Below, piece by piece: positions 1 to 64,000 of a DNA stretch of 64,000 nt. The notes under the pieces were generated by a model. The model was not told the DNA's origin. It was given only the letters and a program-made list of their open reading frames with translations, and did not search any database. Within the stretch, counting starts at the first letter, position 1, and every line of letters begins with the position of its first letter. Both the position numbers and the translations under genes were made by a program. The stretch is from Clytia hemisphaerica (lineage: Eukaryota; Cnidaria; Hydrozoa; Leptothecata; Clytiidae), in NCBI GenBank assembly GCA_902728285.1, contig CACVBU010001151.1, positions 528,923 to 592,922 on the forward strand, given 5' to 3'.

Positions 1-213
1 CAGGAGGAGGTCATGTCATCAACATTGAAATACCGTCAACACCGACATCAGAAATTGGTAGAATCCTTATTTCTTCCCAGTATGGTATTTTTTTCTGACA
101 CCAAAATGCCGTCGTTCTTTTTTTCAAAAACCGAAAAACCGACAGAAAAAAGGGCTAGCACTGTAACACACCGTCAAGGAAAACGAAGACGCTATTCAAA
201 CAGAAGAAGATAG
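1..213 (+). CDS. possible 3' end of a plus-strand gene cut by the window edge
   Basis: A frame open from base 1 reaches a TAG at 211-213 and would give a basic tail ending in an Arg/Lys-rich stretch (GKRRRYSNRRR). A second frame in bases 2-80 also reads plausibly (HVINIEIPSTPTSEIGRIL) and could end at a GT near 82. The two frames conflict, so at most one is real. No domain is recognised and no clear poly(A) signal follows. It is reported only because it touches the window edge and could belong to a gene that lies mostly outside. Confidence 0.2.
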   Translation, partial: QEEVMSSTLKYRQHRHQKLVESLFLPSMVFFSDTKMPSFFFSKTEKPTEKRASTVTHRQGKRRRYSNRRR

Positions 214-843
214 TAACGGTTGTACTCCGTAGTTCTTTTTATTTGATAAATTTTGTTGTTGTTTTACCTTGTGTAAGAAGTAAGTAAAGCCATACAGACA
301 TCGATGTTCTTTTTATTCGAATCTCCTTGGTGAGGTTTTTTGATACAATATTTTTTGATCTGTTTGTCTAATCGACCGAAAATTCCAATCTGCAAAATAG
401 AGGAAGTGAAATTCAATTTCACCAGTTTCTCCTAACATAGGTAGCCATAGAAAACACCTATGAAGAAAAGTTTGTTTCTGATGAAAAAAGCTCTCGGGAA
501 GAAAATAAGTTGTGAAGAAAATGAAGAAAATTTTGTTGACCTTAGTACACTCCTTCTCACAGATCCACTGGCACCCCTTCCCACTGGAAAAATTGAGCAA
601 AATATCGTCAATGTGGAAAATTTTTCCTACAACTTTTGTCCCCACTGAAAATAATCCCAAAATAATCAAATAAACCAATCCTCACTACAAAAATACTATG
701 CTAATTTTCCCATCCTCACTGAAATTTCTTACTTAAAAACAAAAGAATTGAGATCATAGCCATAGAAAATATGGAAATATATTAATTGGCTGAAAAAGCG
801 GGTCTGTGAGAAGGGGATATGTCATAAAAAATTGTATACTCAC

Positions 844-1012
844 CCTTTGGAATGAATTGGAGTAGAATTGAGTTGCTAACTGCTCAGTAATGATTTTGTC
901 ATTGTTCAAATAATCCTCAAAGTGAGCAATAGATTTGGTCATCATATCCCACAGATACTGAATACCAGCTATTTCATCTTGTAGGCCTTCAATTTTGAAA
1001 TCTTCTAAAGCC
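844..1012 (-). CDS. internal exon of an unidentified minus-strand gene
   Basis: The minus strand has a pyrimidine-poor acceptor (cgtttcag) before 1012 and a strong donor (GTGAGTATAC) after 844. They enclose 169 bases open in one frame (one base plus 56 codons). The encoded peptide is amphipathic and helical in character (LQDEIAGIQYLWDMM, then IAHFEDYLNN, ending SNSFQR). It resembles a piece of a coiled-coil or helical-bundle protein, but I do not recognise the family. Partner exons were not found in the window; downstream exons probably lie left of base 1. A chance ORF with good splice sites is the alternative. Confidence 0.4.
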
Positions 1013-1125
1013 CTGAAACGAATATACAAAGCGTGTATTGTACATGTGTAATAGTTTATTTCATGTTGACGAAAAGGGAGCAACAAAGGCCTAATAAAAG
1101 TCAATGGTACTTTACAATTGAAATA

Positions 1126-1480
1126 CACGCTTTTTTTTATAAGAATGGTGTAAATCCATTTCATCATGGATATTCTCTTAACTTTTTTGGGAAAATCATC
1201 TTAAAATATTCTTACAGCACATTCTTAGGTTAGGATCTTAATTCATACTAGATTTAACATTTAGTACATACGTCTCGAGCATAAAATGGCACTTTTGTAA
1301 AAGGAGTGAGCCTAACTTGGGGATAATTGATAATTTATAATTGAAAATGCTCTTAAAATGGCATTCTTAACTTTAGTAGCAAAATTCCATGATGGTGATA
1401 TTCTTAGCATATTCTTAGTTTTTCGGCCATTTTCATCATGGACATTCTTATAAAGTGTATTCTTATAAAAAAAAAGCGTG
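1126..1480. mobile_element. 355 bp MITE with TA target duplication
   Basis: The left end reads cacgcttttttttataagaat and the right end is its near-perfect reverse complement, giving about 21 bp inverted repeats. Both ends are flanked by TA. The interior repeats the words ttcttaaa/attctta and catcatggatattctt. No ORF is present. A TA duplication fits Tc1/mariner-type transposition. Sequences of similar style (gttcttataaaaaa ends) recur near 10620-10830 and 56590-56690, so a family is likely. Confidence 0.6.
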
Positions 1481-1570
1481 TAATAAGCTAATGTTGTTTT
1501 GGCAAGGCATGCTTAAACTGAATATTGACAGGTTTTGGTTGATAAAGTTTTTCCTTTTGATAGCTTTACC

Positions 1571-1606
1571 CATAGTATAAGAAAGCCGCGGCTTTCTCAT
1601 ACTATG
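1571..1606. mobile_element. 36 bp palindrome, minimal TIR-only transposon remnant
   Basis: This 36 bp sequence is a near-perfect palindrome made of two 18 bp halves (catagtataagaaagccg and its complement with one mismatch). It is flanked by the direct repeat ctttacc at 1564-1570 and 1607-1613. The same 18 bases form the outer part of the terminal inverted repeats of the element at 2532-3248, which also has a 7 bp duplication. The simplest reading is a derivative of that transposon with nothing left but its two ends. Confidence 0.65.
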
Positions 1607-1997
1607 CTTTACCCATGTCTTATTTCATTTACACCTTTAACATGAAGTTTTATCAACGATAAATCTCGATAACAAAGCTTTCCAACGAACCAAAACTAGA
1701 CCTTTTTAGTTTTTCCAAAGCTAAGATAAATCGGATTTGAAAATGTTTACTTTGTCAGGGCGAGTTTAAGGCCAACTTATCATAGATTGTTTTATTCTTA
1801 CTTAATAATCGGGGCTTCTGGCTTTCGAACTTTGGATCCAGTGAAAAGAGAATTTACTGAACTGTATGAACTTAAAACGAGGTTGGCGATTTTGGTTGTA
1901 CCAGGGACAAATAAATTGACGATAGACGTCACAACTTGAATTCCACCTGTAGATAAAAAAAGCATATTCTAGTCTTTTAAAACAGCTTCTTTTAACA

Positions 1998-2255
1998 TCC
2001 AGCTACGATGCGAAAAGTTGCGCGTTCAATCCAAGGCTGGATCATACCAAAGACTCCCAAATGGTATTTGATGTCTCTCTGTGCTTAATGTTCATCAATT
2101 AAAGAAGAGAAGAAGAGACGGATCGCAAGGATAAGTGGAGAAATCCAATGAAGGAAGTGGCCCTCCCCTACTTCCAGGCTGACAGCAAAAGAAGAGGGAG
2201 TCTTTGGATCACCTTCGACTGAACTAGTCGCATATTTACCTCCTCTATATAGGCT
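1998..2255 (+). repeat. SINE-like dispersed repeat, copy 1
   Basis: The segment starts at catccagctacgatgcg and contains the words aatggtatttgatg, ctctctg and aagtggagaaat, ending near ccttcgactga. The same words in the same order recur at 6128-6310 and, reversed, at 51236-51478. The copies are diverged, so this is an old interspersed family. In the 51 kb copy the stretch gggttcaacccc resembles a tRNA box B, so a tRNA-derived SINE is the best guess. Confidence 0.5.
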
Positions 2256-2531
2256 AAATAAGACCACGTTCACGCGCTACGTTCCGTTTCGCTCCGAGAT
2301 GAAACGGTTCCGAAATATTGTGTGAACGTCAAAATTGGAAACGTCAAAAAAGAAGATGTTAAAAAGAAAAACAGATCAAAACCATTTCGCTCCACTATTT
2401 TCATCGGAACGGAACTGCTCCGTTTTCTTACTCCGAAATGTTCCAAAATGAGCATGAACACTTCCTTTCCTATCCGTAACAAATACCACACCAGAGTGAT
2501 ACCAAACTATAACGTCTGAACATGGTCTAAT

Positions 2532-3248
2532 CATAGTATAAGAAAGCCGCGGCTGGAATATGTACCGCATTGTCTTTTCAGTTAATTGCTGTTCTATCTC
2601 TGTCTCCGAGCTTTATAAGAACATCAACATGCTCAGTTTATTATTGGTAGATAATTTTTGAAATTTTTCTCTTATTTTCCTTCAAAACAAGTTTTTTTAT
2701 TGCTAGATATCTTCCAATCTGTACCCAATAGAACACTTGAACTAATTTTGGACATATTTTAGGGGTATTTTATGGAAACAATAGTTTTTCGCCAAAATTG
2801 AAATTATAAGAACTATATTCAAGATGACAACTTTCCTGTCAATTTGAATGATGAATTTTGAAGGTGCTGGCTTGAAATTTTCACAGTATTATCTTGATGT
2901 ACTTTTTCATTGATTTCTAAAAATATTTTACTGAAATATTGCGAAGGCATTCGAGGCAATTTATTAATTTTTGAGTTCTTTCAGCCCAGCCATTTTGTGC
3001 TTGTTTAAATTTCTTATTGTTGATCTTTCCTTTACAATGATTTTATAATGCAAGTGTATTATAAAGGGCATATCATTAATGTCTAAAACGCCCTAAAGAA
3101 GTAGGTATTAACGACAAACCAATAAAATTTACCATTAAAGATGCTACATTACTGACTTTTTGATCAACAAATAGTCATCAAATACGACAGAGATAGAACA
3201 AGAGAAATTCAGATGTTATCATTCCAGCCGCGGCTTTCTTATACTATG
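2532..3248. mobile_element. 717 bp non-autonomous DNA transposon with 28 bp TIRs
   Basis: Both ends carry a perfect 28 bp inverted repeat beginning catagtataagaaagccg and continuing cggctggaat. Further in, tgttctatctctgtc is also repeated in inverse orientation. The direct repeat gtctaat flanks the element at 2525-2531 and 3249-3255. There is no transposase ORF. A 7-8 bp duplication fits hAT, P or Dada-like elements; the ends alone do not decide. The right-hand duplication overlaps the stop codon of the minus-strand gene ending at 3251, so the insertion landed at the very end of that coding sequence. Confidence 0.75.
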
Positions 3249-3250
3249 GT

Positions 3251-4183
3251 CTAATCGATGATGGAGAATTCATGGACGATCTTTGCTAACGTTGCTACTT
3301 TAGAGCGGAAGACCTCGACATTCGCTGCCATTATGGTCTGTATTGTAAACAATATGCTTGAACTTCCCTGTATCCAATTGGGGCAAACCGATCTTTGATA
3401 CAGAGGTGTACTTACTCTTAAGAGCAGAAGTGTAATCTTTTGTTTGCAACGCAGTTACCATTCCTGGTAACCCTTGGAGAGCTTTGTTGACAGCTTCAGC
3501 TGTTGCCATGGTATCCGGTCCTTTAGGTTTTTCAGATCCTTTATCCGTTGCTGGCTTCACTTTCTACAATAAAAACAGAGTTTAGGGTTGGAACCAAGGA
3601 GGTGATTAGGTGGAACCTGGGTTTAGTTCATTTTGTCCAGACGGTCTCTTAAGATATGAGGGTGATAGAAAATCAATTTACTGTATTAATGTATTACAGT
3701 ATAATTGTGCTGTTCTGAAAAAAAACAACAAAAAAAAACATTAATCTTGAAGGAAAAACAGAAATATCCTAAATAATATGATTCCTCGTTAGAAAGATAA
3801 TTATAAATTGGTGAATTTAAAACTTTACAACTCCTCAAAACTTTGAAACTTTTCTTCCAAAATAGACTCTATATGATACATTGCAACAAAATCTTCAAGA
3901 TTCTATAATTCTAAAATTCAATAGGATCGTGTAGTATCACAAAATGTCATTACGATATTTTTTTCTCGAAGAACATTTTTACCTTCAAAGATTTTTTCAT
4001 TTCATCCAATTTGTTGTCAAGCTTTGGATCGAAAATGAGATTGGCTTTCTTCATTTCGTCGACGCGATTACTGATCTCCTTGGCTGCTTCTTCGCCGTTT
4101 GTGGTCGTGCTAGATTCGGCCAGCGTCGTTGGTGACAATAGATTGATGGTCAAGATGACCAATAGCCATACTGTGGACGCCAT
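3251..4183 (-). CDS. small secreted protein, unknown family (3 exons)
   Basis: The ATG at 4183 begins a clear signal peptide (MASTVWLLVILTINLL, cleavage probably near residue 22). It is followed by a Ser/Thr and acidic stretch and helical, Lys-rich segments (EMKKANLIFDPKLDNKLDEM). Exon 1 is 3983-4183 (donor GTAAAAAT). Exon 2 is 3416-3563, with donor GTAAGTAC. Exon 3 is 3251-3324, after an acceptor atggcag, and ends NVEVFRSKVATLAKIVHEF plus a short tail and TAG. Frames match at both junctions, giving 140 residues. If the 91 bp second intron is not removed, exon 2 reads on to a stop at 3300, giving 154 residues with a less natural tail. I see no known domain. The product should enter the secretory pathway; its role is unknown. 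Confidence 0.6.
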
Positions 4184-7100
4184 ACTTTACAGCTTTCTAA
4201 AGAAGATGAGAGATTCAAATCAAAACTAGGTTACGTCATAAAGTCTTTTTCGTTTTTTCCTGGAGCTGTCTATCATGTGGACTAAAAAGGCTCGCGCTAG
4301 ATGTAATCAACAAGAGTCATATGAAGTCATATTTTTCCCCGATTGTCGAAAAACCAATTTAAAATAAAAGCAGAAGCGAAACTTGTTCCGATCGAATGAC
4401 GTCCCTCAAATGAGGCACACTGTATTGACATTAAAGTGCCTGACCGCAAGATTGACCCATCGTTACCTTAATATAAAATTATATACAAACCATCTTTGGA
4501 ACAAACAAATATTGAAAAACACACAATTGTGCGCTTCAATAGTTAAACATTCACTAACTATGCCGAATATTTGTAAAACATTGTAAAGTTTGTACACAAG
4601 AGTATTTAAATGGAATCTTATGGTTTAAACTGCAGAAATCGTGAAGATTACTGTAGAATCCATTTGGTCGAAAGCATTGGCTATTTTTGATGATTCGACC
4701 TTTGGACCCATGAAGCAGTGGTTCTACTAATATTGATAATTGTTAGATCACCTAACTTTGAAATATAAGATACAAACCAAGTTCACTTGCAATAGACATA
4801 GCGTGAAATAGCTATGCCCACTCAAATTTTGATTTGAGAGTTCAGTGAAGGTTACTGACCTGATAAAATATCTTGTTAGCAATCCCGATCTTTTAATTCG
4901 TGATCCTCTAATCGCTCTTTAAATACCACAAATTTTGCATCGTGATACTAAAAGGTTGGCCTACAATAAGACCAATACATCAATTGGTTTTAGATTTGTA
5001 ATAGGTGGCAAAACTCAATTACTTATCAAGATAAATATTTTTATTGATAGAAATTCTTTTGGCATCTAAGACCTTCTGTTCGCGTCAAATAATTTTCCCA
5101 AACTCCAGATCACGCGATAGAGTATTAAGGTTACATAATCATCACGTCTGGGTCACAAAATTTTGGAAAAGGGGGTAAGTGGGAAACAGGGTTTAGGGCT
5201 TTGTTGAAAAATCTCATTTTTCAATCGTTGGAAAGGTGATATCTTTATGTTACGTTCTCAATCACGTCTTATATGAAAATGTATTATGTAATATGCAGGA
5301 ATAATACGATGAAGAACTTAGGTCACACAAAACTGTTTGTTTGTCCCAAAACAATAATTCTAGACCAGATTGGAAAATTCCCATATTTTTCCTTGTGTAA
5401 ATAACTTTTTTTTCTCGATGACCTAATTATATTAGGGTTAAAGATTTTCCAATTAAGGACCGTACATGCTTTTTCTCTGGCTGGGCGAGACTATCCATCT
5501 AAGAAGTAAGATTCTTAAAATTCTTCATAGATACCATGCTAGCTTCAAAAACGTTCAAAATATAATATTTATAACTTTCGATCCCTTTCATTCTTCACTA
5601 GATTATAAATATTGACAGTGTGGGAAAGATCCTAGCCATGGAACGTTCACAGATAAACTCTATTTCATCCAACTTTATCTTTTACGGACAAAAATTAAAT
5701 TGAAATTTGATAACATTGATTATCGGCGATCCAAAAAATATATGCCATGCAATCTGTTTGGTTAAAAAGAGTACAATATATCTTGTATTTTACATGTAAA
5801 AATATAAATTGACAAAAAGATGTTGTTGCATTGTAGCGGTAGTAGCAATCTAACGTCACTTTGCTACAAAAGTGCCCTGCCCTTACCTAAAAAAAATACA
5901 AATATTTAAATTTGCGTGCAATTGATTGGTTCGACGATTAGCCTCCATAAGAAAATGGCACTTGTGATCAAGAGGACTTTTTACCTAAAAGGTTTCGTCA
6001 ACAACATTTCCACCTACACATCACGCAAATGACTTTTCCTCTAATATTTGCAGAGGCGGACGGGCAGGTTGATGCGGGTTGGATGGGAAATAAATTGTAA
6101 TGAATATTGCTTTCTTGCCGTGGCATGAAGGTAGAGCATCCAGCTACGGTGCGCAATGTTGTGGGTTCCCACCTTTGCCGGATCAAACCAATAATTCACA
6201 AAATGGTACTACCGTGCCTCTTTTCTTAATGTCCAGGAAACGGACCAGGGTAAGTGGAGAAATGGCGCCTTCCCCTACCTTGGGGTAGACAGCTAAAGAA
6301 AATAAAGCCTTCAAGTTGCCCTCGGTGGTCATAAACCTTCTTACTTGCCTAGGATTGATGTTTGTTCAGTGTTTCTATTGTGAGAGAGACCCACCAGGCT
6401 CTGTGACAAAGGAGCTGATTAGATTTTCCAATTTTAATGAAAATGTTATCCAAGGGCCTGGAGAAAGTCTTTGTATTTGTTTAATACTTATCCATTGCCA
6501 GTTTCTAATGGAAGTTAGCACTCGAAAAGCAATCTGCCTGAGGTATAAAAGCTACGAAAGGTGAAAAAAGGATCATATCAAAAGAAGAGGTAAAAGGAAA
6601 TGAAAGTCATCTTTTCATGGTTTTTTCATGGAAAGGAATTGCGTGGCTTGTAAAGTAGTTAGGAAATACTCCGATATTTGGATGTGAATGAATGCATTGT
6701 CTCTTGTTACCAGAATTCCATTCTTATTTCGTGTGATGACCCCGTTATTTAAACTGCAGGAAGCCATACTCTTACGTACTTTATAATAAATAACGCATAT
6801 ATTATTGCCTGACGTAATTTCAATAGGCACTTCAATAGGCACTTATCAATATGTTTTCGAAGGCAATCAAGCTAATGTATTTAATATTTTGTTGCATGGA
6901 GAGAGTTGTTGAGTAAGAAAAGTTCATGACTCATAATGCTGTGTTTAGTATTGTTGGCAACGTGGGAAAGATTAATGGGAGGGAACATAAGCCTTTAGCA
7001 TAAAATGTCAACGAATTTTGTATGTGAGAGTGTGCACATCAAAGTTTGTGGTTAGTCACTGGGATAGTTGGTTGGAAGGTTTCTAAGCATTAAATATGTC

Positions 7101-7305
7101 AAGTGAAATTTACTTTGCTTGTAGATAGAACTTAATTTGATTTAAAACAATTTGAGCAAGTGTACAAGGAAATAATATTTTCAACAGCAAGAATAATTAG
7201 GTTTTCTTTGTTTTAAATCCTGAATCACTATTTTCGGTTAATTTCAACTACTTTTTGACAAATGAATGAATTTCTTCAAATGATTTATTTATCTAAAGAC
7301 ACCTT
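4184..7305. other. AT-rich intergenic DNA without a recognised gene
   Basis: Apart from the SINE-like repeat at 6128-6310 I see no ORF with coding character, no convincing splice-site pairs and no RNA gene. Immediately upstream of 4183 should lie the promoter of the small secreted-protein gene. No clear TATA box stands out there. Confidence 0.5.
6128..6310 (+). repeat. SINE-like dispersed repeat, copy 2
   Basis: It shares gcatccagctacg, aaaatggtact, gtgcctctttt, cttaatgt and taagtggagaaatgg with the copies at 1998 and 51478. It is shorter and diverged. The ORF across it has no coding character. Confidence 0.5.
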
Positions 7306-8140
7306 TGTGTCACAGACCCGATGGTACCCCCTACTCAGGCATTTTAAGGCATGTCCAAATTTTCTGTAATTTTTAAACACCAATAGCACTCACCAAGAGG
7401 TGTTCATTCATACCTTTTTGGAAGCATATTAGTGTGTAGAATATGAAAAGTGCTGTTCAGTAATTGTTTTTCTTGCCTAAATAAAGATATATGAAAAAAT
7501 ATTGCAAAAAATGTAAAAATGCTGACGTCAGCAAAACTTGTTTTTTGAATAACTTTTGATTGGCTTAACTTTAGATGCTGAAATTTTAACCAAAGTAGGA
7601 CATTTTGAATAGGCACATTTTAAATCAAAAAATATTTAGAAATTTTGCTGACGTCAGCATATTTTAGCAAAAATACGTTTTTACTTATTTCTGCTGACGT
7701 CATCAAATTTCTAAAAAAAACTTTGATCCAAAATGTGCTTTTCAATATTCTCTTGCATTCTGCAAAATTTCAGCATCTAAAATTAAGCCAATCAAAAGTT
7801 ATTTAAAAAATAAGTTTTGCTGACGTCAGCATTTTACATTTTTTGCATTATTTATCCATATATCTTTATTTAGGCAAACAAAACAATTATCGAACAGCAC
7901 TTTTCATATTCTACACCCTAATACGCTTCCAAAAAGGTATGAATGAACACCTCTTGTCGAGTGCTATTGGTGTTTAAAAATTACGGAAAATTTGGACAGG
8001 CCTTAAAATGCCTGAGTACCCACTTGGAAATTTGGATAAAATTTCGTCCCCGGTGATGGAATACCCTACAATTTTAGTTCCACTGGAAAATTAACTTTAT
8101 TTTCATCCCCATTTGAAATTATACGGAAAAATGCACTCCA
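7306..8140 (+). repeat. interspersed repeat split by the foldback element
   Basis: The flanks of the foldback (tgtgtcacagacccg on the left; acttggaaatttgg, then aaatttcgtccccg and tcatccccatttg on the right) match in order the continuous sequence at 54216-54360 (tgtgtcacagactcg, tgggaaatttgg, aaattttgtctccg, catccccatttg). The foldback therefore inserted into an older repeat of this family. Confidence 0.5.
7332..8018. mobile_element. 687 bp foldback element, almost a complete palindrome
   Basis: The left end (tactcaggcattttaaggc) and the right end are inverse copies, and the similarity continues inward for about 330 bp on each side. It includes attcatacctttttggaagc, cttgcctaaataaag and tgattggcttaa. 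Only about 25-30 bp remain as a loop. The arms contain several tgctgacgtcagca palindromes (near 7522, 7650, 7690 and 7822). Short open frames inside are fortuitous. The arms resemble those of the foldback at 52057-52998. Confidence 0.75.
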
Positions 8141-11100
8141 AAACTAAACCCCCACTTAATTTTTTAACCTGGGACTAATAGAATTTATGTTTGGGATTTG
8201 GATTGAAATTCTATTCATTCCCACTGTGGGAAGAAGCTCCATCGGGGTTGTTAGACCAGGGGATGTCTCGGATTCCGATTGAATTATTGAGGAATATATA
8301 AGGTACTGCATCTGAAATATCCACGGAAAAAGCGTATGGATAACTACAGCTGTTTGTAGTTGGGATTGAGACCACCCCAATTAAAAAGTAGGGCTTTTCA
8401 AAGAGACTGGGGGAGAAACTGTTAATCGTTGACGTAGAGAAGTAGTTAAATTACACAATTCAAAAATAAATTAGTCTTCTTTCAATAATTTGGTCTCGTT
8501 CAGCTCATTATAAAATTTTGGAAAAAATTTTGGAAAAAGACTTTTTTGAAGAGGAATAATGTTTGGGCAACATGAAATGATAGAGAAAAGATGTATGGAG
8601 AAAAGACCATGAAATTTCATTTCACTTGCTTTGCTTGTCGTTGTATACACCTCAGTCTAAAGGGTTCGACTTTTGCTTGGCAATTTGTTGTTATTTGCAC
8701 GCAGTGAAGAAATGGGAAGGGAACCGAAATAAGTCATCTGTATCGGAGAGGCTCAAAATGTTCAAAAAAAGAGAGAACAAGTTGCGAATCCAAAGTTATT
8801 GAATTTGAAAAAATTGACTCAAAGTCTAAGAAAATTTATTGGATCTAAAGTATCTAAAAATATTGTAATCAACTGCACAACCACCACACTACTGGATGGA
8901 TGGAAGGGATGAAACCTGCATGATTGAAAGTCCCTTAGTCAAGTGGGCCGCTACATCGAAGTGTGGTAACAAAAAGTGATAAAGGAATCTATCAGCCCTT
9001 AAAATAAAAATGACGTCCTGATCTTGCTGCCTCTTTTATTTAGCTCATTAAGTCTCGCATGCAAAAAACTGCACGATAGCATGCATATATTTAAGACACT
9101 TGAACAATTTTGTTTTAAGCCCTCTCGCGAAATAGGAAAACTTTGGATTAAAACATTTTTGGCCACACTTAACCTTTTCGGATATGATTGATTCTGAAGT
9201 GTTTTGGCTCAACTTATCAAATCAATCTGTTTGGATTACAAATTTTATGAATAGAAATGCCTGAAAAGTCTTTTATTTTTGAAAGGAATTTTTTATAGAA
9301 AATGATGATATTCTATAAGTTAAGCTGTATTACAAAATAGTTGTAAACTTTAGAAAATAAATGGAAAGATTGAAAATTACTTTGATTTGATTTGAAAATT
9401 ACTTTATTTTGATTGATTCTGGGAATCTTTTGATTTTATTCTTCACAAAATTCCATTGAGTATTGTCAAGATAAAAGTGTTTTTCCAAATATAGCTTCAT
9501 CGTATTTTTCCGTTGTGAAAGTTAGAGCTGATTTTTTTAGTTGGTTGGGGTCTAGGTCTGTAGTACGGTGCGTAAAAATACTGAAAAGGATGGGCCTTTT
9601 CATAAATTATTTTAAGTTTAACGACTACCTCGTTTTGAGACCATTGCCAAGGTGATTATGTCCCTTGAGTTTTCAAGTGATAATTTATGAATAGAATCAA
9701 CTTTTTATGAACTCCTTTGGGAATCAATTATATTCTGAAAACGAGGTAAGCGTTGCTCGTGACGTAATTTATGAAAAGGTCAAAATTAAACAAGAAGAAA
9801 TATGTTTTTAACATTACAGTTTCAGGGGGTTAACCACCTACTACAACATGAGATAACAGATAACCATAGAGGTATAAAGAAACAGGAGAAGTATGCTATT
9901 GTAACCATGCTCGCCCTACGATTAAAAAAATTACGAGGTATGCATGCTCATAATCTCATATATCGTGCATTTTTAATGAGCTCTTTTGTTGATAGGTGAA
10001 ATCTTATTGGCTTATTTCAGTTGTAGAAATTAGATGAGACGAGATCCATTGTTTCTGACATTGGTGTAAGAAAATATTTGGATTAAAAAAGGCCTGTAAA
10101 CTTTGCAATCCTTCATCAAATGACAAGATTTTTTGATCAACATTTTCTTCAAGGTGAACTCTATTGCTTAATACTTTCCTCCAAAATTCTCCAGCGACTT
10201 TTTGTCTACAAATTGGGTCTGAAATTGTGTGTGCTTATAAAGAACTTTTTATTTTCTGGCTGGAGAAAATATCTTTTCAAAACAAAATTTAATGGATGAT
10301 AAAATTGAACGCAAACTTATTTCGTGGAGCTAAATTTTATTTAATTTTCGTATATTAGAAGGCTAGAAATCTTTGATGCTGATAGTAAGAATGTTCAGAG
10401 AAAACTTGAGTTCTACTAAAAAGTCGTATTTCATCGGGCGAGCCTAGAATTTCTTTTGATTTATTACATAAAAGAAATCAAAAGACTTTAACGACCAATT
10501 ACCGACAAATTCATCTCCTGTCTTTCTTTATACCTCCATGAGATAACACACACGACAATGTGGTGGGAGGGAATTGTTATCTTATTTCCTTAGGACCTAA
10601 CAGGCCACCCTCGCAAACCACGGTCAATTTTGATGATGTTCTTAACTTTTTGAGCTTTAAATGTTCTCAACACGTTCTTATATTTACCATTTCGTGAGCA
10701 TTTTTTGCCATTCTTCTAAGAAATTGTGTATATTTTGGAGCTTGCAAAACCTTGAAATATTCTTCACCTTTTCTTAATATTTTGGCCATCGAAGCCTTAT
10801 GTTCTTATATAGTTTGTTCTTATAAAAAACATGTAGCTAAAACCACAATGTAGGGGGGCAAAGCTATGTTGATATAACCCTTTTTAACGATTTTGAGTTT
10901 AATCTTCGTAATTAAAATATACCATGATCTTCATTGACTGAAAATTGTATCTTTTTCAGCGGGCTTAAAATTATTACTTTTTAATCTTAAAGATTGTTTA
11001 GTTTGTAGATACTCACAAGTAGGGTATCTTGATAGAATTAACAAAAAATGGGGCAAAGTGTACTCGCATGACTTCACCCCGTGGAGGTAGATATTCAAAA

Positions 11101-11468
11101 TACAGTATATAGATAACAGACGAATAACCACAAAAACTTAAGACTTCAGAGTTGTTGTGGGTTGGTCTATTATTTTAAAGGTGTATTTAATAAAGAGGAT
11201 ATTTCATTTTGAAATATGGACTTTTTGTAGTGATTTTGGCACCTCCTCTTTAGGGATTCATTGAAAATAGAATACGAGAGAGTTTATTTTACCCAAACTT
11301 TCTAAAAAAATTGTTTTCATCATTCATCAGAAAGATAAATCAAAATGTTGGTATATTATTGGAAAGAAAATACCATTAATGTGTCTCGAAAAAAAAACAT
11401 AACAATTTTCATTGAAAAGAGGTTTGTGTTCTAGCTAGGATGATAGGGAATTTCGATGGCAAGATACT
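8141..11468. other. AT-rich intergenic DNA, no gene recognised
   Basis: The stretch holds the small TIR element at 9595-9779 and, at about 10620-10830, words (gttcttaa, ttcttataaaaaac) resembling the MITE at 1126-1480. Open frames here are short and lack signal peptides, domains or paired splice sites. Confidence 0.45.
9595..9779. mobile_element. 185 bp MITE-like inverted-repeat element
   Basis: The left end ccttttcataaatta is repeated inverted at the right end (taatttatgaaaagg). A second inner pair follows (tacctcgtttt on the left, aaaacgaggta on the right). No clear target duplication is visible, so the exact limits are uncertain. Confidence 0.5.
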
Positions 11469-11564
11469 ATGGGGTGGGTGACATTTATGAGATTTTTTTC
11501 CTACACTTTGTATTTATTTCCTTTAGATTTCAGATTCAGAACAAATATTGAAATATATGAAGAG

Positions 11565-12116
11565 ATGAAGTGCATCAGTCTAGTATACTTATTGTTTGTC
11601 TTTATATACCAAACTGAATCGGTGTACGCTAATAATCGAGACACGGAAGAGTCAAACAATATACGACAACAAATATATAAACGTTTGACAAGCGCAAAGG
11701 ATTATGGGGAATGTTGTTTAAAGGTTTTGTCGTGTTGTGTTTTACGCATACCCGGACGGAAAAGATCAATTCTTGATACGATGGATAATGAGTGGAGAAA
11801 GACAATTAGAAAAGATTTGCCTTCAAAATTCAATATCCTGAGGTCCATACGAAAACGGGAAGACGAAATTGAAGACGCTGGAAAAACCTTTATAAGAAGG
11901 ACTCGAAAATTTCCAGTGGAAGAAAGACAAAGACAAGAAGGATTGGAATATTTACCCAAATTGAAGAACATCGCACTATTTTTGAAATTGAACCAGTTTG
12001 ACCATTTTATGAGAAAATCTACTCAAAAATACTTGCATCGAAGGAATGAGATCTTGAAAAGGGAAATTGTAATTTTAGCACAAAGACTGATACGTAAGCT
12101 ACACAGGAGTTCATAG
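11565..12116 (+). CDS. secreted basic protein, possible peptide precursor (183 aa)
   Basis: The frame is open from 11469. The ATG at 11565 is preferred because it starts a typical signal peptide (MKCISLVYLLFVFIYQ, cleavage near the Ala at residue 22). An acceptor-like ttagatttcag just upstream suggests a 5' UTR intron. The mature part has a Cys-Cys-x5-Cys-Cys cluster (ECCLKVLSCCVL) followed by RIPGRKRS. The Gly before a basic triplet is the usual signal for prohormone cleavage and C-terminal amidation. The remaining 90 or so residues are strongly basic and helical (RLIRKLHRSS at the end). AATAAA-like sites follow near 12286 and 12324. I recognise no family. It may be a neuropeptide or other Cys-rich peptide precursor, or simply a basic secreted protein. 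Confidence 0.55.
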   Translation: MKCISLVYLLFVFIYQTESVYANNRDTEESNNIRQQIYKRLTSAKDYGECCLKVLSCCVLRIPGRKRSILDTMDNEWRKTIRKDLPSKFNILRSIRKREDEIEDAGKTFIRRTRKFPVEERQRQEGLEYLPKLKNIALFLKLNQFDHFMRKSTQKYLHRRNEILKREIVILAQRLIRKLHRSS

Positions 12117-13935
12117 GCCAAACTTGTATCCAGTCCCTTGGCACGCTTTTCATGATTCTGATAGCGCTGACGATTTTCCATCAGTGAAATCAAAAAGTGA
12201 TGCAAGTGGTTCTGGATACGCACTTGGTCATAGGCATCTTGTCGTTTGGATAGAGATTTTGAAAATAGAGATATTTTGAGCTTGAAAATAAAAATATCTC
12301 TTTTACTTTTGGTATTATACGAAAATAAAAGGTTCCCATATCAATCTTATTCTTATAAAGTCTCTATAAAGGTTTCAAAATTGCCAACATGAAAAATTGA
12401 CTCACTTCTTCGAAGAGTCTTAAATACTCAAAATTTTGACTGAAATTTTTGGAAAATAGTCTCTTCCTGGTAGACTCTTGACATAAACAAGGCAGAAATT
12501 ATATCAATGAACTTGACCATATTTAAGGGTACAAAAAACGGGAGAATAGGTTCGAATTATAATTCAAATGTTTTCTTTGATACCAAAATATCGATAAGAT
12601 TTTAATATAATTTTCTTCATCCATAGAAATAATGAAAAAGAAAGGAAAAATACTTTAAAGAAATAAAAATAGTTGCATATAATCACTGAGGAATAATAAA
12701 TCACGTTACTTTTCATAATAATGTTATAAAACCATTTTGGCAAAATGTCATGAATAAATAAATTGCACTATAAATTCGATATAAAGGTCATTTCAAGAAG
12801 GACGATAAGATAAGTGTCTCTGTTTGACTATAAGTTTCAAGATAAAGGTCGGCACTTTTGTCAAAAGACACGGGTTTGGTAGCTCTGAAAGCTTCATTTG
12901 GCTTCTAAGTAATATAAGACAACTCGGGTGCAAGTGGCCCAATACCAACTACTGTAGTAAGTAACTGCGTTTCCGAGATTCCATCTTATTTGAATTAATT
13001 GTTTAGCCAAGATTTGGAGCTAAGAGTGAGTAATCTTAGGAGCTTCTTAAAAGGAGAAACTCAAATCAAAAAAAAAATCCTTCTCGCGAGACCTTCATAA
13101 TTTTCATAAATAACTTTTAAAGAATCTGAAAAAATGACAACTGTTATACACTTACAATAATTTATATCTTCATCTAAAAAATATTATTCCAAATATAGAA
13201 CATAAAGAAATCCGAAAAAGTCTGGCCTGGTTTGATGGCGCTTATTTAGGTACAAGAACAACTGAATTTGACCTCTAATGCATACTGACATTTCACGCGC
13301 TTTTTGCCTCAATTCGAAGACTAAAAGGTGACTTTGTAAATCATTTGCTCGGATTGTTATTTTTTCCTTGGTATTTGAAAACAACTTCAGCTTAAATTTT
13401 ACTACAAAAAGCTTATATAAATATTATATTTTTTCTCGGTAGCTAAGTTAATTTTCTAATGACAGGAAAGAAATGTGGTACAGTATATAAATTAATTCCT
13501 TAACAAATTACTTATTTACAAAATATTAAAATAAAAATGAATTCCAAACAGGGTAAGAAAAACACGAAGTCCTGAGGTACCTAAATCATGAACATATTTA
13601 CGACGTCCTGAAGCTGACCAATAGTTTTTCAGGTGTGAAGAAGGCTTAACCTAAAGCTGTCCAAACAAAGAATGTTTAGTGAGTCAAAAAGCCTAAAAAT
13701 CTAAAAAAACAAACAGACAAACAAACAAACTAAAAAAAGCCAAAAATGTTGAAAACAAACAAACGAAAAAGATATGAATATTCTAGAAAAACGGTAACAA
13801 AACATTGTAGAAATATTACTTTGTCACCAAAAAATTGATAAAAAGTTCTAAAATTTCATGAATTTAATTCTCTGATACCTTCTTGATTTCTCATTCCGAT
13901 TAAAGGTATTAATACTCTAACCTTTGAAATTGTGT
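12117..13935. other. AT-rich DNA between the secreted-protein gene and the kinesin 3' end
   Basis: The two genes converge here. I see the presumed 3' UTR of the plus-strand gene, low-complexity A-rich runs (caaacaaacaaac near 13725) and no further coding or RNA gene. Confidence 0.45.
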
Positions 13936-13941
13936 TTTATT
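13936..13941 (-). terminator. candidate poly(A) signal of the kinesin gene
   Basis: AATAAA on the minus strand, about 260 bases after the kinesin stop codon. It is the first good hexamer seen downstream; use is inferred. Confidence 0.35.
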
Positions 13942-14201
13942 GTGCATTGGTCTTTATGCTATAGGGTAAAGCTACAAAACGGCTAAGGTTTTCAAACTAA
14001 CACATAGTTTGCAGCTGTTTACCACAAACAATAGAAATAATGGCGATTGGACCAGTTCAAATGTCAGGGCAATCTTGAAAAAGAAAAAATCTCCCATAAA
14101 GCATAACGTTGTAACGACGACGAATCCGATTGTTCAAAACTGAAATTCGATTCTAAATGCACCCCCATCAAACATCTTCACGGTTCATAAGACTTCAAGA
14201 A

Positions 14202-16826
14202 TCATGGAGAGAAATCTGTTTCATTCTTGGTATATTCGTAAACGCCTTGTTTAAAGAAGGGATGGAAATTTCCGAGATCTTGTTTTGTGAGTTGTCGATC
14301 TGTGACTGCGTATATACAGCTCCCGTTCATGTTGGATACAATGGCTAGGAGGGCTGTCAGGTAGGCCTAAAAATACAAGTGATACTTTTTTAGACCTAGC
14401 TGGTTAAAGGTTTTATTTTTACATAAGCCTTCCCGTTGACAGTGTCTGCCTATTGTTATATGTGCTGATATAATCAAAAAAAAACTTTTCTTTTCCTCTT
14501 CCTGACCAATCTTGCTCCACATCCGTGTCAATTCAATATCAAAAAGCTTGTGAATTAAAATTGATGAGTAAGGAAACATTATCACTATTATTTAAAAACA
14601 AAACCTTTAAAATAGAAAAAAAAAACAGTTTGAAGTCAGTTAGGCCTATACAAACAGTACCATGGTTTGTAAGCAGTAAGCAACTTCTAGGTGGCCTCTA
14701 GCACTCAACTTCAAAAAGCTTTTTTGTTATTTGGATTTTAAACATTTTTTTTCAAAATGGCGAGCTCGTCAAATGCTCCTAGTCTACTTCACTGGACTCA
14801 GCGTCATCAAAAATTATTAGAAAAGCAAAGTTCAGCCAGAAGTAGACTGTAGTCTAGGTGGCCCCGAAGTTTTTCAAGAAAATAAGATGAAGCGTTGATC
14901 TCATTCTCATTTTGACTTTATGATGAACCAAAAAAGACAAACCTCAAGTTGTGATCGTCTGACGCGTACAAATCGTTCAGCCTTGTTACCGAAATATCTT
15001 CGTGAAGGGAACTCGATATTGGCCACAATGGAATATTGTTGTAACATGGCCCTGTGTAATTCACGGAAACGTCGGTACCGACGGTAAACGGACCAGCAGT
15101 CGTCACCAACACTTAACTGTTATGGAAAGAAAAACTTATTTTGATCCCTTATTCTTTCATAGAATTTTCGTCAACCCTATACCCGTGCCCCAGACTTTAC
15201 AACATTACTGATGGACGCCAAAAGAATTATCTTCCGCCGTCAGTAAATACTTAAAATACGCCACGGGGTTACTTTCTCGTCTTATGAATTCCATCAGGCG
15301 ATTCAAATCGATCGGAATCGAAAATCGAATCGAATTACACACAATCACACAAGCGATGGAATTGGTTGTCAATCGAACCAATAGAATCTGAAACTCGCAC
15401 CAGCATTTGATTGCTAACGACTATCAATTCAAATTGATAGTCTAACTTATTATTGGCTCATCGAATGGTTTTGTGTGTGGTATTCTGGTACTTAGGGTGT
15501 ATTTTGAACCTTCAGTGGAATCAAGATTGTCAAGTTACATTTCTTTTTGGGGTGGGGTGGGGTTGTAGGTGCTGGGGAAATTGAGCAAGTTCCCCAATTA
15601 AACTATAGGCGCTGTGCTAAATGATTTCGACAAAGTACTAATCGGGGAAAGATTTAGTCACTTAACGATATATTTTGTCTCACCCCAATCAACTCTCCGG
15701 AGTATTAGTCAGTGTCCTAAACAAGGTAACTTTTTCTCTCATGTATCTTGCCCTCTCGCAATTTATTTTCCTCCATAAGGTGATTGGAGGGAAGAAGCAT
15801 ATTTTAGGTCTGCGTAGTAACAAAAAATTAATGTTGGGGAAATGTAGGTATAGCCGTTAACTGGTTAAAACTTTATCAAACCTAGACATCAAAGAGCCAC
15901 CACGACAAATGAAAACTCTCCCCACCATGATAAGAAAAAAATTATGTAGGTTGTGATAACAGTTTAGAGAGTTATCTTTTAACCATGACTTTCAAAATAG
16001 CTCAAAAGATTAAATTTATGAGATATCTGCAGAGGGCGTAATTAGTTGTTGAGAAATGAAAGAAAAAAACCTAGTGTGCCCTTGCGATACAAAAACTTGA
16101 AAGGTATTGCTATATCTGCACATCATATCTATATCTATATCTATATCTGCTACACCCGCATTTTCAGGAGTTTGATTTTGATTTGAAATGGATGAAAAAC
16201 AATCATAGACAAAACTACTTTAAACCCATTAAGTACCATCAGACGTTTATTCGGTCCTGTACCGGCGTGTCTGGACCTAGGGTTGACGCGACTTATGCCG
16301 CCTTCGACATAAACCGAATCGAAGGCGACAATTTTCATACTTTGAACAATGGAAATAAAAAGAAATTTGAAAATTTATAAAGGAATGATGATATTTGGAA
16401 ATTCTGGACCTGGGGTGGGGGCGTGACTAATAACGCCCTGTTATCAGACCCAACCCAAATCGAAAGTGACAAAATCTTGGAACAATTGAAATAAAAACAT
16501 TTTAAAATCTTGAAAATTTGTAATTAAGTAATGATGAAGTTAACGTGGGCTATACCCCCAATACTATCCGGATTTTTGCAATTTTGATTGATATAGGTAA
16601 GTACGGCAACTATAAGGAATGATGTAGTTCAAAGTGAAAAACCTACCTTAACTTCAAACACGTGATACGAGGCACGCCCAAAGCCACGAAGAATGAATCG
16701 AGGTAGGGTGACTTTGATTTGATTCTTACGATAAATGCTGACCGATTGCAAAAATCGATTGATGGGCGTTGGGGGCGGTGAAACACGGAAACGGGCGATC
16801 TCATCATCTTCTTCTTCTATACCGCT
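14202..16826 (-). CDS. KIF16B: KIF16B exons 20-22: PX domain and C-terminus
   Basis: Exon 16647-16826 has an acidic start ([12 protein letters not shown]) and the PX entry strand [14 protein letters not shown]. Exon 14943-15116 carries [14 protein letters not shown] and [19 protein letters not shown]; the RRYRRF core and later basic residues are those that bind phosphoinositide in PX domains. Exon 14202-14366 begins YLTALL and ends [12 protein letters not shown] and a short tail before TGA, as in KIF16B. All three exons are in phase 0. Acceptors are ctgtag, ataacag and tttttag; donors are GTAGGT and GTTTGT (the latter non-optimal). Confidence 0.88.
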
Positions 16827-19800
16827 CTACAGGGGTGGAAATTGAGAGAATTGTTGCTTTTATTTATCATACGCTTTCTTTTTAATAATGAAAGCTGTGT
16901 GTGTGATCGCATTTGGGTTTACTTTACCATACATACGACATGCGGAGCTCTTAAGCACTTGTTTGTTCGGAAAAAACCTACTTTCGAGAGAGGCAAAGGA
17001 ACAAACGAACGAACGAACGAACGAACGAACGAACGAACGAACGAACGAACGAACGAACGAACGAACGAACGAACGAACGAACGAAATATCATTTACTCAC
17101 ACTTTCATTGACACGGTATAATAATTGTTTGACCTCGGTGTCCGATAGATCGTCATCCTCACTATTACGTTTGTCCAAATCCAAACTCTGTAAAAAACAA
17201 AATGGTAGACAAATTGAAAGAAATCTTAATCTGCTTAAATGATGCCTCTTTTTGACACCCCTTCTTCACACTCCTTCCTCCCCCTAATCCAAACTATAAA
17301 AAACGAAATGGTAGACAAATAGAAAGTTTTTAAATTGCAACCAATGAACCTTATAAAGTGGATAAAATCTGATTTTCCTGCTTATTTAAATGACGTAACT
17401 ATCTTCTTAACACTATCCGATCCCTGAAATAATCCCTGCCCATTAAGGTTTTCACGCTTTTATAAGGTTCGGGAAACACTGAATGTTTGGGTATTTTTCT
17501 GAGAACTCAAATACCACACTGCCATATAATTTGACCTCAATAAAAAGGCATTCTGTCCACGCCTAATCTGAGTAAGAGTTTAGAATCCCATCATTCAGTT
17601 TTTCGGAAGGTGTCAAAATCGCTGAGGGGACCCATCAAGTTGCGATGTAAGAAGCTTTTTCAATTCAAATTCAAATCGTTCTTACCGTCAGTGAGACATA
17701 CTTTTCCAATTTTTCTTGAAGGGTGTAGATCTCTCTAAAAATATCAAGCATATTTATTTACAAGTAAAGGTTTCGTAGGCACGGGAAGTCTTGACATTGT
17801 AACAACTAGTCAGTAAATGCTGGAGTGTGTTAATATCTATGCGGAATGAAACAGAAGCTTTTTGCAAAAAAGTATTTTAAAGGTCTTTAAAATTTACTTA
17901 TTAGCGTAAGACAATTTGGTTTTGAGCTCTTCAATTTCACGAGTGGCCACTTCACGTGTCGCCTCAAGTTCTTTTTCTCTGTCCTCAATTTGGCTCTTGA
18001 TTTTCTGGTATCCCTCTGTTGCACTCTCTTTCGACTGAAAGAACATAGAAAATGAATAAATTTTTTACTGCTTACTTTTTCATGAAGAAGAAATAAGTTT
18101 TTTATCATTGTTACATTATCGGGGGGAAAAGACAGCGTCAAAACTATGTCAGGTAAAACGTAATATACCAACAGATTTTTCCGACTTAACAAAAAACTTT
18201 CGCCAAATTCACCATATCCCATTTGAGCAAATCATGGCGCTAGTAGAATGATGTCACTTTCCCTCAAAATTACGGTTAAAAAAAAAGATTTAAAGTCACG
18301 GGAAAAACACTAATATCTACCATTAGATCAAAAGCTCATTAATTCCGCCCAATTCGGAATCAAATAATTTAGGGTAAAAATATTACCTGTTCTAAGGCTC
18401 TCTTCTCTTCAACAATCTTTTCGCGGTCGCTCTGCATACATGTGATGAGATCGAGCTCTCTTTCTTTCAATTGATCAATTTCCGATTGCATCGCTTTCTC
18501 CATTATTAGAATTTTCTCGTACATTTCATCTTCGAGTCTAGTGGAAAATAGGATGGTTTTTTGTACAGACTAGTCTCTATTACTCGAATGTCTCCTAAAT
18601 TCAAACAGGTCTTATTTTCCCTTCGGTTAATAATGTCTTATAAACCTTACTCCATAACTCGAACAGATTTGTGTTCCATGTGCGTGTTCGAGTTATGGAG
18701 ACTCCACTGTATAAGCAAACAGAAAATCAAAGTCAAGAGTCCATAAGACGTGCTTAGTGTGTAGATTGTGTGCAGGCCAAAAAACAACAAACAATCCCGT
18801 CTGACCTGAGCGAGCGTCGAAAGCCTTTTCAAAGTCTCGCAAATCAAAGTTCAGATATGAGGAGCCAATTGTACAAACCAATGACCTTTATAAACCCTGG
18901 ACTAAACTATATTCGCATTCATTGATGTGACGAGCTTTTCTGAAAGTGGTACCCGCAAAAACTCCGATCAAAAATTTTCAAGATAACAGGAACAGGATTA
19001 CGAAGTTTCTATGGCAACCAAATTAAAAAGATCATTCTCATCCTTCATAAAAGTGTAGCGCAAATTCTCGACTTTTTTATTCATTGTGACAATTCTCGAG
19101 CTTTATTTATAGAGTAGGGTCAATAAAAACGCCGTGCGAAGAAGAAGAAGCTGTCTTATTGGGCAGAATCCATTCCTGACCCAAGTGAAGAGGTTTTATT
19201 TTGCTTCTATACAAATTAGCCCTGAGTTTCTTCTTTTCATTATTGTAAAATATCCTTTCGATAGCTACAAGCAAGCAACAAACTTCTTTCCTGCGAGAAT
19301 TGATATTAGCAAAAAATACCTGTGTTATATTTATCACAAATCAGGGTTGAAAATTAGACAACTTTGTAAATCACATCAAGATGTCAAAGAAATTGATATC
19401 AAAACAAAGTTTTGGAGGATGTATGCTTAAAATGGATTAAAATTCTTTTATTATTGGCTGACAAGCTTTTTAACACCGACATTAAAATTTTTTATTAAAA
19501 AGGACCTTGAGCTGCAGTCGTGACCCGAATTTGCCTGAGTGACCCCTTCCCGGAAAGCTGAGAAAAATAAAGACTGATGGCTTTAAGCTGTTAGTTCCGT
19601 GTTTACCAAATCTGCTCACCATCTTCTTGAATATTTTTCTCTCCCTGTCATCAAGCTATGAAAAGACTTGCTTCTTAGTTGTAAAATTTTGCAAAAATGC
19701 GAATAGTATAACCAGTATAATTTTGTACGAAAAGCGGGAATCATGTTTCGAGCCCTGCGTGACTACTAGAATGGAACAAAGAAAGAACTTTTTTTATTGG

Positions 19801-22800
19801 ACGAAGTCTGGTCAACATTGCTCACTGTAATACTACAGTACTATCTTGTTTACAATTTAACAGATGAAATGCAAAGAATTTCTGAATTGCTATCAAAACA
19901 ACAAACTCAAACCTTTACAAGAGACTTTTCTTGTGAAGGAACCTTGCCTATACTTGTGAGAAAACAATAAGGAGGGAAAGAAAACCGTTAGAACAAAAGT
20001 TTAAGAGAAGCTTTTAGGTGTGTGAAATTACTCTACCCTGTCTCTGCTTTGTACCCAGAAATACTTTTCGGGGAGGATAGGAAAAAAACAAAAACGGAAA
20101 ATTAAAATGAAATGAAGAGTTTATTAGATTTCAAAGATATTAAAAACGGTCATACAATTTCTAATTATGACAAATAAATGGACGATTTTCAATTGACACA
20201 ATTTGGCACAGTTTATATCAACAAAGCATTCTTATTGACTTTTTTAAATAATTTCAAACTATTGTTTTCATCTATTTTGTTAATCTATTTATAGGTGGCA
20301 GAGTAGCATTTCAATTAGACATGGCTTCCATACGCTTTCGGTTGAAATATTGTCTTGTATTTTTGTTCGGTCTAAAAACCGCAATGTAACATTTGTGCCC
20401 GTACAATAATAACACGATAATGGTACAATTAATTACGACAACAATTAATCGAGCAAATTCTTCATCCACTTGGTCCAAGAATGCGGTGATGGGGAACGAA
20501 ATCAAGAAGTTAATGGTGGCGATGAGAATAGAGTAGACCAGGGACATTGCGTTGTTCATTGGCCCTGGTAGATGGCGTCCACGGTAAGCTTGGATCAAGC
20601 ATAACATTTGTAAGAATGTGATGAAGGAGATTAAAACATTCTGGTGGTATCCAGTGTTACAGTAATGGATGCGAAGCATATTTTCGTCCTCCAGGAATGT
20701 GGAAACTTCAGGTGATTGTTGAGTGAAAGTGATCACTGAGATGGCATTGGAGATCAACAGAAAAATAAAAATGGTGAACATTTGCGAAGCAGATGTCAAG
20801 CGGATTTCCTTACGCGATAAACGAACACTGGATCGGAAAGCAGTCAAAAGCTTTGTTGATTTGGTGTAAACAAAAGCCACATTGATAACGTACAGAATGC
20901 TGATGATGAGGTTTCTTGCAATGCATTTGGCAACGCTGACTTTCTGTGCAAGATTGAGAAACAACAATGAACTAACAAGCAATATCATGTTGGTAAGGTG
21001 CAACATCGATAACATCTTATCAGAGGACCTGACAACCGGAGTATCGCGTTTGATACAAAACACAACCAATATGAACTTAGTCACCAGCAATGAGAGCGCG
21101 CCGGAACAAACGATAAGGTAGAATTGAAGAGAAGTGAAAGTAATGTCCACATTTGAATATGGGTCAATGCATTCTGTCCTTTGACCGTTATCGATAGTAT
21201 AAGGCTCTGTATTACATTTGGTGCATTTGGTGTCACCAGGAAAAGGTTTTATATGATTGACCGGACACAGAATACATTTAAATCCATACATTTGGTCATA
21301 GAGTTTGCTTTCGATCAATCCGTAAACTTGGTGATAGCCAGGAGGGCAATAAAGTCTTTGGCATTTTTTCTCTTCCATTTGAACATTTTGGAGAAATATT
21401 TTGGATCGGTTCATGTAATTAAGATGGTGGGTGAAAACTCTCTCTTCCGGGGGTTCATCATGGTAAAATGGGATTATAAATGAATGACCAACATGATTCA
21501 ATATATAATCGACGGTTCGTTGGAGTGACTCAATTTCCCCATATCTGAGCCTATTTTCATAGATTGTGTCTTGCCACCGTTGAATGGCATTGAAATATAC
21601 TTGGAACGAGCTTGTACTCTCTTGAAAATTGGTCAGCCAGGGCAATTTTTCACGACCATTTTCCTCCTTATACGTACCTATCTCAAATAGTGTAGGATTT
21701 AAATGAGGAAAAATGATCGGGTTTTGTCTGTAATTTTCCAGAAAGAACCCTTCGAAATACAACTCAAACATGCTAGACAAAAATTCAACTCTCCCATAAA
21801 ATATAATCACAGTCGAATTAGTGACAGCTCTTTGGAAATATGATTTCATATTCTTTATAATAGGGTTGTCTCTAGAGTAATCGAAGCCCACCAAGTTCAG
21901 CACTTTACTTTTCAGACAAAATGTGTTTGATCCCTTCAGAACGTCAATAGTACGATCAAAATAGGTTTCCCAGTAATCTACTTTTACTTCATAGTCATCA
22001 AATTTGAGTAGAAGAACATCATACCACTTGAAACGATCTAATAAGTTTTTGAGCTCCATAACTTGATCATCCACCGATTTGACAGTCAGACCTTCATCAC
22101 AGCTTCTCAGACCACAGACTTTAAAAACATTGGTAAAACTGAAATAATGTTGGATTATCTTAGACATTGAGTCAGGCACGAGAGCTAGGATGTAACCAAT
22201 ATTGCTATTCCGCCATACTTGTTTTCCTGTCTGTTGGTTAGTTTGTGGTTGAAAGAAATAATCTTCTTGGAGCAACAAATCGATCATGGTTCTTTGAAGA
22301 ACTTCTGTATCATTACAAATATCTTCAATTTCTCGATGTTTCGTCTGAAATTGACCGTCCAGAGAGTATGAAGATGATTTAATGGATTTGATATTCCAGG
22401 CCTCTTGTTAGCTGCTGTTTGGAAGCTTGCGTTACGGCAGGTGGAATAGATAGTGACGGTATGGTAGTTACTCATGGGTTGGTAAATGTGAAAGTCTCTT
22501 CCAAAAGCTTCGGAGTCTTGAAGTTGACCGATGATAACCAAGATGAGCAGTAAGGATGAAGTTGAACAACAATGTTCTTTCCTCGCCATTTTAATATTCG
22601 ACATTTTCTAAAAATCTTAGGTAACAAGTAAAAGAGTGAAGGAGGATTTAAAATATTTCACGGGTTTAGAAATATACGTAAAATAATGCGGGAAAAATGT
22701 ATATCAATCAAGATTTTTCGTAAAGGTTAAATGAAAATCTAAGCTCAGGAAAAAATTTCACATCCTTTTGAGAGCCGCAGTGGAACTAAAAATTCCTGAA

Positions 22801-25800
22801 GGTTGGTTCTCTTATATTGTCATTTAGGCCCAGATACGATCTCAATGACTTCTATATAAAAACGAAACAGGCGTCAAATAAGTAGCGTTATAGGAAAATG
22901 ATAAAATCAAAAAAAAAGTATCATTGGTGGGCCTGCGGAGAGCACTACTTTATCAATGGGTTAGTGTAATAAATAAAGTTTCAGACACCGGTAGTAAATG
23001 CTTCCTTATTGGAAAGAGCAAGAAATATTCATCAAACTATTGTCATATTTTAATACTTTATGCATTACTTTTTATAAAAGGTTATCTGAATTCAAAATAT
23101 ACATCGACGCTTTTCCTTTTTAAATAAAATACACACCCAAGATGAAAATCAAATCACTGCAACCCTGCCCCTCTAGGACGGGACCACAGTTTTTCGAAAC
23201 CTGATAGTTTTGAGTTAGGGAAACTTGTACTATAAGTTTTCCAGCTGTTAAATCAAACAACCCGAACTTCTTCAAATCAAAAAGTATCCAAAGAAAAGTT
23301 TAAGAGAAGCTTTTAGGTGTTTTTTCTCAAGAAATTACTCTACCCTGTCTCTGCTTTGTACCCAGAAATACTTTTCGGGAAGGATAAGAAAAAAACAAAA
23401 ACGGTAAATTAAAACGAAATGAAGTGTTTATTAGATTTCAAGGATATTAAAAATGGTCATACAATTTCTAATTATGACAAATAAATGGACATTATACAAT
23501 TGGCACAGTTTTACAATTTCACCAGTCTTTATCATGGTTAGAAAGAAGTTCGTCACACGATCAGTTTATATTAACAAAGCATTCTTATTGACTTTTTGAA
23601 ATAATTTCAAACTTATTGTTTTCATCTATTTTGTTAATCTATTTATAGGTGGCAGAGTAGAATTTCAATTAGACATGGCTTCCATACGCTTTCGGTTGAA
23701 ATATTGTCTTGTATTTTTGTTCGGTCTAAAAACCGCGATGTAACATTTGTGCCCGTACAATAATAACACGATAATGGTACAATTAATTACGACAACAATT
23801 AATCGAGCAAATTCTTCATCCACTTGGTCCAAGAATGCGGTGATGGGGAACGAAATCAAGAAGTTAATGGTGGCGATGAGAATAGAGTAGACCAGAGACA
23901 TTGCGTTGTTCATTGGCCCTGGTAGATGGCGTCCACGGTAAGCTTGGATCAAGCATAACATTTGTAAGAATGTGATGAAGGAGATTAAGACATTCTGGTG
24001 GTATCCAGTGTTACAGTAATGGATGCGAAGCATATTTTCGTCCTCCAGGAATGTGGAAACTTCGGCTGATTGTTGTGTGAAAGTGATCACTGAGATGGCA
24101 TTGGAGATCAACAGAAAAATAAAAATGGTGAATATTTGCGAAGCAGATGTCAAGCGGATTTCCTTACGCGATAAACGAACACTGGATCGGAAAGCGGTCA
24201 AAAGCTTTGTTGATTTGGTGTAAACAAAAGCCACATTGATAACGTACAGAATGCTGATGATGAGGTTTCTTGCAATGCATTTGGCAACGCTGACTTTCTG
24301 TGCAAGATTGAGAAACAACAATGAACTAACAAGCAATATCATGTTGGTAAGGTGCAACATCGATACCATCTTATCAGAGGACCTGACAACCGGAGTATCG
24401 CGTTTGATACAAAACACAACCAATATGAACTTAGTCACCAGCAATGAGAGCGAACCGGAACATACGATGAGGTAGAACTGAAGAGAAGTGAAAGTTATGT
24501 CCACATTTGAATATGGGTCAATGCATTCTGTCCTTTGACCGTTATCGATAGTATAAGGCTCTGTATTACATCTGGTGCATTTGGTGTCACCAGGAAAAGG
24601 TTTTATATGATTGACCGGACACAGAATACATTTAAATCCATACATTTGGTCATAGAGTTTGCTTTCGATCAATCCGTAAACTTGGTGATAGCCAGGAGGG
24701 CAATAAAGTCTTTGGCATTTTTTCTCTTCCATTTGAACATTTTGGAGAAATATTTTGGATCGGTTCACGTAATTAAGATGGTGGGTGAAAACTCTCTCTT
24801 CCGGGGGTCATCATGGTAAAATGGGATAATAAATGAATGGCCAACATGATTCAATATATAATTGACGGTTCGTTGGAGTGACTCAATTTCCCCATATCTG
24901 AGCCTATTTTCATAGATTGCGTCTTGCCACTGTTGAATGGCATTGAAATATACTTTGGACGAGCTTGTACTCTCTTGAAAATTGGTCAGCCAGGGCAATT
25001 TTTCACGACCATTTTCCTCCTTATACGTACCTCTATCAAATAGTCTAGGATTTAAATGAGGAAAAATGATCGGGTTTTGTCTGTAATTTTCCAGAAAGAA
25101 CCCTTCGAAATACAACTCAAACATGCTAGACAAAAATTCAACTCTCCCATAAAATATAATCACAGTCGAATTAGTGACAGCTCTTTGGAAATACGATTTC
25201 ATATTCTTTATAATAGGGTTGTCCCTAGAGTAATCGAAGCCCACCAAGTTCAGCACTTTACTTTTCAGACAAAATGTGTTTGATCCCTTCAGAACGTCAA
25301 TAGTACGATCAAAATAGGTTTCCCAGTAATCTTCTTGTACTTCATAGTCATCAAATTTGAGTAGAAGAACATCATACCACTTGAAACGATCTAATAAGTT
25401 TTTGAGCTCCATAACTTGATCATCCACCGATTTGACAGTCAGACCTTCATCACAGCTTCTCAGACCACAGACTTTGAAAACATTGGTAAAACTGAAATAA
25501 TGTTGGATTATCTTAGACATTGAGTCAGGCACGAGAGCTAGGATGTAACCAATATTGCTATTCCGCCATACTTGTTTTCCTGTCTGTTGGTTAGTTTGTG
25601 GTTGAAAGAAATAATCTTCTTGGAGCAACAAATCGATCATGGTTCTTTGAAGAACTTCTGTATCATTACAAATATCTTCAATTTCTCGATGTTTCGTCTG
25701 AAATTGACCGTCCAGAGAGTATGAAGATGATTTAATGGATTTGATATTCCAGGCCTCCTTGTTAGCTGCTGTTTGGAAGCTTGCGTTACGGCAGGTGGAA

Positions 25801-28800
25801 TAGATAGTGACGGTATGGTAGTTACTCATAGGTTGGTAAATGTGAAAGTCTCTTCCAAAAGCTTCGGAGTCTTGAAGTTGACCGATGATAACCAAGATGA
25901 GCAGTAAGGATGAAGTTGAACAACAATGTTCTTTCCTCGCCATTTTAATATTCGACATTTTCTAAAAATCTTAGGTAACAAGTAAAAGAGTGAAGGAGGA
26001 TTTAAAATATTTCACGGGTTTAGAAATATACGTAAAATAATGCGGGAAAAATGTATATCAATCAAGATTTTTCGTAAAGGTTAAATGAAAATCTAAGCTC
26101 AGGAAAAAATTTCCCATCCTTTTGAGAGCCGCAGTGGAACTAAAAATTCCTGAAGGTTGGTTCTCTTATATGGTCATTTAGGCCCAGATACGATCTCAAT
26201 GACTTCTATATAAAAACGAAACAGGCGTCAAATAAGTAGCGTTATAGGAAAATGATAAAATCAAAAAAAAAAGTATCATTGGTGGGCCGGCGGAGAGCAC
26301 TACTTTATTAATGGGTTAGTGTAATAAATAAAGTTTCAGACGCCGGTAGTAAATGCTTCCTTATTGGAAAGAGCAAGAAATATTCATCAAACTATTGTCA
26401 TATTTTAATACTTTATGCATTACTTTTTATAAAAGGTTATCTGAATTCAAAATATACATCGACGCTTTTCCTTTTTAAATAAAATACACACCCAAGATGA
26501 AAATCAAATCACTGCAACCCTGCCCCTCTAGGACGGGACCACAGTTTTTCGAAACCTGATAGTTTTGAGTTAGGGAAACTTGTACTATAAGTTTTCCAGC
26601 TGTTAAATCAAACAACCCGAACTTCTTCAAATCAAAAAGTATCCAAAGAAAAGTTTAAGAGAAGCTTTTAGGTGTTTTTTCTCAAGAAATTACTCTACCC
26701 TGTCTCTGCTTTGTACCCAGAAATACTTTTCGGGAAGGATAAGAAAAAAACAAAAACGGTAAATTAAAACGAAATGAAGTGTTTATTAGATTTCAAGGAT
26801 ATTAAAAATGGTCATACAATTTCTAATTATGACAAATAAATGGACATTATACAATTGGCACAGTTTTACAATTTCACCAGTCTTTATCATGGTTAGAAAG
26901 AAGTTCGTCACACGATCAGTTTATATTAACAAAGCATTCTTATTGACTTTTTGAAATAATTTCAAACTTATTGTTTTCATCTATTTTGTTAATCTATTTA
27001 TAGGTGGCAGAGTAGCATTTCAATTAGACATGGCTTCCATACGCTTTCGGTTGAAATATTGTCTTGTATTTTTGTTCGGTCTAAAAACCGCGATGTAACA
27101 TTTGTGCCCGTACAATAATAACACGATAATGGTACAATTAATTACGACAACAATTAATCGAGCAAATTCTTCATCCACTTGGTCCAAGAATGCGGTGATG
27201 GGGAACGAAATCAAGAAGTTAATGGTGGCGATGAGAATAGAGTAGACCAGGGACATTGCGTTGTTCATTGGCCCTGGTAGATGGCGTCCACGGTAAGCTT
27301 GGATCAAGCATAACATTTGTAAGAATGTGATGAAGGAGATTAAGACATTCTGGTGGTATCCAGTGTTGCAGTAATGGATGCGAAGCATATTGTCGTCCTC
27401 CAGGAATGTGGAAACTTCGGCTGATTGTTGTGTGAAAGTGATCACTGAGATGGCATTGGAGATCAACAGAAAAATAAAAATGGTGAACATTTGCGAAGCA
27501 GATGTCAAGCGGATTTCCTTACGCGATAAACGAACACTGGATCGGAAAGCGGTCAAAAGCTTTGTTGATTTGGTGTAAACAAAAGCCACATTGATAACGT
27601 ACAGAATGCTGATGATGAGGTTTCTTGCAATGCATTTGGCAACGCTGACTTTCTGTGCAAGATTGAGAAACAACAATGAACTAACAAGCAATATCATGTT
27701 GGTAAGGTGCAACATCGATACCATCTTATCAGAGGACCTGACAACCGGAGTATCGCGTTTGATACAAAACACAACCAATATGAACTTAGTCACCAGCAAT
27801 GAGAGCGAACCGGAACATACGATGAGGTAGAACTGAAGAGAAGTGAAAGTTATGTCCACATTTGAATATGGGTCAATGCATTCTGTTCTTTGACCGTTAT
27901 CGATAGTATAAGGCTCTGTATTACATCTGGTGCATTTGGTGTCACCAGGAAAAGGTTTTATATGATTGACCGGACACAGAATACATTTAAATCCATACAT
28001 TTGGTCATAGAGTTTGCTTTCGATCAATCCGTAAACTTGGTGATAGCCAGGAGGGCAATAAAGTCTTTGACATTTTTTCTCTTCCATTTGAACATTTTGG
28101 AGAAATATTTTGGATCGGTTCACGTAATTAAGATGGTGGGTGAAAATTCTCTCTTCCGGGGGTTCATCATGGTAAAATGGGATAATAAATGAATGGCCAA
28201 CATGATTCAATATATAATTGACGGTTCGTTGGAGTGACTCAATTTCCCCATATCTGAGCCTATTTTCATAGATTGCGTCTTGCCACTGTTGAATGGCATT
28301 GAAATATACTTTGGACGAGCTTGTACTCTCTTGAAAATTGGTCAGCCAGGGCAATTTTTCACGACCATTTTCCTCCTTATACGCACCTCTATCAAATAGT
28401 CTAGGATTTAAATGAGGAAAAATGATCGGGTTTTGTCTGTAATTTTCCAGAAAGAACCCTTCGAAATACAACTCAAACATGCTAGACAAAAATTCAACTC
28501 TCCCATAAAATATAATCACAGTCGAATTAGTGACAGCTCTTTGGAAATACGATTTCATATTCTTTATAATAGGGTTGTCTCTAGAGTAATCGAAGCCCAC
28601 CAAGTTCAGCACTTTACTTTTCAGACAAAATGTGTTTGATCCCTTCAGAACGTCAATAGTACGATCAAAATAGGTTTCCCAGTAATCTTCTTGTACTTCA
28701 TAGTCATCAAATTTGAGTAGAAGAACATCATACCACTTGAAACGATCTAATAAGTTTTTGAGCTCCATAACTTGATCATCCACCGATTTGACAGTCAGAC

Positions 28801-30844
28801 CTTTATCACAGCTTCTCAGACCACAGACTTTAAAAACATTGGTAAAACTTAAATAATGTTGGATTATCTTAGACATGGAGTCAGGCACGAGAGCTAGGAT
28901 GTAACCAATATTGCTATTCCGCCATACTTGTTTTCCTGTCTGTTGGTTAGTTTGTGGTTGAAAGAAATAATCTTCTTGGAGCAACAGATCGATCATGGTT
29001 CTTTGAAGAACTTCTGTATCATTACAAATATCTTCAATTTCTCGATGTTTCGTCTGAAATTGACCGTACAGAGAGTATGAAGACGATTTAATGGATTTGA
29101 TATTCCAGGCCTCTTTGTTAGCTGCTGTTTGGAAGCTTGCGTTACGGCAGGTGGAATAGATAGTGACGGTATGGTAGTTACTCATGGGTTGGTAAATGTG
29201 AAAGTCTCTTCCAAAAGCTTCGGAGTCTTGAAGTTGACCGATGATAACCAAGATGAGCAGTAAGGATGAAGTTGAACAACAATGTTCTTTCCTCGCCATT
29301 TTAATATTCGACATTTTCTAAAAATCTTAGGTAACAAGTAAAAGAGTGAAGGAGGATTTAAAATATTTCACGGGTTTAGAAATATACGTAAAATAATGCG
29401 GGCAAAATGTATATCAATCAAGATTTTTCGTAAAGGTTAAATGAAAATCTAAGCTCAGGAAAAAATTTCCCATCCTTTTGAGAGCCGCAGTGGAACTAAA
29501 ACTTCCTGAAGGTTGGTTCTCTTATATGGTCATTTAGGCCCAGATACGATCTCAATGACTTCTATATAAAAACGAAACAGGCGTCAAATAAGTAGCGTTA
29601 TAGGAAAATGATAAAATCAAAAAAAAAAGTATCATTGGTGGGCCGGCGGAGAGCACTACTTTATTAATGGGTTAGTGTAATAAATAAAGTTTCAGACGCC
29701 GATAGTAAATGCTTTCTTATTGGAAAGAGCAAGAAATATTCATCAAACTATTGTCATATTTTAATACTTTATGCATTACTTTTTATAATATACGGTTATC
29801 TGAATTCAAAATATACATCGACGCTTTTCCTTTTTAAATAAAATACACACCCAAGATGAAAATCAAATCACTGCAACCCTGCCCCTCTAGGACGGGACCA
29901 CAGTTTTTCGAAACCTGATAGTTTTGAGTTAGGGAAACTTGTACTATAAGTTTTCCAGCTATCGCACCAAATTGGTGTTGCGATTTTTGTCATCTCAGAG
30001 AAGAAGTCATTGCATTGTTTTTTCGCGCGCGTTCTATTTTGCGCCAATCAAATTGCGTCACGCATTCGAAAGATTCGAAAATGTTGCAATCAAAATCAAA
30101 ACAAAAAGTTCCATTTGTGACTTTGTCAGTTTGGCTTTTGAAAAGAACACATTGAGCTTTTCAAAAAATAAAACCTTTAATTATTACTCTCATTCTAAAA
30201 AATAAAACCTGAGAATGAAGGAAAGTTGTAAAATTAATTAAGTTGAGATTTGATTGGAAAGAGGTATGTATGTAGAGAAATGGAATGCTTTGTTTGCTTC
30301 AGTTTTCGCTGTAGACTTTCCTGCCTTCGAAATTCAGTTTTCGAAGGTAGCCTATTATTTATCTAAACTTTATTCTTATCAAATGGTGATTCAATTTTGG
30401 ATATCAAAAACTCCCAAGGATAACCAGTAAGTTTTTATTTAATTTGGAGATGAAAAAAATGGCAAAAAAAGGCTGAGCTAGAGAGAACTGTCGGCCATTT
30501 GTACGAAAAAGGGATTCCTTTTTCGAAGTTTTTCTTCCAGTAAGACTATTTTATACAGTACAATATTTGAAAATTAAGCTGCTAGTTTGAAAATCAAACC
30601 CAGCTCGATGGATAATTTACTTTGTAGATCAATGTAAAATATGTTTTAGATTTGTAAATGCTTTGAGTTCTTTATAAAATTAAAAACTAATGCCAAAATT
30701 TCCTATGTCCTTTACGTCAAAATCTAGATTTTAGAAAAGTTACACAAAACTTTTATCATGCCATCCATTCTCGTTCAAAAATCACCACATTCCTCATAAG
30801 GAAACCCCATAACATTATACATATTTGGAAAGCCCTTTGATTAT

Positions 30845-30888
<44 letters not shown>

Positions 30889-33800
30889 GAAGATCATATT
30901 TTTTTTCAAAATGATATACAACATGAGTCAAATATATTAACAAACATACTTTTGTATAAATTGTAAAAAAAGAGAACAATGAAACACCTGAAAAGACCAA
31001 AATGATGAAAAACTGAAAAGAAACCCTCGAAAAAGTAGCCTATGTAATCGTCTAACCCACAACACTCAAACATGCAAGGACGTCAAAATTTCCGTCAGTT
31101 TGGAGTCCTTCAGTGCCGCTTGTTCTGGGGTAAACGAACGACTCGATCGTTCACCTCTCAGGCAAGCAACCACTGATCGGATCAAAACGAAGGAAATTTT
31201 GCGTCGTATGCCATTCACAACCTCACTTTTCGAGCATTTTTGTTTTGCCGAGATTTTATCAGCTAACCTGCTCATAAAAATTGAGCATTCTCGGGCTACA
31301 CCACCTGTAGCACCAAATACTAATGGGGTGAAAGTCCCTTTCTCAACTTGAAGAATCCGTTCGTTATATGCTCTCTTCTTTTGCTTTTCAAGGGAAGTGA
31401 ATGTAGTGCCAATAGATTTTATGCGATAGCTCGGAGCTAAAAGGTTGCAAACCTTCACGTCAAAAAATGCTCTTTGATACCGCTGCCAAAATCCATTAGC
31501 ACTAACATCCGCCCTAGCTTCATTCCCAGTAACAGATGAGCGTGGTAAATCGACCTGTTCACGAGACAAATCCATAAGCTGGGGCTCGATCGACACGTCG
31601 TGACAGACTTCATTCATCATGGTTGCCAGAGTATCGCGAACGTTGTTATGTCGATGGATAACGTAGCCGCCAAGATGGCAAGATAGCGCATGGTCGATTG
31701 TGAAGTTGGCTGAGCAGGCACATTTGATGGGCAGTCGCTTCATTTCCCAGCCATACCTCATGTGGAGTGCGTCAGCGAATTCACGTTTATTCAATACAAA
31801 ATTCTCTTCTTTCAGTGGAAGAGTGGTCAGCCACGAGGAAGCACCTTGAGATGAAGCGATTTCCAAAGCTTTTTGGTTGATTGATGGGAGTTGTTGAACG
31901 ATTTGATCGAATGATCGTTTTTGTTCTCCAATTCGTTTAGCGGCTAGTGATTTCAACATCTTTTTCGATTGACTTGGATCAATTGATTCATTTGATTGTG
32001 TTATGATGCGCTCGACTAGCACTTTAGTTGCCAAACGACTTGTTTCGTTTTGAAATTTAGCCTCATCCTCGATGTTGATGATTCCAAGGCCTCCCATCTT
32101 GATCGGAAACGAGAGGATCTTCCTTTCAATATCGGAGCACTGTCTGCCATCACATATGGCTGGTATGAGGTGAAAACGGATGACATTTTCGATGGGTCGA
32201 AGCAATTCTGATATATCGTCTAGAGTTCGGATGATATAGTTGAATTTTTGCCGGTAGCCAATAACGAAGGCGACATACGCAGCTTGGGGTTGAGTTATTG
32301 CAATGTCTGACAAAGTTTTGATTTCTTTAACCCAGGTTTCGACTTTATTTGAAACGAATTCCTTCTTGTAGCTTTTTTCCCCAACAGAAGCACCGAGATG
32401 TTTATGCCCCTTTGCTGTGATCTTTATAGACGTACCTTCGAATGTGTCGAGTGCCGTTTGATACATTTCGGGTTTTACTATCAACCATGACTTAGAAGGT
32501 TCTGGGTAGTAGCCGATAGTTGGACCGAGTTGCGTTAGGTCATCCCACCACTTGCGTAGTGCAACAAGTTTACCAGCACCAGTGATGTCGTCAGCGTACG
32601 CGACTTGTTTGGTATCTGGTACGTTTCGGAGGGTGTCAGTCAAGGGAAGCAAACATATGCCGTAGAGAGCCATAGCGATCGGATCTCCTTGTGTTGTACC
32701 TTCAGAAGACGACAGCTCTGCTCCTCCAATCGCAAACAGACGGACGTGGTTCGAATAGCAGTTGGTAGCAAACATCGCCAAGGTTGGACAAAGGATGTTA
32801 ATGTTGTGCATCATAACTTCACGACTTATGCTGTTAAATGCATTTGAAGCGTCGACCAGTAGAACACCGTCTGTGTTCTCGTCGTTGTAGATGTCTGCCA
32901 TCGCGTGCACTGCAGCCTCACATCCACCCAGCTGACCAGCGCACAGTTGGAGATTGCCAGCTGCTTCTTGTATTTCATTCCTCAGGAATGTTGTAACAGT
33001 CTTACCAACGATGCGTCTAAGAACTTCTCCGATGCCGATCGGTCGAATGCCGGGGTTCTTATCCAAAGGTATCAGGGTGCACGATAAGAACGCCTCCATG
33101 TCCCTACCGGATTCTTTGTTGCATTGTTCAGTGCACATGATTCTCGTCATCCTTGCAATCGCCTTGCATAAATCACTAGAACGATCACCGAAGTTTTTTG
33201 ACAAAAGGATACGTTGCCACATTTGTGCATCAATCTTGGAGGGGCCGGAAGAACCTTTTGTTTTAGCTGCCATACTTTTTATGAGTTCTTCATCGATGGC
33301 TTCAAAAAGCGTGGGGTCGATTTTGTTGAATGGTCCCTGAACAATCAGCTCGTCAATCTTTGGTTGACCTCTAGGATGCTTTTGCTGAAGAATTTGCAAC
33401 GTGGTATCGTTGATTGGTACAATTCCGTGTGAATTCGTTGAGTTAGATAAGAGTTTGATTGCTGCGTTTACTTTGCCTTGAAACATCAAATCACTAAATC
33501 GTTTCGATATTGATGTAACTCGATCAGCAGCAGACTTTGAAAATTTTGATTGTAGCATTCGGCTTTCGCGGATCAACGAGTCAAAATCGCCTTCTCTCCA
33601 AAGATCCAGACGTCGCTGTAGATGTTTCGTATGTTCTCTCGATTTCGATGTCTTTGATTATAATTTTCGAATGTTTTGTCACTTTAATTATTCTATATGG
33701 CTAAAAGCGGGTTTTCCCTTGACTTGTAAACAAACATTGAAGCTTTCGACGTAAAACATGCAACATTTTCAAAACGAAAATTCTGTAGAATGTTGACCTT

Positions 33801-36800
33801 AAAGTATATTGTTATTATACATTTTTGAATAGCCCTAAGCCTGAACTTTCAGAAACGATTGTCACTATTAAAAGATAAAACTGCCATGATTCACTGTAAA
33901 CCTTGGAACACGATAGAATTTCAGATTTTTGTTAAAAAAGTCAGTGAAGTTCAGAGGCTGTAGTAGTACACAAATCTTTGGAGTTAAGAGTCCAAATAAA
34001 AACCAAATGGTAGACAAATTATTGTATTTTTCAGAAATATATACATTTCATAATTAAAAGTGATTATAAACACCTAAAAAATGATATTACAGTGGGCTAA
34101 ATCGTTAAATATGACCCGCGCGCCATTTCTGACGTGATTTCGAACGTTTTACCCCCGTCTTTTTGACGTTTATGATTCGAACGTCAAAATTAGGAAACCC
34201 CATTCGGCGCGATATCAAACAACCCGAACTTCTTCAAATCAAAAAGTATCCAAAGAAAAGTTTAAGAGAAGCTTTTAGGTGTTTTTTCTCAAGAAATTAC
34301 TCTACCATGTCTCTGCTTTGTACCCAGAAATACTTTTTGGGAAGGATAAGAAAAAAACAAAAACGGTAAATTAAAACGAAATAAAGTGTTTATTAGATTT
34401 CAAGGATATTAAAAATGGTCATACAATTTCTAATTATGACAAATAAATGGACATTATACAATTGGCACAGTTTTACAATTTCACCAGTCTTTATCATGGT
34501 TAGAAAGAAGTTCGTCACACGATCAGTTTATATTAACAAAGCATTCTTATTGACTTTTTGAAATAATTTCAAACTTATCGTTTTCATCTATCTTGTTAAT
34601 CTATTTATAGGTGGCAGAGTAGCATTTCAATTAGACATGGCTTCCATACGCTTTCGGTTGAAATATTGTCTTGTATTTTTGTTCGGTCTAAAAACCGCGA
34701 TGTAAGATTTGTGCCCGTATAATAATAACACGATAATGGTACAATTAATTACGACAACAATTAATCGAGCAAATTCTTCATCCACTTGGTCCAAGAATGC
34801 GGTGATGGGGAACGAAATCAAGAAGTTAATGGTGGCGATGAGAATAGAGTAGACCAGGGACATTGCGTTGTTCATTGGCCCTGGTAGATGGCGTCCACGG
34901 TAAGCTTGGATCAAGCATAACATTTGTAAGAATGTGATGAAGGAGATTAAGACATTCTGGTGGTATCCAGTGTTACAGTAATGGATGCGAAGCATATTTT
35001 CGTCCTCCAGGAATGTGGAAACTTCAGGTGATTGTTGAGTGAAAGTGATCACTGAGATGGCATTGGAGATCAACAGAAAAATAAAAATGGTGAATATTTG
35101 CGAAGCAGATGTCAAGCGGATTTCCTTACGCGATAAACGAACACTGGATCGGAAAGCGGTCAAAAGCTTTGTTGATTTGGTGTAAACAAAAGCCACATTG
35201 ATAACGTACAGAATGCTGATGATGAGGTTTCTTGCAATGCATTTGGCAACGCTGACTTTCTGTGCAAGATTGAGAAACAACAATGAACTAACAAGCAATA
35301 TCATGTTGGTAAGGTGCAACATCGATAACATCTTATCAGAGGACCTGACAACCGGAGTATCGCGTTTGATACAAAACACAACCAATATGAATTTAGTCAC
35401 CAGCAATGAGAGCGAACCGGAACAAACGATAAGGTAGAATTGAAGAGAAGTTAAAGTTATGTCCACATTTGAATAAGGGTCAATGCATTCTGTCCTTTGA
35501 CCGTTATCGATAGTATATGGCTCTATATTACATCTGGTGCATTTGGTGTCACCAGGAAAAGGTTTTATATGATTGACCGGACACAGAATACATTTAAATC
35601 CATACATTTGGTCATAGAGTTTGCTTTCGATCAATCCGTAAACTTGGTGATAGCCAGGAGGGCAATAAAGTCTTTGGCATTTTTTCTCTTCCATTTGAAC
35701 ATTTTGGAGAAATATTTTGGATCGGTTCATGTAATTAAGATGGTGGGTGAAAACTCTCTCTTCCGGGGGTTCATCATGGTAAAATGGGATTATAAATGAA
35801 TGACCAACATGATTCAATATATAATCGACGGTTCGTTGGAGTGACTCAATTTCCCCATATCTGAGCCTATTTTCATAGATTGTGTCTTGCCACCGTTGAA
35901 TGGCATTGAAATATACTTGGAACGAGCTTGTACTCTCTTGAAAATTGGTCAGCCAGGGCAATTTTTCACGACCATTTTCCTCCTTATACGTACCTATCTC
36001 AAATAGTGTAGGATTTAAATGAGGAAAAATGATCGGGTTTTGTCTGTAATTTTCCAGAAAGAACTCTTCGAAATACAAATCAAACATGCTAGACAAAAAT
36101 TCAACTCTCCCATAAAATATAATCACAGTCGAATTAGTGACAGCTCTTTCGAAATATGATTTCATATTCTTTATAATAGGGTTGTCTCTAGAGTAATCGA
36201 AGCCCACCAAGTTCAGCACTTTACTTTTCAGACAAAATGTGTTTGATCCCTTCAGAACGTCAATAGTACGATCAAAATAGGTTTCCCAGTAATCTACTTT
36301 TACTTCATAGTCATCAAATTTGAGTAGAAGAACATCATACCACTTGAAACGATCTAATAAGCTTTTGAGCTGCATAACCTGATCATCCACCGATTTGACA
36401 GTCAGACCTTCATCACAGCTTCTCAGACCACAGACTTTAAAAACATTGGTAAAACTTAAATAATGTTGGATTATCTTAGACATGGAGTCAGGCACGAGAG
36501 CTAGGATGTAACCAATATTGCTATTCCGCCATACTTGTTTTCCTGTCTGTTGGTTAGTTTGTGGTTGAAAGAAATAATCTTCTTGGAGCAACAAATCGAT
36601 CATGGTTCTTTGAAGAACTTCTGTATCATTACAAATATCTTCAATTTCTCGATGTTTCGTCTGAAATTGACCGTCCAGAGAGTATGAAGATGATTTAATG
36701 GATTTGATATTCCAGGCCTCTTTGTTAGCTGCTGTTTGGAAGCTTGCGTTACGGCAGGTGGAATAGATAGTGACGGTATAGTAGTTACTCATGGGTTGGT

Positions 36801-39800
36801 AAATGTGAAAGTCTCTTCCAAAAGCTTCGGAGTCTTGAAGTTGACCGATGATAACCAAGATGAGCAGTAAGGATGAAGTTGAACAACAATGTTCTTTCCT
36901 CACCATTTTAATATTCGACATTTTCTAAAAATCTTAGGTAACAAGTAAAAGAGTGAAGGAGGATTTAAAATATTTCACGGGTTTAGAAATATACGTAAAA
37001 TAATGCGGGAAAAATGTATATCAATCAAGATTTTTCGTAAAGGTTAAATGAAAATCTAAGCTCAGGAAAAAATTTCCCATCCTTTTGAGAGCCGCAGTGG
37101 AACTAAAAATTCCTGAAGGTTGGTTCTCTTATATGGTCATTTAGGCCCAGATACGATCTCAATGACTTCTATATAAAAACGAAACAGGCGTCAAATAAGT
37201 AGCGTTATAGGAAAATGATAAAATCAAAAAAAAAAGTATCATTGGGGGCCGGCGGAGAGCACTACTTTATTAATGGGTTAGTGTAATAAATAAAGTTTCA
37301 GACGCCGGTAGTAAATGCTTCCTTATTGGAAAGAGCAAGAAATATTCATCAAACTATTGTCATATTTTAATACTTTATGCATTACTTTTTATAATATACG
37401 GTTATCTGAATTCAAAATATACATCGACGCTTTTCCTTTTTAAATAAAATACACACCCAAGATGAAAATCAAATCACTGCAACCCTGCCCCTCTAGGACG
37501 GGACCACAGTTTTTCGAAACCTGATAGTTTTGAGTTAGGGAAACTTGTACTATAAGTTTTCCAGCTGTTAAATCAAACAACCCGAACTTCTTCAAATCAA
37601 AAAGTATCCAAAGAAAAGTTTAAGAGAAGCTTTTAGGTGTTTTTTCTCAAGAAATTACTCTACCCTGTCTCTGCTTTGTACCCAGAAATACTTTTCGGGA
37701 AGGATAAGAAAAAAACAAAAACGGTAAATTAAAACGAAATGAAGTGTTTATTAGATTTCAAGGATATTAAAAATGGTCATACAATTTCTAATTATGACAA
37801 ATAAATGGACATTATACAATTGGCACAGTTTTACAATTTCACCAGTCTTTATCATGGTTAGAAAGAAGTTCGTCACACGATCAGTTTATATTAACAAAGC
37901 ATTCTTATTGACTTTTTGAAATAATTTCAAACTTATTGTTTTCATCTATTTTGTTAATCTATTTATAGGTGGCAGAGTAGCATTTCAATTAGACATGGCT
38001 TCCATACGCTTTCGGTTGAAATATTGTCTTGTATTTTTGTTCGGTCTAAAAACCGCGATGTAACATTTGTGCCCGTATAATAATAACACGATAATGGTAC
38101 AATTAATTACGACAACAATTAATCGAGCAAATTCTTCATCCACTTGGTCCAAGAATGCAGTGATGGGGAACGAAATCAAGAAGTTAATGGTGGCGATGAG
38201 AATAGAGTAGACCAGGGACATTGCGTTGTTCATTGGCCCTGGTAGATGGCATCCACGGTAAGCTTGGATCAAGCATAACATTTGTAAGAATGTGATGAAG
38301 GAGATTAAGACATTCTGGTGGTATCCAGTGTTACAGTAATGGATGCGAAGCATATTTTCGTCCTCCAGGAATGTGGAAACTTCGGTGATTGTTGTGTGAA
38401 AGTGATCACTGAGATGGCATTGGAGATCAACAGAAAAATAAAAATGGTGAATATTTGCGAAGCAGATGTCAAGCGGATTTCCTTACGCGATAAACGAACA
38501 CTGGATCGGAAAGCGGTCAAAAGCTTTGTTGATTTGGTGTAAACAAAAGCCACATTGATAACGTACAGAATGCTGATGATGAGGTTTCTTGCAATGCATT
38601 TGGCAACGCTGACTTTCTGTGCAAGATTGAGAAACAACAATGAACTAACAAGCAATATCATGTTGGTAAGGTGCAACATCGATAACATCTTATCAGAGGA
38701 CCTGACAACCGGAGTATCGCGTTTGATACAAAACACAACCAATATGAACTTAGTCACCAGCAATGAGAGCGAACCGGAACAAACGATAAGGTAGAACTGA
38801 AGAGAAGTGAAAGTTATGTCCACATTTGAATATGGGTCAATGCATTCTGTCCTTTGACCGTTATCGATAGTATATGGCTCTATATTACATCTGGTGCATT
38901 TGGTGTCACCAGGAAAAGGTTTTATATGATTGACCGGACACAGAATACATTTAAATCCATACATTTGGTCATAGAGTTTGCTTTCGATCAATCCGTAAAC
39001 TTGGTGATAGCCAGGAGGGCAATAAAGTCTTTGGCATTTTTTCTCTTCCATTTGAACATTTGGAGAAATATTTTGGATCGGTTCATGTAATTAAGATGGT
39101 GGGTGAAAACTCTCTCTTCCGGGGGTTCATCATGGTAAAATGGGATTATAAATGAATGACCAACATGATTCAATATATAATCGACGGTTCGTTGGAGTGA
39201 CTCAATTTCCCCATATCTGAGCCTATTTCATAGATTGTGTCTTGCCACTGTTGAATGGCATTGAAATATACTTGGAACGAGCTTGTACTCTCTTGAAAAT
39301 TGGTCAGCCAGGGCAATTTTTCACGACCATTTTCCTCCTTATACGTACCTATCTCAAATAGTGTAGGATTTAAATGAGGAAAAATGATCGGGTTTTGTCT
39401 GTAATTTTCCAGAAAGAACCCTTCGAAATACAACTCAAACATGCTAGACAAAAATTCAACTCTCCCATAAAATATAATCACAGTCGAATTAGTGACAGCT
39501 CTTTGGAAATATGATTTCATATTCTTTATAATAGGGTTGTCTCTAGAGTAATCGAAGCCCACCAAGTTCAGCACTTTACTTTTCAGACAAAATGTGTTTG
39601 ATCCCTTCAGAACGTCAATAGTACGATCAAAATAGGTTTCCCAGTAATCTACTTTTACTTCATAGTCATCAAATTTGAGTAGAAGAACATCATACCACTT
39701 GAAACGATCTAATAAGTTTTTGAGCTCCATAACTTGATCATCCACCGATTTGACAGTCAGACCTTCATCACAGCTTCTCAGACCACAGACTTTAAAAACA

Positions 39801-42800
39801 TTGGTAAAACTAAATAATGTTGGATTATCTTAGACATGGAGTCAGGCACGAGAGCTAGGATGTAACCAATATTGCTATTCCGCCATACTTGTTTTCCTGT
39901 CTGTTGGTTAGTTTGTGGTTGAAAGAAATAATCTTCTTGGAGCAACAAATCGATCATGGTTCTTTGAAGAACTTCTGTATCATTACAAATATCTTCAATT
40001 TCTCGATGTTTCGTCTGAAAGTGACCGTCCAGAGAGTATGAAGATGATTTAATGGATTTGATATTCCAGGCCTCTTTGTTAGCTGCTGTTTGGAAGCTTG
40101 CGTTACGGCAGGTGGAATAGATAGTGACGGTATGATAGTTACTCATAGGTTGGTAAATGTGAAAGTCTCTTCCAAAAGCTTCGGAGTCTTGAAGTTGACC
40201 GATGATAACCAAGATGAGCAGTAAGGATGAAGTTGAACAACAATGTTCTTTCCTCGCCATTTTAATATTCGACATTTTCTAAAAATCTTAGGTAACAAGT
40301 AAAAGAGTGAAGGAGGATTTAAAATATTTCACGGGTTTAGAAATATACGTAAAATAATGCGGGAAAAATGTATATCAATCAAGATTTTTCGTAAAGGTTA
40401 AATGAAAATCTAAGCTCAGGAAAAAATTTCCCATCCTTTTGAGAGCCGCAGTGGAACTAAAAATTCCTGAAGGTTGGTTCTCTTATATGGTCATTTAGGC
40501 CCAGATACGATCTCAATGACTTCTATATAAAAACGAAACAGGCGTCAAATAAGTAGCGTTATAGGAAAATGATAAAATCAAAAAAAAAGTATCATTGGTG
40601 GGCCGGCGGAGAGCACTACTTTATTAATGGGTTAGTGTAATAAATAAAGTTTCAGACGCCGGTAGTAAATGCTTCCTTATTGGAAAGAGCAAGAAATATT
40701 CATCAAACTATTGTCATATTTTAATACTTTATGCATTACTTTTTATAATATACGGTTATCTGAATTCAAAATATACATCGACGCTTTTCCTTTTTAAATA
40801 AAATACACACCCAAGATGAAAATCAAATCACTGCAACCCTGCCCCTCTAGGACGGGACCACAGTTTTTCGAAACCTGATAGTTTTGAGTTAGGGAAACTT
40901 GTACTATAAGTTTTCCAGCTGTTAAATCAAACAACCCGAACTTCTTCAAATCAAAAAGTATCCAAAGAAAAGTTTAAGAGAAGCTTTTAGGTGTTTTTTC
41001 TCAAGAAATTACTCTACCCTGTCTCTGCTTTGTACCCAGAAATACTTTTCGGGAAGGATAAGAAAAAAAAAAAAAACGGTAAATTAAAACGAAATGAAGT
41101 GTTTATTAGATTTCAAGGATATTAAAAATGGTCATACAATTTCTAATTATGACAAATAAATGGACATTATACAATTGGCACAGTTTTACAATTTCACCAG
41201 TCTTTATCATGGTTAGAAAGAAGTTCGTCACACGATCAGTTTATATTAACAAAGCATTCTTATTGACTTTTTGAAATAATTTCAAACTTATTGTTTTCAT
41301 CTATTTTGTTAATCTATTTATAGGTGGCAGAGTAGCATTTCAATTAGACATGGCTTCCATACGCTTTCGGTTGAAATATTGTCTTGTATTTTTGTTCGGT
41401 CTAAAAACCGCGATGTAACATTTGTGCCCGTACAATAATAACACGATAATGGTACAATTAATTACGACAACAATTAATCGAGCAAATTCTTCATCCACTT
41501 GGTCCAAGAATGCGGTGATGGGGAACGAAATCAAGAAGTTAATGGTGGCGATGAGAATAGAGTAGACCAGGGACATTGCGTTGTTCATTGGCCCTGGTAG
41601 ATGGCGTCCACGGTAAGCTTGGATCAAGCATAACATTTGTAAGAATGTGATGAAGGAGATTAAGACATTCTGGTGGTATCCAGTGTTACAGTAATGGATG
41701 CGAAGCATATTTTCGTCCTCCAGGAATGTGGAAACTTCGGCTGATTGTTGTGTGAAAGTGATCACTGAGATGGCATTGGAGATCAACAGAAAAATAAAAA
41801 TGGTGAATATTTGCGAAGCAGATGTCAAGCGGATTTCCTTACGCGATAAACGAACACTGGATCGGAAAGCGGTCAAAAGCTTTGTTGATTTGGTGTAAAC
41901 AAAAGCCACATTGATAACGTACAGAATGCTGATGATGAGGTTTCTTGCAATGCATTTGGCAACGCTGACTTTCTGTGCAAGATTGAGAAACAACAATGAA
42001 CTAACAAGCAATATCATGTTGGTAAGGTGCAACATCGATAACATCTTATCAGAGGACCTGACAACCGGAGTATCGCGTTTGATACAAAACACAACCAATA
42101 TGAACTTAGTCACCAGCAATGAGAGCGAACCGGAACAAACGATAAGGTAGAACTGAAGAGAAGTGAAAGTTATGTCCACATTTGAATATGGGTCAATGCA
42201 TTCTGTCCTTTGACCGTTATCGATAGTATAAGGCTCTATATTACATCTGGTGCATTTGGTGTCACCAGGAAAAGGTTTTATATGATTGACCGGACACAGA
42301 ATACATTTAAATCCATACATTTGGTCATAGAGTTTGCTTTCGATCAATCCGTAAACTTGGTGATAGCCAGGAGGGCAATAAAGTCTTTGGCATTTTTTCT
42401 CTTCCATTTGAACATTTTGGAGAAATATTTTGGATCGGTTCACGTAATTAAGATGGTGGGTGAAAACTCTCTCTTCCGGGGGTTCATCATGGTAAAATGG
42501 GATAATAAATGAATGGCCAACATGATTCAATATATAATTGACGGTTCGTTGGAGTGACTCAATTTCCCCATATCTGAGCCTATTTTCATAGATTGCGTCT
42601 TGCCACTGTTGAATGGCATTGAAATATACTTTGGACGAGCTTGTACTCTCTTGAAAATTGGTCAGCCAGGGCAATTTTTCACGACCATTTTCCTCCTTAT
42701 ACGTACCTCTATCAAATAGTCTAGGATTTAAATGAGGAAAAATGATCGGGTTTTGTCTGTAATTTTCCAGAAAGAACCCTTCGAAATACAACTCAAACAT

Positions 42801-45800
42801 GCTAGACAAAAATTCAACTCTCCCATAAAATATAATCACAGTCGAATTAGTGACAGCTCTTTGGAAATACGATTTCATATTCTTTATAATAGGGTTGTCC
42901 CTAGAGTAATCGAAGCCCACCAAGTTCAGCACTTTACTTTTCAGACAAAATGTGTTTGATCCCTTCAGAACGTCAATAGTACGATCAAAATAGGTTTCCC
43001 AGTAATCTTCTTGTACTTCATAGTCATCAAATTTGAGTAGAAGAACATCATACCACTTGAAACGATCTAATAAGTTTTTGAGCTCCATAACTTGATCATC
43101 CACCGATTTGACAGTCAGACCTTCATCACAGCTTCTCAGACCACAGACTTTGAAAACATTGGTAAAACTAAAATAATGTTGGATTATCTTAGACATGGAG
43201 TCAGGCACGAGAGCTAGGATGTAACCAATATTGCTATTCCGCCATACTTGTTTTCCTGTCTGTTGGTTAGTTTGTGGTTGAAAGAAATAATCTTCTTGGA
43301 GCAACAAATCGATCATGGTTCTTTGAAGAACTTCTGTATCATTACAAATATCTTCAATGTCTCGATGTTTCGTCTGAAATTGACCGTCCAGAGAGTATGA
43401 AGATGATTTAATGGATTTGATATTCCAGGCCTCCTTGTTAGCTGCTGTTTGGAAGCTTGCGTTACGGCAGGTGGAATAGATAGTGACGGTATGGTAGTTA
43501 CTCATAGGTTGGTAAATGTGAAAGTCTCTTCCAAAAGCTTCGGAGTCTTGAAGTTGACCGATGATAACCAAGATGAGCAGTAAGGATGAAGTTGAACAAC
43601 AATGTTCTTTCCTCGCCATTTTAATATTCGACATTTTCTAAAATCTTAGGTAACAAGTAAAAGAGTGAAGGAGGATTTAAAATATTTCACGGGTTTAGAA
43701 ATATACGTAAAATAATGCGGGAAAAATGTATATCAATCAAGATTTTTCGTAAAGGTTAAATGAAAATCTAAGCTCAGGAAAAAATTTCCCATCCTTTTGA
43801 GAGCCGCAGTGGAACTAAAAATTCCTGAAGGTTGGTTCTCTTATATGGTCATTTAGGCCCAGATACGATCTCAATGACTTCTATATAAAAACGAAACAGG
43901 CGTCAAATAAGTAGCGTTATAGGAAAATGATAAAATCAAAAAAAAAAGTATCATTGGTGGGCCGGCGGAGAGCACTACTTTATTAATGGGTTAGTGTAAT
44001 AAATAAAGTTTCAGACGCCGGTAGTAAATGCTTCCTTATTGGAAAGAGCAAGAAATATTCATCAAACTATTGTCATATTTTAATACTTTATGCATTACTT
44101 TTTATAATATACGGTTATCTGAATTCAAAATATACATCGACGCTTTTCCTTTTTAAATAAAATACACACCCAAGATGAAAATCAAATCACTGCAACCCTG
44201 CCCCTCTAGGATGGGACCACAGTTTTTCGAAACCTGATAGTTTTGAGTTAGGGAAACTTGTACTATAAGTTTTCCAGCTGTTAAATCAAACAACCCGAAC
44301 TTCTTCAAATCAAAAAGTATCCAAAGAAAAGTTTAAGAGAAGCTTTTAGGTGTTTTTTCTCAAGAAATTACTCTACCCTGTCTCTGCTTTGTACCCAGAA
44401 ATACTTTTCGGGAAGGATAAGAAAAAAAAAAAAAACGGTAAATTAAAACGAAATGAAGTGTTTATTAGATTTCAAGGATATTAAAAATGGTCATACAATT
44501 TCTAATTATGACAAATAAATGGACATTATACAATTGGCACAGTTTTACAATTTCACCCGTCTTTATCATGGTTAGAAAGAAGTTCGTCACACGATCAGTT
44601 TATATTAACAAAGCATTCTTATTGACTTTTTGAAATAATTTCAAACTTATTGTTTTCATCTATTTTGTTAATCTATTTATAGGTGGCAGAGTAGCATTTC
44701 AATTAGACATGGCTTCCATACGCTTTCGGTTGAAATATTGTCTTGTATTTTTGTTCGGTCTAAAAACCGCGATGTAACATTTGTGCCCGTACAATAATAA
44801 CACGATAATGGTACAATTAATTACGACAACAATTAATCGAGCAAATTCTTCATCCACTTGGTCCAAGAATGCGGTGATGGGGAACGAAATCAAGAAGTTA
44901 ATGGTGGCGATGAGAATAGAGTAGACCAGAGACATTGCGTTGTTCATTGGCCCTGGTAGATGGCGTCCACGGTAAGCTTGGATCAAGCATAACATTTGTA
45001 AGAATGTGATGAAGGAGATTAAGACATTCTGGTGGTATCCAGTGTTACAGTAATGGATGCGAAGCATATTTTCGTCCTCCAGGAATGTGGAAACTTCGGC
45101 TGATTGTTGTGTGAAAGTGATCACTGAGATGGCATTGGAGATCAACAGAAAAATAAAAATGGTGAATATTTGCGAAGCAGATGTCAAGCGGATTTCCTTA
45201 CGCGATAAACGAACACTGGATCGGAAAGCGGTCAAAAGCTTTGTTGATTTGGTGTAAACAAAAGCCACATTGATAACGTACAGAATGCTGATGATGAGGT
45301 TTCTTGCAATGCATTTGGCAACGCTGACTTTCTGTGCAAGATTGAGAAACAACAATGAACTAACAAGCAATATCATGTTGGTAAGGTGCAACATCGATAA
45401 CATCTTATCAGAGGACCTGACAACCGGAGTATCGCGTTTGATACAAAACACAACCAATATGAACTTAGTCACCAGCAATGAGAGCGAGCCGGAACATACG
45501 ATAAGGTAGAACTGAAGAGAAGTGAAAGTTATGTCCACATTTGAATATGGGTCAATGCATTCTGTTCTTTGACCGTTATCGATAGTATAAGGCTCTGTAT
45601 TACATCTGGTGCATTTGGTGTCACCAGGAAAAGGTTTTATATGATTGACCGGACACAGAATACATTTAAATCCATACATTTGGTCATAGAGTTTGCTTTC
45701 GATCAATCCGTAAACTTGGTGATAGCCAGGAGGGCAATAAAGTCTTTGGCATTTTTTCTCTTCCATTTGAACATTTTGGAGAAATATTTTGGATCGGTTC

Positions 45801-48800
45801 ACGTAATTAAGATGGTGGGTGAAAACTCTCTCTTCCGGGGGTTCATCATGGTAAAATGGGATAATAAATGAATGGCCAACATGATTCAATATATAATTGA
45901 CGGTTCGTTGGAGTGACTCAATTTCCCCATATCTGAGCCTATTTTCATAGATTGCGTCTTGCCACTGTTGAATGGCATTGAAATATACTTTGGACGAGCT
46001 TGTACTCTCTTGAAAATTGGTCAGCCAGGGCAATTTTTCACGACCATTTTCCTCCTTATACGTACCTCTATCAAATAGTCTAGGATTTAAATGAGGAAAA
46101 ATGATCGGGTTTTGTCTGTAATTTTCCAGAAAGAACCCATCGAAATACAACTCAAACATGCTAGACAAAAATTCAACTCTCCCATAAAATATAATCACAG
46201 TCGAATTAGTGACAGCTCTTTCGAAATACGATTTCATATTCTTTATAATAGGGTTGTCCCTAGAGTAATCGAAGCCCACCAAGTTCAGCACTTTACTTTT
46301 CAGACAAAATGTGTTTGATCCCTTCAGAACGTCAATAGTACGATCAAAATAGGTTTCCCAGTAATCTTCTTGTACTTCATAGTCATCAAATTTGAGTAGA
46401 AGAACATCATACCACTTGAAACGATCTAATAAGTTTTTGAGCTCCATAACTTGATCATCCACCGATTTGACAGTCAGACCTTCATCACAGCTTCTCAGAC
46501 CACAGACTTTGAAAACATTGGTAAAACTGAAATAATGTTGGATTATCTTAGACATTGAGTCAGGCACGAGAGCTAGGATGTAACCAATATTGCTATTCCG
46601 CCATACTTGTTTTCCTGTCTGTTGGTTAGTTTGTGGTTGAAAGAAATAATCTTCTTGGAGCAACAAATCGATCATGGTTCTTTGAAGAACTTCTGTATCA
46701 TTACAAATATCTTCAATTTCTCGATGTTTCGTCTGAAATTGACCGTACAGAGAGTATGAAGATGATTTAATGGATTTGATATTCCAGGCCTCTTTGTTAG
46801 CTGCTGTTTGGAAGCTTGCGTTACGGCAGGTGGAATAGATAGTGACGGTATGGTAGTTACTCAAAGGTTGGTAAATGTGAAAGTCTCTTCCAAAAGCTTC
46901 GGAGTCTTGAAGTTGACCGATGATAACCAAGATGAGCAGTAAGGATGAAGTTGAACAACAATGTTCTTTCCTCGCCATTTTAATATTCGACATTTTCTAA
47001 AAATCTTAGGTAACAAGTAAAAGAGTGAAGGAGAATTTAAAATATTTCACGGGTTTAGAAATATACGTAAAATAATGCGGGAAAAATGTATATCAATCAA
47101 GATTTTTCGTAAAGGTTAAATGAAAATCTAAGCTCAGGAAAAAATTTCCCATCCTTTTGAGAGCCGCAGTGGAACTAAAAATTCCTGAAGGTTGGTTCTC
47201 TTATATGGTCATTTAGGCCCAGATACGATCTCAATGACTTCTATATAAAAACGAAACAGGCGTCAAATAAGTAGCGTTATAGGAAAATGATAAAATCATT
47301 GATAGGTGGGCCGGAGAGCACTACTTTATTAATGGGTCAGTGTAATCATAGTATAGTGTAATAAAAAAAGCTTCAGACGCCGGTAGTAAATGCTTCCTTA
47401 TTGGAAAGAGAAAGATATATTGATCAAACTATTGTCACATTTTAATACTTTATGCATTACTTTTTATAATATACGGTTATCTGAAAGTTACCTTACCTTA
47501 AAGTTACTTTATCAGCGACCTACATGTGAATTCAAAATATACATCGACGCTTTACCTTTTTAAACAAAATACACACCCAAGATGAAAATCAAATCACTGC
47601 ACCCCTGCCCCTCTAGGACGGGACCACAGTAACCTGATAGTTTTGAGTCGGGGAGACTTGGACTATAAGTTTTCCAGCTGTTAAATCAAACAACCCGAAC
47701 TTCTTCAATGATAAAGTATCCCAAGAAATTTCTACACTTTTGTATCAGCAAGACGGAATATCCGATAGCCAAGACGACCATCGCTCTTTCATAAAGTAGT
47801 GAAAAAATAAAAGCTTGAATGGTGGCCGAAGTACTGGCTATGTATTAAATTGCTTCAAGCGTGCCCTTAAAACCGGACATTTAGAAAGTTGGAATTTTCG
47901 GTTTTCCGGATTCGTTCCAGACTTTTGCCGAGCCTTCAGAAGGCCCAGCCGGGCCTGAATCAACAAAAAATAAGAGGATAGTAGTTGACTTACTTTTGCT
48001 TTTCTTCATCGAGACGTCTGTTAAACGAGACTTGTTCATCTTTTGTTTCGTCCTTCAGAACTTCATCTTCTAAAGATGATCGAGACAAATCCTGTTCTTC
48101 AATAAGGTCACCGAGTCTCTCTTTCAATTGTTCGATTTCTGTCAACTCAGTTTGTCGTTCTTGTAAAAATTGTTCTTTCAGCTCGGTCAAAGTCACTTCA
48201 GCGATACCGCGTGTACGAACCAGGTCTTCAAGAACGACTTGCGCTTCTTCGCGGCTTTCGACGAGCGGTTTCCACGTGCTATCCGTTTCAGCTTTGATCG
48301 ATTCGATTTTCTGTTTATAATTTTCGTTTAATACTTCAAGAGTCTGTTTGGATTCAAGCACACCTGCTAATTCCTCCGAATCGGAATCTTTCGGGAATTC
48401 TTTATCGATTAAATACCCAACGTATAATAAATCAGTGTCTAGTTTCGCTGTTTCGGCTTCGTGTAATTTATCGATATCTTTTAATTTTCCTTCGTCTCTC
48501 TCGATCACCGATCTGCATTGGATGACCGACTTTTCGGCCATATCAACTTCTTCCTGTAGCAAAAGAACTTTTTCTCTCGAGACTTGTTCGAATTCTTTTA
48601 AAATATTTTCTGATGTTTCCGTTTCGATTTCGTGTCGTTTCTTTTTATCGTTTAATTCGCTTAACATGTTCTGTATTACTCGTTCTTCCTCCGATTTCAT
48701 AATATCGTGATTTTTCTCGAGTTCGTGGACATCTTCGATTTTATCGTTTAACTCCATTCGCAATCGATCGGCTTTCTTTCTCGAATCGTCGGTTTTCCCT

Positions 48801-51800
48801 TTCATCGCTTCCGTTAAATCGTTTCGTATCGATTCCATTTCGATTCTCTTTGAATTGATTTTCTCCTGCCGTTTAGTTAACAACATTCGATATTGTTGAA
48901 CTTTCTCATTGCATTCACGCTGATCTAAAATCGATTGTTTTATCGATTCTTTTTTCCGTTGATCGACTTTTAATCGTTCTTGGGATATCATTTCGTTTTC
49001 AAGTGTGACAGCTTCATAATATTTCGTTTTCACCTCATCCAAAACACCCTCAGCTTCTAAGAAACACTCTTCGTGCTGTGCTTTCTCAACATTTATCTTC
49101 TCTTTCTTCAAGTGCGTTTGACCAGTCACTTTTTCACGTTCCCAACATATAAACTCATAACGATTCTTGTAATCCTGCCCATACTTTGCTAAACTCTCCG
49201 CTTTATTGTTTAATGCTTCTTCGAGAGAAACGTCCGCATTTTTGAGAGTTCGTTCTAGATCGGACTTTTGTTGTTCGATATTCATTTTATCTTCGTCAGT
49301 GACATTTCCCATGTTTTCTAAAGTCGTGTTTAAGCTCTCCAACTCGTTTCTCAGAGTCGAGCATAATTTCTCTTGCGTTTCAATTCGATTGGTCTCCGTT
49401 TCCCAAACCGATCGAATTTGATCGATATTTGAATCACCCGATTTAGCTCGCATATCGGTGACAATTTTTTGTATATCGTTACTCATTGTCGTCATTAATT
49501 CGGATCGATTTTTCATAAAAACGTGTACTTCGTTCTCGATTCGAGTCGTATCATTCGATTTGACGTCAGAACATTTTTGCTCTAGCTCCTTAAGTTTCTT
49601 TTCTTGCAGAGTAATCGACTCCTTCTTGGCATTAATACTCTCGGATAACTCTTTTTGACGCTGTTGTCGTTTTTTCTCGGCTTCCGTGTGTTTACGTTCA
49701 AGTTCTTCGATATGTTTTCTGAAATAAAAACAATAAATAGTAGGGTGTAATTTTTGGGGTTTGATAAGTTTGAGACGCCTGCCAACATTTTGCAAGTTTA
49801 ATTTTTCATTTCAGTCGGGAAAGGAAAAGTTTTATTGCTAAATTTTGGAGGGAACCTGCATTAATGTTTCGACAGAATGTTATCTGAAGAAGTACCTTAA
49901 TTGTTATTCCTTGGCCAATATCTCATTTGGTGTATATTAGCAAATTGGAAAAAATGATATATGAAAAATCTCGCTTTTAGTTTAAAAATATTTTCATCGA
50001 AATACATACTTTTCAAGAAGCGTAAACATCTTCAATTTTTTTTTTGCAAAGTCAAACAAGCTAATCTTTTAATAAGCAAGAATAACAACTCATCTGTTAT
50101 GATACAATCTCGAGTGTTTATTTTCTAGTTCAAGAGAGATATGTTTTTGTACGTCAGAGAGTGAGAGAATTAAAACTATTTTTGTAATCAAAACATAATA
50201 CTAAAACATTACTGTATGACAGCTCAAGTGGGGGAATCTTTCCGCAGGAGCCGTATTGAGTATTTAGCTGTCGCAAACAAATTCTTAAAATAAATAACTT
50301 ATTTCGTTTCCTTTGCAATTCATTGGCATAAAACGTACTTTCAGGTCCGGCTATTTGGGGGACGTTTGTTAAATTGTAGCAGATTTTTTCACTCCTCGAC
50401 AAGCTATCTTATTCGACATTTGCCAATTATGCACATGAGAAAATACACCAAAACATTTCCTTATCATTCCTTTTTGCTAAATTCCATTGCTTTTATGTTG
50501 TAAAGCTGATTGCTATAAATTGGCATTTGCAGTTTTGATTGAACACCTAGCAACAAGCTTGATTTTAAGGGTAGTATCACTCACTTGATCTGTTGTGGTG
50601 TTTGCACTTCGTTTAATCTTGCCCTCCTCTGTTGCTCAAGTTCACCTCTTAAACGAGACAATAATAAACGTGCTTCACAGGTATCATGTTTATAATTTGG
50701 TCTAATGTCCGTCATGCTTCTTTGAAGATGAGAATAAAAGCAAGGTCAGAATCACTGATTGAACCTATGAGATTAAATTTCTTTCAATTCTCTTACCTCC
50801 AAGGAAGAGGTAAGTTGTTGCCGACTTAAACAAACTTTCGGTAGGATAAGCAGACTACTTGCTTGAGGCCAGATAATATTTTAAGTGTTATTACAATACA
50901 TAGTTTTTTGATTTTTTTAACTTTAAGTTGAATTATCTCTGGAATGGGAAATGCTAACCCCTTTATGTTTGCCATGGAAGAGACTTTTGTCAAGACTTTT
51001 GGAATAGAAAGGATGATTTTTCGTTTTTTTCATTCTTAAATGATATCAACTTTTCTTTTCAACTGAGGAATTCATACCTTGTTTCTTGAAGCCTCTGTGA
51101 TTCTTCACGGATCTGTCTGGCAAACTCATTCCTGTAGAGTAAAAAAGTAAGATAATCATAATAAGTAATATTTCATACTGCAGGTGCGTAGAAGGAAGTA
51201 TAGATGACGTGAAATTTTAAGTAAGTAAAAGTAAGTCTGCGACCGCAGTCGGAGGCGACCCAAAGGCTCCTCTTTCGATAGCTATCTACCCGAAGGCAAG
51301 TGAGGGGGCCACTCTTTCTCCCTGAATTGCTTCACTTACCCTTGATCAGTCTCTTAATTGCTGAGCATCAAGCAGAGAGGCATCAAGTACCATTTTGGGA
51401 ATCTTTGGTGTGACCCGGCTTGGGGTTGAACCCAAGAAAAGGGACGATATAGCTACGAGGAGTATGCTTGGAGCTGAACATCTTCAACCCAAAGGGGGTG
51501 ACAGGGGAAATTGGCTAGGCATGTCATTTAAACAGCAAAGGAAGAATTCACAAAACTGAAACATACCTAGTTTCTTCCATTCGTCTCTCTTCTTCTTGCT
51601 TTTGTTTCTCCAAAAGCAATCTAAAAATAGAGAGCAGAAAAATAAGAACGCTCCCAGAGAAGACAAGGAGATTTTCAACAATGTCTACTAGCATTGCGAT
51701 GCACGACTTTAACCGAATACGAATTCTTGATACTGCCCCTCAATTTTATTCACTAGTTGAAGCAGAACGATTGATTTGTATTCATTTTTGGCAGTAAAAC

Positions 51801-54800
51801 AAACAAGCTTTATGCTGAATGGACCTACCTGATGATGAAAGTTAGATAGCAATGCAAAAGAAAAATGAAAAAAAATCAGTCAGAAAATATAGCGCTTGGC
51901 GAATATACACAACACAATAAATTCATCATTGATCGTTGATGGGGGGAGAGGGAAGGGTTGTAGGGAAAAAATAAATAGGAAGTTCTGGTCGCAAAAATCA
52001 GTTTTATTGACAATTGAATCATGCTTGATGGTGTAGTACGGTCTAGTTGTGCAAATATTGTGCACAAAGGCGTAAAAGCATGAAACTTTGCACAATGGTA
52101 GTTTAGGGGTCAAAAATGGATTTAAATCTCAGACCCAAAAAATTGACACCTGTTTGTGTATTTTACAGACCAGAATAGGTTTCCAGGCTAAAATGAAAAT
52201 CTTTTTCTCCAAAGTATGTCATGTTACATACCGTTGAAAAGCATGTTTCATGCCCGTTCAGAAAAACATTACAACCTATATCTGAAAATGAAGCCAATAA
52301 AAGTTATTGGGGAAGGTTGTTTGAAAAATGACCGAAAATGACATAATTGCTGACGTCAGCAAAAATTCCAGGACCACGCAGACACGTTTATTTTTGTGAA
52401 ATTCAATAGAGGATCTTTCAATGACCAAATGGATAGCTTTGCTTGAGAGTTGACCTCACTTGACATAGAATATGGCGTTTTCATGACCGGTCGAAAGCCT
52501 TAGGCTAAAGGGTTTGCACCGGGCATGCCCATGGTAGAGCATTACTAAGGCAAAATTTGTCAACCTAACAATACTCAAAAAAACTATTGTAAAATAAGCT
52601 TGCAGCTGATCTAACCAATAGTATTTAGTACCTTAGAGGTACTCTATTGAATTTCACAAAAATAAACACGTTTGGGTGGTCCTGGAGTTTTTGCTGACAT
52701 CAGCAATTACGTCATTTTCGGTAATTTTTCAAACAACCTTCCCCAATAACTTTTATTGGCTTGATTTTCAGATATGGGTTGTAATGTTTTTCTGAACGGG
52801 CATGAAACATGCTTTCCAACGGTGTGTAACATGACATACTTTGGAGAAAAAAATTTCATTTTAGCCTGGAAACCTATTCTGGTCTGTAAAATACACAAAA
52901 AGGTGCTAATTTTTTGGGTCTGAGATTTAAATCCATTTTTGACCCCTAAACTACCATTGTGCAAAGTTTCATGCTTTTACGCCCTTGTGCACAATGTTTA
53001 TGACTTTTGGCACATTTAGACTGCACTAGTGAGCAATGTTATCAATAATGTTTTTGTGTGAAAAACATAGAAACATAAGGAAAAAATCCAATGGAAATCT
53101 GTAAAAATAAAGAAATTCCAAGAAATACTGTCTTTCCGGCGAAAATAGGTTGTTCCAGGGACTTTTAAAATAGTTCCGGCTTCAAAAATCAATTTTATTG
53201 AAAATTGAAACATGCTTGATGGTGGGCATTGCTATTAATAATGTTTTTGAATGAAAAAACAACCAATTATAAGGAAAAAGTCCAATGAATATCTAGAAAA
53301 ACGGCGATTTCCGGCATATTTCAGGCATTTTCCGCCGGAAAAAAAATATTCTCAAAAATCGGACTCGGCCATGTTTAGGGCATTGTTAATACGCATCTTT
53401 GAGCAAAAAATCAGAAAAAACTAATGATAAAATCTTGAGAAAATGCCAAAAAACCAGTTTTTCCGGCATATTTCCGGCATTTTTGGCCGTAAAAAGATGT
53501 TTTTCGAAAATCGGGATCCGTCACAATTTAGGCATTCACATTTTGCATCAGTGTGCAAAATTTCATGAAAAAATATAAAGTACAGCTCAAGAAATTCAAG
53601 AAATACCGTTTTTCCGGCGAAAATCGGCTGTTCCGGCAATTTTTAGAAAGTTCCGGCTTCAAAAATATATTTTATTGAAAATTGAAACATGCTTGATGGT
53701 GGGCATTGCTATTAATAATGTTTTTGAATGAAAAAACAACCAATTATATGGAAAAAGTCCAATGAAAACCCAGAAAAACGGCGATTTCCGGCATATTTCC
53801 GACATTTCCGGCCGAAAAAAAAAATTTTCTCAAAAATCGGACTAGGCCATGTTTTGGGCATTGTTAATACGGATCTTTGAGCAAAAAATCAGAAAAAACT
53901 AATGATGAAATCTCGAGAAAATGCCGAAAAACCAGTTTTTCCGGCATATTTCCGCCATTTTCGCGCGGAAAAAATTTTTTTCGAAAATCGGGCTCCGTCA
54001 CATTTTGGGTATTGCCATTTTGCATCTTTGTGCCAAAAATCAGAAAAAACTAATGAGCCAATCTCGAGAAAAGCTGGTAACAGACGAACGGACGGACGGA
54101 CGAACAGACACAGGTTAATTCATAGGACCTCCACCGGGGCACCCGGAGGTAGGTCCAAAAAGCTGATTATTTCTATAAGTGATAAGTGATAAATAGTCGG
54201 TCTTTTATCTTTTATTTTTACCTTTGTGTCACAGACTCGGTTGGACCCCACCCTACTGGGAAATTTGGCCAAGAAAATTTTGTCTCCGATGGGAACAATG
54301 CCACTGGTACATTAACTCCATCCCCATTTGCGATTCAAGGGAAAAATTCCCTCCACTTTGATATGAAACAAGGGTGTATTATGAGTAAAAGAACATTCAT
54401 AACATAGCTATGTTCAAGTGGACCATCTTACCTCGCTTCGTCTAATTGTCTCGATAAGTCTTCTTCTCGTTTGTTATCTCGTGGCTCAAAGCTGCGTGTA
54501 GAATATATATAAAGAAGTCAAGAATGATTGAACAGCTTCTCAATGGAGAATCTTAAACCCTGACAGCTGAGACTGCATGCGTCTGAAAGAACTTGTTTCA
54601 GAAAGAAGAGATTCACAGCAGCGATGGCCGAGTGATCAAGGCGTCAGCGCCCGAAATCAGGGGTTCCCGGTTCGAGTCCCGGCCCTTACCAACGTTCCGT
54701 TCTGGTCATAGATAAAGGAGCCGGATGGCAGTGGACCTCGTGAAAACAATCGGAAGACTGTCTAAAAGTCTAAGGTTACTCCGTAAAATATGGACTGAAA

Positions 54801-57800
54801 TGAGGAGGATTCGAATGTTTATTACTGAGGAGGTCCATCTCAGCGTTACACTTTTAGAACACGTACCTTCTTATTTTCTGGAGATCGCTTTCACTCCTGT
54901 ATTTAGTCACCGTAGTAAGCTCACTGAAATTTGGTCCAACCGACTGAAAGAAAAAACAAATGTAGATTAGAATGAAAGAAAGGAGCTAGAAATGTGGAGT
55001 CCAATTTAAAATTCATGAGAAAGGTTTCCGTGGTATGTGATATATTTAGTTTGAAGAGTAATCTCGTGGCATTATCGAAATTCCAAAAATTTAATGGGTT
55101 GTATCCAAGCGGATAATCCTAACGCGAAAAAGTATGTACATGTTTTCTCATTAGAGCCTTTGGCAGTTCTTAATTTTTGAATTTGAAGCTTAAAAATCAT
55201 AGTTAACTGAATTGAAAGTTATAAGAATTTTCTAAAGACTAGCTGACTCAGCATGCTAGGAATAGTTTACTGTGTTAAACAGTGAAACGGAATCGTTACG
55301 GGGTGGATGTTGTCTGTTTGAAACATTTCAACTACCTTTCTCTTTTCACGTAGTTCTTCTGCTTCTTTGGGATGATTGAATCGGAAGATGGTCGTCCCAA
55401 ATGTCACCACATCGCCTAATGTCAGACAAATTTTATGGAGTGAGATTTAAGCAGCGGGGAGGAGACTATAGATATATTATCGAGGCATTGTAGTTCTGTA
55501 TGTATCTTTTTTGTAAAAACTTCAATCTCAAATCTAGCTTGTACTAGACGAGCTCGTCTCTTTCACTGTGATCCAACTAAGCATTTTCTGGACAGTAGTG
55601 CATAACAGGCTTTTGACGGATTATTGCCGCTGGTAAATTATTTTGGCATGAATAAATGTCGGGAATGAACTACCCTTTAAGATAGTTATTTCCTTAATGA
55701 AGGGTCGTGACCGAAAAGAACCTAAAATTTGAAAATCTTATCAAGAACTTAGTATTTCTGTGATCGAAAAATATAATCCATTAATATAAAAATCTTATTA
55801 GAGTAAACATTATATAACTGACCTTGTTTCAGTCGAATCTTCTTTTCAGCATGTGTTCCATTTACAAGACAAACGGCATCAGGGAATGGATTGAGTAAAA
55901 CAAAACCATTGTTGTTTTCGATTACACAATGCTCATTGAGGATGTCCGTGCCATCGATCACTAAAAGAAATCATAGCGCATTTTATTGGAAATAACATTT
56001 ACATACCAATATCCAAAACCATATTTATTATATCTCCGTAATAGATATAAAATTTTCATTGATAATCGCATTTTATTGAAAAAGCTAAAAAGAAATTGTC
56101 CAAATACCTTATCGGGGAAAGAAATGTCGGAGTTTTATTTAGTCGGGGTTTTTTTTCGTTGGGGAAAAATTTCGTCACCTAGAGGCATTTTCGTCACTTT
56201 CCCCCGACATTTTTTCCCCCGATAAGGTAAATAGTGGATAGCACTTAATGGGTTTATAATTTAAAGGTTACCTATATCGGGTTTTGTTTTGGAGTTTTTG
56301 GTTCCAACAAACGTTTTCCCATCCTAAAGTTAACATAAACAAGAAATTAATTAATTACAACAGCCGCGAATATGTAGCATTTTGTTTACCTAGTTTATCA
56401 TTTGATGATAGTTCTGTGGATTGAAATATTGTTATTTTGCTCATATGAAAGTTGACTGCCAAACGGGTATAAAAATCGACCATAATGTAAAGGTCCGGCG
56501 ACGGTGTGGAAGGTTATGGGATTCAGTCACAACCGGGTTTTTTCTTCAAGGAATTGAAAAATGGTATTTAATACCTCTCTGCTTGATTTTCGGTTTAGAG
56601 TACTCAAAACCTAAAATATTCCTAACTTGTTCTTAATATTTTGGCCTACAAAGTTCTTACATAGTTTATTCTTACGAAAAAAGTGTTGAATTTCATTATT
56701 GTTCATATTTATTGAATATCAGAGAATTTCTTATGGGACGCTATATCATACAAAATATAAGAAACATACTTTTAAAGGATACAACAGAATTCCGGTGCTG
56801 AGTAAATCATCTTCCAGTGCGATCAAGTGAGGTAGCTCTGATTCCATACGAATGCCAGCATCTAAGCTATGTTGAAATGCCAGTTCACGCTCCTTGAAAA
56901 TTAAGAACAATATGAAATGTCTAGCTAAAGCCTTGTATTTGGTAAGGTCAATTTATCATAAAGGTTTACATAACCTAAATAGTTGAAGAAAAGTAAAATA
57001 AACGCCAAAAACAGTCTCTGGATCGAGTGATAAGAAATAATAATAGTTGATGCTCTTTAATTTGACTAGCTCCATTATTCGGTAATATTGAAGGCCACCG
57101 TCAACAAGAAACACTCATAAACGATACTCTACTATCGATACACTCTCTTATCCGATGAAAATCTAATTCCTCCTTGAAAATCGAATTACAGAGTGTCAAC
57201 TGTATATCATTTGGTAATTATTCGCCGCAAAAGATGGAGGGGAGATGAAGTGGTGTAGTTCGAAAACAAAGAAAAGTTAAAATACACATTCAGTGAAGGA
57301 AAAATTCAAATCAACGAGGAGCAAAAAAAAATACTCTCCGAAATCAGAGAAAACATGAGATTGAGGAAAAAGAACATTATCCATTCAGTAAACAGCAAAC
57401 CACCATGTGTATAGGAAAAGGAATTCTAAAAATCGAAAAATGAATAGAAACCATGATTTGGATTAAATTTTAATATTATTATTTTTATAAGGTTCCATTT
57501 TCTGATAATTATAAAACTGTGAGATTGATATACATATATCAATCAACGTCCAACAGAAGTTTTACAAAATAAGGTTTCTGAAGACTACAAATAAATTATT
57601 CGAGACTACTTTGAGGATAGGTAACTTCTACTGGTAGTCTTTAAGACTAGAAAGGTTTTCAAAAGCCTTTTCGTTATTTCTTTAAGGGTAACTAAAACTG
57701 TTTGAAAATGCAGTTACTATACAAGGAATCAACTTAGTAGAAAATTAACTTACATGACAAAAGAAAAGGTATTGTTAACAAACCTGCATGATTTTTTGCA

Positions 57801-60800
57801 TTTCTTTCCAGCGGTCCTTCCATTTGTCCGTTAAAACGCCTAACCGTTCTTCATTCTCGTGTAATTTTCGGGCAGCAATCTTTTCCGCATCACTAAGAAC
57901 ATCCTGGAATTTCAAGAAAGATGATTATTTTGAACACATTTCACCCGTTCTACTTACCAAATCGTTCGACTTTTTTTTTTACATTTGGTTTCCCTTGGGA
58001 AGCATTGTTAGATGTAATAAAAATCGATAGGAACAACAGGAAATCTATCAATAACCAAAACAAAAATAAAGTAGAGTCAACAGGCCAATAGCCTATTGAA
58101 TAGCAAGGCATTTTCCCTATTCTGATACCTTTTCCAGAGAGTCAGATCCCTAAAATGTATAATCTATTTCCTCAGGCTAAATTTAATTCTTGATCTATAT
58201 CCCATTTTTGAAATGTAGATGCTTCCGACAAGCCTATGTCAAAGAAGGGTCTGTAAAGGAAATTTCATTCCCTATCACTAATTAATAGTTCATTAAAGTC
58301 ACTTACATCACCAATAATAAATTTTAATTTTTCGATCTCAGCTCGTAAATCTCTGATCAATTTCACGTTTGAATCCTGAAATGAAAAAATGTAAGTGAAA
58401 TGAAATGAATAACAAAATAATTTGAAAATGTGAAAAAGCTTGAAATTTGATCAAAAGAATTTGTTCATCCACTGGCCAAGTTTGGTAGTGATTTCACCAA
58501 ACTAAGAAAAACTGCTGTTGACTCACGATTTGGAACAGATCGCAGTCCTGACCTGACAAATCAAGGCCAGTAAAAGTACTGGTTTACCGCCGTCCTCACC
58601 TCATAGTCAGTCAGGATCTAGGCAACTAATTGAAAAACTAACCGTATCTGTCACAGGAAGACATGCATAGATAGACTCGCTATTATACCTAATTAACACC
58701 TACTCATGACAAATATTGCAAATCTTTTTAACTTTGAATTATTATACCTCATTGACAGTAGGCTTATTGATGATATTTTTTGCACGATTAGCATATCTCA
58801 ATGTGCTCAATGTTTCTGCATAATTGACATCAGCTGGCGAAATGGCTAAAAGAGGGGGAGGAAAGATTAAAACTATAACAAAAATAATAAAAATAGGAAT
58901 AATAGTTTTTAGTCCAATAAATTTTAAAAGAATAGCTGAAGAATTTTTTCTTTGAAAGTTCACTTAAGTTTACAGTGGGTTCCCTGGGAATAGCCAATAG
59001 CTTGGCTCCGTCCCTAGATATCAACGTGTTGTAGAATTCTATGGACTTTTGGAAAGCACCCTGTACATATTATCAAAAATAGATATTACATCAATGAACC
59101 TAACGCCACAAAAGGCTTGGGCTCGGGTTTAATGGCGTCCAATGTCTTATATCTGGTACGTCTCAATGCAATGACATCTGAAATTTGACGTCACTCGAAC
59201 CTGGGAAACTCCAGCTTAATTCCTTTCGATGCACCATGTGGGTTAAGCCTTGAAAAGTGTTTTGGGGAGGGCCTATATAAGCAATATATAAACAAGTGAT
59301 ACTTTTATGGACCTACCTGGTTACCAAAACTAATCAATGAACATTAAAACAATGAAACACATAAGACATAACTGGACAAAATAAAAATAATAGAAAGCAT
59401 ATCTATTGGGAAAACTATCAACACTATTGAAAAAGACTTTTTTTTAAAAGTTATTAAACGCTTTTCTTTATAAAAACAATACACTATCAGAAAAACGCAC
59501 AGCTTAATAAAGAAGGTTTCTAGATAACTCAAACCATCGCGCTTTACCGTGACATTTTCTTCTTTTAGAAAAATAACAAGACGACTTTAAGTCGAAAATT
59601 TCGCCTAGAATTTGAACTGCATGGGAAAACATGAAGAAGAGATTGAAGCTAATCTGAAATCTACTTTACATTGAGCCTTGATGAAACAATTTTACAAGAA
59701 CAACGAGGCTTAAAATTGCTAAAACAATAGGACCAATTTAAGAACAATTGTTGTTTAATTTTTAGGAACTCTTATTAAGTATATGCTTATAAAAAATAAA
59801 TATACTCATATTGCACGCCATCCTTTGTTTACTTTGTAAGAACTAATTACCGAAAGGTATATCACCGTCTATCAAGAGTTATTGATTTGATTCTTATAAA
59901 GTAAATGCTTATAAGAAAAATGAATATGCTCATATTGTGCGCCACCATCCCTTGTTTACTTTGTAAGTACTAATTACCGAAAGGTATATCACCGTCTATC
60001 AAGAGTTATTGATTTGATTCTTATAAAGTAAATGCTTATAAGAAAAATGAATATGCCCATATTGTACGCCAACCCTTGTTTATACGGAAAGAATAACTAA
60101 TTTAGGTGAAACCTTGACACCCAAATTTCTTTTCTTAGAAGTGCGTTTTCAAATAGTTTCAACACTGGTCAATCTATAAAATGAGCTGATTTCAAATATG
60201 TAATTCTTATTTGCATTGAGGGGACTGAAGTGCCCGAAATTTCCAGTTGAAAATAATCAAATTATGTGCATAATTTTTGAGAATTCAAAAGAATCCAATC
60301 AAGTATGAGAAAATATGCAATTAAAATACGATAAGAACAAAGAAATGACATTATCATTGCACACGTGCAATTGAATTCCCATTGCAACTAAGGGATCCTT
60401 TACAGACACGCTTCATTTTGAGGAAAAAAGCATGAATTCATTCTATCTGATAATAATTCTATGCTTATAAGAAAAATAAATATAATGAATATGCTCATAT
60501 TGTGCTCTTATAAAGAATATGCTTATAAGAAAAATAAATATGCTCATATTGTGCGCCATCCCTTGTTTACTTTGTAAGAACTAATTACCAAAAGGTATAT
60601 CACCGTCTATCAAGAGCTATTAATTTTATTCTTATAAAGTAAATGCTTATAAGAAAAATAAATATGCTCGTATTGTACGCCAACCCTTGTTTACTTTGTA
60701 TGAACTAATTACCGAAATGTATGTCACCGTCTATCAAGAGTTATTGATTTGATTCTTATAAAGTATATTCTTATAAGAAAATAAAGAAAAAACAAAATTG

Positions 60801-63749
60801 TGAAGTGAAGGGAAAGACACAAAGATATATGACGTAATAAGAAGCTTTTTTCGCTAGAGGATGAGCAGAAGCCAAACAAAGAAAACCTGCGAAAATCGTC
60901 CGTGGTTATACAAGCGTGTAATTTGTAAATTGATTTAGTGAGTTCGTCCACCGTACTAAGTACTTTCGTTTTCTAAATTTTTCATTACACCGCCGCGAAA
61001 GACTATTGTAATACTTTCGCTATGCGAAATTAATAATATTGATCTATGCTTATATATAGTGATTCTTATAGATAAAGATTCGTTTTTCAACCTACCTGAT
61101 GATAAAAGTTAGATAGCAATAAGGAGAAAAACGGAAACAATCCGTTAGAAAATATAATTTTTAGTGAAAAGTAGTCTAGCAAGCTAGACGACTAATTTAT
61201 ACATAGTAGAAATAAAGCAAAAAGTAATGAATGGAACAATTTTAGTCGTCTAGAAACCTTTGTGCACTTACTCCAAACAAAAGAAAAGTGTCAATATTGC
61301 AATTATAATTTTTTCCTGCTCAAAATAATTCTTGAGAAAAAAGAATATGTGTGGATTTGTGTATTGAAAGTTTTTCATTTGAGTTGATTTCGTTTTGAGA
61401 GTTTGTTGTTGATTGATAAATTGTTTTCTCGCTACGCAAGTTTCTGCGTAGCTAGCCCCTGTATCTATAAGGCTGGAACACCGGATTCTTCCAGTCGTTT
61501 ATACAAACTAAATCCCGTATATTATTATTATTATTAGTATTGGTATTATTAGTATTACACGCATTATAAAAGACTCCAGTCTAAGTGAAAAGCAAAACGC
61601 GTTAAATTTCATCATTGATTCTTGATAAGGAGAGGGAAGGGGAGAAGGGAAAAAAGATATAGAAAGTTCCGACTGCAGAAATCAGTTTTATTGACAATCG
61701 AATCATGATTGATGGTGGGAATTGCTATCAATGATATTTTTTTTTGGAGAAAAAACAAAGAAATGTTAGGAAAAAGCCCGATGAAAATCTGCAAAAACGG
61801 CGATTTCCGGTATATTTCCGGCCGGAAAAAAATTTTTCTCAAAAATCGAACTCTGTCATGTTTTGAGTATTGCGAATACGCATCTCTCTGCAAAAAATCA
61901 GAAAAAACTAAGGGTGCATACCATTTAGCCAAAAACCCAAAAAAGTGAAACAGAGGGTTTAGCGAACGTATTGATTCATTTAAAAGTTTACCTAAACAGA
62001 CGATCAAAGCCAACAGTCTTTTTTCTGTGTTTTCTTCATTCGCTAAACCAAGGGTTTAGCAAACAAACTGCACCATTTGATTTTTTGTTTTGCTAAACCA
62101 TTATTCTAACCAAGCACTACATTTTGTTTACGCTGGTTCACTAAGCGCACGCATGCATAAGCCCTAAGCTTTAATGTTTTCTTCCGCTGGGCTACCATTT
62201 TGAAATTCGTTGCTGTGACTTTAGGCAAGATCCTAGAAATCGAATTCGCAATGTAACAGCTTCTGTGTTTAGGTAAACAAACCCAAACCATTTGCAGTTT
62301 AGTGAAACAGTTTCAGTTTTTTGGTTTTGAACATTAAAAGGTATGCAACCTAAGGATGAAAATTCGAGAAAAAGTCAAAAAACCGGTTTTTCCGGCATAT
62401 ATCCGGCATTTTCGGCCAGAAAAAATGTTTTTCGAAAATCGGGCTTCGTCACATTTTAGGTATTGTCATTTTGCATCAGTGTGCAAGATTTCATAAAAAA
62501 ATATAATGTACAGCTCGAGAAATTCAAGAAATACTGTCTTTCCGGCGAATATAGGTTGTTCCGGCGATTTTTTAATAGTTCCGGCTTCAAAAATCAATTT
62601 TATTGAAAATTGAAACATGCTTGATGGTGGGCTTTGCTATTAATAATGTTTTTGAATGAAAAAACAACCAATTATAAGGAAAAAGTCTAATGAAAATTCA
62701 GAAAAACGGTGATTTCCGGCATATTTCCGGCATTTTCGGCCGGAAAAATTTTTTTCTCAAAAATCGGACCCGGTCATGTTTTGGGCATTGTTAATATGCA
62801 TCTTTAAGAAAAAAATCAGAAAAAACTAATGATGAAATCTCGAGAAAATGTCAAAAAACTGGGTTTTCCGGCATATTTCCGGCATTTTCGGCCGGAAAAT
62901 TTTTTTTTCTCGAAAATCGGGCTCCGTCACATTTTGGGCATTGCCATTTTGCATCTTTGTGCCAAAAATCAGAAAAAACTAATGAGCCAATCTCGAGAAA
63001 AGCTGGTAACAGACGGACGGACGGACGGACGGACAGACGGACGGACGGACGAACGAACAAAGGTTAATTTATAGGACCTCCAGGTAGGTCCAAAAATATC
63101 GTATCTTATTATGGCAACTCATTAAGATGATCCCTAAAAAGCAACATTTTTGTTTATTTATTTTTACCTGCGATCATTATGGTCTTCGAATTTCCACCCA
63201 AAGAATCTTTGAGGAGCCATGTCAAAACAGAATCCCGATACGGGATAAATACATTTTTCTTTTTTGTGTTGGTTGAAGCTTCAGCTGTGAAAAAAAGATT
63301 CAAAACAAAATGATGATTATTAATTGGACAATGCCTACGTCGTATGAGAACTGTTTACTTGATATATTTCTGAGCTTTATTTTTTCTGTTGACATGATGG
63401 TAACTCAAAACTCTTTTAAAAACATATTTCATGGAATGTGGAAATTTCTTGGCAGTCCGTCATGTTTCATTCTTTTCTTTTTTCTTCTCTATAATATGGA
63501 CAACACGGCTCACTCACCAGCATTAACAGGATTATTGATAAGAAAAAACCATCTTCAAAGAAAAAGTATCAAAATGATCTCTTGCCTGTAACCATCAGTA
63601 ACAGAGGCAGGATCCATCATTAAAAGAACCCATAAAGGTTTTACTTACCTAGTGAGGAGATGACAGAACCAAGAGTGACCAAAGACTTGTTGATATTAGC
63701 ACCTTCTTTTAATCTGACACCAGTTGCGCCTGTGGAATCAGCACGCTCA
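14202..63749 (-). CDS. KIF16B: kinesin-3 family motor, KIF16B/SNX23-like (5' end outside window)
   Basis: A plus-end-directed microtubule motor with a C-terminal PX domain. KIF16B binds PI3P on early endosomes and moves them. Twenty-two exons were traced by splice signals and reading frame: 63649-63749, 63168-63284, 58748-58845, 58307-58375, 57784-57903, 56770-56892, 56272-56323, 55823-55960, 55336-55415, 54867-54943, 54432-54491, 51567-51620, 51078-51131, 50585-50647, 47994-49718, 18387-18537, 17898-18034, 17686-17734, 17101-17187, 16647-16826, 14943-15116, 14202-14366. They sum to 3,874 bases with phase matching at every junction, ending in TGA. Domain order (motor, neck, FHA, coiled coil, PX) is that of KIF16B; no other kinesin-3 has the PX domain. 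The catalytic P-loop and the switch sequences before SER lie beyond 64000. The 29.5 kb intron holding the GPCR array is the oddity. Confidence 0.9.
14367..14942 (-). other. last intron of the kinesin gene
   Basis: AT-rich with nothing coding. The sequence caagtgatacttttttagac near 14383 resembles tgatacttttatggacctac near 59298, a sign of a shared short repeat. Confidence 0.4.
15117..16646 (-). other. kinesin intron with simple and degenerate repeats
   Basis: Contains a short tatatc microsatellite at about 16126-16148. It also holds a degenerate direct duplication of roughly 200 bp (16265-16375 and 16405-16530), sharing tctggacct, accaaa/cgaatcgaa-like words, gaacaat and aaataaaaa. No exon was found here. 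Confidence 0.35.
17006..17085 (+). repeat. (CGAA)20 microsatellite next to a splice donor
   Basis: Twenty uninterrupted cgaa units. On the kinesin strand they read TTCG and begin 15 bases downstream of the 5' splice site that follows exon 17101-17187. The open frames seen across it are produced by the repeat. Confidence 0.95.
17101..18537 (-). CDS. KIF16B: KIF16B exons 16-19: distal coiled coil and acidic linker
   Basis: Exon 18387-18537 ([19 protein letters not shown] onward) joins the large upstream exon by completing a split Lys codon across the 29.5 kb intron. Exons 17898-18034 ([16 protein letters not shown]) and 17686-17734 ([13 protein letters not shown]) continue the heptad pattern. 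Exon 17101-17187 is acidic ([16 protein letters not shown]) and leads to the PX domain. Donors are GTAATA, GTAAAT, GTAAGA and GTGAGT; acceptors are all AG after pyrimidine-rich or T-rich stretches. Phases agree throughout, which argues that the two halves of the kinesin are one gene. Confidence 0.85.
18538..19997 (-). other. kinesin intron between the GPCR array and exon 16
   Basis: No gene is seen. It contains the 18650-18700 hairpin and AT-rich unique sequence. The two longest frames (19134-19430 plus strand and 19627-19830 plus strand) have no coding features. Confidence 0.45.
18650..18700. repeat. hairpin: 16 bp perfect stem, 19-base loop
   Basis: The sequence ctccataactcgaaca is followed after 19 bases by its exact reverse complement, and agactccactgta continues outside. 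Ends of this style (acagtggagtctccataactcgaac on the complement) resemble pogo/Tc1-type transposon termini, so it may be a solo end or tiny derivative. That assignment is inference. Confidence 0.45.
20311..22604 (-). pseudogene. class C GPCR array copy 1 (subtype A, one frameshift)
   Basis: Full-length relative of the 27020 gene, broken near 22404 by loss of one base in the codons after TAANK, about 68 residues in. A second frame from 22287 carries the rest to the stop. Subtype A marks are [28 protein letters not shown] and TVDYIL. Private changes include CTKCNTEP and SGALSLL. Because the rest is open and conserved, the break may be recent, polymorphic or an assembly error. It could still act if translation began at an internal Met, but then without a signal peptide. 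Confidence 0.75.
23665..25958 (-). pseudogene. class C GPCR array copy 2 (subtype B, one frameshift)
   Basis: Open from the ATG at 25958 through the ectodomain to about residue 390. There one T is missing in the ggggttcatc stretch (24807-24810 region) just before the Cys-rich linker. The frame carrying the linker and all seven membrane segments runs on to the stop at 23665. The truncated product would be a secreted ectodomain only. Subtype B marks are [28 protein letters not shown] and TVNYIL. As in copy 1, the single-base deletion needs checking against reads. Confidence 0.75.
27020..29314 (-). CDS. class C (family 3) GPCR, array copy 3, intact (764 aa)
   Basis: A plasma-membrane receptor in one open frame without introns. 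A signal peptide (to about residue 34, with [11 protein letters not shown]) leads into a 375-residue ectodomain. Its middle ([15 protein letters not shown], then [12 protein letters not shown]) looks like a shortened, divergent Venus-flytrap lobe. A Cys-rich linker follows with Cys at 415, 420, 444, 447, 461, 464 and 479. Seven membrane segments lie near 492-517, 531-551, 562-583, 606-627, 655-674, 688-709 and 718-735. Class C hallmarks are TPVVRSSDK in loop 1, Cys 561 and Cys 649 (the usual TM3-loop 2 pair), [11 protein letters not shown] before TM6, and [13 protein letters not shown] after TM7. The ligand is unknown. An acceptor-like ttacctaagatttttag just before the ATG suggests a 5' UTR intron. 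Subtype B; private changes are [21 protein letters not shown] and EERIFTHH. Confidence 0.85.
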   Translation of the reverse strand: MSNIKMARKEHCCSTSSLLLILVIIGQLQDSEAFGRDFHIYQPMSNYHTVTIYSTCRNASFQTAANKEAWNIKSIKSSSYSLYGQFQTKHREIEDICNDTEVLQRTMIDLLLQEDYFFQPQTNQQTGKQVWRNSNIGYILALVPDSMSKIIQHYLSFTNVFKVCGLRSCDKGLTVKSVDDQVMELKNLLDRFKWYDVLLLKFDDYEVQEDYWETYFDRTIDVLKGSNTFCLKSKVLNLVGFDYSRDNPIIKNMKSYFQRAVTNSTVIIFYGRVEFLSSMFELYFEGFFLENYRQNPIIFPHLNPRLFDRGAYKEENGREKLPWLTNFQESTSSSKVYFNAIQQWQDAIYENRLRYGEIESLQRTVNYILNHVGHSFIIPFYHDEPPEERIFTHHLNYVNRSKIFLQNVQMEEKKCQRLYCPPGYHQVYGLIESKLYDQMYGFKCILCPVNHIKPFPGDTKCTRCNTEPYTIDNGQRTECIDPYSNVDITFTSLQFYLIVCSGSLSLLVTKFILVVFCIKRDTPVVRSSDKMVSMLHLTNMILLVSSLLFLNLAQKVSVAKCIARNLIISILYVINVAFVYTKSTKLLTAFRSSVRLSRKEIRLTSASQMFTIFIFLLISNAISVITFTQQSAEVSTFLEDDNMLRIHYCNTGYHQNVLISFITFLQMLCLIQAYRGRHLPGPMNNAMSLVYSILIATINFLISFPITAFLDQVDEEFARLIVVVINCTIIVLLLYGHKCYIAVFRPNKNTRQYFNRKRMEAMSN
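30835..33667 (-). mobile_element. 5'-truncated non-LTR retrotransposon with TSD and poly(A)
   Basis: The 16-base direct repeat ctttgattataatttt is present at 30835-30850 and 33652-33667. Between them the minus strand reads the LINE ORF followed, about 180 bases after its stop, by a 41-base A run (T at 30847-30887). That is the expected product of target-primed reverse transcription. The ORF runs straight into the 5' duplication without a start codon, so the 5' end of the element is missing. The insertion is nested in the TIR element at 29961-34213. Confidence 0.88.
31066..33651 (-). CDS. LINE reverse transcriptase / restriction-like endonuclease (N-terminally truncated)
   Basis: 861 codons are open from the 5' junction to the stop at 31066. 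Counting from the Leu codon (TTG) at 33576, the reverse transcriptase core spans about residues 105-400. It has [30 protein letters not shown], motif [15 protein letters not shown] (240-250), motif [12 protein letters not shown] (about 295) and the catalytic AYADD (about 328). Downstream come a C-x-C-x7-H-x3-C knuckle (about 619-633) and ARADV with FFDVKV (about 688-709), matching the PD-(D/E)xK-like endonuclease of R2-type LINEs. There is no internal stop, so the copy is young, but without its N-terminus it is probably not autonomous. Clade assignment near R2/NeSL is inference. Confidence 0.85.
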   Translation of the reverse strand, partial: TSKSREHTKHLQRRLDLWREGDFDSLIRESRMLQSKFSKSAADRVTSISKRFSDLMFQGKVNAAIKLLSNSTNSHGIVPINDTTLQILQQKHPRGQPKIDELIVQGPFNKIDPTLFEAIDEELIKSMAAKTKGSSGPSKIDAQMWQRILLSKNFGDRSSDLCKAIARMTRIMCTEQCNKESGRDMEAFLSCTLIPLDKNPGIRPIGIGEVLRRIVGKTVTTFLRNEIQEAAGNLQLCAGQLGGCEAAVHAMADIYNDENTDGVLLVDASNAFNSISREVMMHNINILCPTLAMFATNCYSNHVRLFAIGGAELSSSEGTTQGDPIAMALYGICLLPLTDTLRNVPDTKQVAYADDITGAGKLVALRKWWDDLTQLGPTIGYYPEPSKSWLIVKPEMYQTALDTFEGTSIKITAKGHKHLGASVGEKSYKKEFVSNKVETWVKEIKTLSDIAITQPQAAYVAFVIGYRQKFNYIIRTLDDISELLRPIENVIRFHLIPAICDGRQCSDIERKILSFPIKMGGLGIINIEDEAKFQNETSRLATKVLVERIITQSNESIDPSQSKKMLKSLAAKRIGEQKRSFDQIVQQLPSINQKALEIASSQGASSWLTTLPLKEENFVLNKREFADALHMRYGWEMKRLPIKCACSANFTIDHALSCHLGGYVIHRHNNVRDTLATMMNEVCHDVSIEPQLMDLSREQVDLPRSSVTGNEARADVSANGFWQRYQRAFFDVKVCNLLAPSYRIKSIGTTFTSLEKQKKRAYNERILQVEKGTFTPLVFGATGGVARECSIFMSRLADKISAKQKCSKSEVVNGIRRKISFVLIRSVVACLRGERSSRSFTPEQAALKDSKLTEILTSLHV
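34627..36921 (-). CDS. class C GPCR, array copy 4, intact (subtype A)
   Basis: Open over 764 codons with all the class C marks described for copy 3. Subtype A residues are [23 protein letters not shown] and TVDYIL. Private differences are MVRKEHCC at the N-terminus, [25 protein letters not shown] and HKSYIAVF, where the Cys before the last membrane-proximal motif is Ser. It shares HYLSFTNV with subtype B copy 3 and SYFERAV with copy 7, which points to exchange between copies. It is the only intact subtype A copy in the window. Directly downstream (lower coordinates) lies the transposon insertion that separates it from copy 3. Confidence 0.85.
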   Translation of the reverse strand: MSNIKMVRKEHCCSTSSLLLILVIIGQLQDSEAFGRDFHIYQPMSNYYTVTIYSTCRNASFQTAANKEAWNIKSIKSSSYSLDGQFQTKHREIEDICNDTEVLQRTMIDLLLQEDYFFQPQTNQQTGKQVWRNSNIGYILALVPDSMSKIIQHYLSFTNVFKVCGLRSCDEGLTVKSVDDQVMQLKSLLDRFKWYDVLLLKFDDYEVKVDYWETYFDRTIDVLKGSNTFCLKSKVLNLVGFDYSRDNPIIKNMKSYFERAVTNSTVIIFYGRVEFLSSMFDLYFEEFFLENYRQNPIIFPHLNPTLFEIGTYKEENGREKLPWLTNFQESTSSFQVYFNAIQRWQDTIYENRLRYGEIESLQRTVDYILNHVGHSFIIPFYHDEPPEERVFTHHLNYMNRSKIFLQNVQMEEKKCQRLYCPPGYHQVYGLIESKLYDQMYGFKCILCPVNHIKPFPGDTKCTRCNIEPYTIDNGQRTECIDPYSNVDITLTSLQFYLIVCSGSLSLLVTKFILVVFCIKRDTPVVRSSDKMLSMLHLTNMILLVSSLLFLNLAQKVSVAKCIARNLIISILYVINVAFVYTKSTKLLTAFRSSVRLSRKEIRLTSASQIFTIFIFLLISNAISVITFTQQSPEVSTFLEDENMLRIHYCNTGYHQNVLISFITFLQMLCLIQAYRGRHLPGPMNNAMSLVYSILIATINFLISFPITAFLDQVDEEFARLIVVVINCTIIVLLLYGHKSYIAVFRPNKNTRQYFNRKRMEAMSN
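37985..40275 (-). pseudogene. class C GPCR array copy 5 (subtype A, four frameshifts)
   Basis: Compared with intact copies, single bases are missing near 39811 (after SKIIQHY), 39231 (in the QDTIYENR codons), 39058 (in FLQNVQ) and 38385 (in QQSPEVS). Each breaks the frame, leaving four or five overlapping partial frames. Otherwise the copy is as similar to its neighbours as the intact ones. At the last site it looks like a hybrid of the two subtype spellings (cttcaggtgattg and cttcggctgattg). A private change gives RGCHLPGP. It is either a recent pseudogene or a locally low-quality consensus. Confidence 0.75.
41340..43634 (-). CDS. class C GPCR, array copy 6, intact (subtype B)
   Basis: 764 open codons. 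Subtype B residues are [28 protein letters not shown] and TVNYIL. Small private changes include TKHRDIEDI. It shares CTRCNIEP in the Cys-rich linker with subtype A copies 4 and 5, while the other B copies have CNTEP, again a mosaic site. One A is missing from the leader just upstream of the ATG (43639), without effect on the protein. Confidence 0.85.
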   Translation of the reverse strand: MSNIKMARKEHCCSTSSLLLILVIIGQLQDSEAFGRDFHIYQPMSNYHTVTIYSTCRNASFQTAANKEAWNIKSIKSSSYSLDGQFQTKHRDIEDICNDTEVLQRTMIDLLLQEDYFFQPQTNQQTGKQVWRNSNIGYILALVPDSMSKIIQHYFSFTNVFKVCGLRSCDEGLTVKSVDDQVMELKNLLDRFKWYDVLLLKFDDYEVQEDYWETYFDRTIDVLKGSNTFCLKSKVLNLVGFDYSRDNPIIKNMKSYFQRAVTNSTVIIFYGRVEFLSSMFELYFEGFFLENYRQNPIIFPHLNPRLFDRGTYKEENGREKLPWLTNFQESTSSSKVYFNAIQQWQDAIYENRLRYGEIESLQRTVNYILNHVGHSFIIPFYHDEPPEERVFTHHLNYVNRSKIFLQNVQMEEKKCQRLYCPPGYHQVYGLIESKLYDQMYGFKCILCPVNHIKPFPGDTKCTRCNIEPYTIDNGQRTECIDPYSNVDITFTSLQFYLIVCSGSLSLLVTKFILVVFCIKRDTPVVRSSDKMLSMLHLTNMILLVSSLLFLNLAQKVSVAKCIARNLIISILYVINVAFVYTKSTKLLTAFRSSVRLSRKEIRLTSASQIFTIFIFLLISNAISVITFTQQSAEVSTFLEDENMLRIHYCNTGYHQNVLISFITFLQMLCLIQAYRGRHLPGPMNNAMSLVYSILIATINFLISFPITAFLDQVDEEFARLIVVVINCTIIVLLLYGHKCYIAVFRPNKNTRQYFNRKRMEAMSN
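44699..46993 (-). CDS. class C GPCR, array copy 7, intact (subtype B)
   Basis: 764 open codons, the copy nearest the upstream kinesin exon. Subtype B residues as in copy 6. Private or shared changes: [16 protein letters not shown] (shared with copy 3), SYFERAV (shared with copy 4) and LYFDGFF. Its upstream spacer (47000-47680) is the most diverged of the array, with inserted words near 47340 and 47490, so its promoter may differ from those of the other copies. Confidence 0.85.
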   Translation of the reverse strand: MSNIKMARKEHCCSTSSLLLILVIIGQLQDSEAFGRDFHIYQPLSNYHTVTIYSTCRNASFQTAANKEAWNIKSIKSSSYSLYGQFQTKHREIEDICNDTEVLQRTMIDLLLQEDYFFQPQTNQQTGKQVWRNSNIGYILALVPDSMSKIIQHYFSFTNVFKVCGLRSCDEGLTVKSVDDQVMELKNLLDRFKWYDVLLLKFDDYEVQEDYWETYFDRTIDVLKGSNTFCLKSKVLNLVGFDYSRDNPIIKNMKSYFERAVTNSTVIIFYGRVEFLSSMFELYFDGFFLENYRQNPIIFPHLNPRLFDRGTYKEENGREKLPWLTNFQESTSSSKVYFNAIQQWQDAIYENRLRYGEIESLQRTVNYILNHVGHSFIIPFYHDEPPEERVFTHHLNYVNRSKIFLQNVQMEEKKCQRLYCPPGYHQVYGLIESKLYDQMYGFKCILCPVNHIKPFPGDTKCTRCNTEPYTIDNGQRTECIDPYSNVDITFTSLQFYLIVCSGSLSLLVTKFILVVFCIKRDTPVVRSSDKMLSMLHLTNMILLVSSLLFLNLAQKVSVAKCIARNLIISILYVINVAFVYTKSTKLLTAFRSSVRLSRKEIRLTSASQIFTIFIFLLISNAISVITFTQQSAEVSTFLEDENMLRIHYCNTGYHQNVLISFITFLQMLCLIQAYRGRHLPGPMNNAMSLVYSILIATINFLISFPITAFLDQVDEEFARLIVVVINCTIIVLLLYGHKCYIAVFRPNKNTRQYFNRKRMEAMSN
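47734..47993 (-). other. kinesin intron sequence between donor and GPCR array
   Basis: Unique sequence of about 260 bases from the donor GTAAGTC after exon 15 to the first array homology. Nothing else is recognised. Confidence 0.5.
47994..49718 (-). CDS. KIF16B: KIF16B exon 15: long uninterrupted coiled coil
   Basis: A single 1,725-base exon (one base, 574 codons, two bases) encoding almost continuous heptads rich in Glu, Lys and Gln (for example [19 protein letters not shown] at the start and LDEEKQ at the end). The acceptor is ttatttcag and the donor GTAAGTC. In KIF16B the coiled coils serve dimerisation and autoinhibition on the motor. The next coding exon is 29.5 kb downstream at 18537, and the split AA|A Lys codon joins correctly. 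Confidence 0.85.
50585..54943 (-). CDS. KIF16B: KIF16B exons 10-14: linker and start of coiled coil
   Basis: Five short exons. 54867-54943 ([20 protein letters not shown]), 54432-54491 ([19 protein letters not shown]), 51567-51620 ([17 protein letters not shown]), 51078-51131 ([17 protein letters not shown]) and 50585-50647 ([19 protein letters not shown]). Four consecutive junctions split an Arg or Ser codon after its second base, as expected for small repeated coiled-coil exons. Between 51620 and 54432 lies the 2.3 kb repeat element. Confidence 0.85.
51236..51478 (-). repeat. SINE-like dispersed repeat, copy 3
   Basis: On the minus strand it has gtagctatatcgtccc, gggttcaacccc, aaaatggtacttgatg, cctctctgcttgatgct, gggtaagtgaag and gagcctttgggtcgcctc. 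These match the order of words in the copies at 1998 and 6128. It is the best preserved copy and the gggttcaacccc stretch resembles box B of a tRNA promoter. It sits in a kinesin intron. Confidence 0.55.
51821..54156. mobile_element. 2.3 kb repeat element, copy 1 (GGACCTACCT ends, ttccggc-rich)
   Basis: It begins ggacctacctgatgatg and ends aggtaggtcc, an inverse pair. After a unique-looking head, about 480 bp monomers repeat in tandem (gaaacatgcttgatggtggg at about 53205 and 53685). Each holds ttccggcatatttccggc and a run such as cggccggaaaa. Near the right end is a short gacggacgaac microsatellite (about 54083-54108), then ataggacctcca. The element at 61089-63091 has the same head, monomers and tail. 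There is no long ORF. The class is unknown. A foldback is nested in it. Confidence 0.6.
52057..52998. mobile_element. foldback element with ~350 bp inverted arms
   Basis: The left arm (52057-52410) and right arm (52640-52998) are inverse copies. They share gcgtaaaagcatgaaactt, tagtttaggggtcaaaaatg, ccagaataggtttccaggc and tgacgtcagcaaaaa-like sequence at the inner side. The spacer is about 230 bp. The arms contain cagcaattacgtc/tgctgacgtcagca and aataacttttattggctt, which resemble the foldback at 7332-8018. Short ORFs on both arms are not coding. Confidence 0.7.
54216..54360 (+). repeat. interspersed repeat, intact relative of the one at 7306
   Basis: It contains tgtgtcacagactcgg, ctgggaaatttggcc, tttgtctccgatggga and catccccatttg in one continuous piece. 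It shows what the 7306-8140 repeat looked like before the foldback insertion. Confidence 0.5.
54618..54691 (+). repeat. degenerate tRNA-derived sequence, SINE head
   Basis: The stretch has a box A (tggccgagtgatcaagg) and a box B (ggttcgagtccc) at tRNA spacing, of tRNA-Ser/Leu style, and ends ttacca. The would-be acceptor strands (agcgatg and cccttac) do not pair and the anticodon arm is poor, so it is not a working tRNA. The non-tRNA sequence that follows (to about 54850) may be the SINE body. Confidence 0.5.
55336..56323 (-). CDS. KIF16B: KIF16B exons 7-9: FHA domain
   Basis: 56272-56323 ([17 protein letters not shown]), 55823-55960 ([16 protein letters not shown], then [18 protein letters not shown]) and 55336-55415 ([20 protein letters not shown]). 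The order, with the strand ending in NEHCVIE and the FRFNHPKEA motif followed by basic residues, is that of the kinesin-3 FHA domain. The usual FHA Arg-Ser phosphothreonine pocket is not conserved here (TKNS in place of GR and S), as is common in this kinesin group. Junction phases 1, 1 and 0 agree. Confidence 0.88.
56107..56227. mobile_element. 121 bp MITE with TA duplication
   Basis: The left end ccttatcggggaaagaaatg and the right end are inverse copies (about 25 bp, one indel), flanked by ta on each side. The interior is too short to code. It lies in the intron between kinesin exons 6 and 7. Confidence 0.6.
56770..58375 (-). CDS. KIF16B: KIF16B exons 4-6: motor end, neck and FHA entry
   Basis: 58307-58375 ([17 protein letters not shown]) is the kinesin-3 neck helix. 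57784-57903 ([17 protein letters not shown], then [13 protein letters not shown]) is the neck coil. 56770-56892 ([19 protein letters not shown], then [12 protein letters not shown]) leads into the FHA domain, with the LPHLI.L..D.L...L motif typical of the family. All junctions are phase 0 with GTAAGT, GTTTGT and GTATGT donors. Confidence 0.88.
58748..63749 (-). CDS. KIF16B: KIF16B exons 1-3 in window: C-terminal half of the motor domain
   Basis: 63649-63749 ([20 protein letters not shown], then [13 protein letters not shown]) is the region after switch II and helix alpha-4. 63168-63284 ([20 protein letters not shown] then NSKTIMIA) is the microtubule-facing loop 12/helix 5 and the strand beyond. 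58748-58845 ([20 protein letters not shown], then [12 protein letters not shown]) is the end of the motor. The first exon begins with the last base of a codon, so at least one more coding exon lies beyond 64000. Confidence 0.9.
59780..60780. repeat. minisatellite, ~126 bp period, in two blocks
   Basis: The phrase ccgaaaggtatatcaccgtc, followed by tatcaagagttattgatttg and cttataaagtaaatgcttat, recurs at about 59850 and 59976, and in diverged form at about 60595 and 60715. The middle (60080-60470) is unique sequence. Each unit also has atgctcatattgtgcgcca and cttgtttactttg. Confidence 0.7.
61912..62350. mobile_element. 439 bp MITE, PIF/Harbinger-like (TAA duplication)
   Basis: It interrupts a ttccggc monomer between aaaaacta and ggatgaaa. 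The ends gggtgcatacc and ggtatgcaacc are inverse with one mismatch, and TAA is duplicated at 61909-61911 and 62351-62353. A 3 bp TWA duplication is typical of PIF/Harbinger. The interior repeats gtttagc/gctaaac words and has no transposase. Confidence 0.65.
63011..63056 (+). repeat. (GACG)n microsatellite
   Basis: Mostly gacg units with a few variants (gacag, gaac). It is part of the right end of the 61089-63091 repeat element; a shorter version is in the other copy. Confidence 0.85.
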
Positions 63750-64000
63750 CTAAAAAGAAGCAAATCTTAACTGTCTACTATGCTTATGGGTACTCTGTAA
63801 AGGGAGCAAATAAGTTTTGATACAAATAAAAACTTAAATAAAAAGCTTCATAGTTATTAAGTAGTTTTATATAAATACTAAGCAATATTAAAATATAACT
63901 TTAATTGGACAAAACATTCTGGTACAGCTCCTGATATGTGCAAGGATAACCCTAACCTTGTTTTTTTACTGATGGACACCAGAGAATAATATTTGGCGCT
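63750..64000 (-). other. kinesin intron running off the window
   Basis: AT-rich with no exon. The DLAGS part of the motor that should precede exon 63649-63749 is not present here. Confidence 0.5.

Follow-up and report, generated by a model that had tools for sequence, protein, structure and literature searches.

The human KRTAP10 keratin-associated cluster consists of tandem intronless genes within TSPEAR. Vertebrate class C chemoreceptors of the V2R/OlfC type likewise form tandem clusters with variable ectodomains; these genes are multi-exon and intergenic. For Hormiphora californensis, the published account describes 2,357 NI genes in 1,654 hosts, many of them parallel to the host (PMC8527503). 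Here we describe a window of 64,000 nucleotides (the whole stretch of Clytia hemisphaerica DNA that was analysed) in which one predicted KIF16B-type gene hosts a sense-orientation array of class C 7TM receptors, a reading supported by the splice model and by domain matches.

The kinesin gene and its array intron

The predicted KIF16B-type kinesin lies on the minus strand and runs from motor exons at 63.75-63.17 kb to PX exons that end at 14,202 (Table 1). Two frames matched the motor profile PF00225 (E=1.3e-10 and 1.8e-9); of the motor, the window covers no more than the C-terminal part. The FHA match was weak (Pfam, E=0.13; 13.1 bits, where the cut-off is 20.7), and the large exon beside the array is coiled-coil-like in our reading, judged from its composition. 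The C-terminal PX domain was matched by PF00787 (E=2.5e-12). When the PX exons were compared with solved structures, the top two of 37 matches were kinesin PX domains, 2v14 ('kinesin-like motor protein C20ORF23', E=9.9e-31) and 6ee0 (KIF16B, E=2.3e-30), and the third best reached E=1.2e-10; C20ORF23 is presumably a synonym of KIF16B. The order of parts on the minus strand is motor, weak FHA, long central exon, array intron and PX.

In the splice model, 10 of 10 junctions are GT-AG and in frame, and the other modelled kinesin introns measure 163-1,530 bp (n=9). The array intron begins with GTAAGT, ends with CACTAG and splits a Lys codon as AA/A. From this codon the initial annotation had concluded that the kinesin is one gene, and it had placed the array in one intron of about 29.5 kb with the receptors on the kinesin's strand. 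These points stand: the frame joins across the intron at GT-AG ends in the splice model, the intron extends from 47993 to 18538 (29,456 bp), and kinesin and receptors are both on the minus strand. With 29.5 kb between the exons, the kinesin halves could be thought separate genes and the array intergenic. However, the split codon is in frame across a GT-AG junction, the downstream part starts mid-codon, and the upstream part has the motor exons without a PX match, while the downstream PX is closest to KIF16B, making two separate genes hardly credible.

Table 1. Features of the kinesin gene and the nested receptor array (window positions).
Feature	Position	Strand	Basis
Kinesin motor-domain exon segment	63641..63751	-	Pfam Kinesin PF00225, profile 235-272
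Kinesin motor-domain exon segment	63169..63264	-	Pfam Kinesin, profile 271-302, 37.5 bits
Possible FHA-domain segment, kinesin	55818..55964	-	Weak Pfam FHA match, below curated cut-off
Large kinesin exon, 1,725 nt, 5' neighbour of array intron	47994..49718	-	ORF and splice model
Host intron, 29,456 bp, GT-AG	18538..47993	-	Splice model, sequence
Array unit 7 (at the edge; its upstream flank is diverged); open receptor ORF 44699-46993	44282..47728	-	
Array unit 6; receptor ORF 41340-43634 open	40923..44281	-	
Array unit 5; receptor frame 37985-40275, four 1-base deletions	37569..40922	-	
Array unit 4; receptor ORF 34627-36921 open	34214..37568	-	
4,253-bp mobile insert separating units 3 and 4	29961..34213	-	Sequence, terminal repeats, RVT_1 ORF
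Array unit 3; receptor ORF 27020-29314 open, 764 aa	26606..29960	-	
Array unit 2; receptor frame 23665-25958 with a single 1-base deletion	23251..26605	-	
Array unit 1 (at the edge; its tail is diverged); receptor frame 20311-22604 with a single 1-base deletion	19992..23250	-	
Kinesin exon directly 3' of array intron	18387..18537	-	Splice model
Kinesin 3' exons (PX domain, stop codon)	16826-16647, 15116-14943, 14366-14202	-	Pfam PX, KIF16B PX structures

All seven units (array proper, 19992-47728) fall within 18538-47993 by sequence and splice model, and the intron sequence outside the array and a mobile insert amounts to 1,719 bp. The units lie on the same strand, measure about 3,355 bp each and are 97.1-98.9% identical (alignments of 2.9-9.9 kb). 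In every unit, a class C 7TM receptor frame contained in a single exon is accompanied by a conserved upstream block and by an AATAAA word. The array had been described as seven head-to-tail units of 3.36 kb; seven copies were indeed found, at a spacing of 3353-3360 save one of 7,607, but the tandem is interrupted by a 4,253-bp insert that parts copies 3 and 4. The outer element of this insert is bounded by terminal inverted repeats that agree imperfectly, at 13 of 16 bases; the ends were picked by eye, and among 20,000 random pairs a fraction of 0.00025 reached this agreement. An inner retroelement carries an RVT_1 reverse-transcriptase ORF (31066-33558) and a poly(A) tail, which appears as a T run at 30847-30887 on the plus strand; up to 16 bases are repeated at the two sides of this element, at 30835 and 33652. 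Against solved structures, the reverse transcriptase of the insert gave only two weak, unrelated matches.

A tblastn search of the window with a single copy as query, the stretch 19940-47760 being masked, brought up no further receptor copies and only chance matches (best E=2.7). There were no tRNA genes and no Rfam matches at gathering scores. A Pfam scan of the flanks at E up to 1 covered eight frames, namely all three minus-strand frames of 51.5-64 kb and, for 1-14.4 kb, all three minus-strand and two of three plus-strand frames; beyond kinesin and FHA it returned Ycf66_N (E=0.0095) and DUF6999 (E=0.0024), both below their own cut-offs.

The receptors and variation among the copies

In units 4 and 7, the only copies of the seven that were scanned, Pfam 7tm_3 was matched at E=1.7e-24 and 2e-23, and the closest solved structure to the receptor is that of a calcium-sensing receptor (E=5.8e-18). 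Hydropathy analysis, confined to unit 4, gave 13 windows over threshold from residue 490 on, merged by eye to seven stretches near 497, 532, 561, 609, 656, 692 and 717, which correspond to seven transmembrane segments. In the same copy, an N-terminal hydrophobic segment (10-28) is interpreted as a signal peptide, and residues 415-479 include seven Cys. Matches to Pfam NCD3G were weak (E=0.068 and 0.059, below the curated cut-off). No ANF/Venus-flytrap domain was matched in the ectodomain by Pfam at E up to 10, and comparison of the ectodomain with solved structures by sequence gave one hit that is not meaningful (E=1.5). The structure model of the receptor (mean pLDDT 30.4) was useless for the fold. 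As judged from its sequence, the ectodomain is without a recognizable Venus-flytrap domain.

The initial annotation had assigned an intronless class C GPCR gene to each unit. The single-exon frames, and 7tm_3 in both scanned copies, agree with this assignment, but the frame is open over 764 aa in only four of the seven units (3, 4, 6 and 7). Units 1, 2 and 5 carry one, one and four single-base deletions, respectively, six in all, and there are no other coding indels. Such frameshifts may be real damage or uncorrected read error, the two being indistinguishable here. Four of the six deletions lie in runs of 2-4 A, and the other two at positions where the remaining copies vary among themselves. 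Stop-making substitutions number 0 of 69, an outcome with a chance of about 0.06 at 4% expected.

In the half with the cysteine-rich stretch and the 7TM domain (aa 411-764), silent and replacement changes number 19 and 10 (omega about 0.20, p=2.8e-5), whereas the ectodomain (aa 1-410) has 13 and 27 (omega about 0.75, p=0.38), and the halves differ (Fisher p=0.008), all of these counts assuming independent changes, which exchange between copies would violate. Between the copies, purifying selection is thus evident in the former half and undetectable in the ectodomain, which occurs in two main types among the copies (units 4 and 6 being one of each). These patterns bear on whether the array is mostly dead or dying, a set of nonfunctional duplicates with perhaps one active gene, in which the frameshifts would be true pseudogene marks. 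Three of seven frames are broken, that of unit 5 four times, and the array has been hit by a mobile insert; both points favour this reading. Against it, the signalling half is strongly depleted in replacement changes, the deletion sites (A runs and copy-variable positions) fit uncorrected long-read error in near-identical repeats, and the lack of stop-making substitutions adds weak evidence. We regard a dead array as unlikely.

Among units 2-6, 13 of 1,032 non-coding positions are variable. Over 394 columns, the low edge of the array departs from unit 2 by 20 mismatches and 55 gap bases; the high edge, compared with the unit 2/3 junction over 750 columns, shows 21 mismatches and 86 gap bases. 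The greater divergence of the edges than of the interior suggests an older array that has been homogenised by exchange. Among 561 informative site pairs, 174 are incompatible (Rm=11); a permutation test for exchange based on local incompatibility was not significant (p=0.44), so that recurrent change may have caused the incompatible sites.

Distances between copies are smallest for units 2 and 6 (9 differences); units 1 and 4 differ by 29, 2 and 5 by 29, and 3 and 6 by 23. The distance matrix speaks against strict neighbour-copy ancestry, and it gives no support to the idea that units 4-6 are a false haplotype copy of units 1-3. Near-identical units assemble poorly, and the deletion cluster of unit 5 may mean poor polishing; copy number or placement could then be an assembly artefact, either because haplotypes were joined in series or because an array belonging elsewhere was placed in this intron. 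However, a triplet-block haplotype pattern is lacking, the closest pair being 2/6, and both array ends grade via diverged edge units into the kinesin-intron flanks. An artefact of this kind appears distinctly unlikely.

Origin and transcription of the nested genes

Our preferred explanation, to which as a whole (origin, duplication, exchange, own promoters, read-through splicing and receptor role) we give a probability of about 0.7, would begin with a single-exon class C GPCR gene, having an upstream region and a polyadenylation signal of its own, in a KIF16B-type intron of about 5 kb. A tandem duplication whose ends shared few matching bases would have copied the 3.36-kb unit, and unequal exchange would then have produced seven copies and kept the interior alike. 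The order of events and the exchange are reconstructed, whereas the unit structure, the diverged edges and the incompatible site patterns are seen directly. A retrogene origin of the receptor was set aside on inspection of the unit, no poly(A) tract being seen after AATAAA.

The AATAAA word follows the receptor stop by 233 nt in six of seven units and by 186 nt in unit 1, and TATATA stands 253-254 nt upstream of the ATG in all seven, although both words are common by themselves on the sense strand of the intron (23 and 15 occurrences, respectively). Transcription of the receptors most likely starts at promoters of their own, and the kinesin pre-mRNA would cross all seven units, the array being spliced out. 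The copies would serve as near-identical chemosensory-type receptors; this sensory role is putative, and the half-wise conservation is seen in the sequence.

Same-strand nesting poses a problem, in that the host transcript crosses nested promoters and poly(A) sites and must still splice. Seven such obstacles in one intron offer a natural test of intron tolerance for internal transcription units. Alternatively, the receptors and the kinesin might compete: a kinesin transcript that used the poly(A) site of a receptor would be cut short and would yield kinesin without PX. The shared strand, the receptor-associated AATAAA in all seven units on the sense strand of the intron, and a stop in the kinesin frame directly past the exon at 47994..49718 are compatible with such competition. 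However, many nested genes of Hormiphora are parallel to their host, and parallel nesting thus need not be a switch (PMC8527503); we consider competition improbable. It is very improbable that the array acts as a functional switch, with nested transcription and poly(A) use setting the level of full-length, PX-bearing kinesin. Were this true, receptor copy number would tune endosomal transport in receptor-expressing cells, PX being membrane-binding. The array combines a signalling half kept alike with a varied ligand-binding half, and its diverged edges make homogenisation measurable.

Comparison with known systems

The host shares with the kinesin-3 KIF16B a motor, a possible FHA, a long central part and PX, and differs in that one intron is swollen to 29.5 kb by the array. 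The receptors have in common with CaSR, T1R and mGluR a class C 7TM domain and a preceding cysteine-rich stretch; by contrast, their ectodomain is not seen as ANF by sequence, and NCD3G stays below its cut-off. Like the V2R/OlfC clusters, the array consists of tandem class C copies with variable ectodomains, but here the frames are single-exon and lie within an intron. The KRTAP10 cluster in TSPEAR is similarly a tandem intronless array in a host gene, of a different protein family. As in Hormiphora, whole genes lie in one intron of an unrelated host, many such genes there being on the host strand and TEs often adjacent; the available portion of that account mentions no seven-copy tandem receptor array, its drawn example having four genes per host gene (PMC8527503). 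The locus had been called unusual, and since nesting as such and same-strand nested genes are both documented (PMC8527503), the term is limited to the seven-copy array. Nested genes themselves are common, whereas a same-strand receptor array in one intron is uncommon.

A receptor array within one kinesin intron

The minus-strand kinesin model has 11 exons, joined through ten GT-AG junctions into a 969-aa open frame. As claimed in the initial annotation, the intron that holds the array (29,456 bp) divides a Lys codon within this frame; the nine other modelled introns measure 163-1,530 bp. A PX domain detected with Pfam forms the C-terminus, and the best 2 of 37 solved-structure matches to it are KIF16B, one of them (entry 2v14) listed as C20ORF23, which we take to be a synonym. 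Motor-domain exons (Pfam) and a weak FHA match lie upstream on the same strand, where further stretches presumably are KIF16B-like; the gene start is outside the window.

Repeat search and self-comparison identified seven minus-strand units of ~3,355 bp (units 1-7, from low to high coordinate), with spacings of 3353-3360 and a single exception of 7,607. The initial annotation had thus counted and oriented the units correctly; its head-to-tail arrangement is broken by a 4,253 bp mobile insert, which it omitted. Array extent was set by comparing the flanks with interior units; beyond it, the intron continues without array sequence for 1,454 bp at low coordinates and for 265 bp at high coordinates. 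The edge homologies overlap by only six bases of the unit (AAGAAA high, AACAAA low), so no long flanking repeat was seen that could drive the first duplication. By arithmetic, the intron would measure ~5.1 kb if it held a single receptor unit and no insert, and 1.7 kb if it held neither units nor insert.

Features in the window
Feature	Position	Strand	Description
DUF6999 match	~7145-7402	+	weak; E=0.0024, 17.4 bits (cut-off 27)
Open reading frame	11469-12116	+	215 aa
Kinesin model	51619 to 14202	-	11 exons
GAAC tetranucleotide repeat	16999-17085		21.8 copies; close to kinesin exon end at 17101
Array intron	18538-47993	-	
Receptor array	19992-47728	-	seven units
Mobile insert	29961-34213		between units 3 and 4
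Inverted arms	52053-52411 / 52642-52999		~359 bp, 94.7% identity; upstream of modelled kinesin exons
Shared repeat	53110-54109 / 62347-63038		kinesin region; ~89-90% identity, TTCCGGC motifs

We read the inverted arms as a fold-back or MITE-like element, and the shared repeat is probably a dispersed family. From an inner Met, the 215-aa frame encodes a hydrophobic leader, a CC...CC pattern and then basic residues; Pfam returned no family match above cut-off, and the product is possibly a small secreted protein.

Receptor identity and selection

Open receptor copies encode 764 aa. In unit 4, the protein has a hydrophobic N-terminal segment and then an ectodomain of ~400 aa. Seven cysteines fall within residues 415-479, followed by seven hydrophobic stretches. 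The class C GPCR identity proposed earlier is borne out by a Pfam 7tm_3 match and by solved structures, where the best 60 of 70 matches are all class C receptors, headed by calcium-sensing receptors. Because Pfam and solved-structure sequence searches found no ANF match in the ectodomain, we name the protein, by sequence, a class C 7TM receptor without assigning it to the CaSR/mGluR/T1R subfamily. The ANF plus NCD3G module is described as detected in metazoans only (PMC12716839). The weak NCD3G match of the receptor is compatible with, and no proof of, animal origin.

The frame is open in units 3, 4, 6 and 7. Single-base coding deletions occur in units 1 (one), 2 (one) and 5 (four); four of the six fall within runs of 2-4 A, and two at sites variable among the other copies. 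They may represent either true damage or read error. None of 69 substitutions between copies makes a stop (~4% of random changes would; probability of zero, ~0.06).

Simple counting of silent and replacement changes in all seven copies gave 19 and 10 for aa 411-764 (omega ~0.20, p=2.8e-5) versus 13 and 27 for aa 1-410 (omega ~0.75, p=0.38), a significant difference (Fisher p=0.008) also obtained with the four open copies (14/7 versus 11/27; p=0.007). For aa 200-400, the counts were 4 silent and 17 replacement (~1.5, p=0.62); therefore, positive selection is not demonstrated. Across units 2-6, the ectodomain is more variable than the non-coding flanks (36/1,226 versus 13/1,032 positions, p=0.008), and the 7TM half (21/1,064) did not differ from those flanks (p=0.23). 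Thirteen sites, all in codons 208-398, split units 1, 4 and 5 from units 2, 3, 6 and 7.

The mobile insert and probable exchange between units

The array edge flanks are diverged and the interior units alike, a pattern for which unequal exchange is our best account. Among informative sites, 174 of 561 pairs are incompatible (Rm=11); a permutation test detected no local clustering of such sites (p=0.44), and exchange tract structure is not proven.

The insert ends, picked by eye, form inverted repeats matching at 13/16 bases, a level reached by a fraction of 0.00025 of 20,000 random pairs. Within it, an 830-aa frame with an RVT_1 match (Pfam, E=3.3e-8) is oriented towards a plus-strand run of 41 T, and CTTTGATTATAATTTT flanks this inner element on either side. 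In our reading, the insert would be a retroelement nested inside a small terminal-inverted-repeat element; no tool returned a family name for either. In unit terms, the insert (29961) lies ~40 bp from the array-unit joint (23291), for which chance may account.

Transcription and known nested genes

Every unit carries its own AATAAA at a near-constant distance and a conserved upstream block, which suggests that the receptors are transcribed independently of the kinesin. The kinesin transcript would run through the array, which would be spliced out. The unspliced kinesin frame meets a stop directly past the exon at 47994-49718, so use of any intronic poly(A) site would yield a kinesin without PX.

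KRTAP10 in TSPEAR is a tandem nested gene cluster, as is the receptor array in the kinesin intron. Genes nested in introns, many sharing the strand of their host, have been described before; a single ctenophore genome has 2,357 of them (PMC8527503). With nested genes so well documented, the receptor array is not a new kind; what sets it apart is its seven receptor copies in one intron.
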